A DNA stretch of 64,000 nt from Chamaelirium japonicum (taxonomy: Eukaryota; Streptophyta; Magnoliopsida; Liliales; Melanthiaceae). This document shows positions 1-64,000 of this stretch, piece after piece; position 1 is the stretch's first letter; every line of letters begins with the position of its first letter. Both the position numbers and the translations under genes were made by a program. Under the pieces are notes generated by a model. The model was given only the letters and a program-made list of their open reading frames with translations, was not told where the DNA came from and did no database searches. The stretch is from the NCBI GenBank assembly GCA_947650365.1, contig CANTAL010000136.1, forward strand, positions 248,001 to 312,000, written 5' to 3'.

Positions 1-3000
1 CGATCCATTCTAATTCATTCGTACGATCCATTCTAATTCATTCGTACGATCCATTCTAATTCATTCGCACGATCCATTCTAACTCATTCATACGATCCAT
101 TCTAATTCATTCATACGATCCATTCTAATTCATTCGCACGAATGTATCCATTCTAATTCATTCGTATGATCCATTCTAATACATTCGCATAATCTATTCT
201 AATTCATTCGTACGATCCATTCTAATTCATTAGCACGATCCATTCTAATTCATTTGTATGATCCATTCTATTTCATTCGTACGATCCATTCTTACTCATT
301 CGTACGATCCATTCTAATTCATTCACACGAATGTATCCATTCTAATTCATTCGTACAATCCATTCTAATTAATTTGCATGATCCATTCTAATTCATTCAT
401 ACGATCCATTTTAATTCATTCATAAGATCCATTCTAATTTATTCGCACAATCTATTCTAATTCATTCATACGATCCATTCTAATTCATTAGCACGATCTA
501 TTCTAATTCATTCATACGATCCATTCTATTTCATTCGCACGATCCATTCTTACTCATTCGTACGATCTATTTTAATTCATTCGCACGAATGTATCCATTC
601 TAATTCATTCGTACGATCCATTCTAATTCATTTGCACGATCCATTGTAATTCATTCGTACGATCCATTCTAATTTATTCGTACGATCCATTCTAATTCAT
701 TTGTACGATCTATTCTAATTCATTCATACGATCCATTCTAATTCATTCATACAATCCATTCCAATTCTTTCGCAGGAATGTATCCATTCTAATTCATTCA
801 TACGATCCACCCTAATTCCTTCGTATGATCCATTCTAATTCATTCACACGAATGTATCCATTATAATTCATTCGTACGATCCATTCGTATTCATTCATAC
901 GATCTGTTCTAATTCATTCATACGATCCATTCTAATTCGTACGATCCATTCTAATTCATTCGCACGATCCATTCTAATTCATTTGCACGATCCATTCTTA
1001 TTCATTCATACAATTCATTCTAATTCTTTTGCACGAATGTATCCATACTAATTCCTTCGTACGATCCATTCTAATTCCTTCGTACGATCCATTCTATTTC
1101 ATTTGTATGTTCCATTCTAATTCCTTCGTACGATCCATTCTAATTCATTCCCATGAATTTATCCATTCTAATTCATACGTACGATCCATTCTAATTCATT
1201 CATACGATCCAATCTAATTCATTCATACGATCCATTCTAATTCTTTCGCACGAATGTATCCATTCTAATTCATTCGTACGATCCATTCTAATTCATTCGC
1301 ACTATCTTTGCTAATTCATTCGTATGATCCATTCTAATTCATTCGCACTATCTTCGCTAATTCATTCGCACTATCTTTGCTAATTCATTCGTACGATCCA
1401 TTCTTACTCATTCATACGATTCATTCTAATTCATTCGCACGAATGTATCCATTCTAATTCATTCGTACGATTCATTCTAATTCATTCGCACGATCCATTC
1501 TAATTCATTCATACGATCCATTCTAATTCATTCGTACGAACCATTCTAATTCATTCGCACTATCCATTCTAATTCATTCGTAGGATCCATTCTAATTCGT
1601 TAGCACGATCCATTCTAATTCATTCGTACGATCCATTCTATTTCATTCGTACGATCCATTCTAACTCATTCGTAAGATCCATTGTAATTCATTCGTAAGA
1701 TCCACCCTAATTCCTTCGTATGATCCATTCTAATTCATTCGAACGAATGTATCCATTCTAATTTATTTGTACGATCCATTCGAATTCATTCATACGATCC
1801 ATTCTAATTCATTCATACGATCCATTCTAATTCATTCGCACGAATGTATCCATTCTAATTCATTCGTACGATCCATTCTAATTCATTCATACGATCTATT
1901 CTAATTCATTCATACGATTCATTCTAATTCATTCGCACGAATGTATCCATTCTAATTCATTCGTACGATCCATTCTAATTTATTCGCACAATCGATTGTA
2001 ATTCATTCGTATGTTCCATTCTAATTCATTCGCACGATCCATTCTAATTCATTTGTACGATCCATTCTAATTCATTCATACAATCCATTCTAATTCTTTT
2101 GCACGAATGTATCCATTCTAATTCATTCGTACGATCCATTCTAATTCCTTCGTACAATCCATTCTAATTCTTTCGTACTATCCATTCTAATTTCTTCGTA
2201 CGATCCATTCTAATTCATTCCCATGAATGTATCCATTCTAATTCATACGTACGATCCATTCTAATTCATTCATACGATCCAATCTAATTCATTCATACGA
2301 TCTATTCTAATTCATTCCCACGAATGTATCCATTCTAATTCATTCGTACGATCCATTCTAATTTATTCGCACAATCTATTCTAATTCATTCCTACGATCC
2401 ATTCTAATTCATTTGCACGATCCATTCTAATTCATTTGCACGATCCATTCTAATTCATTCATACAATCCATTCTAATTCTTTTGCACGAATGTATCCATT
2501 CTAATTCATTAGTATGATCCATTCTAATTCCTTCGTACGATCCATTCTAATTCCTTTATACGATCCATTCTAATTCCTTCGTACGATCCATTCTATTTTA
2601 TTTGTATGATCCATTCTAATTCCTTTGTACGATCAATTCTAATTCATTCCCATGAATGTATCCATTCTAATTCATACGTACGAACCATTCTAATTCATTC
2701 ATACGATCCAATCTAATTCATTCATACGATCCATTCTAATTCATTCGCACGAATGTATCCATTCTAATTCATTCGTACGTTCCATTCTAATTCATTCGCA
2801 CAATCTATTCTAATTCATTCGTACGATCCATTCTAATTCACTAGCACGATCCATTCTAATTCATTCATACGATCCATTCTATTTCATTCGTACGATCCAT
2901 TCTTACTTATTCGTATGATCCATTCTAATTCATTCGTATGAATTTATCCATTCTAATTAATTCGTAAGATCCATTCTAATTCATTCGTACGATCCTCTAA

Positions 3001-5006
3001 TTCATTCATACGATCCATTCTAATTCATTCGTACGATCTATTCTAATTCATTCGCACGATCCATTCTAATTCATTCGTACGATCTATTCTAATTCATTCA
3101 TACAATCCATTCTAATTCTTTCGCACGAATGTATCCATTCTAATTCATTCGTACGATCCATTCTAATTCCTTCGTACGATCCATTCTAATTCCTTCATAC
3201 GATCCATTCTAATTCCTTCGTACGATCCAGTCTATTTCATTCATATGATCCATTCTAATTCCTTCGTACGATCCATTCTAATTCATTCCCACGAATGTAT
3301 CCATTCTAATTCATACGTACGATCCATTCTAATTCATTCATACGATCCAATCTAATTCATTCATACGATCCATTCTAATTCATTTGCACGAATGTATCCA
3401 TTCTAATTCATTCGTACGATCCATTCGAATTTATTCGCACAATCTATTCTAATTCATTCGTACGATCCATTCTAATTTATTAGCACGATCCATTCTAATT
3501 CATTCGTACGATCCATTCTAATTCATTCGCACGATCCATTCTAATTCATTCGTACGATCCATTCTAATTCATTCATACGATCCATTCAAATTCCTTCGTA
3601 AGATCCATTCTAATTCATTCTAATTCCTTCGTACGATCCATTCTTATTCCTTCATGCGATCCATTCTATTTCATTCGTATGATCCATTCTAATTCCTTCG
3701 TACGATCCATTCTAATTCTTTCCCATGAATGTACCCATTCTAATTCCTTCGTACGATTCATTCTAATTCATTCGTACGATCCATTCTTTCGTATGTATCC
3801 ATTTTAATTCATTCATACGATCCATTCTAATTCCTTCGCACGATCCAATCTAATTCATTCGCATGATCCATTCTAATTCATTCGTACTATCCATTCTATT
3901 TCATTCGTACGGTCTATTCTTACTCATCCGTACGATTCATTCTAATTCATTCATATGATCCATTCTAATTCATTCATACAATCCATTCTAATTCTTTCGG
4001 ACGAATGTTTCCATTCTAATTCATTCGTACGATCCTCCCTAATTCCTTCGTATGATCCATTCTAATTCATTCGCATGAATGTATCCATTCTAATTCATTT
4101 GTATGATCCATTCTAATTCCTTCGTACGATCCATTCTAATTCATTCGTATGATCCATTCTAATTCATTCGCAGGAATGTATCCATTCTAATTCATTCGTA
4201 CGATCCATTCAAATTCATTCGCATGATCCATTCTAATTCATTCATACGATCCATTCTAATTCATTCGTATGATCCGTTCTATTTCATTCGCAGTATCCAT
4301 TCTAATTCATTCATACGATCCATTCTAATTCATTCATACAATCCATTCTAATTCTTTCGCACGAATGTATCCATTCTAATTCATTCGTACGATCCTCCCT
4401 AATTCCTTCGTATGATCCATTCTAATTCATTCGCACGAATGTATCCATTCTAATTCATTCGTACGATCCATTCTAATTCATTCGCATGATCCATTCAAAT
4501 TCATTCATACGATCCATTCTAATTCATTTGTACGATCCATTCTAATTCCTTCGTACGAACCATTGTAATTCATTCATACGATCCATTCTATCCATTCTAA
4601 TTCATTCGTACGACCCTTTCTAATTCATTCACACGATCCATCCTAATTTATTCATACGATCCATTCTAATTCATTTGCACGATCCATTCTAATTCATTCG
4701 CACGAATGTATCCATTCTAATTCATTCGCACGATCCATTCTATTTCATTCATACGATCCATTTTTACTCATTCGTACGATCCATTCTAATTCATTCGCAC
4801 GAATGTATCCATTCTAATTCATTCGTACGATCCATTCTAATTCATTTGCACGATCCATTCTAATTCATTCATACGATCCAATCTAATTCATTCATACGAT
4901 CCATTCTAATTCATTCGCACGAATGTATCCATTCTAATTCATTCGTACGATCCATTCTAATTCATTCACACAATCTATTCTAATTCATTCGTACGATCCA
5001 TTCTAA
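1..5006 (+). repeat. Satellite block F1, plus orientation
   Basis: About 210 monomers with interspersed 28-bp variants and no foreign sequence. An irregular stretch at 3601-3800 (TTCTTTCGTATGTATCC at about 3784) recurs at 6696, 14212 and 17056, and marks a long duplication. The block ends at a palindrome centred on CTAATTAG. Confidence 0.95.
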
Positions 5007-5613
5007 TTAGAATTATAATGAATTAGAATGGATCGTACGAATGAATTAGAAAGGATCGTGCGAATGAATTAGAATGGATCGTATGAATGAATTAGAATGG
5101 ATCGTATGAATGAATTAGAATGGATCGTGCGAATGAATTAGAATGGATCGTATGATTGAATTAGAATGGATCGTATGAATGAATTCGAATGGATCGTACG
5201 AAGGAATTAGAATAGATCGTACGAATGAATTAGAATGGATACATTCGTGCGAAAGAATTAGAATGGATTGTATGAATGAATTAGAATGGATCATATAAAT
5301 GAATTAGAATGGATCGTGCGAATGAAATAGAATGGATAGTACGAATAAATTAGAATGGATTGTATGAATGAATTAGAATGGATCGTGCGAATAAATTAGA
5401 ATGGATCATACGAATGAATTAGAATGGATACATTCATGCGAATGAATTAGAATGGATCGTACGAATGAGTAAGAATGGATCGTACGAATGAAATACAATG
5501 GATCGTACGAATGAATTAGAATGGATCATGCTAATGAATTAGAATGGATCGTACAAATAAATTAGAATGAATTAGAATGGATCGTACAAATGAATTTGAA
5601 TGGATCGTACGAA
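5007..5613 (-). repeat. Satellite block R1, minus orientation
   Basis: 607 bp of inverted monomers. It enters through ATTCTAATTAGAAT and leaves through a CGTACG core followed by a plus 28-bp variant (AATGTATCC). Near-copies are at 12859-13392 and 15407-16022. Confidence 0.93.
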
Positions 5614-7498
5614 TGTATCCACTCTAATTCATTCGTACGATCCATTCTAATTCATTCGCACGATCCATTCTAATTCATTCATACGATCCATTCTAATTCA
5701 TTCGTACGATCTATTCTAATTCATTCGCACGATCCATTCTAATTCATTCATATGATCCATTCTAATTCATTCATATATTCCATTCTAATTCTTTCGCACG
5801 AATGTATCCATTCTAATTCATTCGTAGGATCCATTTAATTCTTTCGTACGATCCATTCTAATTCCTTCATACGATCCATTCTAATTCATTCATACGATCC
5901 AATCTAATTCATTCATACGATCCATTCTAATTCTTTCACACGAATGTATCCATTCTAATTCATACGTACGATCCATTCTAATTCATTCATACGATCCATT
6001 CTAATTCCTTTATACAATCCATTCTAATTCTTTCGTTCGAATGTATCCATTCTAATTCATTCGTACGATCCATTCAAATCCTTTCGTACGATCTATTCTA
6101 ATTCCATCATCCGATCCATTCTAATTCATTCATACGATCCATTCTAATTCATTCATACGATCCATTCTAATTCATTCATACAATCCATTCTAATTCTTTC
6201 ACACGAATGTATCCATTCTAATTCATACGTACGATCCATTCTAATTCAATCATACGATCCAATCTAATTCATTCATACGATCCATTCTAATTCATTTGCA
6301 CGAATGTATCCATTCTAATTCATTCTTACGATCTATTCTAATTCATTCGCACAATCTAATCTAATTCATTCGTACGAACCATTCTAATTCATTAGCACGA
6401 TCCATTCTAATTCATTCGTACGATCCATTCTAATTCATTCGCACAATCCATTCTAATTCATTCGTACGATCCATTCTAATTCATTCAAACGATCCATTGT
6501 ATTTCCTTCGTACGATCTATTCTAATTCATTCTAATTCCTTCGTACGATCCATTCTTATTCCTTCGTAAGATCCATTCTATTTCATTTGTATGATCCATT
6601 CGAATTCCTTCGTACGATCCATTCTAATTCTTTCCCATGAATGTACCCATTCTAATTCCTTCGTACGATTCATTCTAATTCATTCGTACGATCCAGTCTT
6701 TCGTATGTATCCATTCTAATTCATTCGTATGATCCATTCTAATTCCTTCGCACGATCCAATCTAATTCATTCGCACGATCCATTCAAATTCATTCGTACG
6801 ATCCATTCTATTTCATTCGAACGGTCCATTCTTACTCATCCGTACGATTCATTCTAATTCATTCATATGATCCATTCTAATTCATTCATACAATCCATTC
6901 TAATTCTTTCGGACGAATGTTTCCACTCTAATTCATTCGTACGATCCTCCCTAATTCTCTCGTATGATCTATTATAATTCATTCGCACGATTGTATCCAT
7001 TCTAATTCATTCGTATGATCCATTCTAATTCCTTCGTATGATCCATTCTAATTCATTCGTATGATCCATTCTAATTCATTCGCACGAATGTATCCATTCT
7101 AATTCATTCGTACGATCCATTCAAATTCATTCGCACGATCCATTCTAATTCATTCATACGATCCATTCTAATTCATTCGTATGATCCGTTCTATTTCATT
7201 CGCAGGATCCATTCTAATTCATTCATACGATCCATTCTAATTCATTCATACAATCCATTCTAATTCTTTTGCACGAATGTATCCATTCTAATTCATTCGT
7301 ACGATCCACCCTAATTCCTTCGTATGATCCATTCTAATTCATTCGCACGAATGTATCCATTCTAATTCGTTCGTACGATCCATTTGAATTCATTCATACG
7401 ATCCATTCTAATTTATTCATATGATCCATTCTACTTCATTTGCACGAATGTATCCATTCTAATTCTTTCTCACGATCCATTCTATTTCATTCGCACAA
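5614..7498 (+). repeat. Satellite block F2, plus orientation
   Basis: Plus monomers. This block is the left member of a long duplication whose right member is 16023-17858. It ends at CGCACAATGGATCG, the same junction sequence seen near 17855. Confidence 0.93.
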
Positions 7499-9493
7499 TG
7501 GATCGTATGATGAATTAGAATGGATCATGCAAATGAATTAGAATGGATCGTACGAATGAATTAGAATGGATCATGCGAATGAATTAGAATGGATCGTACG
7601 TATGAATTAGAATGGATACATTCATGGGAATGAATTAGAATTGATCGTACGAAGGAATTAGAATGGATCATACGAATGAAATAGAATGGATCGTACGAAT
7701 GAATTAGAATCGTACGAATGAATTAGAATGGATCATACGAATGAATTAGAATGGATTGTGCTAATAAGTAAGAATGGATCATACGAATGAAATAGAATGG
7801 ATCGTACGAATGAATTAGAATGGATCGTGCTAATAAATTAGAATGGATCATACGAATAAATTCGAAAAGATTGTGCGAATGAATTATAATAGATCGTGCG
7901 AATGAATTAGAATGGATACATTCGTGCGAATGAATTAGAATGGATCATACGAATGAATTAGAATGGATCGTATGAATGAATTAGAATGGATCGTATGAAT
8001 GAATTCGAAAGGATCGTACGAATGAATTAGAATGGATACATACGTGCGAATGAATTAGAATGGATCATACGAAGGAATTAGGGTGGATCGTACGAATGAA
8101 TTAGAATGGATACATTCGTGCGAAAGAATTAGAATGGATTGTATGAATGAATTAGAATAGATCGAAAGAATGAATTAGAATGGATCGTGAGAATGAATTA
8201 GAATGGATCGTATGAATGAATTAGAATGGATACATTCGTGCGAATAAATTAGAATGGATCGTATGAATGTGTAAGAATGGATCGTACGAATGAAATAGAA
8301 TGGATCGTACGAATGAATTAGAATGGATCGTGCTAATGAATTAGAATAGATTGTACGAATGAATTAAAATAGATTGTGCGAATGAATTAGAATGGATCGT
8401 ACGAATGAAATAGAATGGATACATTCGTGCGAATGAATTAGAATGGATCGTATGAATGAATTAGATTGGATCGTACGAATGAATTAGAATTGATCGTACG
8501 CATGAATTAGAATGGATACATTCATGGGAATGAATTAGAATGGATCATACGAAGGAATTAGAATGGATCATACGAATGAAATAGAATGGATCGTACGAAG
8601 GAATTAGAATGGATCGTACGAAGGAATTAGAATGGATTGTGCGAATGAATTAGAATGGATCGTATGAATGAATTAGAATGGATCGTGCGAATGAATTAGA
8701 ATGTATCATACGAATGAATTAGAATGGATACATTCGTGCGAAAGAATTAGAATAGATTGTATAAATGAATTAGAATGGATCGTACGAATGAATTAGAATG
8801 GATCGTGCGAATGAATTTGAATAGATCGTACGAATGAATCAGAAAGGATACATTCGTGCGAATGAATTAGAATGGATCGTACGAATGAGTAAAAATGGAT
8901 TGTACGAATGAAATAGAATGGATCGTACGAATGAATTAGAATGGATCATGCTAATGAATAAGAATGGATCGTATGAATGAATTAGAATGGATCGTGCGAA
9001 TGAATTAGAATGGATCGTACGAATGAGTAAGAATGGATCGTACGAATGAAATAGAATGGATCGTATGAATGAATTAGAATGGATCGTGCTAATGAATTAG
9101 AATGGATCATACAAATGAATTAGAATAGATTGGGCGAATGAATTAGAATGGATCGTACGAATGAATTAGAAGGGATACATTTGTGCGAATGAATTAGAAT
9201 GGATCGTATGAATGAATTAGATTAGATCGTATAAATGAATTAGAATGGATCACACGTTTGAATTAAAATGGATACATTCATGGGAATGAATTAGAATGGA
9301 TCGTACGAAGGAATTAGAATGGATCATACGAATGAAATAGAATGGATCGTACGAAGGAATTAGAATGGATCGTACGTTAAGAATGAATTAGAATGGATCG
9401 TACGTATGAATTAGAATGGATACATTCATGGGAATGAATTAGAATGGATCGTACGAAGGAATTAGAATGGATCGTACGAAGGAATTAGAATGG
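7499..9493 (-). repeat. Satellite block R2, minus orientation
   Basis: Minus monomers. Its first 600 bp matches 17859-18459. It ends in a 26-bp perfect palindrome around 9482-9507, centred on GGATCC. Confidence 0.93.
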
Positions 9494-9908
9494 ATCCATT
9501 CTAATTCATTCTAATTCATTCGTACGATCCATTCTAATTCATTCATATAATCCATTCTAATTCATTCATACGATCCAATCTAATTCATTCATATGATCCA
9601 TTCTAATTCATTCGCACGAATGTATCCATTCTAATTCATTCGTACGATCCATTCTAATTCATACGCATGATCCAATCTAATTCATTCGCACGATCCAATC
9701 TAATTCATTCGCACGATCCAATCTAATTCATTCGCACGATCCATTCTAATCCATTCTAATTCATTCGCACGATCCATTCTAATTCATTCGTACGATCCAT
9801 TCTAATTCATTCATACGATCCATCCTAATTCATTCATACGATCCATTCTAATTCATTCGCACGATCCATTCTTATTTATTCATACGATCCATTCTAATTC
9901 ATTCATAC
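9494..9908 (+). repeat. Satellite block F3, plus orientation
   Basis: 415 bp of plus monomers between two orientation switches. It exits at CATACGAATTAG. Confidence 0.92.
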
Positions 9909-10302
9909 GAATTAGAATGGATCGTACGAATGAATCGTGCGAATGAATTAGAATGGATCGTGCATATGAATTAGAATGGATTGTCGATCGTACGAATGAA
10001 TTAGAATAGATCGTGCTAATGAATTAGAATGGATCGTACGAATGAATCAAAATAGATTGTGCGAATGATGAATTAGAATGGATCGTGCGAATGAATTAGA
10101 TTGGATCATGCGAATGAATTAGAATGGATCGTACGAATGAATTAGAATGGATACATTCGTCGGAATGAATTAGAATGGATCATATGAATGAATTAGATTG
10201 GATCGTATGAATGAATTAGATTGGATCGTATGAATGAATTAGAATGGATCATATGAATGAATTAGAATGGATCGTACGAATGAATTAGAATGAATTAGAG
10301 TG
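9909..10302 (-). repeat. Satellite block R3, minus orientation
   Basis: 394 bp of minus monomers, some irregular in spacing near 9935-9990 and 10060. It exits through a GGATCC-centred palindrome with one mismatch. Confidence 0.92.
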
Positions 10303-12858
10303 GATCCATTCTAATTCCTTTGTACGATCCATTCTAGTTCATTCCCATGAATGTATCCATTCTAATTCATACGTACGATCCATTCTAATTCATTTATGAT
10401 CCAATCTAATTCATTCATACGATCCATTCTAATTCATTCGCACGAATGTATCCCTTCTAATTCATTCGTACGATCCATTCTAATTCATTCGCCCAATCTA
10501 TTCTAATTCATTTGTATGATCCATTCTAATTCATTTGCACGATCCATTCGAATTCATTCGTACGATCCATTCTATTTTATTCGTACGATCCATTCTTACT
10601 CATTCGTATGATCCATTCTAATTCATTCGCATGATTCTAATTCATTCATACGATCCATTCTTATTCATTAGCACGATCCATTCTAATTCATTCGTACGAT
10701 CCATTCTATTTCATTCGTACAATCCATTCTTACTCATTCGTACGATCCATTCTAATTCATTCACAAAATCTATTCTAATTCATTCATACGATCCATTCTA
10801 ATTCGTTAGAACGATCCATTCTAATTCATTCGTACGATCCATTCTATTTTATTCGTACGATCCATTCTTACTTATTCGTATGCTCCATTCTAATTCATTC
10901 GCACGAATGTATATATTCTAATTCATTCGTATGATCCATTCTAATTCATTTGCACAATCTATTCTAATTCATTCATACGATCCATTCTAATTCATTCGTA
11001 CGATCCATTCTAATTCATTTGCATGATCCATTCTAATTCATTCATATGATCCATTCTAATTCATTCGTACAATCCATTCTAATTCTTTCGCACGAATGTA
11101 TCCATTCTAATTCATTCGTACGATCCACCCTAATTCCTTCGTATGATCCATTCAAATTCATTCGAACGAATGTATCCATCCTAATTCATTTGTACGATCC
11201 ATTCAAATTCATTCATACGATCCACTCTAATTCATTCATACGATCCATTCTAATTTATTCGCACGAATGTATCCATTCTAATTCATTCATACGATCCATT
11301 CTAATTCATTCGCACAATCTATTCTAATTCATTCGTACGATCTATTCTAATTCATTCGCACGATCCATTCTAATTCATTTGCACGATCCATTCTAATTCA
11401 TTCATACAATCCATTCTAATTCTTTTGCACAAATATATCCATTCTAATTCATTCGTGCGATCCATTCTAATTCCTTCGTAAGATCCATTATAATTCCTTC
11501 GTTCGATCCGTTCTATTTCATTCGTATGATCCATTCTAATTCCATCGTACGATCCATTCTAATTCATTCCCATGAATGTATCCATTCTAATTCATATGTA
11601 CGATCCATTCTAATTCATTCCCATGAATGTATCCATTCTAATTCATACGTACGATCCATTCTAATTCATTCATGCGATCCAATCTAATTTATTCATAAGA
11701 TCCATTCTAATTCATTCCCACGAATGTGTCCATTCTAATTCATTCGTACGATCCATTCTAATTCATTCACACAATCTATTCTAATTCATTCGTACGATCC
11801 ATTCTAATTCGTTAGCACGATCCATTCTAATTCTTTCGTACGATCCATTCTATTTCATTCGTACTATCCATTCTTACTCATTCGAACGATCCGTTCTAAT
11901 TCATTCGCACGAATGTATCCTTTCTAATTCATTCGTACGACCCATTCTAATTCATTCGCGTGATCCATTCTAATTCATTCATACGATCCATTCTAATTCA
12001 TTCGTACGATCCATTCTAATTCATTCGCACGATCCATTCTAATTCATTCGTACGATCCATTCTATTTCATTGATATGATCCATTCTAATTCATTCACACG
12101 AATGTATCCATTCTAATTCATTCGTACGATCCATTTTAATTCATTCGCACGATCCATTCTAATTCATTAGCACGATCCATTCTAATTCATTAGCACGATC
12201 CATTCTAATTCATTCGTACGATCCATTCTATTTTAATCGTACGATCCATTCTTACTCATTCGTACGATCCATTCTAATTCATTCGCACGAATGTATCCAT
12301 TCTAATTCATTCGTACGATCCATTCTAATTCATTCGCACGATCCATTCTAATTCATTCATACGATCCATTCTAATTCATTTGTACGATCCATTCTAATTC
12401 ATTCGCACGAACCATTGTAATTCATTTATATGATCCGTTCTATCTATTCTAATTCATTCGTACGATCCATTCTAATTCATTCACACGATCCATTCTAATT
12501 CATTCATACGATGCATTCTAATTTATTTGTACGATCCATTCTAATTCATTCGCACGAATGTATCCATTCTAATTCATTCACACGATCCATTCTATTTCAT
12601 TCATACGATCCATTCTTACTCATTCGTACGATCCATTCTAATTCATTCGCACGAATGTATCCATTCTAATTCATTCATACGATCCATTCTAATTCATTCG
12701 CACGATCCATTCTAATTCATTCATACGATCCAATCTAATTCATTCATACGATCCATTCTAATTCATTCGCACGAATGTATCCATTCTACTTCATTCGTAC
12801 GATCCATTCTTATTCATTCACACAATCTATTCTAATTCATTCGTACGATCCATTCTAA
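10303..12858 (+). repeat. Satellite block F4, plus orientation
   Basis: About 2.6 kb of plus monomers. Its right part (to the switch at 12859) aligns with 4,4xx-5,006 at a constant offset of 7852. It exits at the same TTCTAATTAGAA palindrome as F1 and F5. Confidence 0.93.
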
Positions 12859-13392
12859 TTAGAATTAGAATGAATTAGAATGGATCGTATTAATGAATTA
12901 GAATAGATTGTGCGAATGAATTAGAATAAATCATACAAATGAATTAGAATGGATCATGCTAATGAATTAGAATGGATCGTGCGAATGAATTAGAATGGAT
13001 CGTATGAATGAATTCGAATGGATCGTACGAATGAATTAGAATAGATCGTACGAATGAATTAGAATGGATACATTCGTGCGAAAGAAGTAGAATGGATTGT
13101 ATGAATGAATTAGAATGGATCGTATGAATGAATTAGAATGGATCGTGCGAATGAATTAGAATGGATAGTACGAATGAATTAGAATGGATCGTATGAATGA
13201 ATTAGAATGGATCGTGCGAATGAATTAGAATGGATCATACGAATGAGTAAGAATGGATCATACGAATGAAATAGAATGGATCGTACGAATGAATTAGAAT
13301 GGATCGTGCTAATGAATTAGAATGGATCATACAAATGAATTAGATTGAATTAGAATGGATCGTACAAATGAATTAGAATGGATCGTACGAAT
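12859..13392 (-). repeat. Satellite block R4, minus orientation
   Basis: 534 bp, a related copy of R1 and R5. It exits at GATCGTACGAATGTATCC. Confidence 0.92.
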
Positions 13393-15406
13393 GTATCCAT
13401 TCTAATTCATTCGTACGATCCGTTCTAATTCATTCGCACGTTCCATTCTAATTCATTCATACGATCCATTCTAATTCATTCGTATGATCTATTCTAATTC
13501 ATTCGCACGATCCATTCTAATTCATTCATAAAATCCATTCTAATTCATTCATACAATCCATTCTAATTCTTTCGCACGAATGTATCCATTCTAATTCATT
13601 CGTACGATCCATTCTAATTATTTCGTACGATCCATTCTAATTCCTTCATACGATCCATTTTAATTCCTTCGTATGATCTAGTCTATTTCATTCATATGAT
13701 CCATTCTAATTCCTTCGTGCGATCCATTCTAATTCATTTCCACGATTGTATCCATTCTAATTCATACGTACGATCCATTCTAATTCATTCATACGATCCA
13801 ATCTAATTCATTCATACGATCCATTCTAATTCATTTGCACGAATGTATCCATTCTAATTCATTCGTACGATCCATTCGAATTCATTCGCACAATCTATTC
13901 TAATTCATTCGTACGATCCATTCTAATTCATTCGTACGATCCATTCTAATTCATTCGCACGATTCATTCTAATTCATTCGTACGATCCATTCTAATTCGT
14001 TCATACGATCCATTCAAATTCCTTCATAAGATCCATTCTAATTCATTCTAATTCCTTCGTACGATCCATTCTTATTCCTTCGTGCGATCCATTCTATTTC
14101 ATTCGTATGATCCATTCTAATTCCTTCGTACGATCCATTCTAATTCTTTCCCATGAATGTACCCATTCTAATTCCTTCGTACGATTCATTCTAATTCATT
14201 CGTACGATCCATTCTTTCGTATGTATCCATTTTAATTCATTCGTACGATCCATTCTAATTCTTTCGCACGATCCAATCTAATTCATTCGCATGATCCATT
14301 CTAATTCATTTGTACTATCCATTCTATTTCATTCGTACGGTCTATTCTTACTCATTCGTACGATTCATTCTAATTCATTCATATGATCCATTCTAATTCA
14401 TTCATACAATCCATTCTAATTCTTTTCGACGAATGTTTCCATTCTAATTCATTCGTACGATCCTCCCTAATTCCTTCGTATGATCCATTCTAATTCATTC
14501 GCACGAATGTATCCATTCTAATTCATTCATATGATCCATTCTAATTCCTTCGTACAATCCATTCTAATTCATTCGTATGATCCATTCTAATTCATTCGCA
14601 CGAATGTATCCATTCTAATTCATTCGTACGATCCATTCAAATTCATTCGCATGATCCATTCTAATTCATTCATACGATCCAATCTAATTCATTCGTATGA
14701 TCCGTTCTATTTCATTCGCAGTATCCATTCTAATTCATTCATACGATCCATTCTAATTCATTCATACAATCCATTCTAATTCTTTCGCACGAATGTATCC
14801 ATACTAATTCATTCGTACGATCCACCCTAATTCCTTCGTATGATCCATTCTAATTCATTTGCACGAATGTATCCATTCTAATTCATTCGTACGATCCATT
14901 CTAATTCATTCGCATGATCCATTCTAATTCATTCATACGATCCATTCTAATTCATTTGTACGATCCATTCTAATTCCTTCGCACGAACCATTGTAATTCA
15001 TTCATACAATCCATTCTATCCATTCTAATTCATTCGTACGACCCATTCTAATTCATTCACACGATCCATTCTAATTCATTCATACGATCCATTCTAATTC
15101 ATTTGTATGATCCATTCTAATTCATTCGCACGATCTATTCTATTTCATTCATACGATCCATTCATACTCATTCGTAGGATCCATTCTAATTCATTCGCAC
15201 GAATGTATCCATTCTAATTCATTTGTACGATCCATTCTAATTCATTCGCATGATCCATTCTAATTCATTCATACGATCCAATCTAATTTATTCATATGAT
15301 CCATTCTAATTCATTCGCACGAATGTATCCATTCTAATTCAATTGTACGATCCATTCTAATTCATTCACACAATCTATTCTAATTCATTCGTACGATCCA
15401 TTCTAA
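13393..15406 (+). repeat. Satellite block F5, plus orientation
   Basis: Plus monomers duplicating about 2942-5006 at an offset of 10,451 narrowing to 10,400 through small monomer-sized indels. It exits at TTCTAATTAGAA. Confidence 0.92.
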
Positions 15407-16022
15407 TTAGAATTAGAATGAATTAGAATGGATCGTACGAATAAATTAGAATAGATTTTGCGAATGAATTAGAATAGATCGTACGAATGAATTAGAATGA
15501 ATCATGCTAATTAATTAGAAAGGATCGTGCGAGTGAATTAGAATGGATCGTATGAATGAATTAGAATGGATCGTATGAATGAATTCAAATGGATCGTACG
15601 AAGGAATTAGAATAGATCGTACGAATGAATTAGAATGGATACATTCGTGCGAAAGAATTAGAATAGATTGTATGAATGAATTAGAATGGATCATATGAAT
15701 GAATTAGAATGGATCGTGCGAATGAATTAGAATGGATAGTACGAATGAATTAGAATGGATCGTATGAATGAATTAGAATGGATCGTGCGAATGAATTAGA
15801 ATGGATCATACGAATGATTTAGAATGGATACATTCATGCGAATGAATTAGAATGGATCGTACGAATGAGTAAGAATGGATCGTACGAATGAAATACAATG
15901 GATCGTACGAATGAATTAGAATGAATCGTGCTAATGAATTAGAATGGATCGTACAAATGAATTATAATGAACTAGAATGGATCGTACAAATGAATTAGAA
16001 TGAATTAGAATGGATCGTACGA
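15407..16022 (-). repeat. Satellite block R5, minus orientation
   Basis: 616 bp, copy of R1. It exits through CGTACGAATGTATCC. Confidence 0.92.
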
Positions 16023-17858
16023 ATGTATCCTCTCTAATTCATTCGTACGATCCATTTTAATTTATTCGCACGATCCATTCTAATTCATTCATACGATCCA
16101 TTCTAATTCATTCGTACGATTTATTCTAATTCATTCGCACGATCCATTCTAATTCATTCATACGATCCATTCTAATTCATTCATACAATCCATTCTAATT
16201 CTTTCGCACGAATGTATCCATTCTAATTCATTCGTACGATCCATTCTAATTCGTTCGTACGATCCATTCTAATTCTTTCATACGATCCATTCTAATTCAT
16301 TCATACGATCCATTCTAATTCATTCATGCGATCCAATCTAATTCATTCATACGATCCATTCTAATTCTTTCACACGAATGTATCCATTCTAATTCATACG
16401 TACAATCCATTCTAATTCATACGTACGATCCATTCTAATTCCTTCATACAATCTATTCTAATTCTTTCGCACGAATGTATCCATTCTAATTCATTCGTAC
16501 GATACATTCTAATCCTTTCGTACGATCCATTCTAATTCCATCATACGATCCATTCTAATTCATTCATACGATCCATTCTAATTCATTCATACAATCCATT
16601 CTAATTCTTTCACACGAATGTATCCATTCTAATTCATACGTACGATCCATTCTAATTCATTCATACGATCCAATCTAATTCATTCATACGATCCATTCTA
16701 ATTCATGTGCACGAATGTATCCATTCTAATTCATTCTTACGATCTATTCTAATTCATGCGCACAATCTATTCTAATTCATTCGTACGATCCATTCTAATT
16801 CATTAGCACGATCTATTCTAATTCATTCGTACGATCCATTCTAATACATTCTAATACACTATAATACATTCGTATGATCTATTCTAATTCATTCTAATTC
16901 CTTCGTACGATCCATCCTTATTCCTTCGTACGATCCATTCTATTTCGTTTGTATGATCCATTCTAATTCCTTCGTACGATCCATTCTAATTCTTTCCCAA
17001 GAATGTACCCATTCTAATTCCTTCGTACGATTCATTCTAATTCATTCGTACGATACAGTCTTTCGTATATATCCATTCTAATTCATTCGTACGATCCATT
17101 CTAATTCCATCGCACGATCCAATCTAATTCATTCGCACGATCCATTCTAATTCATTCGTACGATCCATTCTATTTCATTCGTACGGTCCATTCTTACTCA
17201 TCCGTATGATTCATTCTAATTCATTCATATGATCCATTCTAATTCATTCATACAATCCATTCTAATTCTTTCGGACGAATGTTTCCATTCTAATTCATTC
17301 GTACGATCCTCCCTAATTCCCTCGTATGATCTATTCTAATTCATTCGCACGATTGTATCCATTCTAATTCATTCGTATGATCCATTCTAATTCCTTCGTA
17401 TGATCCATTCTAATTCATTCGTATGATCCATTCTAATTCATTCGCACGAATGTATCCGTTCTAATTCATTCGTACGATCCATTCAAATTCATTCGCACGA
17501 TCCATTCTAATTCATTCATACGATCCATTCTAATTCATTCGTATGATCCGTTCTATTTCATTCGCAGGATTTATTCTAATTCATTCATACGATCTATTCT
17601 TATTCATTCATACAATCCATTCTAACCCTTTTGCACGAATGTATCCATTCTAATTCATTCGTACGATCCACCCTAATTCCTTCGAATGATCCATTCTAAT
17701 TCATTCGCACGAATGTATCCATTCTAATTCATTCGTACGATCCATTTGAATTCATTCATACGATCCATTCTAATTTATTCATACGATTCATTCTACTTCA
17801 TTCGCACGAATGTATCCATTCTAATTCTTTCTCACGATCCATTCTATTTCATTCGCAC
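16023..17858 (+). repeat. Satellite block F6, plus orientation
   Basis: Copy of F2. It exits at CGCACAATGGATCG, as F2 does. Confidence 0.92.
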
Positions 17859-18459
17859 AATGGATCGTACGATGAATTAGAATGGATCATGCAAATGAAT
17901 TAGAATGGATCGTACGAATGAATTAGAATGGATCATGCGAATGAATTAGAATGTATCGTACGTATGAATTAGAATGGATACATTCATGGGAATGAATTAG
18001 AATTGATCGTACGAAGGAATTAGAATGGATAATACGAATGAAATAGAATGGATCGTACGAATGAATTAGAATCGTACGAATGAATTAGAATGGATCATAC
18101 GAATGAATTAGAATGGATTGTGCTAATGAGTAAGAATGGATCGTACGAATGAAATAGAATGGATCGTACGAATGAATTAGAATGGATCGTGCTAATAAAT
18201 TAGAATGGATCGTACGAATAAATTAGAATAGATTGTGCGAATGAATTATAATGGATCGTGCGAATGAATTAGAATGGATACATTCGTGCGAATGAATTAG
18301 AATGGATCATACGAATGAATTAGAATGGATCGTATGAATGAATTAGAATGGATCGTATGAATGAATTCGAAAGGATCGTACGAATGAATTAGAATGGATA
18401 CATACGTGCGAATGAATTAGAATGGATCATACGAAGGAATTAGGGTGGATCGTACGAAT
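17859..18459 (-). repeat. Satellite block R6, minus orientation
   Basis: Copies the first 600 bp of R2. It stops at a GGGTGGATCGTACGAATG junction where R2 simply continues, so this edge is a rearrangement breakpoint. Confidence 0.92.
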
Positions 18460-19687
18460 GTATCCATTCTAATTCATTCGCACGAATGTATCCATTCTAA
18501 TTCATTCGTATGATTCGTTCTAATTCATTCGCATAATCTTTTCTAATTCATTCGTACGATCCATTCTAATTCAGTAGCACGATCCATTCTAATTCATTTG
18601 TACAGTCCATTCTATTTCATTCGTACGATCCATTCTTACTCATTCGTACGATCTATTCTAATTCATTCGCACGAATGTATGCATTCTAATTCATTTGTAC
18701 GATCCATTCTAATCCATTCACACGATCCATTCTAATTCATTCATACGATCCAATCTAATTCAATTGTACGATCCATTCTAATTCATTCGCACAATCTATT
18801 CTAATTCATTCATATGATCCATTCTAATTCATTAGCACGATCCACTCAAATTCTTTCGTACGATCCATTCTAATTCATTCGTACGGTCCATTCTAATTCA
18901 TTCATACGATCCATTCTAATTCATTCGCACGAATGTATCCATTCTAATTCCTTCGTATGATCCATTCTAATTCTTTCTAATTCTTTCGCATGAATGTTTC
19001 CATTCTAATTCATTCATACGATCCACCCTAATTCCTTCGAATGATCCATTCTAATTCATTCGCACGAATGTATCCATTTTAATTCATTCGTACGATCCAT
19101 TCGAATTCATTCCATATAATCCATTCTAGTTCATTCTTATTCATTCGCACGATCTATTCTTATTCATTCGTACGATCCATTCAATCTAATTCATTCGCAC
19201 GATCCAATCTAATTCATTCGCACGATCCATTCTAATTCATTCATACGATCCATTCTATTTCATTCGTACGATCCATTCTTACTCATTCGTACGATCCATT
19301 CTAATTCATTCGTACGATCCATTCTAATTCATTCGCACGATCCATTCTAATTCATTTGCACGAATGTATCCATTCTAATTCATTCGTACGATCCATTCTA
19401 ATTCATTTACACGAATGTATCCATTCTAATTCATTCATACGATCCATTCTAATTCATTCGCACGATCCAATCTAATTCATTCGCACGATCCATTCTAATT
19501 CATTCGTACGATCCATTCTATTTCATTCGTACGATCCATTCTTACTCATTCGTACGATCCATTCTAATTCATTTGCTCGAATGTATCCATTCTAATTCAT
19601 TCGTACGATCCATTCTTATTAATTCGCACGATCCATTCTAATTCATTCATACGATCCATTCTAATTCATTCGTACGATCCATTCTAA
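18460..19687 (+). repeat. Satellite block F7, plus orientation
   Basis: Plus monomers. It exits through a 22-bp perfect palindrome centred on CTAATTAG near 19677-19698. Confidence 0.92.
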
Positions 19688-20397
19688 TTAGAATGGATTG
19701 TATGAATGAATTAGAATGGATCGTATAAATGAATTAGAATGGATCGTATGAATGAATTAGAATGGATACATTCGTGCGAATGAATTAGAATGGATCGTAC
19801 GAATGAATTAAAATGGATCGTATGAATGAATTAGATTGGATCGTGCGAATGAATTAGAATGGATCGTATGAATGAATTAGAATGGATACATTCGTGCGAA
19901 TGAATTAGAATGGATCGTGCGAATGAATTAGAATGGATATATTCGTGCGAATGAATTAGAATGGATCGTACGAATGAATTAAAATGGATCGTATGAATGA
20001 ATTAGATTGGATCGTGCGAATGAATTAGAATGGATCGTATGAATGAATTAGAATGGATACATTCGTGCGAATGAATTAGAATGGATCGTATGAATGAATT
20101 AGATTGGATCATATGAATGAATTAGAATGGATCGTACAAATGAATTAGAATGGATCGTACGAATAAATTAGAATGGATACATTCGTGCGAAAGAATTAGA
20201 ATGGATCATATGAAGGAATTAGGGTGGATCGTACGAATGAATTAGAATGGATAAATTCATGCGAAAGAATTAGAATGGATTGTATGAATTAGAATGGATC
20301 ATATGAATGGATTAGAATGGATTGTACGAATGAATTAGAATGGATCGTATGAATGAATTAGAATGGATCGTATGAATGAGTAAGAATGGATCGTACG
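19688..20397 (-). repeat. Satellite block R7, minus orientation
   Basis: Minus monomers rich in 28-bp variants. It exits through the 16-bp perfect palindrome GATCGTACGTACGATC at 20389-20404. Confidence 0.92.
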
Positions 20398-23072
20398 TAC
20401 GATCTATTCTAATTCATTCATACGATCCAATCTAATTCATTCGCACGAATGTATCCATTCTAATTCATTCGTACGATCCATTATAATTCATTCACACAAT
20501 CTATTCTAATTCATTCGTACGATCCATTCTAATTCATTCGCACGATCCATTCAAATTCAATTGTACGATCCATTCTAATTCATTTATACAATCCATTCTA
20601 ATTCTTTTGCACGAATGTATCCATTCTAATTCCTTCGTACGATCCATTCTAATTCCTTCGTACAATCCATTCTAATTCATTCATACGATCCATTCTAATT
20701 CATTCGTACGACCCATTCTAATTCATACGTACAATCCATTCGAATTCATTCATACGATCCATTCTAATTCATTCATACGATCCATTCTAATTCATTCGCA
20801 CGAATATATCCATTCTAATTCATTCGTACGATCCTTTCTAATTTATTCGCACGATCCAATCTAATTCATTCGTATGATCCATTCTAATTCATTCGTACGA
20901 TCCATTCTAATTCATTCTAATTACTTTGTATAATCTATTCGTATGATCCTTTCTAATTCATTCGAGCTAAGGAATTCATTCGTACGATCCATTCTTATTC
21001 ATTCCCATGGATTGTATGATCTAATTCATTCATTAGATCCATTCTATTTCATTCGTACGATCCATTCTAATTCATTCATACGATCCATTCTAATTCATTC
21101 GTACGATCCATTCTAATTCATTCGTACGATCCATTCTAATTCATTTGCACGAATGTATCCATTCTAATTCATTCGCACGAATGTATCCATTCTAATTCAT
21201 TCGTATGATCCATTTTAATTCATTCGCGCGATCCAATCTAATTCTTTCGCACGATCTATTCTAATTCATTCGTACGATCCATTCTATTTCATTTGTACGA
21301 TCCATTCTTTCTCATTCGTACGATCCATTCTAATTCATTCGCACGAATGTATCCATTCTAATTCATTCGTACGATCCGTTCTAATTCATTCACACGATCT
21401 ATTCTAATTCATTCATACGATCCATTCTAATTCATTCGTATGATCCATTCTAATTCCTTCGTACGATCCATTCGAATTCATTTATACGATCCATTCTAAT
21501 TCATTCATATGATCCATTCTAATTCATTCTCACGAATGTATCCATTCTAATTCATTTGTACGATCCATTCTAATTCATTCGCACGATCTAATCTAATTCA
21601 TTCGCACGATCCATTCTAATTCATCATTCGCACAATCTATTCTAATTCATTCGTACGATCCATTCTAATTCATTAGCACGATCTATTCTAATTCATTCGT
21701 ACGATCCATTCTATTTTATTCGTACGATCCATTCTTACTTATTCGTACGATCCATTCTAATTCATTCGTACGATCCATTCTAATTCCTTCATACGATCCA
21801 TTCTAATTCCTTCGTACGATCCATTATATTTCATTCGTATGATCCATTCTAATTCCTTCGTACGATCCATTCTAATTCATTCCCATGAATGTATCCATTC
21901 TAATTCATACGTACGATCCATTCTAATTCATTCATACGATCCAATCTAATTCATTCATACGATCCATTCTAATTCATTCGTACGAATGTATCCATTCTAA
22001 TTCATTCGTACGATCCATTCTAATTCTTTCGCACAATCTATTCTAATTCATTCGTACGAACCATTCTTATTCATTAGCACGATCGATTCTAATTCATTTG
22101 TACGATCCATTCTATTTCATTCGTACGATCCATTCTTAGTCATTCGTACGATCCATTCTAATTGATTCGCACGAATGTATCTATTCTAATTCATTCGTAT
22201 GATCCATTCTAAGTTATTCGCACGATCCATTCTAATTTATTCATACGATCCAATCTAATTTAATCGTACGATCCATTCTAATTCATTCATACAATTTATT
22301 CTAATTCATTCTTATGATCCATTCTAATTCATTAGCATGATCCATTCTAATTCTTTCGTACGATCCATTCTAATTCATTCATACGATCCATTCTAATTCA
22401 TTCATACGATCTATTCTAATTCATTCGCACAAATGTATCCATTCTAATTCCTTCGTACGATCCATTCTAATTCATTCTAATTCTTTCGCACGAATGTATC
22501 AATTCTAATTCATTCGTACGATCCACCCAAATTCCTTCGTATGATCCATTCTAATTCATTCGCACAAATGTGTCCATTCTAATTCATTCGTACGATCCAT
22601 TCGATTACATTCATACGATCTATTCTAATTCATTCGTACGATCCATTCTAATTCATTTATATGATCCATTCTAATTCATTCAAACGATCCATTCTAATTC
22701 ATTCGTACAATCAATTCTAATTATTTCGCACGAATGTATCCATTCTAATTCATTCGTACGATCCACCCTAATTCCTTCGTATGATCCATTCTAATTCTTT
22801 TGCACGAATGTATCCATTCTAATTCATTCGTACGATCCATTCTAATTCCTTCGTACGATCCATTCTAATTCCTTCGTACGATCCATTCTTATTCCTTCGT
22901 ATGATCCATTCTAATTCATTCGTACGATCCACCCTAATTCCTTCGTATGATCCATTCTAATTCATTCGTACGATCCATTCTAATTCTTTCGCACGAATGC
23001 ATCCATTCTAATTTGTTCGTACGATCCATTCTAATTCATTCGCATGATCCATTCTAATTCATTCATACGATC
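20398..23072 (+). repeat. Satellite block F8, plus orientation
   Basis: Plus monomers with some disorder near 20920-21030. It exits at a CGATCG palindrome. Confidence 0.92.
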
Positions 23073-23198
23073 GATGAATTAGAATGGATCGTGCGAATGA
23101 ATTAGAATGGATCGTACGACTGAATTAGAATAGATTGTGCGAATAAATTAGAATGGATTGTACGAATGAATTAGAATGGATCATATGAATGAATTAGC
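23073..23198 (-). repeat. Satellite block R8, minus orientation
   Basis: Only 126 bp. It enters at CGATCG and exits at GAATTAGCATGATCC, sharing ATTAG between the two orientations. Confidence 0.9.
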
Positions 23199-23632
23199 AT
23201 GATCCATTCTAATTCTTTCACACGAATGTATCCATTCTAATTCATTCGTACGATCCATTCTAATTCATTCATACGATCTATTCTAATTCATTCGTACGAT
23301 CCATTCTAATTCATTTGCACGATCCATTCTAATTCATTCGCACGAATGTATCCATTCTAATTCATTCATACGATCCATTCTAATTCATGCGCACGATCCA
23401 TTCTAATTCATTCGTACGATCCATTCTATTTCATTCGTACAATCCATTCTTACTCATTCGTATGATCCATTCTAATTCATTCGCACGAATGTATCTATTC
23501 TAATTCATTCGTACGATCCATTCTAATTCATTCGCACGATCCATTCTAATTCATTCATACGATCCATTGTAATTCATTCGTACAATCAATTCTAATTCAT
23601 TCGTACGATCCATTCTAATTCATTAGCACGAT
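23199..23632 (+). repeat. Satellite block F9, plus orientation
   Basis: 434 bp of plus monomers. It exits at GCACGATCGATTG. Confidence 0.9.
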
Positions 23633-24370
23633 CGATTGTATGAATGAATTAGAATGGATCATGCGAATGAATTAGAATGGATCGTACGAATGAATTAGAA
23701 TGGATCGTATGAATGAATTAGAATAGATTGTGTGAATGAATTAGAATGGATCGTACGAATGAATTAGAATGGATACATTCGTGCTAATGAATTAGAATGG
23801 ATCGTGTGAATGAATTAGAATGGATCGTATGAATGAATTTGAATGGATCATGCGAATGAATTAGAATGGATACATTCGTGCGAACGAATTAGAATGGATC
23901 ATATGAAAGAATTAGGGTGGATCGTACGAATGAATTAGAATGGATCGTACGAATGAATTAGAATGGATTGTACGAATGAATTAGAATGGATCGTGCGAAT
24001 GAATTAGAATGGATCGTATGACTGAATTAGAATGGATCGTATGAATGAAATAGAATGGATCGTACGAATGAATTGGAATGGATACATTCGTGCGAATGAA
24101 TTAGAATGGATTGTACAAATGAGTACGAATGGATCATACGAATGAAATAGAATGGATCGTACGAATGAATTAGAATGGATCCTGCTAATGAATTAGAATG
24201 GATCGTACGAATGAATTAGAATAGATTATGCGAATGAATTAGAATGGATCGTACAAATGAATTCGAATGGATCGTACGAATGAGTACGAATGGATCGTAC
24301 GAATGAAATAGAATGGATCGTAGGAATGAATTAGAATGGATTGTATGAATGAATTAGAATGGATCGTACG
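23633..24370 (-). repeat. Satellite block R9, minus orientation
   Basis: Minus monomers. It exits through GATCGTACGAATGTATCC. Confidence 0.91.
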
Positions 24371-25225
24371 AATGTATCCATTCTAATTCATATGATCCAT
24401 TCTAATTCATTCGTACGATCCACCCTAATTCCTTCGTATGATCCATTCCAATTCATTCGCACGAATGTATCCATTCTAATTCATTCGTACGATCCATTAG
24501 AATTCATTCATACGATACATTCTAATTCATTCATACGATCCATTCTAATTCATTTGCACGAATGTATCCATTCTTATTCATTCACACGATCCATTCTAAT
24601 TCATTCGCACAATCTATTCTAATTCATTCGTACGATCCATTCTAATTCATTAGCACGATCCATTCTAATTCATTCGTACGATCCATTCTATTTCATTCGT
24701 ATGATCCATTCTTACTCATTAGCACAATCCATTCTAATTCATTCACACGATCCATTCTAATTCATTCATACGATCCATTCTAATTCATTCATACAATACA
24801 TTCTAATTCTTACTCATTCGTACGATTCATTCTAATTCATTCGCACGAATGTATCCATTCTAATTCATTCGTACGATCCATTCTAATTCATTCGTAGGAA
24901 CCATTCTAATTCATTTATACGATCCATTCTAATTCATTCGTACGATCCATTCTAATTCATTCGCAAAATCTATTCTAATTCATTCGTACGATCCATTCTA
25001 ATTCATTAGCACGATCCATTCTAATTCATTCGTATGATCCACCCTTATTCCTTCGTATGATCCATTCTAATTCATTCGCACGAATGTATCCATTCTAATT
25101 CATTCGTACGATCCGTTCGAATTCATTCATTCGATCCATTCTAATTCATTCATACGATCCATTCTAATTCATTCATACGATCCATTCTATTTCATTCGCA
25201 CGAATTTATTCATTCGCACAATCTA
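24371..25225 (+). repeat. Satellite block F10, plus orientation
   Basis: Plus monomers. It exits at CACAATCTATTGAATTAG. Confidence 0.91.
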
Positions 25226-27430
25226 TTGAATTAGAATGGATACATTCATGCGAATGAATTAGAATGGATCATACGAAGGAATTAGGGTGGATCGTACGAA
25301 TGAATTAGAATGGATATATTCGTGCGAAAGAATTAGAATGGATTGTATGAATTAATTAGAATGGATCGTATGAATGAATTAGAATGGATCGTGCGAATGA
25401 ATTAGAATGGATCGTGCAAATAAATTAGAATGGATCGTACGAATGAATTAGAATAGATTGTGCGAATGAATTAGAATGGATCGTACGAATGAATTAGAAT
25501 GGATCGTATGAATGAATTAGAATGAATCGTGTGAATGAATTAGAATGGATCATACGAAGGAATTAGAATGGATACATTCGTGCGAATGAATTAGAATGGA
25601 TCGTACGAATAAGTAAGAATGGATCGTACGAATGAAATAGAATGGATCGTACGAATTAATTAGAATGTATCGTACGAATGAATTAGAATAGATTGTGCGA
25701 ATGAATACATTCGTGCGAATGAATTAGAATGGATCGTATGAATGAATTAGAATGGATAGTATGAATGAATTAGAATGGATCGTATGAATGAATTTGAATG
25801 GATCGTACGAATGAATTAGAATGGATACATTCGTGCGAATGAATTAGAATGGATCGTACAAATGAAATACAATGTGTCCATTCTAATTCTAATTCATTCA
25901 TAGAATGGATCGTACGAAGGAATTAGAATGGAACGTACGAATGAATTAGAATGGATCGTACGAATGAATTAGAATGGATCGTGTGAATGAATTAGATTGG
26001 ATCGTGCGAATGAATTAGAATGGATCGTACGAATAAATTAGAATGGATACTTTCGTGCGAATGAATTAGAATGGATCGTATGAATGAATTAGAATGGATC
26101 GTATGAATGAATTCGAATGGATCGTACGAATGAATTATAATGGATGGTGCGAATGAATTAGAATGGATCATACGAATGAATTAGAATGGATCGTATGAAT
26201 GAATTCGAATGGATCGTACGAATGAATTAGAATGGATCGTGCGAATGATTTAGAATGGATCGTAGGAATGAATTAGAATGGATCGTAGGAATGAATTAGA
26301 ATGGATCGTATGAATGAATTAGAATGGATACATTTGTGCGAATGAATTAGAATGGATCATACGAAGGAATTAGGGTGGTTCATACGAATGAATTAGAATG
26401 GATACATTCGTGCGAAAGAATTAGAATGCATTGTATGAATGAATTAGAATGGATCGTATGAATGAATTAGAATGGATCGTGCGAATGAATTAGAATGGAT
26501 CGTACAAATGAATTAGAATGGATCGTATGAATGAATTAGAATGGATCGTACGAATGAATTAGAATCGATACATTCGTGCGAATGAATTAGAATGGATCGT
26601 ACGAATGAGTAAGAATGGATCGTACGAATAAAATAGAATGGATCGTACGAATGAATTAGAATTGATCGTGCTAATGAATTAGAATGGATCGTACAAATGA
26701 ATTAGATTAGATTATGCGAATGAATTAGAATGGATCATGCGAATGAATTAGAATGGATACATTCGTGCGAATGAATTGGAATGGATCGTATGAATGAATT
26801 AGATTGGATCGTATGAATGAATTAGAATGGATCGTTCGAATGACTTAGAATGGATCGTATGAATCAATTAGAATGTATACATTCGTGCGAATGAATTAGA
26901 ATAGATCGTACGAATGAGTAAGAATGGATCGTACGAATGAAATAGAATGGATCGTACGAATGAATTAGAATGGATCGTGCTAATGAGTTAGAATGGATCG
27001 TACGAATGAATTAGAATAGATTGTGCGAATGAATTAGAATAGATCATACAAATGAATTAGAATGGATACATTCGTACGAATGAATTAGAATGGATCGTAT
27101 GAATGAATTAGATTGGATCGTATGATTGAATTTTAATGGATCGTACGTATGAATTAGAATGGATACATTAATGGGAATGAATTAAAATGGATCGTACAAA
27201 GGAATTAGAATGGATCATACGAATGAAATAGAATGGATCGTACGAAGGAATTAGAATGGATCATACGAAGGAATTAGAATGGATCATACAAACAAAATAG
27301 AATGGATCGTACGAAGGTATTAGAATGGATCGTACGTTATGAATGAATTAGAATGGATCGTATGTATGAATTAGAATGGATACATTCATGGGAATGAATT
27401 AGAATGGATCGTACGAAGGAATTAGAAGAG
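25226..27430 (-). repeat. Satellite block R10/R11, minus orientation with a 28-bp plus islet
   Basis: Minus monomers containing a tiny plus islet at about 25875-25902. The same islet recurs at 30101-30128. The block is the left copy of a duplication at an offset of 4227 bp. It exits at a degraded GGATCC-centred palindrome. Confidence 0.91.
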
Positions 27431-27902
27431 ATCCATTCTAATTCATTCTAATTCATTCGTACGATCCATTCTAATTCATTCATACGATCCATTCTAATTC
27501 ATTCATACGATCCAATCTAATTCATTCATATGATCCATTCTAATTCATTCGCACGAATGTATCCATTCTAATTTATTCGTACAATCGATTCTAATTCATT
27601 CACATGATCGAATCTAATTCATTCGCACGATCCATTTTAATTCATCATTCGCACAATCCATTCTAATTCATTCGTACGATCCATTCTAATTCCTTAGCAT
27701 GATCCATTCTAATTCATTCGTATGATCCATTCTATTTCTTTCGTACGATCCTTTCTTACTCATTCGTACGATCCATTCTAATCCATTCACACGAATGTAT
27801 CCATTCTAATTCATTCGTACGATCCATTCTAATTCATTCGCACGATCCATTATAATCCATTCATACTATCTATTCTAATTCATTCGTACGATCCATTCTA
27901 TA
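27431..27902 (+). repeat. Satellite block F12, plus orientation
   Basis: 472 bp of plus monomers. It exits through ATCCATTCTAGAATGGAT, an 18-bp perfect palindrome. Confidence 0.91.
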
Positions 27903-28051
27903 GAATGGATACATTCATGGGAATGAATTAGAATCGATCGTGCAAAGGAATTAGAATGGATCATACGAATGAATTAGAATGGATCGTATGAATGAATTCG
28001 AATGGATCATACGAATGAATTAGAATAGATTGTTCGAATGAATTAGAATGG
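27903..28051 (-). repeat. Satellite block R12, minus orientation, interrupted by LINE
   Basis: Minus monomers up to the LINE insertion. The same orientation resumes after the poly(A) at 28986. Confidence 0.92.
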
Positions 28052-28594
28052 GGGAGTTTTTTGAAGACTTCTTCTTATGAACCTTAGTATGTCAAATGGA
28101 CCAGGCCCTTACAGAATTGGTTCAAGATCAACACTGATGGCTCCTTAACTCAAAATTCAGCTTCAATTGGAGGGATTATTAGAGATAGTACTGGTACAGC
28201 AACTATGGGTTTCTATGGGTCTTCCAAACATAGGAATATCTTAAATGTTGAGTTAGAAGCTATTGAGAAAGGACTGAATTATGCTGAGGATATGAATATC
28301 AGTCAGCTCTGGGTTGAATCTGACTCTCTAGTTGCTGAAAAATGTATTCAAGGCTCTTATGCTATTCCGTGGACAGCAGCTCATCAAGTTCAGAATATTT
28401 GCAGTAAATTGGGTAGATTCAAAGAATACAAAATCTCTCATGTGTGGAGAGAAGGAAATATACCTGCAGATATCTTGTCTAAAGATAGTCATGCAATTGA
28501 TCATATGGTTAGATTGTTTCCAAAGGATTTCAGTGAGAATCTATGGATTGCAATAGAAAGTCATAAGAAAGGAAACATTTATAAGAGACACTGA
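28052..28594 (+). pseudogene. LINE ORF2 C-terminal RNase H domain, truncated
   Basis: The frame that ends at 28594 is open upstream of its first Met (28205) back to the insertion edge, except for a TAG at 28085-28087. The domain therefore starts near 28088 and the Met at 28205 is internal. Visible family features of the RVT_3 / RNase H-like superfamily are INTDGS with the first catalytic Asp at 28136-28138, NVELEAIEKGL (Glu), VESDS (Asp) and VWREGNIPAD (final Asp). All four acidic positions are present, so the fold could be intact, but there is no start, reverse transcriptase or endonuclease here. In LINEs this domain removes the RNA strand during reverse transcription. The fragment is presumably dead. 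Confidence 0.85.
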
Positions 28595-28984
28595 AGTTTC
28601 TGAAGTATCTCTGATGTTGTGATTATCAGATATGATGCTAAATGATATTTTCTGCAAAATCTGTAGCTAGTCTTGGTGCTGTGTATTCCTGGATCTCAGA
28701 TATGATGCTATGATGATGTGTGATATTTTCAGTCCTGGTGATGCGAATTTCAGAAATGATGCTGGATGAAAGTTGCTGTAGTTTCTGAAGAGTGTCCTGG
28801 ATATGTGATTTTCAGGATTGGTGCTGAATGTTTCTGATAGTATTCTTCTTTCTAGCATTGTATTGATTTTCTTTTCTTTATCTGATGTCTTTATTCTCTA
28901 AAAGACCAGAGTTGTAACTGTTTGTTTTCTTTCATGGGCGGGGTCCCAAATAAAATCCCCTAACTTAGAGTAAAAAAAAAAAAA
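28052..28984 (+). mobile_element. 5'-truncated non-LTR retrotransposon (plant L1-type LINE) tail
   Basis: A 0.93-kb insertion with no satellite similarity. It begins inside an open frame and continues through an RNase H domain, a stop at 28592-28594, about 375 bp of 3' UTR, AATAAA at 28949-28954 and a run of 14 A at 28972-28985. Satellite of the same orientation lies on both sides. AGAATGG is found at 28045-28051 and 28985-28991 and could be a 7-bp target duplication, though in a satellite this could equally be the flanking monomers. 5' truncation plus poly(A) is the normal outcome of target-primed reverse transcription. A retrocopy of a stand-alone RNase H-like host gene is the main alternative. 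Confidence 0.85.
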
Positions 28985-28985
28985 A
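28595..28985 (+). other. LINE 3' UTR with poly(A) signal and tail
   Basis: Non-coding tail of the LINE. TCAGATATGATGCTA occurs twice (28626-28640 and 28696-28710), with looser copies near 28753, so the UTR contains a decayed short tandem repeat. AATAAA at 28949-28954 precedes 14 A residues by 18 bp. Confidence 0.8.
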
Positions 28986-31900
28986 GAATGGATACATTCG
29001 TGCGAAAGAATTAGAATGGATTGTATGAATGAATTAGAATGGATCGTGCAAATGAATTAGAATGGATCGTGCGAATGAATTAGAATGGATCGTACGAATG
29101 ACTTAGAATAGATTGTGCGAATGAATTAGAATGGATCGTACGAATGAATTTGAATGGATACATTCGTGCGAATGAATTAGAATGGATCGTATGAATGAAT
29201 TAGAATGGATCGTATGAATGAATTCGAATGGATCGTGCGAATGAATTAGAATGGATACATTCGTGCGAATGAATTAGAATGGATCATACGAAGGAATTAG
29301 GGTGGATCGTACGAATGAATTAGAATCGATACATTCATGCGAAATAATTAGAATGGATTGTATGAATTAATTAGAATGGACCGTATGAATGAATTGGAAT
29401 GGATCATGCGAATGAATTAGAATGGATCGTACGAATGAATTAGAAAGGATCGTATGAATGAATTAGAATGGATCATGTGAATGAATTAGAATGGATCATA
29501 CGAATGAATTAGAATGGATACATTCGTGCGAATTAAATAGAATGGATCGTACGAATGAGTAAGAATGGATCGTAAGAATGAAATAGAATAAATTGTACGA
29601 ATGAATTAGAATGGATCGTGCTAATGAATTAGAATGGATCATACGAATGAATTAGAATAGATTGTGCGAATGAATTAGAATTGATCATACCAATGAATTA
29701 GAATGGATCGTATGAATGAATTAGAATGGATCGTGCGAATGAATTAGAATGGATCGTACGAATGAATTAGAATGGATACATTCGTGCGAATGAATTAGAA
29801 TGGAACGTACGAATAAGTAAGAATGGATCGTACGAATGAAATAGAATGGATCGTACGATCAAATTAGAACGGATCGTGCTAATGAATTAGAATGGATCGT
29901 ACGAATGAATTAGAATAGATTGTGCGAATGAATACATTCGTGCGAATGAATTAGAATGGATCGTATGAATGAATTAGAATGGATAGTATGAATGAATTAG
30001 AATGGATCGTATGAATGAATTCGAATGGATCGTACGAATGAATTAGAATGGATACATTCGTGCGAATGAATTAGAATGGATCGTACGAATGAAATAGAAT
30101 GTATCCATTCTAATTCTAATTCATTCATAGAATGGATCGTACGAAGGAATTAGAATGGACCGTACGAATAAATTAGAATGTATCGTACGAATGAATTAGA
30201 ATGGATCGTGTGAATGAATTAGATTGGATCATGCGAATGAATTAGAATGGATCGTACGAATAAATTAGAATGTATACATTCGTGCGAATGAATTAGAATG
30301 GATCATATGAATGAATTAGAATGGATCGTATGAATGAATTCGAATGGATCGTACGAATGAATTAGAATGGATCGTGCGAATGAATTAGAATGGATCGTAC
30401 GAATGAATTAGAATGGATCATATGAATGAATTCGAATGGATCATACGAATGAATTAGAATGGATTGTGCGAATGAATTAGAATGGATCGAAGGAATGAAT
30501 TAGAATGGATCGTAGGAATGAATTAGAATGGATCGTATGAATGAATTCGAATGGATCATACGAATGAATTAGATTGGATACATTTGTGCGAATGAATTAG
30601 AATGGATCATACGAATGAATTAGGGTGGTTCATACGAATGAATTAGAATGGATACATTCGTGCGAAAGAATTAGAATGGATTGTATCAATGAATTAGAAT
30701 AGATCGTATGAATGAATTAGAATGGATCGTGCGAATGAATTAGAATGGATCGTACAAATTAATTAGAATGGATCGTACGAATGAATTAGAATGGATCGTG
30801 CGAATGAATTAGAATGGATCGTACGAAAGAATTAGAATGGATACATTCGTGCGAATGAATTAGAATGGATCGTACGAATGAGTAATAATGGATCGTATGA
30901 ATGAAATAGAATGGATCGTACGAATGAATTAGAATGGATCGTGCTAATGAATTAGAATGGATCCTACGAATGAATTAGAATAGATTATGCGAATGAATTA
31001 GAATGGATCATACGAAGGAATTAGAATGGATACATTCATGCGAATGAATTGGAATGGATCGTATGAATGAATTAGATTGGATCGTATGAATGAATTAGAA
31101 TGGATCGTTCGAATGACTTTGAATGGATCGTACGAATGAATTAGAATGCATACATTCGTGCGAATGAATTAGAATGGATCGTATGAATGAGTAAGAATGG
31201 ATCGTACGAATGAAATAGAATGGATCGTACAAATGAATTAGAATGGATCGTGCTAATGAATTAGAATGGATCGTACAAATGAATTAGAATAGATTGTGCG
31301 AATGAATTAAAATAGATTATACGAATGAATTAGAATGGATACATTCGTTCGAATGAATTAGAATGGATCATAGAATGAATTAGATTGGATCGTATGAATG
31401 AATTAGAATGGATCGTACGTATGAATTAGAATGGATACATTCATGGGAATGAATTAGAATGGATCGTACGAAGGAATTAGAATGGATCATACGAATGAAA
31501 TAGAATGGATCGTACGAAGGAATTAGAATGGATCGTACGAAGGAATTAGAATGGATACATTCGTGCAAAAGAATTAGAATGGATTGTATGAATGAATTAG
31601 AATGGATCGTGCAAATGAATTAGAATGGATCGTGCGAATAAATTAGAATGGATCGTACGAATGAATTAGAATAGATTATGCGAATAAATTAGAATGGATC
31701 GTACGAATGAAATAGAATGGATACATTCGTGCGAATGAATTAGAATGGATCGTATGAATGAACTAGAATGGATCGTATGAATGAATTCGAATGGATCGTT
31801 CGAATGAATTAGAATGATTCGTACGAATGTATTAGAATGGCTCGTGTGAATGAATTAGAATAGATCGTGCGAATGAATTAGACTGGATCGTATGAATGAA

Positions 31901-33955
31901 ATAGAATGGATCGTATGAATTAGAATGGATCGTATGACGGAATTAAAATGGATCATACGAATGAAATAGAATGGATCGTACGAAGGAATTAGAATGGATC
32001 GTACGAAGGAATTAGAATGGCTCGTACGAATGAATTAGAATGGATACATCCGTGCAAAAGAATTAGAATAGATTGTTTAAATGAATTAGAATGGATCGTG
32101 CGAATGAATTAGAATGGATCGTACGAAGGAATTAGAAGGGATCGTACGAAGGAATTAGAATGGATCGTATGAATGAATTAGAATGGATACATTCGTGCAA
32201 AAGAATTAGAGTGGATTATATGAATGAATTAGAATGGATCGTGCAAATGAATTAGAATGGATCATGCGAATGAATTAGAATGGATCGTACAAATGAATTT
32301 GAATAGATTGTGTGAATGAATTAGAATGGATCGTACGAATGAATTAGAATGGATACATTCGTGCGAATGAATTAGAATGGATCGTATGAATGAATTAGAT
32401 TGGATCCTATGAATGAATTAGAATGGATCGTGTGAATGAATTAGAATGGATCGTGCGAATGAATTAGAATAGATCGTACGAATGAATTACAATGGATCGT
32501 GTGAATGAATTAGAGTGGATCGTACGAATGAGTAAGAATGGATCGTAAGAATGAAATAGAATGGATCGTATGAATGAATTAGAATTGATCGTGCGAATGA
32601 ATTAGAATGGATCGTACGAATGAGTAAGAATTGATTGTACGAATGAAATAGAATGGATCGTACGAATGAATTAGAATGGATCGTGCTAATGAATTAGAAT
32701 GGATCGTACGAATGAATTATAATAGATTGTGAGTGAATTAGAATGGATCGTACGAATGAATTAGAATGGATCGTATGAGTGAATTAGAATGGATCGTACG
32801 AATGAATTAGAATGGATCATACAAATGAATTAGAATGGATCGTACGAATGAATTAGAATGGATCGTATGAATGAATTAGAGTGGATCGTGCGAATGAATT
32901 AGAATGGATCGTACGAATGAATAAGAATGGATACATTCGTGTGAATGAATTAGAATGGATCGTACAAATGAGTAAGAATGGATCGTATGAATAAAATAGA
33001 ATGGATCGTACAAATGAATTAGAATGGATCGTGCTAATGAATTAGAATGGATCGTACGAATGAATTAGAATGGATCGTGCTAATGAATTAGAATGGATCG
33101 TACGAATGTATTAGAATGAATCGTAGTACGAAGGAATTAGAATGGATCATATAAATGAAATAGAATGGATCGTACGAAGAAATTAGAATGGATCGTACGA
33201 AGGAATTAGAATGGATCCTATGAAGGAATTAGAATGGATCGTACGAATGAATTAGCATAGATACATTCGTGCAAAAGAATTAGAATGGATTGTATGAATG
33301 AATTAGAATGGATCGTGCAAATGAATTAGAATGGATTGTGCGAATGAATTAGAATGGATCGTACGAATGAATTAGAATAGATTGTGCGAATGAATTAGAA
33401 TGGATCGTACGAATGAATTAGAATGGATACATTCGTGCGAATGAATTAGAATGGATCATATGAATGAATTAGAATGGATCGTGCGAATGAATTAGAATGG
33501 ATCGTACGAATGAATTAGAATGGATACGTTCGTGCGAATGAATTAGAACGGATCGTACGAATGAGTAAGAATGGATCGTACGAATAAAATTGAATGGATC
33601 GTATGAATGAATTAGAATGGATCGTGCTAATGAATTAGAATGGATCGTACTAATGAATTAGTATAGATTGTGCGAATGAATTAGATTGGATCGTACGAAT
33701 TAATTAGAATGGATCGTATGAATGAATTAGAATGGATCATGCGAATGAATTAGAATGGATCGTATGAATGAATTAGAATGGATACATTCGTGCGAATGAA
33801 TTAGAATGGATCGTACAAATGAGTTAGAATGGATCGTACGAATGAAATAGAATGGATTGTATGAATGAATTAGAATGGATCGTGCGAATGAATTAGAATG
33901 GATCGTACAAATGAGTAAGAATGGATCGTACGAATGAAATTGAATGGATCGTACG
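28986..33955 (-). repeat. Satellite block R13/R14, minus orientation with a 28-bp plus islet
   Basis: About 5 kb of minus monomers. A plus islet at 30101-30128 matches the one at 25875-25902. The region about 29500-31500 is the right copy of the 4227-bp-offset duplication. It exits through an 18-bp near-palindrome (one mismatch) centred on TACGTA near 33948-33965. Confidence 0.92.
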
Positions 33956-35789
33956 TATGATCCATTCTAATTAATTCATACGATCCATTCTAATTCATTC
34001 GCATGAATGTATCCTTTCTAATTCATTCGTACGATCCATTCTAATTCATTTGCACAATCTATTCTAATTCATTCGTACGATCCATTCTAATTCATTCGCA
34101 CGATCCATTCTAATTCATTCGTACGATCCATTCTAATTCATTCCCATGAATGTATCCATTCTAATTCATACGTACGATCCATTCTTACTCATTCGTACGA
34201 TCCATTCTAATTCATTCGCATGATCCATTCTAATTCATTCGTACGATCCATTCTAATTCATTCGCACGAATGTATCCATTCTAATTCATTCGTACGATTC
34301 ATTCTAATTCATTCACATGATCCAATCTAATTCGTACGATCCATTCTAATTCATTCGTACGATCCATTATTACTTATTCGTACGATCCATTCTAATTCAT
34401 TCGTACGATCCATTCTAATTCATTCGTACGATTCATTCTTACTCATTCATACGATGCATTCTAATTCATTCTAATTCAAATTCATTCGTACCATCAATTC
34501 TAATTTATTCGCACGATCCATTCTAATTTATTCATACGATCCATTCTAATTGATTCGTACGATCCATTCTAATTCATTCGCACGATCCATTCTAATTCAT
34601 GCATACGATCCATTCTAATTCATTCATACAATCTATTCTAATTCTTTCGCACGAATGTATCCATTCTAATTCATTCGTACAATCCACCCTAATTCCTTCG
34701 TATGATCTATTCTAATTCATTCGCACGAATGTATCCATTCTAATTCATTCGTATGATCCATTCGAATTCATTCATGCGATACATTCTAATTCATTCGCAC
34801 GATCCATTCTAATTCATTCATACGATCCATTCTAATTCATTCGTATGATCCATTCTAATTCATTCGCACGATCCGTTCGAATTCATTCATACAATCCATT
34901 CTAATTCATTCATACGATCCATTCTAATTCATTCGTACGAATGTACCCATTCTAATTCATTCGTACGATCCATTCTAATTCATTCGTACGATCCATTCTA
35001 ATTCATTCACACGATCCATTCTAATTCATTCATACAATCCATTCTAATTCTTTTGCAATGTATCCATTCTAATTAATTCGTATGATCCATTCTAATTCCT
35101 TCGTACGATCCATTCTAATTCCTTCATACGATCCATTCTAATTCTTTCGTACGATCCATTCTATTTCATTCGTATGATCCATTCTAATTCCTTCGTACGA
35201 TCCAATCTAATTCATTCCCATGAATGTATCCATTCTAATTCATACGTACAATCCATTCTAATTCATTCATACGATCCAATCTAATTCATTCATACGATCC
35301 ATTCTAATTCATTCGCATGAATGTATCTATTCTAATTCATTCATATGATCCAATCTAATTCATTTACACAATCTATTCTAATTCATTCGTACGATCCTTT
35401 CTAATTCATTAGCACGATCCATTCTAATTTATTCGTACGATCCATTCTATTTCATTCGTACGATCCATTCTTACTTATTCGTACGATCCATTCTAATTCA
35501 TTCGCACGAATGTATCCATTCTAGTTCCTTCGTATAATCCATTCTAATTCATTCACACGATCCATTCTAATTCATTCATACGATCCATTCTAATTCATTC
35601 GTACGATCCATTCTAATTCATTCGCACAATCTATTCTAATTCATTCGCACAATCTATTCTAATTCATTCGTACGATCCATTCTAATTCATTTGCACGATC
35701 CATTCTAATTCATTCGCACGATCCATTCTAATTCATTCATACGATCCAATCTAATTCAGTCATACGATCCATTCTAATTCATTCGCACA
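33956..35789 (+). repeat. Satellite block F14, plus orientation
   Basis: Plus monomers. It exits at CGCACAATGAATTAG. Confidence 0.92.
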
Positions 35790-35880
35790 ATGAATTAGAA
35801 TGGATACATTATTACTAATGAATTAGAATGGATCGTACGAATGAATTAGAATGGATCGTACGAATGAATTAGAATGGATC
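35790..35880 (-). repeat. Satellite block R15, short minus islet
   Basis: About 90 bp of inverted monomers with an atypical piece (ATTACTAATG near 35810). It is followed by GATCCAACTTGTC, the only non-satellite-like spacer in the neighbourhood. Confidence 0.85.
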
Positions 35881-38800
35881 GATCCAACTTGTCTATTTCA
35901 TTCGTACGATCCAATCTTACTCATTCGTACGATACATTCTATTTCATTTGCACGAATGTATCCATTCTAATTCATTCGTACGATCCATTCTAATTCATTC
36001 GTACGATCCACCTTAATTCCTTCGTATGATCCATTCTAATTCATTCGCACGAATGTATCCATTCTAATTCATTCGTACGATCCATTCGAATTCATTCATA
36101 TGATCCATTCTAATTCATTCGTACGATCCACTCTAATTCATTCGCACGATCCATTCTAATTCATTCATACGATCCATTCTAATTCATTCTAATATCCATT
36201 CTAATTCATTCGCACAATCTATTCTAATTCATTCATACGATCCATTCTAATTCATTCGCACGAATGTATCCATTCTAATTCATTCGTACGATCCATTCTA
36301 ATTCAATCGTACGATCCATTCTAATTCATTCGCACGATCCATTGTAATTCATTCGCACAATCCATTCTAATTCTTTCGTACAAATGTATCTATTCTAATT
36401 CATTCATACGATCGACCCTAATTCCTTCATATGATCCATTCTAATTCAATCGCAAGATCCATTCTAATTCTTTCGCACGATCCATTCTAATTCATTCGCA
36501 CAATCTGTTCTAATTCTTTCGCACAAATGTATCCATTCTAATTCATTCGTACGATCCACCCTAATTCCTTCATATGATCCATTCATTAATTCATTCGCAC
36601 GAATGTGTCCATTCTAATTCATTCGTACGATCCATTTGAATTTATTCATACGATCCATTCTAATTCATTCATACGATCCATTCTAATTCATTCGCACGAA
36701 TGTATCCATTCTAATTCATTCGTACGATCCATTCTAATTCATTCGTACAATCTATTCTAATTCATTCGTACGATCCATTCTAATTCATTCGCACGATCCA
36801 TTCTAATTCATTCATATGTGTCCATTCTAATTCATTCGTATAAATGACTAAGAATGGATCGTACGAATGAATCCATTCTAATTCATTCTAATTCATTCAT
36901 ACGATCCATTCTAATTCATTCGCACGATCCATTCTAATTCATTCGCATGAATGTATCCATTCTAATACATTCTAATTCCTTCGTATGATCCATTTGTACG
37001 ATCCATTCTAATTTCTTCGCACGAATATATTCATTCTAATTCATTCATACGATCCATTCTAATTCATTCGCACAATCTATTCTAATTCATTCGTACGATC
37101 CATTCTAATTCATTAGCACGATCCATTATAATTCATTCATATGATCCATTCTATTTCATTCGTACGGTCCATTCTTACTCATTCGTACGATCGATTATAA
37201 TTCATTCGCACGAATGTATCCATTCTAATTTATTCGTACGATCCATTCTAATTCATTCGCACGATCCACTCTAATTCATTCATACGATCCATTCTAATTC
37301 ATTCATACGATCCATTCTAATTCATTAGCACAATCGATTCTAATTCATTCTAATTCATTCATACGATCCATTCTAATTCATTCGCACGAATGTAACCATT
37401 CTAATTCATTCGTACGATCCATTCTAATTCATTCACATGAATGTATCCATTCTAATTCATTCTAATTCCTTCGTACGATCCATTCTAATTCCTTCGGACG
37501 AAAATATCGATTCTAATTCATTCGTACGATCCATTCTAATTCATTCTAATTCATTCGTACGATCCATTCGAATTCATTCATACGATCCATTGTGCGATCC
37601 ATTCTAATTCATTCATACGATCATTCATACGATCCATTCTAATTCATTCATACGATCCATTTAAATTGATTCGCACGAATGTATCCATTCTAATTCATTC
37701 GTACGATCCATTCTAATTCATTCGTACGATCCATTCTAATTCATTCGTATGATCTATTCTAATTCATTTGCACGATCCATTCTAATTCATTCATAAAATC
37801 CATTCTAATTCTTTTGCATGAATGTATCCATTCTAATTCATTCGTACGATCCATTCTAATTCCTTCGTACGATCCATTCTAAATCCTTGGTACGATCCAT
37901 CCTATTTCATTCGTATGATCCATTCTAATTCCTTCGTACGATCCATTCTAATTCATTCCCATGAATGTATCCATTCTAATTCATACGTACGATCCATTCT
38001 AATTCATTCAAACGATCCAATCTAATTCATTCATACGATCCATTCTAATTCATTCACACAAATGTATCCATTCTAATTCTTTCGTACGATCCAATCTAAT
38101 TCATTTGCACAATCGATTCTAATTCATTCGTACGATTCATTCTAATTCATTTGCACGATCCATTCTAATTCATTCGTACGATCCATTCTATTTCATTCGT
38201 ACGATCCATTCTTACTCATTCGTACGATCCATTCTAATTCATTCGCATGAATGTATCCACTCTAATTCATTCGTACGATCCATTCTAATTCATTCGCACG
38301 ATCCATTCTAATTCATTCGTACGATCCATTCTTACTTATTCGTACGATCCATTTTAATTCATTCACACGAATATATCCATTCTAATTCATTCGTACGATC
38401 CATTCTAATTCATACGTACGATCCACCCTAAGTCCTTCGTATGATCCATTCTAATTCATTCGCACGAATGTATCCATTCTTTTTCATTCATATGATCCAT
38501 TCCAATTCATTCATACAATCCATTCTAATTCATTCGTACGATCCATTCTAATTCATTCGCACGATCCATTCTAATTCATTCATACGATCCATTCTAATTC
38601 ATTCTAATATCCATTCTAATTCATTCGCACAATCTATTCTATTTCATTCATACGATCCATTCTAATTCATTCGCACGAATGTATCCATTCTAATTCATTC
38701 GTATGATCCATTCTAATTCATTCGTACGATCCATTCAAGTTTATTAGCACGATCCATTCTAATTCATTCATACGATCCATTCTATTTCATTCATAAAATC

Positions 38801-39993
38801 CATTCTAATTCTTTAGCATGAATGTATCCATTCTAATTCATTCGTACGATCCACCCAAATTCCTTCGTATGATCCATTCTAATTCATTCGCACGAATGTA
38901 TCCATTCTAATTCATTCGTACGATCCATTCGAATTCATTCATACGATCCATTCTAATTCATTCATACGATCCATTCGAATTTATTCGCACGAATGTATCC
39001 ATTCTAATTCATTCGTACGATCCATTCTAATTCATTCGCACAATCTATTCTAATTCATTCGTACGATCCATTCTAATTCATTCGCACGATCCATTCTAAT
39101 TCATTTGCACGATCCATTCTAATTCATTCATACAATCCATTCTAATTCTATTGCACGAATGTATCCATTCTATTCATTCATACGATCATTCTAATTCCTT
39201 CGTACGATCCATTCTAATTCCTTCATACGATCCTTTCTAATTCCTTCATACGATCCATTCTATTTCATTCGTACGATCCATTCTAAATCCTTCGTATGAT
39301 CCATTCTAAATCATTCCCAAGAATGTATCCACTCTAATTCATACGTACGATCCATTCCAATTCATTCGTATGATCCATTCTAATTCATTCATTCGATCCA
39401 TTCTAATTCATTCTTATGTGTCCATTCTAATTCATTCGTACGAATGAGTAAGAATGGATCGTACGAATGAATCCATTCTAATTCATTCATACGATCCATT
39501 CTAATTCATTCGCACGATCCATTCTAATTCATTCGCACGAATATATCAATTCTAATTCATTCTAATTCTTTCGTATGATCCATTCTAATTTCTTCGCACG
39601 AATGTATCCATTCTAATTCATTCGTACGATCCATTCTAATTCATTCGCACAATCTATTCCAATTCATTCGTACGATCCATTCTAATTCATTAATACGATC
39701 CATTCTAATTCATTCGTACGACCCATTCTATTTCATACGTACGATCCATTCTTACTCATTCGTACGATCGATTCTAATTCATTCGCACGAATGTATCCAT
39801 TCTAATTCATTTGTACGATCCATTCTAATTCATTCGCACGACCCAGTCTAATTCATTTATACGATCCATTCTAATTCATTCATACGATCCATTCTAATTC
39901 ATTAGCACAATCCATTCTATTTCATTCTAATTCATTCATACGATCCATTCTAATTCATTCGAACGAATATATCCATTCTAATTCATTCGTACG
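35881..39993 (+). repeat. Satellite block F15-F17, plus orientation with two short minus islets
   Basis: Plus monomers containing minus islets at about 36839-36871 and 39441-39471. The second is entered through CATTCGTACGAATG, a 14-bp perfect palindrome. The islets and their flanks (CATATGTGTCC / CTTATGTGTCC) are 2600 bp apart and mark a higher-order repeat. The block is cut at 39993 by the LTR element. Confidence 0.92.
39989..39993. repeat. Target-site duplication GTACG, left copy
   Basis: GTACG immediately precedes the LTR terminus TGTGGGGG and recurs at 46724-46728 right after CACCCACA. Removing the element plus one copy restores an in-phase plus satellite monomer. Confidence 0.95.
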
Positions 39994-40643
39994 TGTGGGG
40001 GAAAATCTTCGTGCCGACCCGAAGACCTCGCCTCACCAGTCAATTGAAGTTGAAGTTGAAAAGCGTTGTTTGATCTGTCGATTGGAGTTGCAGCTTTTGA
40101 TATGTAAACAGAGAGATACAATCAGAGATAATATTGACACGAGAGATGTGATATCGGAGTTCAACCGAAGCCTACGTCTCCGTGCTATAGGGAGCAACCC
40201 GAATTCACTAACACTTGTATCGAAGTGATCTCGACAGGCTGAGTATCACTGAAGTCACCCTTCACCTCTTCAAAGAGAAGATGAAGATTAAAGAGAAGGG
40301 AAGGATGTGAAGTTGGAAATCCCAGAGCTCTTGTTTTAGAACTGAGAGTTCGATCCTTTTACATTCGAGGGCTCTACTATTTATAGGATTCTCTGGGAGG
40401 AATTCCGGGGTAAATGGCGGTTTCTGCTGTTGTATCTGGGGATCCTTCAGGTAAGGCTGGTGGGTCCTGCTGTTGTCTTCGGGGGCCCACCAGGCAGGGC
40501 CGGTGGGCCCCCGAAGAGCCCTCTGTAGTCTTCGGGGGCCCACCAGGCAGGGCCGGTGGGTCCCGCTGTAATCTCCGGGGCCCACCAGGCAGGGCCGGTG
40601 GGTCCCGCTGTTTGCAGACTTCTTGCCAAAATTTGCACCCACA
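39994..40643 (-). repeat. 3' LTR (650 bp)
   Basis: Bounded by TGTGGGGG at 39994 and CACCCACA at 40643, so the LTR starts TGTGGGTG and ends CCCCCACA on its own strand. It pairs with 46084-46723. It holds three GC-rich tandem units (GGCCCACCAGGCAGGGCC) of about 40-46 bp at 40478-40618 and a TATAAAT on the minus strand at 40385-40379. The 10-bp length difference from the other LTR lies in the second GC unit, near 40511-40522. Confidence 0.95.
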
Positions 40644-40660
40644 GTTACCCCCTCCAAGTT
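40644..40660 (-). other. Polypurine tract of the LTR element
   Basis: On the minus strand CTTGGAGGGGGTAAC abuts the 3' LTR start TGTGGGTG. This is the expected plus-strand priming site and confirms minus-strand polarity. Confidence 0.8.
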
Positions 40661-40804
40661 AGCTAGAGATCATCTGGCTGGCTTGGATTCGTGGTGCAAA
40701 GCTAACAACCCCCTGTCACACACACAGAGGAGCTTGCAAAATGTTAGCATCAAAATAGACCGATCGGTCAAAATTGATGGCGAGCTCCGGAGCGGGCTAC
40801 ATGC
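40661..40804. other. Spacer between repeat array and polypurine tract
   Basis: Mostly unique, non-coding. The end (40761-40804) carries CCGATCGGTCA and GGCGAGCTCCGGAGCGGGC, which recur at about 42131-42170 and 42601-42640, so this is the truncated edge of the composite repeats further on. Confidence 0.7.
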
Positions 40805-41917
40805 GAGCTCCTGAGTGAACTTGGGCAAGCTTAGGCGAGCTCCTGAGCGAGCTTGGGCGAGCTCCTGAGCGAGCTTAGGCAAGCCCTTGAGCGAGCTTAG
40901 GCGAGCTCCTGAACGAGCTTGGACGAGCTTTTGAACGAGCTTGGGCGAGCTCTTGAGCGAGCTTAGGCGAGCTCCTGAACGAGCTTGGACAAGCTCTTGA
41001 ACGAGTTTGGACGAGCTCTTGAACGAGCTTAGGCGAGCTCCTGAACGAGCTTGGACAAGCTCTTGAGAGAGCTTAGGCGAGCTCCTGAACGAGCTTGGAT
41101 GAGCTCTTGAGCGAGCTTAGGCGAGCTCCTGAACGAGCTTGGATGAGCTCTTGAGCGAGCTTAGGCGAGCTCCTGAACGAGCTTGGACGAGCTCTTAAAC
41201 GAGCTTGGACGAGCTCTTGAGCGAGCTTAGGCGAGCTCCTGAACGAGCTTGGACAAGCTCTTAAACGAGCTTGGACGAGCTCTTGAGCGAGCTTAGGCGA
41301 GCTCCTGAACGAGCTTGGACGAGCTCTTGAGTGAGCTTAGGCGAGCTCCTGAACGAGCTTGGACGAGCTCTTAAGCGAGCTTAGGCGAGCTCCTGAACGA
41401 GCTTGGACGAGCTTTTGAACGAGCTTGGGCGAGCTCTTGAGCGAGCTTAGGCGAGCTCCTGAACGAGCTTGGACGAACTCTTGAACGAGCTTGGACGAGC
41501 TCTTGAGCGAGCTTAGGCGAGCTCCTGAACGAGCTTGGACGAGTTCTTGAGCGAGCTTAGGCGAGCTCTTGAGCGAGCTTTGGCGATCTCTTGAACGAGC
41601 TTGGACGAGCTCTTGAGTGAGCTTTGGCGAGCTCTTGAACGAGCTTAGGCGAGCTCCTGAACGAGCTTGGACGAGCTCTTGAGCGAGCTTAGGCGAGCTC
41701 CTGAACGAGCTTGGACGAGCTCTTGAGCGAGCTTAGGCGAGCTCCTGAACGAGCTTGGACGAGCTCTTGAGCGAGCTTAGGTGAGCTCCTGAACGAGCTT
41801 GGACGAGCTCTTGAACGAGCTTGGACGAGCTCTTGAGCGAGCTTAGGCGAGCTCCTGAACGAGCTTGGACGAGCTCTTGAGCGAGCTTAGGCGAGCTCCT
41901 GAACGAGCTTTTGAGCG
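40805..41917. repeat. 22/44-bp tandem array in the element's 3' region
   Basis: About 50 copies of a 22-bp unit arranged mainly as alternating A (GAGCTTAGGCGAGCTCCTGA plus AC) and B (GAGCTTGGACGAGCTCTTGA plus GC), giving a 44-bp dimer. Each 22-mer is two 11-bp halves built on GAGCT. Homogeneous and GC-richer than the genomic satellite. On the minus strand it gives a 22-residue periodic open frame, but no start or gag/pol similarity, so it is treated as non-coding. Confidence 0.95.
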
Positions 41918-42790
41918 GTCAAAAAGTGATCGGTCAAAAAGTGATCAGTCAAATTCAGCCGGTCAAGGTTGAAGTGATCGGTCAAAAACCATAGTTTTTT
42001 GGCCAATCCTGTAGGAATTCGACCGATCGGTCAAAAGTGATCGGTCACTGTGATCGGTCAAATTCAGCCGGTCAAGGTCGAAGTGATCGGTCAAAAAACA
42101 TAGTTTTTTGGCCGATCCAGTATGAATTCGACCGATCGGTCAAAAGTGATGGCGAGCTCCGGAGCGGGCTACGGGCGAGCTCCTGAGTGAACTTGGGCGA
42201 GCTTGGGCGAGCTCCTGAGCGAGCTTGGGCAAGCTCCTGAGCGAGCTTTGGCGAGCTCTTGAACGAGCTTGGACGAGCTCTTGAGCGAGCTTTGGCGAGC
42301 TCTTGAGCAAGCTTTGGGGATCTCTTGAACGAGCTTGGACGAGCTCTTGAGTGAGCTTTGGCGAGCTCTTGAACGAGCTTTTGAGCGGTAAAAAAGTGAT
42401 CGGTCAAAAGTGATCGATCAAATTCAGCCGGTCAAGGTCGAAGTGATCGGTCAAAAAACATAGTTTTTTGGCCAATCCAGTAGGAATTCGACCGATCGGT
42501 CAAAAGTGATCGGTCACTGTGATCGGTCAAATTCAGCCGGTCAAGGTCGAAGTGATCGGTCAAAAACCATAGTTTTTTGGCCAATCCAGTATGAATTTGA
42601 CCGATCGGTCAAAAGTGATGGCGAGCTCCGGAGCGGGCTACGGGCGAGCTCCTGAGTGAACTTGGGCGAGCTCCTGAGCGAGCTTTGGCGAGCTCTTGAA
42701 CGAGCTTGGATGAGCTCTTGAGCGAGCTTTGGCGAGCTCTTGTGCGAGCTTGGGCGAGCTTGGGCGAGCTCTGGGCGAGCTTGGGCGCCA
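41918..42790. repeat. 469-bp composite repeat, two copies
   Basis: Each copy has two 109-bp units (AAATTCAGCCGGTCAAGG at 41951, 42060, 42420 and 42529) rich in GATCGGTCA, followed by GGCGAGCTCCGGAGCGGGC (42151 and 42620) and a short run of the 22-bp array. The two copies are 469 bp apart. CCGATCGG is itself a palindrome. Confidence 0.9.
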
Positions 42791-43519
42791 AGTGTTTCCG
42801 TTGTAGTGAGAGAATGATGGCTAGTGATGGTTGATAGCCTCAGACTTTGCCCTTGAATGGTTGATGAGTTTTCGTCTGTAAGTTTTCGAATCTTCAGGCA
42901 TTTTGTAATGCCAAAAGTTGTTGGGGGATTGTTTCTCCTATCTCCTCAGTTGACAAAAATTAGGCCGCAACATTCTCTCAACTAATTTGGAGCGTGGAGC
43001 ACATGTCTTTGTATGTTGATGCTGGCTATAGAAAATTATAGATTCACCCCCTCATCGGTGGTGGACTTCCAGAATGCGTCTTCCTCGAGCATGAGAGCGC
43101 GTGATGCTCTCTTATATGAGTGTCGAGCGGTAAAAGTCTTCTGTAGTGACTTGGTAAGTTTGAGGGATGTTCTGCCTCTGGAGTGACGTTGGCTGAATGC
43201 TGCAGATCGCGTGGGATCTTGATCTTCATGTCAAGATGTGTTGGGGCTGACAGCTTGGTGCTTTGTTAGGGTGCCGAGAGCAGGTCTCAGATTTTGGACT
43301 TGCTGAGTGCTGAGGCGATGGTCGCTTCGGACTTTGTCTGCGAGCACCAGAGCTCTCTATCTGAGTTCGTTAGGTGTCAAGACGGTGTAGAGCATCTTGA
43401 ACTTTTCATTCGAGTGCTGAGGCTTGTCTTTGGACTTTGATGCATGTCGAGGTTGCGAAGGTGTCTCGGATTATGTATCTGAGTGTTGATATTCTGGAAA
43501 GAATAGAATGATTGAATAG
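42791..43519. other. Non-repetitive part of the element's 3' region
   Basis: About 730 bp downstream (on the minus strand) of the 107-bp repeats. No long frame with recognisable similarity, no RNA gene and no repeat seen. GAGTGCTGAGG / CTGAGTGCTGAGG-like words recur loosely at 43295-43435. Confidence 0.6.
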
Positions 43520-43915
43520 GTTTAACATTTGCACATAAGGGGTCGTGTCGCAACACGAGGCCCCAAACTTGTTAAACGACCTGGTAGCTTGAAATTGAGA
43601 GTTGTGCTGTTTCACAACCCGAAACCGTTTAATATTTGCACGTAAAGGGTCGTGTCGCAACACGAGGCCCTAAACTTTGTTAAACGACCTGGTAGCTTGA
43701 AATTGAGAGTTGTGCTGTTTCACAACCCGAAACCGTTTAACATTTGCACATAAAGGGTCGTGTCGCAACACGAGGCCCTAAACTTGTTAAACGACCTGGT
43801 AGCTTGAAATTGAGAGTTGTGCTGTTTCACAACCCGAAACCGTTTAACATTTGCACGTAAAGGGTCGTGTCGCAACACGAGGCCCTAAACTTGTTAAACG
43901 ACCTTGTTGCTTGAA
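43520..43915. repeat. 107-bp tandem repeat, about 3.7 copies
   Basis: Unit starts (GTTTAACATTTGCAC) lie at 43520, 43627, 43735 and 43842. Each unit contains TCGTGTCGCAACACGA, a 6-bp inverted repeat around a CGCA loop, and GTTAAACGACCTGGTAGC. A diverged further partial copy runs to about 43985. Sits just after the integrase remnant, where Tat-type elements often carry tandem arrays. Confidence 0.92.
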
Positions 43916-43980
43916 GGTTGAGCTGGCTCAACTTGAATTTGCTTGAAGGTTTGAAACTGAATGTTGCGCTGTCTCATAAC

Positions 43981-44180
43981 TCAGAATTTGAACGGACAAG
44001 TAGACGTTTGAGAGCAATCTTTATTCAGCATAGAAATTACATCAGGGGTATAAAAATTTGAGATGTCCAGCATTCGAGCTCGTGGTAGTCTATTTCCTTC
44101 TGGTGAGATCAGTCGATATGATCCTTTGCCTCCTATCGCTTCGACAATGTATGGACCTTCCCAGTTGGGAGCTAGTTTGC
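43981..44180 (-). pseudogene. Integrase C-terminal remnant (end of pol)
   Basis: The frame ending at 43981 reads LAPNWEGPYIVE, GSYRL, GNRLPR and DISNFY. This is the C-terminal integrase tail of Ty3/gypsy elements (usual pattern: GKL-PNWEGPY ... YRL ... LP..W....L.-YY). Only about 45 residues are homologous. The same open frame continues upstream to a Met at 44259, but those residues are gag sequence read in another frame. Everything between gag and this tail has been lost, with the junction near 44180-44200. Confidence 0.85.
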
Positions 44181-44194
44181 AGCTGCTGTGCTCT

Positions 44195-44389
44195 TCATTG
44201 CCGGTGTTTGTTGGTATGATCTTGCCTGTCTTTGACAAATTCTTGAAGATGACCTTCATGTAACAAGTCTTCCAAATGATATCTTAACCGGTGGCATTGA
44301 TCGGTAGAATGGCCGTGGCTTTGATGAAAGTCACAGTAGACCGTCTTATCAGAGGTGACTTTGGTATCTGGTTGCAGAGGATTCGGCCA
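44195..44389 (-). pseudogene. gag C-terminal zinc-knuckle segment after an in-frame stop
   Basis: Directly in frame with gag, after the TGA at 44392-44390. It begins WPNPLQP and contains YCDFH....GHSTDQC, i.e. Cys-x2-His-x4-His-x4-Cys, the nucleocapsid knuckle of Tat-type Gag proteins, followed by LRYHLEDLLHEGHLQ. The frame closes at TGA 44197-44195. The continuity shows that the upstream stop is a point nonsense mutation rather than the natural end of gag. Confidence 0.85.
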
Positions 44390-45919
44390 TCAGAGGAATT
44401 CCTCGTGTTGAATTCGATCGAGGATCTGCTCGATCGGTAAATTCCACTTAGTGAAAGTGGTCTTCTTTGGAGGAGATCGGCGGCTATCATTCCTTGACCG
44501 CTTATTTGCAGGTGGAGCTACTACCTCTGCATTGTGAGATTGAGCAGCATACTTTGGAGCTTCTCGATCGGCAGGCCTTCGCTTCATCTCTTGCCCCTTT
44601 CGAGCTATTTGATCATCCTCCACCTCAATCTCCCTTTGGATTCGATCAAACATTGAACCCAAGGAAGGAGGAGGGTTGCGAATGAAGTCATTGTAGATAT
44701 GTAGGTCGAAGCGAAGAGCATTCTGGAAAGCTAGCATGATTGCCTCATCATCCAGATGTCGTCCCGAGAGGGCAGCATGCTCGTTGTGGAATCTCCGGGT
44801 GAAACTGCGGAGACTCTCGTCGGCACCCATCCTCAGTCGGTAGAGAGAGTCGAGCTTCTTCTCTGGTTTCAAGTTCAGCTGGTAATGTTGCACGAAGAAG
44901 TTGGCCAAAACACTGAACTGGGTGATGGACCCAGCTCGGATATTATGGTACCAATCGAGAGATGGTTCGTCGAGGCTCCCGGCAAAGGTGCGACATAGCA
45001 CGTTGTTCTCTTCTTCATGTGGCGTAAGAGCTTGCTTGAAGGCCAATATATGGAGAGTTGGATCTCCTCTGATACAATTGAATTTGGGGAGAGTGGGAGT
45101 TCTCCATCCCCTCAGAAATGTTGAATCGAATAGGCTTCGATGGAGAGGTCCGGCTGATGAATACCCATCTTTACGACCATGCCTTTGACTTGTATGTGGA
45201 TCAATGGGCAAGATCGAGAGGTCTTGTTCAGGCTTCTGAGTATCAGCAGGTCGGAGTCGGTGACGAAGATCCGATCTGAGCCCTTGTTGAAGTGGAACGG
45301 ATGGAGAAACTTTACTCTTTGAGGGTACACCTCTTATTTGTTGTCTTCTCGATATGTTGGGCTTTGAAGGGGCTCTCTTGTCACAGTTGTGACCGGAAGA
45401 GGATTGGAAGGACTCATCGTCGAGACGATCCCAAACACTTTGCTTCCACGGGGCAGTAGAGGGAGTTGGATCGCGATGAATCCTCTCGAGGGCAACAATG
45501 CCCATTGACCTCCGTTGCTCGGAGTGGATTGAATGTCGAGGAAGATCGACCCTTTCACTTGTTGAGGGGATAGGTAGAGCGATCCCAGCCTCGGAAGCTG
45601 CTTTCTTAAGAGCATCCCTCTCAGCGGTGAGGGTGGCGTTTTGCTTCGCCAATTGAAGCAATTGGAAGTCGATTGCCGAGATTTGATAGGTCGATGGAGG
45701 ATTCTCATCAGAAGCAGGAGTAGTCTGCCCAATTGATTGATGAGGAGGAGGGGCAATCGGTCGATCGATTGATCTCCCGCTTCCTGAGTGAACCCCCATA
45801 TCGGGGACAGCAAGGGGCTGTCCGAAGTTGAGCCTTTGACTCATCAATCGAGTCTCAGGACGAGCTTGTTGTTGAGTGTTACTTCCTTCTGGTTGACCCT
45901 GGTGCTTCGGCCTCGCCAT
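44390..45919 (-). CDS. gag: Gag polyprotein of the LTR retrotransposon (509 aa, prematurely stopped)
   Basis: Structural protein that would form the virus-like particle in the cytoplasm and package element RNA. The first Met (45919) lies 144 bp inside the PBS. Visible parts: a low-complexity N-terminus (1-80), a short coiled-coil stretch at about 84-112 (LLQLAKQNATLTAERDALKK), SVWDRL at 161-166 as in other Tat Gags, a disordered basic region, then the Retrotrans_gag domain at about 277-405 (LPKFN, GDP, LDWYHNI at 321-327, RFHNE, AFQNALR) and a basic tail. A full Gag would run on through the knuckle to 44195 (574 residues). The TGA at codon 510 removes that RNA-binding knuckle. Translation by readthrough is possible but not shown. 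Confidence 0.88.
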   Translation of the reverse strand: MARPKHQGQPEGSNTQQQARPETRLMSQRLNFGQPLAVPDMGVHSGSGRSIDRPIAPPPHQSIGQTTPASDENPPSTYQISAIDFQLLQLAKQNATLTAERDALKKAASEAGIALPIPSTSERVDLPRHSIHSEQRRSMGIVALERIHRDPTPSTAPWKQSVWDRLDDESFQSSSGHNCDKRAPSKPNISRRQQIRGVPSKSKVSPSVPLQQGLRSDLRHRLRPADTQKPEQDLSILPIDPHTSQRHGRKDGYSSAGPLHRSLFDSTFLRGWRTPTLPKFNCIRGDPTLHILAFKQALTPHEEENNVLCRTFAGSLDEPSLDWYHNIRAGSITQFSVLANFFVQHYQLNLKPEKKLDSLYRLRMGADESLRSFTRRFHNEHAALSGRHLDDEAIMLAFQNALRFDLHIYNDFIRNPPPSLGSMFDRIQREIEVEDDQIARKGQEMKRRPADREAPKYAAQSHNAEVVAPPANKRSRNDSRRSPPKKTTFTKWNLPIEQILDRIQHEEFL

Positions 45920-46063
45920 TCAGAGAGCGAAGGGTGCAACGAGAGTGCCAATGTCCAAGCGGTTGTCTGATCAACCGAAGGGGCGAGGAAGTTTGGCTAT
46001 CGATCAGTTGTCTGCGCAATTGATTCGATAGACAATGTAGAGAGGACACGGCTTCTCGCTCGA
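45920..46063 (-). other. Untranslated leader between PBS and gag
   Basis: 144 bp with no frame of interest. Contains imperfect direct and inverted copies of TCGATTGA/TCAATTG-like words near 45970-46030. In such elements this region carries the packaging signal. Confidence 0.6.
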
Positions 46064-46080
46064 TCCCACAGACGGCGCCA
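46064..46080 (-). other. Primer-binding site
   Basis: Minus-strand TGGCGCCGTCTGTGGGA begins three bases after the 5' LTR end. This PBS form is widespread in Tat-type plant elements. It fixes the element polarity and identifies 46084-46723 as the 5' LTR. Confidence 0.88.
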
Positions 46081-46083
46081 AAC

Positions 46084-46723
46084 TATGGGGGAAAATCTTC
46101 GTGCCGACCTGAAGACCTCGCCTCACCAGTCAATTGAAGTTGAAGTTGAAAAGCGTTGTTTGATCTGTCGATTGGAGTTGCAGCTTTTGATATGTAAACA
46201 GAGAGATACAATCAGAGATAATATTGACACGAGAGCTGTGATCTCGGAGTTCAGCCGAAGCCTACGTCTCCGTGCTATAGGGAGCAACCCGAATTCACTA
46301 ACACTTGTATCGAAGTGATCTCGACAGGTCGAGTATCACTAAAGTCACCCTTCACCTCTTCAAAGAGAAGATAAAGATTAAAGAGAAGGGAAGGATGTGA
46401 AGTTGGAAATCCCAGAGCTCTGGTTTTAGAACTGAGAGTTCGATCCTTTTACATTCGAGGGCTCTACTATTTATAGGATTCTCTGGGAGGAATTCCGGGG
46501 TAAATGGCGGTTTCTGCTGTTGTATCTGGGGATCCTTCAGGTAAGGCTGGTGGGTCCTGCTGTTGTCTTCGGGGGCCCACCAAGCAGGGCCGATGGGTCC
46601 CTCTGTAGTCTTCGGGGGCCCACCAGGCAGGGCCGGTGGGTCCCGCTGTAATCTCCGGGGCCCACCAGGCAGGGCCGGTGGGTCCCGCTGTTTGCAGACT
46701 TCTTGCCAAAATTTGCACCCACA
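46084..46723 (-). repeat. 5' LTR (640 bp)
   Basis: Partner of 39994-40643. Its outer end CACCCACA abuts the GTACG duplication. Its inner terminus is TATGGGGG instead of TGTGGGGG, a G-to-A change at the second base that would disable the canonical CA end on this side. It lacks 10 bp present in the other LTR. Confidence 0.95.
46469..46475 (-). promoter_or_regulatory. Candidate TATA box of the 5' LTR
   Basis: Minus-strand TATAAAT in the context CTATAAATAG, 250 bp into the LTR. Conserved in the other LTR at 40385-40379. Transcription would start about 30 bp further, near 46440. Confidence 0.6.
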
Positions 46724-46728
46724 GTACG
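46724..46728. repeat. Target-site duplication GTACG, right copy
   Basis: Identical to 39989-39993, followed in phase by ATCCATTCTAATTC of the plus satellite. Confidence 0.95.
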
Positions 46729-47468
46729 ATCCATTCTAATTCATTCGTACGGATATATCCATTCCAATTCATTCTAATTCCTTCGTACGATCCATTCGTA
46801 CGATCCATTCTAATTCCTTCGCACGAAAATATCCATTCTAATTCATTCTTACGATCTATTCTAATTCATTCTAATTCATTCGTACAATCCATTCAAATTC
46901 ATTCACTCGATCCATTGTGCGATCCATTCTAATTCATTCATACGATCATTCATACGATCCATTCTAATTCATTCATACGATCCATTCTAATTCATTCGAA
47001 CGATCCATTGTAATTTATTCGCACGATCCATTCTAATCCATTCATATGATCCATTCTTACTCATTCGTACGATCCATTCTAATTCATTCGCACGAATGAA
47101 TCCATTCTAATTCATTCGTACGATCCATTCTAATTCATTTGCACAATCTATTCTAATTCATTCGTACGATCCATTCTAATTCATTCGCACGAACCATTCT
47201 AATTCATTTGTACGATCCATTCTAATTCATTCATACAATCCATTCTAATTCTCTTGCACGAATGTATCCATTCTAATTCATTCGTACGATCCATTATATT
47301 TCATTCGCACGATCCATTCTAATTCATTCATACGATCCATTCTAATTCACTCGTACAATCCATTGTAATTCATTCGCATAATCCATTCTAATTCCTTCGT
47401 ACGATCCAATCCAATTCATTCGTACGATCCATTCTAATTCATTCGTACGTATGATCCATTCGAATTCA
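46724..47468 (+). repeat. Satellite block F18, plus orientation
   Basis: Continuation of the block interrupted by the LTR element. 46810-46980 matches 37490-37660, including the irregular CGATCCATTGTGCGATCC and ACGATCATTCATACG. It exits near GAATTCATTAGAATGG. Confidence 0.92.
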
Positions 47469-48456
47469 TTAGAATGGATCGTGCGAATGAATTAGAATGG
47501 ATCGTATGAATGAATTAGAATGGATCGCATGAATGAATTAGAATGGATCGTGCGAATGAATTAGAATGGATCGTACGAATGAATTAGAATGGATACATTC
47601 ATGCGAATGAATTAGAATGGATCGTACGAATAAAATAGAATGGATCGTACGAATGAATTAGAATGGATCGTACGAATGAATTAGAATGGATCGTGCGAAT
47701 GAATTAGAATAGATTGTGCGAATGAATTAGAATGGATCGTACGAATTAATTAGAATGGATACATTCGTGCGAATGAATTAGAATGGATCATATGAATGAA
47801 GTAAATTGGATTGTATGAATGAATTAGAATGGATCGTACGTATGAATTCGAAAGGATACATTCGTGCAAAAGAATTAGAATGGATTCTATGAATGAATTA
47901 CAATGGATCGTGCGAATGAATTAGAATGGATACATTCGTGCGAATGAATTAAAATAGATATATTCGTGCGAATGAATTAGAATGGATAGTATGAATGAAT
48001 TAGATTGAATCGTATGAATGAATTAGAATGGATCGTACGTATGAATTAGAATGGATACATTCATGGGAATGAATTAGAATGGATCGTACGAAGGAATTAT
48101 AATGTATCATACGAATGAAATAGAATAGATCGTACGAAGGAATTAGAATGGATCGTACGAAGGAATTAGAATGGATCGTACGAATGAATTAGAATAGATT
48201 GTGCGAATGAATTAGAATGGATCGCACGAATGAATTAGAATGGATACATTCATGTGAAAGAATTAGAATGGATTGTATGAATGAATTAGAATAGATACAT
48301 TCGTGTGAAAGAATTAGAATAGATTGTATGAATGAATTAGAATGGATCGTATGAATGAATTAGAATGGATCATGCGAATAAATTAGAATGGTTCGTATGA
48401 ATGAATTAGAATGGATCGTGCGAATGAAGTAGAATGGTTCGTAAGAATGAATTAGA
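47469..48456 (-). repeat. Satellite block R18, minus orientation
   Basis: About 1 kb of minus monomers. It exits at TTAGAGTATCCATTC. Confidence 0.92.
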
Positions 48457-49080
48457 GTATCCATTCTAATTCATTCGTACGATCCATTCTAATTCATTCG
48501 CACGATCCATTCTAATTCATTCATACGATCCATTCTAATTCGTTCGTACGATCCATTTTAATTCATTCATACAATCCATTCTAATTCTTTCGCACGAATG
48601 TATCCATTCTAATTCATTCGTACGATCCATTCTAATTCATTCGCACGATCTATTCTAATTCATTCATACGATCCATTCAAATTAATTCGTATGATCCATT
48701 CTAATTACTTCTTACGATGCATTCTAATTCATTCGTACGATCCATTCTTACTCATTCGTACGGTCCATTCTAATTCATTCATACGATCCATTCTATTCTA
48801 TTCGTACGATCCATTCTAATTCATTCATACGATCCATTCTAATTCATTCATACGATCCATTCTAATTCATTCGCACGAATGTATCTATTCTAATTCATTC
48901 GTACGATTCATTCGTACGATCGATTCGAATTCATTAGCATGATCCATTCTAATTCATTCGTACGATCCATTCTATTTCATTCGTACGATCCTTTCTTACT
49001 CATTCGTACGATCCATTCTAATTCATTCGCACGAATGTATCTATTCTAATTCATTCGTACAATCCATTCTTATTTGTATG
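48457..49080 (+). repeat. Satellite block F19, plus orientation
   Basis: 624 bp of plus monomers. It exits at TATTTGTATGATACATTCG. Confidence 0.91.
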
Positions 49081-50048
49081 ATACATTCGTGTGAAAGAAT
49101 TAGAATGGATTGTATGAATGAATTAGAATGGATCGTATGAATGAATTAGAATGGATCGTGCAAATGAATTAGAATGGATCGTATGAATGAATTAGAATGG
49201 ATCGTGCGAATGAATTAGAATAGATCATACGAAGGAATTAGGGTGGATCGTACGAATGAATTAGAATGGATACATTCGTGCGAAAGAATTAGAATGGATT
49301 GTATGAATGAATTAGAATGGATCGTACGAATGAATTAGAATGGATCGTGCGAATGAATTAGAATGGATCGTGTGAATGAATTAGAATGGATACATTCGTG
49401 CGAATGAATTAGAATGGATCGTACGAATGAATTAGAATGGATCATATGAATGAATTAGAATGGATCATATGAATGAATTCGAATGGATCGTACAAATGAA
49501 TTAGAATGGATACATTCGTGCGAATGAATTAGAATGGATCATACGAAGGAACTAAGGTGGATCGTATGAATGAATTAGAATGGATACATTCATGCGAATG
49601 AATTAGAATGGATCGTATGAATGAATTAGAATGGATCGTGTGAATGAATTAGAATGGATCGTACGAATGAATTAGAATAGATCGTACGAATGAATTAGAA
49701 TAGATCGTGCGAATGAATTAGAATGGATCGTACGAATGAATTAGAATGGATCGTACGAATGAATTAGAATGGATCGTGCTAATGAATTAGAATGGATCGT
49801 ACGAATGAATTAGAATGGATCATACGAAGGAATTAGGATGGATCGTACAAATAAATTAGAATGGATACATTCGTGCGAAAGAATTTGAATGGATTGTATG
49901 AATGAATTAGAATGGAAAGTGCAAATGAATTAGAATGGATCGTGCGCATGAATTAGAATGGATCATACGAATGAATTAGAATAGATTGTGCGAATGAATT
50001 AGAATGGATCGTACGAATGAACTAGAATGGATCGTATGAATGAATTAG
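49081..50048 (-). repeat. Satellite block R19, minus orientation
   Basis: Minus monomers. It exits at GAATTAGCACGATCC, the same junction type as at 52933 and 61880. Confidence 0.92.
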
Positions 50049-50840
50049 CACGATCCAATCAAATTCATTCGCACGAATGTATCTATTCTATTTCATTCGT
50101 ACGATGCATTCTTACTCATTCGTACGATCCATTCTAATTCATTCGCACGAATGTAACCATTCTAATTCATTCGTATGATCCATTCTAATTCATTCGCACA
50201 ATCCATTCTCATTCATTCAAACGATCCATTCTAATTCTTTTGCACAAATGTATCCATTCTAATTCCATCATACGATCCATTCTAATTCCTTCGTACGATC
50301 CATACTATTTCGCACGATCCATTCTAAGTCATTCGTACGATCCATTCTATTTCGCACGATCCATTCAATTTCGCACGATCTATTCTTATTCATTCATACG
50401 ATCCACTCTAATTCATTCGCACGATCTATTCTAATTCATTCCTACGAGTTATTCTAATTCATTCGTACGATCCATTCTAATTCATTCGTACGATCCTTTC
50501 TAATTTATTCGCATGATCCATTGTAATTCATTCATACGATCCATTCTAATTCATTCATACAATCCATTCTAATTCTTTCGCAAATGGATCCATTATAATT
50601 CATTCGTACGATCAATTCTATTTCATTCGTACGATCCATTCTTACTCATTCGTACGATCCATTCTAATTAATTTGCACGATCCATTGTAATTCATTCATA
50701 TGTTCCATTCTATTTCATTCGTACGATCCATTCTTACTCATTCGTGCGAATTCATTCTAATTCATTCGCACGATCCATTCTAATTCATTCGCACGATCCA
50801 TTCTAATTCATTCATACGATCCATTCTAATTCATTCGTAC
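50049..50840 (+). repeat. Satellite block F20, plus orientation
   Basis: Contains shortened monomers (CTATTTCGCACGATCC, about 50306-50385) that also occur in F21. It exits at TTCGTACGAA, a 10-bp palindrome, as F22 does. Confidence 0.92.
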
Positions 50841-52932
50841 GAAGGAATTAGAATGGATTGTGCGAATGAATTAGAATGGATCGTACGAATGAATTAGAAT
50901 CGATACATTCGTGCGAATGAATTAGAATGGATCGTATGAATGAATTAGATTGGATCGTATGAATGATTTAGAATGGATCGTACGTATGAATTTGAATGGA
51001 TACATTCATGGGAATGAATTAGAATGGATCGTACGAAGGAATTAGAATGGATCGTACGAAGGAATTAGAATGGATCGTACGAATGAATTAGAATGGATAC
51101 ATTCGTGCAAAAGAATTAGAATGGATTGTATGAATGAATTAGAATGGATCGTACAAATGAATTAGAATGGATCGTGCGAATGAATTAGAATGGATCGTAT
51201 GAATGAATTAGAATGGATCGTGCGAATGAATTAGAATGGATCGTATGAATGAATTCGAATGGATCGTATGAATGAATTCGAATAGATCATATGAATGAAT
51301 TAGAATGGATACATTCGTGCGAATGAATTAGAATGGATCGTTTGAATGAGTAAGAATGGACCGTACGAATGAATTAGAATGGATCATATGAATGACTTAG
51401 AATGGATCATGCGAATGAATTAGAATGGATCGTACGAATGAATTAGAATGGATACATTTTTGCGAATGAATTAGAATGGATCATACGAATGAGTAAGAAT
51501 GGATCGTACGAATGAAATAGAATGGATCGTACGAATGAATTAGAATGTATCGTACGAATGAATTCGAATGGATTGTATGAATGAATTAGAATGTATTAGG
51601 AATTAGAATGTATCGTATGAATGAATTCGAATGGATCGTACGAATGAATTAGAATGGATACATTCGTGCGAATGAATTAGAATGGATCATGCGAAGGAAT
51701 TAGGGTGGATTTTACGAATGCATTAGAATGGATACGTTCGTGCGAAAGAATTAGAATGGATTGTATGAATGAATTAGAATGAATCGTATGAATGAATTAG
51801 AATGGATCGTATGAATGTATTAGAATGGATCGTATGAATGAATTAGAATGGATCGTATGAATGAGTAAGAATTGATCATACGAATGAAATAGAATGGATC
51901 GTACGAATGAGTAAGAATGGATCGTACGAATAAAATAGAATGGATCGTACGAATGAAATAGAATGGATCGTGCTAATGAATTGGAATGGATCGTACATAT
52001 GAATTAGAATAGATTGTGTGAATGAATTAGAATGGATCGTACGAACAAATTAGACTGGATACATTCATGCGAATGAATTAGAATGGATCGTATGAATGAA
52101 TTAGATTTGATTGTATGAATGAATTAGAATGGATCGTACCTATGAATTAGAATGGATACATTAATGGGAATGAATTAGAATGGATCGTATGAAGGAATTT
52201 GAATGGATCATACGAATGAAATAGAATGGATCGTACGAAGGAATTAGAATGGATCGTACGAAGGAATTAGAATGGATCGTACGAAGGAATTGGAATGGAT
52301 ACATTCGTGCAAAAGAATTAGAATGGATCGTGCGAATGAATTAGAATGGATCGTACGAATGAATTAGAATAGATTGTGCGAATGAATTAGAATGGATCGT
52401 ACTTATTAATTAGAATGGATATATTCGTGCGAATGAATTAGAATGGATCGTATGAATGAATTAAAATGGATCGTATGAATGAATTCGAATGGATCGTACG
52501 AATGAATTAGAATGGATACATTCGTGCGAATGAATTAGAATGGATCATACGAAGGAATTAGGGTGGATCGTACGAATCAATTAGAATGGATACATTCGTG
52601 CGAAAGAATTAGAATGGATTGTATGAATGAATTAGAATGGATCGTATGAATGAATTAGAATAGATCGTGCGAATGAATTTGAATGGATCGTACGAATGAA
52701 TTAGAATGGATCGTATAAATGAATTAGAATGGATCGTACGAATGAATTAGAATGGATCGTACGAATGAGTAAGAATGGATCGTACGAATGAAATAGAATG
52801 GATCGTACGAATGAATTAGAATGGATCATGCTAATGAATTAGAATGGATCGTACGAATGAATTAGAGTAGATTGTGCGAATGAATTAGAATGGATTGTAC
52901 GAATAAATTAGATTGGATCGTATGAATGAATT
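50841..52932 (-). repeat. Satellite block R20, minus orientation
   Basis: About 2.1 kb. Contains the irregular word GTATTAGGAATTAG near 51593, which has counterparts near 54290 and 63390. It exits at GAATTAGCATGTTC. Confidence 0.92.
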
Positions 52933-53673
52933 AGCATGTTCTATTCTAATTCATTCACACGAATGTATCTATTCTATTTCATTCGTACGATCCATTCTTA
53001 CTCATTCGTACGATCCATTCAAATTCATTCGCACGAATGTATCCATTCTAATTCATTCGTACGATCCATTCTAATTCAATCGCACGATCCATTCTAATTC
53101 ATTCAAACGATCCATTCTAATTCTTTTGCACGAATGTATCCATTCTAATTCATTCATACGATCCATTCTAATTCCTTCGTACGATCCATTCTAATTCCTT
53201 CGTACGATCCATTCTATTTCGCACGATCCATTCTAAGTCATTCGTACGATCCATTCTATTTCGCACGATCCATTCTAATTCCTTTGTACGATCCATTCTA
53301 TTTTGTACGATCCATTCTATTTCGCACGAATGTATCCATTCTAATTCCTACGTACGATCCATTCTAATTCCTTAGTACGATCCATTCTCTTTCGCACGAT
53401 CCATTCTAAGTCATTCGTACGATCCATTCTAATTCATTCGCACGATCTATTCTTATTCATTCTAATTCTAATTCTTTCGCACAAATGGATCCATTCTAAT
53501 TCATTCGTACGATCCATTCTTACTCATTCGTACGATCCATTCTAATTCATTCGCACGATCCATTCTAATTCATTCATATGATCCATTCTATTTTATTTGT
53601 ACGATCCATTCTTACTCATTCGTGTGAATTCATTCTAATTCATTCGCACGATCCATTCTAATTCATTCATAAG
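52933..53673 (+). repeat. Satellite block F21, plus orientation
   Basis: Copy of F20, with an expanded run of shortened CTATTTCGCACG monomers (53215-53400). It exits at CATAAGATCGTATG, a near-palindrome. Confidence 0.92.
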
Positions 53674-55686
53674 ATCGTATGAATGAATTAGATTGGATCG
53701 TATGAATGATTTAGAATGGATCTTACGTATGAATTAGAATGGATACATTCATGGGAATGAATTAGAATAGATTGTACGAAGGAATTAGAATGGATCGTAC
53801 GAAGGAATTAGAATGGATCTTACGAATGAATTAGAATGGATACATTCGTGCAAAAGAATTAGAATGGATTGTATGAATGAATTAGAATGGATCGTACAAA
53901 TGAATTATAATGGATCGTGCGAATGAATTAGAATCGATCGTATGAATGAATTAGAATGGATCGTATGAATGAATTCGAATGGATCGTATGAATGAATTAG
54001 AATGGATACATTCGTGCGAATGAATTAGAATGGATCGTACGAATGAATAAGAATGGATCGTACGAATGAATTAGAATGGATCGTATGAATGACTTAGAAT
54101 GGATCATGTGAATGAATTAGAATGGATCGTACGAATGAATTAGAATGGATACATTCGTGCGAATGAATTAGAATGGATCGTACGATTGAGTAAGAATGGA
54201 TCGTACGAATGAAATAGAATGGATCGTACGAATGAATTAGAATGCATCGTACGAATGAATTCGAATGGATCGTACGAATGAATTAGAATCTTTTAGGAAT
54301 TAGAATGGATCATATGAATGAATTCGAATGGATCGTACGAATGAATTAGAATGGATACATTCATGCGAATGAATTAGAATGGATCATAAGAAGGAATTAG
54401 GGTGGATCGTACGAATGAATTAGAATGGATACGTTCGTGCGAAAGAATTAGAATGGCTTATATGAATGAATTAGAATAGATCGTATGAATGAATTAGAAT
54501 TGATCGTATGAATGGATTAGAATGGATCGTATGAATGAATTAGAATGGATCGTATGAATGAGTAAGAATGGATCGTACGAATGAAATAGAATGGATCGTA
54601 CGAATGAGTAAGAATGGATCGTACGAATAAAATAGAATGGATCGTACGAATGAATTTGAATGGATCGTGCTAATGAATTGGAATGGATCGTAGGAATGAA
54701 TTAGAATAGATTTTGTGAATGAATTAGAATAGAGCGTACGAATGAATTAGAATGGATACATTCATGCGAATGAATTAGAATGGATCGTATGAATGAATTA
54801 GATTGGGTCGTATGAATGAATTAGAATGGATCGTACCTATGAATTAGAATGGATACATTCATGGGAATGAATTAGAATAGATCGTACGAAGGAATTAGAA
54901 TGGATCATACGAATGAAATAGAATGGATCGTATGAAGGAATTAGAATGGATCGTACGAAGGAATTAGAATGGATCGTACGAAGGAGTTAGAATGGATACA
55001 TTCGTGCAAAAGAATTAGAATGGATTGTATGAATGAATTAGAATGGATCGTGCAAATGAATTAGAATGGATCTTGCGAATGAATTAGAATGGATCGTACA
55101 AATGGATTAGAATAGATTGAGCGAATGAATTAGAATTGATCGTACGAATGAATTAGAATGGATACATTCGTGCGAATGAATTAGAATGGATCGTATGAAT
55201 GAATTAGAATGGATCGTATGAATGAATTCGAAGGGATCGTACGAATGAATTAGAATGGATACATTCGTGCGAAAGAATTAGAATGGATTGGATGAATGAA
55301 TTAGAATGGATCGTATGAATGAATTAGAATGGATCGTGCGAATGAATTTGAATGGATCGTACGAATGAATTAGAATGGATCGTATGAATAAATTAGAATA
55401 GATCGTACGAATGAATTAGAATGGATCGTACGAATGAATTACAATGGATACATTCGTGTGAATGAATTAGAATGGATCGTACGAATGAGTAAGAATGGAT
55501 CGTACGAATGAAATAGAATGGATCGTACGAATGAATTAGAATGGATCGTGCTAATGAATTAGAATAGATTGTACGAATGATTTAGAATGTATCGTACGAA
55601 CGAATTAGAACGGATCGTATGAATGAATTATAATAGATCGTGCGAATGAATTAGAATGGATCGTACGAATGAATTAGAATGGATAC
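53674..55686 (-). repeat. Satellite block R21, minus orientation
   Basis: Copy of R20 at an offset of about 2.7 kb. Interrupted at 55686 by the composite LTR element; the same orientation resumes at 59656. Confidence 0.92.
55682..55686. repeat. Target-site duplication GATAC, left copy
   Basis: GATAC precedes TGTCACGCCCC and recurs at 59656-59660 after GATGTTACA. Collapsing the element restores GAATGGATACAATCGTGC, a normal 28-bp-variant minus monomer. Confidence 0.92.
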
Positions 55687-57865
55687 TGTCACGCCCCAGA
55701 AATCTGAAGACCGACCCCTGGGGTGTGAGGTGAGAGAAAGAAGAGGGTTTTGGGACTGGTCAATTAATTACACCAATTTGGGTTCTCACAGGGCTTCTAC
55801 GCTCTCTAATATGAAAAACAAGAAGGAGGAAGAAACAAGAGGGGAATCTTTTAAATTTAATTTTTCAAAAAACATTTTTATTAAAAAGGAAAGAAGAGAA
55901 ATATCAATAGAGATAAGACATTATCTAATCAACTCGACCTTCAAAAGTCATATCCTCTCAGAATGTGTGACCAGTCGGTGCCACTACATACCGACAGGGG
56001 TCTATCTGAGGGAGCACGAAGCTCAAGCCTCCTACGGCTAGCCAAGTGGTCTCATCCACGCCCTAACACTCAGGTGCACCAATCTAGGGTTCCTATCTAC
56101 AAGGTTAATCAATTTAGTCATTTATATGTATTTATATTTTCATCATGATCTATCCTAGGCTTGGGGCCTTGAGGAGAGACCTACCCAAAAGAATTCAGCT
56201 GGAACCATTGCAACTACAACCATAGAATACAACTAACTAATAAGAACTCTTATTCCAATAAAATTACCATGTCTGAAGAGAAAAGACTACAAGACGGACA
56301 TACTAAACAGAAAGGTAAAGCTGCAACTCCAACTCCGCCTCTGGACTCCTACTGCTACTCCTGAGCCTCTGAACCTGCACTGAGCCTACTCGTGGGAAAG
56401 AGTAGCCCCCAATAGGAAATTGGGAGATTAGCCAAATTAATGGCTAGTGACATCCTAATAGCCTTTAATAATATGAGACAACTAATCTTAATAAATTAAG
56501 ATGAGATCTATCAGTTCTAGTAAAATCAAAGTTTGCAGAATGATACCTAAACCTATCAGTAGTTTATATTCACATGCAATTCCTACTGTCACTAGGTTAT
56601 CTAACATGAAGTTCATTCAATGTTCTACAGCATTAAAGAATAAATTAAATAAGATGTTCAGATAAAGTCACGAAGTCATCATGTAAACAGTCACTCAATT
56701 CTAAATTCATATATAGATTAAACACACACTATCAAAATGTGAACCCCGGATATTTTGTTCATCCTGCCCCCGGTCGGGCATTACTATAGGGCCTTTTATT
56801 TCGATATAGAGGGCCAACTCTCTCGCCGTGCATCCACCAACACCATGCACTAGTCACCCAGATGATCATAAGGGGTTTCCCGTCTTTCACGGTGGAGCTC
56901 TACCGCCCAACTTGCTTTACTATGGGGACTTCAACTCCCCGGGACGGGGTTGCTAGGCCAATCCCTACTCAAGGGCACCTCCTATTGGCTTTACCACAAC
57001 CCTTGCCCGTGACCCCTAACCTACTTAACTTCAGCTGTACGCGCAGGGTGGTTCACGGCCCTTACGCGCACGGGGTCCCTACCCTTTAACCAGGTAGATT
57101 CACATATAACATCTTTCAACATATACAATGAAGCAATAAAAAGTCTATTAATGTTTAACCATTTTCAACAATTTACCCCTGGTTCCGTACTCCTCTCGCA
57201 ACCAATGCAACATAATAAATCAGTAAAGTAAAACACTCATCCCAGTGACCCGTGTGCGAGGGTTGCCATACTCCTCTCAGGAGGGTGGGTCCCGATAATT
57301 ATTAGTTATTCAATTTAATGATTAATTTAAGGGAATCCTAATTACGGTGTCCATGCATACAATCAAAAGCAATCATTATTATTATTCTATTAATATTTTA
57401 AGCAAGCGTCGCCGAACTCGCGACTCCGCATGCAAGGCGGGGTCCACTTGACCACATGCGACGATGCCCGGCGGGGCCCGCATGCAGTGTCATGGACACC
57501 TACCCTTAGTCATTCTCATTTCCCACTATTAAAGACCATGCAAGGGTAGTAGATGTCACCTGGTTGTCGATCGCACACGACTCCTGCTAGCTGCCTCTGA
57601 TCTGTCTCCGCTGGATCACCACGATCAAGGTCTGATAATATGCACAGCTCTATATCACAATGCTATCGATTAAAACAAAAGAATCTACGTTGAGGGTTCT
57701 ATGCCAAGGATAGTCGGGCACCCTCGATAGGGGACCAACATTGAGTCGACAGCACGTAAATCCGTGCGACTGAAGAACTTGAATCTAAACAATACTAGGC
57801 CAATCAAGTAATTAGAAGTTAAACCTACTCATTGAATCGGGCTCGAAGAACCCTTTCCGATGGTT

Positions 57866-58240
57866 CCAGTTTCGCTGGAATCCGACTTCGGTCGAATGGC
57901 TTCGGGTCAAACCACGTAGAACCGGTAAAACCGATCGCATGGTTGGTTCACTAGGGTAGAAGAGGTTCTAGGGTTATATTCTGGGTTTGAAAGGTAGGAC
58001 TCAAAGTTCTGAGCACAATGCCGCTAGTTTCGTCCGAATCCGAGTTCGGACGATGAAACGGCGGTCAAACCACGGTACTGCGATAATATCGGGTCCAAGG
58101 ATAAAACAGGGTATTAAACAGTATAAATACTATTCTAGACTATGACCAACAGGTAGTATTTTCCGAGCCGGTCGAAATGGCGCTGGTTTCGTCCAATTCC
58201 GAGTTCGGACGGAGAAATGGCAGTCGAACCAAAATCGTCT
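57866..58240. repeat. Three diverged ~157-bp repeats with hairpin-forming cores
   Basis: GTTTCG(T/C)... units begin near 57869, 58027 and 58185. The second core is GTCCGAATCCGAGTTCGGAC, a 7-bp perfect inverted repeat (GTCCGAA / TTCGGAC). The third is the same with a small mismatch. Each is followed by GGCGGTCAAACCACG or a variant. Spacing is about 158 bp. Confidence 0.75.
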
Positions 58241-58311
58241 GGTTCACGGGTCTGGTTCAGGTGAACCAGACCGGTTCACTGCATGGGTTGGGTCTGCTGG
58301 GTCGGGTCGGG

Positions 58312-58359
58312 TCTGCAGTGCAAAGCCGGGTCGGGTATGCAGTGCAAAGCCGGGTCGGG
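58312..58359. repeat. 24-bp tandem duplication in GGGTCGGGT-rich tract
   Basis: TGCAGTGCAAAGCCGGGTCG occurs at 58314 and 58338 within a run of GGGTCGGGT words (58298-58380). Confidence 0.85.
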
Positions 58360-58419
58360 TTCAGGGGTTAAAAGGATCGGGTCTGGGGTTAACTTAAACC
58401 TAGGAAGTTACTGTTTTGC

Positions 58420-58890
58420 CCCCCCCCATGTTCATCTTCCCCACAAGACCGAAACCATCACGGGGGGGGATTCCTGCGCGTCGGCGGCCGGCGGGAGGGG
58501 CGGCCTGGAGCGCCGGCGAGCGCTCGGCCGGCCTCTCCCGCACCACCCCTACGGAGGAGGCGCGGTGGGAGGCGGCCGGAGCCCTCGTCGGAGCCCCAAA
58601 AGCTTGGACGGTGGGGGGGGGGGGGTCGCGCGGGGTTTGAAGTAACGGCGGCCGGTGGTGGTGCGCCGAGGAGGGCTCGGTTGCGGCAGCGGTGTCCGCC
58701 CGTGCGGGCCGCGGCAAGGGAGGAGGAAGGGGGTCGCGGAGGAGGATGGGAAGAGGAGGCCGGGGTGGCTGACCTGCGGGGTGACGGCGTGCTCGCCGGG
58801 GCTCCGGCGAGGGGCGGGTGGGGTGTCCGATCTCTTCTCCTTCTCCATCTTCGGCTCTCGCTCTCTCTCTCTCTGCATCCCAAGAGAGAG
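58420..58890. other. GC- and CpG-rich low-complexity tract
   Basis: Strongly GC-rich with C and G homopolymers (58420-58429, 58462-58470, 58613-58624) and a CT/GA-rich end (58848-58893). Overlapping open frames on both strands are compositional by-products of the GC content. It resembles a plant CpG-rich promoter/first-exon region or an LTR promoter, but nothing identifies a gene. Confidence 0.6.
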
Positions 58891-58904
58891 AGACGCGTTT
58901 TAAA

Positions 58905-59106
58905 ACAATATCTTGTGTTTGGAGGCTCACCACCTTTCCTGCCAAGACGCGTTTTAAAACCGTGCGCCGCTACGGATTTCGTAAGAACTCCGTAGTTAAG
59001 CGTGCTCGGGCGAGAGTAGTACCAGGATGGGTGACCTCCCTGGGAAGTTCTCGTACGGGCACGGGCAAAGCGGACAATATCTTGTGTGTTTGGGGCGGAT
59101 GTTACA
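58905..59106 (+). repeat. 5' LTR remnant of the Cassandra-like unit (202 bp)
   Basis: Identical by eye to 59454-59655 (offset 549). Ends GGATGTTACA and is followed after AAA by the PBS. The U3 part found in the 3' LTR (59188-59453) is missing here. The word GACGCGTTTTAAAAC occurs at 58892 and again near 58948, so one copy straddles the break. Confidence 0.9.
58984..59054 (+). other. 5S rRNA-derived sequence in the 5' LTR remnant (not a functional rRNA gene)
   Basis: AGAACTCCGTAGTTAAGCGT and GTACCAGGATGGGTGACC match the 3' two-thirds of plant 5S rRNA, including box A (AGTTAAGCGTGCT), the intermediate element and box C (GGATGGGTGACCTCC). The 5' third of 5S is absent, and CTCCCTGGGAAG has an extra base relative to the usual plant sequence. 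Retained as a possible RNA polymerase III promoter. Confidence 0.9.
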
Positions 59107-59187
59107 AAATGGTATCAGAGCCGGTTCTCCTCGGGATGGGGGGGGTCTAACCCTACACGAGGACGTGTAGCCCTAAGGGGGGTGGAT
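59107..59187 (+). other. Cassandra-like internal region: PBS, spacer and polypurine tract
   Basis: Only 81 bp. PBS TGGTATCAGAGC at 59110-59121 (complementary to the 3' end of initiator tRNA-Met), a non-coding spacer, and polypurine tract AAGGGGGGTGGAT at 59175-59187 directly before the 3' LTR start TGTGACG. No protein is encoded, as expected for a TRIM. Confidence 0.9.
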
Positions 59188-59340
59188 TGTGACGACCAAG
59201 ATCCAATAGGCCAATAGCCAAGAGCCAAGACTCCTGAGGCGGGAATGCCAAGATGGATGAGGTGAGGTGATGTGAGGTGAGGTGTACAAGGCCACGAGTT
59301 AGCCCCACATCGCCTGGAGAGAAGGAGATCCTGAGCTACT

Positions 59341-59347
59341 TATATAA
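59341..59347 (+). promoter_or_regulatory. Candidate TATA box in the 3' LTR
   Basis: TATATAA in the context CTACTTATATAATTTCCCC. A start about 30 bp on would lie near 59375, upstream of the tRNA-like and 5S-like segments. Confidence 0.5.
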
Positions 59348-59381
59348 TTTCCCCTCCTAAACATAGAAGACGCGTTCTAGG

Positions 59382-59435
59382 TGGTTCGATGGTAACCATG
59401 CTAGTGCAAAACCTTGAGGTTGAGGGTTCGAGTAC
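59382..59435 (+). promoter_or_regulatory. tRNA-like A/B-box pair (candidate pol III promoter)
   Basis: TGGTTCGATGG (59382-59392) is one base from the A-box consensus TRGYNNARNNG. GGTTCGAGTAC (59425-59435) is one base from the B-box consensus GGTTCGANTCC. The spacing is tRNA-like. No acceptor stem is apparent, so it is not called a tRNA gene; a SINE head is possible. Confidence 0.45.
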
Positions 59436-59532
59436 CCAAGAGACCAATAGAGGACAATATCTTGTGTTTGGAGGCTCACCACCTTTCCTGCCAAGACGCG
59501 TTTTAAAACCGTGCGCCGCTACGGATTTCGTA

Positions 59533-59603
59533 AGAACTCCGTAGTTAAGCGTGCTCGGGCGAGAGTAGTACCAGGATGGGTGACCTCCCTGGGAAGTTCT
59601 CGT
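59533..59603 (+). other. 5S rRNA-derived sequence in the 3' LTR (not a functional rRNA gene)
   Basis: Identical copy of 58984-59054 with the same box A, intermediate element and box C. Confidence 0.9.
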
Positions 59604-59655
59604 ACGGGCACGGGCAAAGCGGACAATATCTTGTGTGTTTGGGGCGGATGTTACA

Positions 59656-59660
59656 GATAC
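59656..59660. repeat. Target-site duplication GATAC, right copy
   Basis: Follows GTTACA and leads straight into AATCGTGCAAATG of the minus satellite. Confidence 0.92.
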
Positions 59661-61879
59661 AATCGTGCAAATGAAATTAGAATGGATCGTACGAATGAGT
59701 AAGAATGGATCTTACAAATAAAATAGAATGGATCGTACGAATGAATTAGAATGGATCATACTAATGAATTAGAATGGATCGTACGAATGAATTAGTATGG
59801 ATTGTGCGAATGAATTACAATGGATCGTACGAATGAATTAGAATGGATCGTATGAATGAATTAGAATGGATCGTGCGAATGAATTAGAATGGATCGTACG
59901 AATGAATTAGAATGGATACATTCGTGCGAATAAATTAGAATGGATCGTATGAATGAATTAGAATGGATCGTGCGAATGAATTAGAATGGATCGTACGAAT
60001 GAATTAGAATGGATCGTGCGAATGAATTAGAATAGATCGTACGAATGAATTAGAATGGATACATTCGTGCGAATGAATTAGAATGGATCGTACAAAGGAA
60101 TTAGAATGGATCATACGAAAGAAATAAAATTGATCGTACGAAGGAATTAGAATGGATCGTACGAAGGAATTAGAATGGATCGTACGAATTAATTAGAATG
60201 GATACATTCGTGCAAAAGAATTAGAATGGCTTGTATGAATGAATTATAATGGATCGTATAAATGAATTAGAATGGATCGTGCGAATGAATTAGAATGGAT
60301 CGTACGAATGAATTAGAATGGATACATTCGTGCGAATGAATTAGAATGGAGCGTACAAATGAGTAAGAATGGATCGTACAAATGAAATAGAATGGATCGT
60401 ACGAATAAATTAAAATGGATCGTGCGAATGAATTAGATTGGATCATGCGAATGAATTAGAAAGGATTGTACAAATGAATTAGAATGGATACATTCATGCG
60501 AATGAATTAGAATGGATCGTATGAATGAATTAGAATGGATCGTATAAATAAATTCGAATGGATCGTACATATGAATTTGAATGGATCGTATGAATGAATT
60601 AGAATGGATCGTACGAATGAATTAGAATGGATCGTATGAATGAATTAGAATGGATCGTGCGAATGAATTAGAATGGATCGTATGAATGAATTAGAATGGA
60701 TACATTCATGCGAAAGAATTAGAATGGATTGTATGAATGAATTAGAATGGATCGTACGAATGAATTAGAATTGATCGTATGAATGAATTAGAATGGATCG
60801 TGCGAATGAATTAGAATGGATCATACGAATGAATTAGAATGGATACATTCGTGCGAATGAATTAGAATGGATCGTACGAATGAGTAATAATGGATCGTAT
60901 GAATGAAATAGAATGGCACGTACGAATGCATTAGAATGGATCGTGCGAATGAATTAGACTGGATCATACGAATGAATTAGAATGGATGGTATGAATGAAT
61001 TAGAATGGATCGTGCGAATGAATTAAAATGGATACATTTATGCGAATGAATTAGAATGGATACATTCATGCGAATGAATTAGAATGGATCATACGAATGA
61101 ATTAGAATGAATCATATGAATGAACTAGAATGGATCGTATGAATGAATTCGAATGGATCGTACGAATGAATTATGATGAATATATTCCTGCGAATGAATT
61201 AGAATGGATCATACGAAGGAATTAGGGTGGATCGTACGAATGAATTAGAATGGATACATTCGTGCGAAAGAATTAGAATGGATTGTATGAATGAATTAGA
61301 ATGGATCGTATGAATGAATTAGAATGGATCGTGCGAATGAATTAGAATGGATCGTACGAATGAATTCGAATGGATCGTATGAATGAATTAGAATGAATCG
61401 GGTGAATGAATTAGAATGGATCGTATGAATTAGAATGGATTGTATGGATGATTTAGAATGGATCGTATGAATGAATTAGAATGGATCATGCGAATGAATA
61501 AGAATAGATTGTGCGAATGAATTAGAATGGATCGTGCGAATGAATTAGAATGGATCGTACGAATGAATTAGAATGGATCGTATGAATGAATTAGAATGGA
61601 TCGTGCTAATGAATTAAAATGGATTGTACGAATGAATTAGAATGGATCATACGAAGGAATTAGGGTGGATTGTACGAATGAATTAGAATGGATATATTCA
61701 TGCGAAAGAATTAGAATGGATTGTATGAATGAATTAGAAATGATCTTGCAAATGAATTAGAATGGATCGTGCGAATGAATTAGAATCGATCGTACGAATG
61801 AATTAGAATAGATTGTGCGAATGAATTATTAGAATGGATCGTACGAATGAATTAGAATGGATCGTATGAATGAATTAGC
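59656..61879 (-). repeat. Satellite block R22, minus orientation
   Basis: Continuation of R21 after the insertion. It exits at GAATTAGCACTATCC. Confidence 0.92.
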
Positions 61880-62584
61880 ACTATCCATTCTAATTCATTC
61901 GCATGAATGTATCCATTCTATTTCATTCATATGATCCATTCTTACTCATTCGTACAATCCATTCTAAATCATTCGCACGAATGTATCCATTATAATTCAT
62001 TCGTACGATCCATTCTAATTGATTCGCACGATCCATTATAATTCCTTCATACGATCTATTCTAATTCCTTCATACGATCCATTCTAATTCATTCATACTA
62101 TCCATTCTAATTCTTTCGCACGATCCATTCTAAGTCATTCGTACGATCTATTCTAATTCATTCGCACGATCTATTCTTATTCATTCGCACGATCCACCCT
62201 AATTCATTCGCACGATCTATTCTAATTCATTCGTACGAGCTATTCTAATTCATTCGCACAATCCATTCTAATTCATTCATACGATCTATTCTAATTCATT
62301 CATACAATCCATTCTAATTCTTTCACACGAATGGATCCATTCTAATTTATTCGTACGATCTATTTTATTTCATTCGTACGATTCATTCTTACTCATTCAT
62401 ACGATCCATTCTAATTCATTCGCACGATCCATTCTAATTCATTCTTACGATCATTTTATTTCATTCGTACGATCCATTCTTACGCATTCGTGCGAATTCA
62501 TTCTAATTCATTCGCACGATCCATTCTAATTCATTCGCACGATCCATTCTAATTGATTCATACGATCCATTCTAATTCATTCGT
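61880..62584 (+). repeat. Satellite block F22, plus orientation
   Basis: 705 bp, copy of F20. It exits at the same TTCGTACGAAGGAATTAG junction as F20. Confidence 0.92.
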
Positions 62585-64000
62585 ACGAAGGAATTAGAAT
62601 GGATTGTGCGAATGAATTAGAATGGATCGTACAAATTAATTAGAATGGATACATTCGTGCGAATGAATTAGAATGAATCGTATGAATGAATTAGATCGGA
62701 TCGTATGAATGAATTAGAATGGATCATACATATGAATTAGAATGGATATATTTATGGGAATGAATTAGAATGGATCGTACGAAGGAATTAGAATGGATCG
62801 TACGAAGGAATTAGAATGGATCGTACGAATGAATTAGAATGGATATATTCGTGGAAAATAATTAGAATGGATTGTATGAATGAATTAGAATGGATCGTAC
62901 AAATGAATTAGAATGGATCGTGCGAATGAATTAGAATAGATCGTACGAATGAATTAGAATAGATTGTGCGAATGAATTAGAATGGATCGTACGAATGAAT
63001 TAGAATGGATACATTCGTGCGAATGAATTAGAATGGATCGTATGAATGAATTAGAATGGATTGTATGAATGAATTCGAATGGATCATACGAATGAATTAG
63101 AATGGATACATTCGTGCGAATGAATTAGAATGGATCGTACGAATGAGTAAGAATGGATCGTACGAATGAATTAGAATGGATCGTATGAATGAATTAGAAT
63201 GGATCGTGCGAATGAATTAGATTGGATCGTACGAACGAATTAGAATGGATATATTCGTGCGAATGAATTAGAATGGATCGTATGAATGAGTAAGAATGGT
63301 TCGTACGAATGAAATAAAATGGATCGTACGAATGAATTAGAATGCATCATACAAATGAATTCGAATGGATCGTATGAATGAATTAGAATGTATTAGGAAT
63401 TAGAATGGATCGTATGAATGAACTCGAATGGATCGTACGAATGAATTAGAATGGATACATTCGTGCGAATGAATTAGAATGGATCATACGAAGGAATTAG
63501 GGTGGATCATACGAATGAATTAGAATGGATACATTCGTGCAAAAGAATTAGAATGGATTATATGAATGAATTAGAATGGATCGTATGAATGGATTAGAAT
63601 GGATCGTATGAATGAATTAGATTGGATCGTACGAATGAGTAAGAATGGAACGTACGAATGAAATAGAATGGATCGTACGAATGAGTAAGAATGGATCACA
63701 CGAATGAAATAGAATGGATCATACGAATGAATTAGAATGGTTCGTGCTAATGAATTAGAATGGATCGTACGAATGAATTAGAATAGGTTGTGCGAATGAA
63801 TTAGAATGGATCGTACGAATGAATTAGAATAGATACAATCGTGCGAATGAATTAGAATGGATCGTATGAATGAATTAGATTGGATCGTATGAATGAATTA
63901 GAATGGATCGTACGTATGAATTAGAATGGATACATTCATGGGAATGAATTAGAATGGATCGTACGAAGGAATTAGAATGGATCGTACGAATGAAATAGAA
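62585..64000 (-). repeat. Satellite block R23, minus orientation (continues past the window)
   Basis: Copy of R20 including GTATTAGGAATTAG near 63390. Runs off the window end. Confidence 0.92.

Follow-up and report, generated by a model that had tools for sequence, protein, structure and literature searches.

Chionographis japonica is a holocentric lilioid whose centromeric satellites are Chio1 and Chio2 (PMC10264360, PMC12722358). In the excerpts of these papers considered here, the two units are 23 and 28 bp long and differ by 5 bp plus one substitution (PMC10264360), forward and reverse arrays are mixed, dyads and transposable-element insertions are present, and "microhomology-mediated gene conversion" is named as one possible route of array expansion (PMC10264360, PMC12722358). 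The same excerpts cover the mixture and the dyads without the sequence at the switches of direction; in the current study we read these joins in one window (the whole stretch of 64,000 nucleotides that was analysed), since their make-up is a clue to how direction changes form. Among the literature matches listed, the excerpts of which already describe alternating Chio orientation and dyads, none examined the bases shared where Chio arrays switch, and what appears to be new is the make-up of the joins. The Chama arrays of Chamaelirium, according to the excerpted text, hold the 9-bp word TTCGTACGA yet keep one orientation (PMC12722358), which means that more than the dyad is needed.

The reshuffling of centromeric satellites is under debate, with unequal exchange, break-induced replication and microhomology repair as the contending routes in the portion of PMC8997354 at hand. 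In-register joins leave no trace, whereas a strand switch always does, and a frequently flipping satellite therefore offers many readable joins. Microhomology-mediated rearrangement is described for maize CEN10, which, like the window, has short shared sequence at the joins of plant-centromere rearrangements, including those of an inversion; however, the events covered in that excerpt are one large inversion and others involving retroelements, whereas the window holds about 27 joins inside one satellite (PMC8997354). The macro-dyad satellites of Tribolium also change orientation every few kilobases and have duplicated inversion sites, but their major satellite, as excerpted, shows two predominant, highly conserved inversion-site types and near-symmetric subarrays, in contrast to the many different joins of the window (PMC13081366). 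Joins at microhomology and complex patchworks likewise feature in the excerpted account of the MMBIR model, which was proposed for human copy-number change (PMC2621351) and whose pathway may apply to the window by analogy. Inverted joins, finally, are shared with fold-back inverted duplications, as the excerpt of PMC3907307 describes them.

In the window, satellite made of 23-bp and 28-bp units covers about 52.4 kb of the 64 kb (HMM segmentation), and the array (1-64000, with no one strand assigned) is broken by insertions at 28052-28984, 39994-46723 and 55687-59655. We counted 1,753 complete units of 23 bp, 301 of 28 bp and 142 others. The consensus of the 1,753 complete 23-bp units is TCCATTCTAATTCATTCGTACGA, and the 28-bp unit differs from it by five additional bases and one substitution. 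Unit lengths, the difference between the units, the word TTCGTACGA within the 23-bp unit, dyads, the intermixing of forward and reverse arrays and transposable-element insertions all agree with Chio1 and Chio2 as excerpted (PMC10264360, PMC12722358). The assignment is made on unit lengths, unit difference, TTCGTACGA and mixed orientation rather than on the full letters of the monomer, the 9-mer being, among the matches listed, the only monomer letters that a text search found, in PMC12722358. On these grounds the satellite is very likely part of a Chio1/Chio2-type centromeric array of Chionographis japonica or a very near relative. One stretch of it, at 20930-21020, is unusually degenerate, with several phase breaks within 90 bases.

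Strand switches and their copies

Strand switches were called with a two-strand profile HMM at switch priors from 1e-3 to 1e-6. The count was 41 at 1e-4 and 1e-3 and 37 at 1e-5 and 1e-6, the four extra switches bounding a reversed piece of 27 bp that is present in two copies. The switches announced by the earlier note are thus present in the sequence, although its figure of about 45 is somewhat high. The direction of the satellite flips about every 1.3 kb. When switches were merged by the similarity of their flanks, the 41 fell to 27 joins, of which the remaining 14 are further copies; the classes were set by hand from these similarities, so that the figure of 27 is partly a matter of judgement, the least certain merged class being 23201/52938/61880 (87.5-92.5% similar), and stricter merging, with join type added, gives 24. 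Ten of the joins recur in two or three copies and 17 occur once in the window. The copies of recurrent joins differ by about 2-16% over 120 bp, and such joins consequently predate the duplications that spread them. To say that the copying strand was repeatedly flipped, with each switch as an event, is therefore to over-count.

Switches have been copied together with their flanks. A 5.2-kb block at 2934-8098 recurs at 13383-18460 with 93.9% identity and carries three switches along (flank comparison and self-BLAST), and self-BLAST revealed other repeats besides. We also considered BLAST end-points that fall on switches as a sign of copied modules, but rejected this, because alignments within a run of one strand must end at a switch in any case. 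When 155 tiles of 300 bp were matched against the rest of the window, the best match lay in a run of opposite orientation for 58, where 76.5 would be expected if the orientations were fully mixed; flips are thus frequent relative to homogenisation, and mixing is incomplete.

The palindromes that the earlier note had placed at switches were, for the most part, found again on re-reading. Class A, a plus-to-minus join, has the 14-bp palindrome ATTCTAATTAGAAT at 5000-5013, with copies at 12852-12865 and 15400-15413 (switches 5007, 12859 and 15407; 94-96% alike over 120 bp). Class D runs from minus to plus through a 26-bp palindrome centred in GATC (9482-9507); its further copies at 10303 and 27430, with palindromes of 8 and 4 bp, are 88-93% alike, and the former looks like an inverted copy of the join at 9494. 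A 22-bp palindrome centred in AATT marks a plus-to-minus switch at 19677-19698, the 16-bp GATCGTACGTACGATC a minus-to-plus switch at 20389-20404, and the 10-bp TTCGTACGAA the plus-to-minus class H at 50834-50843, with a copy at 62580-62589 (switches 50840 and 62584; 97% alike). CGATCG is present at 23068-23073, and the palindrome at 39440 extends to 16 bp (39432-39447), including the 14-mer noted earlier. That reported at 27903 is likewise present, but as the 20-bp ATCCATTCTATAGAATGGAT at 27891-27910 rather than as an 18-mer; here a plus-to-minus switch has no shared bases, and no other switch is as good a candidate for a join that is blunt and symmetric. The near-palindromes proved weak, with 6 bp at 33956, 4 bp at 53674 and 8 bp at 10303. 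Nor do all of these sites count as independent cases, given that 5007/12859/15407, 50840/62584 and 9494/10303/27430 are each copies of one join.

Other joins lie on the 8-bp word TCGTACGA. They include class B, a minus-to-plus join at 5605-5612 with copies at 13383-13390 and 16015-16022, where the number of bases fitting both strands is 11 or 7 depending on the template, as well as the minus-to-plus switches at 18450-18457 and 24364-24371. Elsewhere, short reversed pieces interrupt a run: a 31-bp plus piece within a minus run at 25872-25902 (classes E1 and E2; copy at 30099-30129), and the 27-bp minus piece within a plus run at 36844-36870 (classes F1 and F2; copy at 39444-39470). Reversed pieces of 31 bp and 27 bp are of the size left by short template switches.

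Shared bases and palindromes at the joins

As a measure of microhomology we took the number of bases at the join that fit the repeat on both strands, using two alternative 28-mer templates and relying on a null of 1,500 random joins with HMM-called join points and on a positive control, in which a true 4 bp was read as a median of 3 and a true 8 bp as a median of 13, an overestimate of long homologies that affects the null too. The 27 joins share a mean of 3.91 bp compared with 1.05 bp in the random joins (P 1.9e-6), or 3.06 compared with 0.93 with the other template (P 3.1e-7), a roughly three- to fourfold enrichment. At least 2 bp are shared at 19 of the 27 joins and at 22-23% of random ones, and at least 11 bp at 5 of the 27 (first template) and at 0.7% of random ones. 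The strict set of 24 joins gives means of 2.94 and 2.53 (resampling P 7.5e-5 and 1e-5). These figures lend support to the earlier suggestion that strands were exchanged, or templates switched, at short inverted homologies. The switch at 18457 is a case in point: an unswitched relative of its left arm exists at 8060-8125, whose agreement with 18426-18491 runs through GGATCGTACGAATG, and just after this shared word the two part, one remaining in minus repeat and the other entering plus repeat. Seven of the 27 joins share no bases (six with the other template), among them that at 27900 with its 20-bp palindrome; class A reads as 0, and was so counted, owing to a second break about 5 bp from the join, although AATT is shared by eye.

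Comparison of the palindromes with random joins, as the earlier note had proposed, did reveal an excess, but one to which about a third of the joins contribute. The null consisted of 8,000 joins assembled at random, head to head or tail to tail, from pieces of the window itself and called with the same HMM; 7,998 were callable, with a palindrome of at least 10 bp in 8.3% and of at least 14 bp in 4.0%. Among the 27 joins, a palindrome of at least 10 bp is present in 9 when the longest copy of each class is taken, 7.3 as a class average and 6 when the shortest is taken, with 2.2 expected; at 14 bp or more the corresponding figures are 6, 4.8 and 4, with 1.1 expected. Binomial P values are 2e-4 and 6e-4 for the longest copies at the two thresholds and 0.02 at both for the shortest. 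The claim that switches fall on palindromes therefore holds for some joins, while 18 of the 27 are without a palindrome of at least 10 bp in any copy.

The palindromic look of joins made at words that both strands share follows from the consensus. Words of at least 4 bp that the 23-bp consensus has in common on both strands are TCGTACGA, GATC and AATT, all three of them self-complementary, and so any join located there is bound to read as a palindrome of the word's length or more. When random joins were matched for homology (using earlier shared-base values, with the null taken at the true join point), 5.3 of 27 would be expected to have a palindrome of at least 10 bp, compared with 9 by longest copy (P 0.05) and 7.3 by class average (P 0.26). 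Across thresholds of 8-20 bp, P was 0.05-0.29 for the longest copy and 0.26-0.58 for the class average; for the longest copy at 8-16 bp it was 0.05-0.10, just short of a significant excess. Palindromes in the eight classes with fewer than 2 shared bases measure 14, 10, 6, 4, 20, 4, 12 and 4 bp, and the long ones outnumber the random-join expectation; of these, the 14 is class A, and the 10 occurs in a single copy only, about 10 bp off the join. We take the palindromes to be mostly, perhaps wholly, the footprint of short homology.

Same-strand phase breaks with a shift of at least 3 number 108, of 37 types. Counted once per type, they share 1.03 bases compared with 0.88 in random joins, that is, without excess, whereas weighting by copies gives 2.45, above random. 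Such visible breaks may represent another class of event than the switches, because in-register recombination with long homology leaves no mark. The commonest (32 of the 108) is a 13-base loss at a repeated CATTC inside the monomer, yielding CATTCTAATTCATTCTAATTC; it is found at 3615, 6527, 9506, 36184 and other sites and is probably one variant spread by copying.

How the joins may have formed

We consider it probable that the switches arose by microhomology-mediated template switching (MMBIR-like) or end joining. On this reading, oppositely oriented pieces of the array would be joined illegitimately at a few bases common to the two strands, either by template switching at microhomology during break repair or by microhomology-mediated end joining, and the joins would afterwards be multiplied as the array underwent ordinary duplication. 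The shared-base excess, the lack of recently folded-back arms and the copying of switches with their flanks all support this; the enzyme pathway behind the joins is something that we infer. Counting against it are the same-strand breaks, with no excess per type, the six or seven of 27 joins that share nothing, the palindromes by longest copy, which come close to exceeding what homology predicts, the single orientation of Chama arrays despite TTCGTACGA, the judgement involved in merging to 27 classes, and an arm similarity that leans slightly high.

The last of these features would suit snap-back replication, in which a 3' end, nascent or broken, folds onto a short inverted word and copies itself into a palindrome whose arms may have any length, with long arms that have since decayed. 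In fold-back inverted duplications the arms are inverted copies of each other. Arms were compared over 120 bp and over up to 400 bp, the latter for 33 of the 41 switches, since at eight a neighbouring switch leaves less than 90 bp. Percentiles against random opposite-strand pieces do lean high (mean 0.633, KS P 0.009), class A lies at about 0.87-0.98 across its copies, and the unobstructed arms of 19689 reach the 96th percentile in the 120-bp comparison; the excess of palindromes over random joins and the 20-bp palindrome without shared bases at 27891-27910 also favour folding back. However, the class average exceeds the 95th percentile in none of the 23 testable classes, scores per base go no higher than about 0.70 compared with a median of 0.85 in fold-backs simulated at 6% divergence, and the arms of the perfect blunt case at 27900 are not inverted copies, standing at the 10th percentile. 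Of 100 simulated fold-backs, 100, 100, 96, 62, 23 and 4 exceeded the 95th percentile at 3, 6, 9, 12, 15 and 18% divergence, respectively. Recognisably inverted arms, unlike in fold-back inverted duplications, are thus found at 0 of 23 joins, with a power of at least 96% up to about 9% divergence, which makes recent fold-backs unlikely at these joins; the statement holds for recent events, older ones falling outside the reach of the test. The snap-back replication put forward in the earlier note is accordingly not supported, and we regard it as improbable. An explanation that we rate a little lower still is that the dyad TCGTACGA extrudes as a hairpin and breaks, causing the switches, with homology at the join being secondary. 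A hairpin between neighbouring monomers is predicted from an 8-bp dyad in the excerpted text of PMC10264360, and TCGTACGA may be that dyad; 5 of the 27 joins (B, 18457, 24371, F1 and H) lie on it. On the other hand, the window contains 596 copies of the word, the majority of joins are at other places, the commonest same-strand break lies at the CATTC repeat, away from the dyad, and Chama arrays carry the dyad without alternating, as far as the excerpt of PMC12722358 goes.

To see whether a segment had been inverted in place between a pair of inverted words, or inserted cleanly as a reversed copy, we examined the phase of the segments, joined their flanks and searched the rest of the window. 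Outer phase is kept within 2 bp in 13 of 37 segments, with 8 expected by chance (copies not merged), and 24371-25227 looks like a clean insertion. Both gaps of an inversion fall within 2 bp, however, in a single segment of 37 (52938-53674), about 1.7 being expected by chance, and re-inverting restored both joins in 0 of 32 segments, five being too short and the flanks of six holding another switch. Of 37 segments, one gave joined flanks that looked contiguous, roughly what chance would yield with the 5% threshold applied, in a test with a median penalty of 7.5 for contiguous controls and 35.75 for random joins and a power of about three quarters per join. For the majority of switches the picture is thus one of a patchwork of single joins, unless one of the two ends was overwritten later, and we think in-place inversion and clean insertion both very unlikely. 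An assembly or chimeric-read artefact might be suspected from the 17 joins that occur once in the window; yet ten recur in two or three copies with the divergence given above, the near-perfect arms expected from fold-back chimeras were not seen, and the C. japonica assembly, if the window is drawn from it, used HiFi libraries of 14-26 kb mean length (PMC10264360, as excerpted). We give an artefact hardly any credence, and we infer that the single-copy joins, too, are real in the plant.

Within microhomology-mediated joining, one tentative possibility, to which we would give appreciably less weight than to the joining itself, is that the dyad words of this holocentromere satellite, including the 8-bp TCGTACGA, serve as inverted microhomologies that join array copies head to head. 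Orientation mixing might then arise through mutation, as a side effect of a monomer that is short and rich in dyads, instead of being a structure maintained by selection. If the shared-base excess holds genome-wide, Chio arrays would provide a direct test bed for centromere repair pathways, and the proposal that the dyads are centromere signals would need to be set against the possibility that they act as sites of rearrangement.

Insertions within the array

A tRNA scan of the window found none, and a 37-base pattern searched in viral contigs gave no matches. The insertion at 39994-46725 is a minus-oriented LTR retrotransposon whose two LTR copies are 96.6% alike. It has a gag match (Pfam Retrotrans_gag) in 44393-45919 and a 22/44-bp minisatellite of the GAGCTTGG type at about 40820-42780, and it sits in the satellite with a 5-bp target duplication, GTACG. 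A LINE-like element is represented by its 3' end at 28052-28984, which has an RNase H-type domain (Pfam RVT_3), a poly-A tail and AGAATGG on both sides. The insertion at 55687-59655, with GATAC at both flanks, is possibly a nested or composite element. It holds two 5S rRNA-like stretches 549 bases apart (58947 and 59496) that adjoin sequence starting TGTCACGCCCC, a paired arrangement that we take to be as in Cassandra-type elements.
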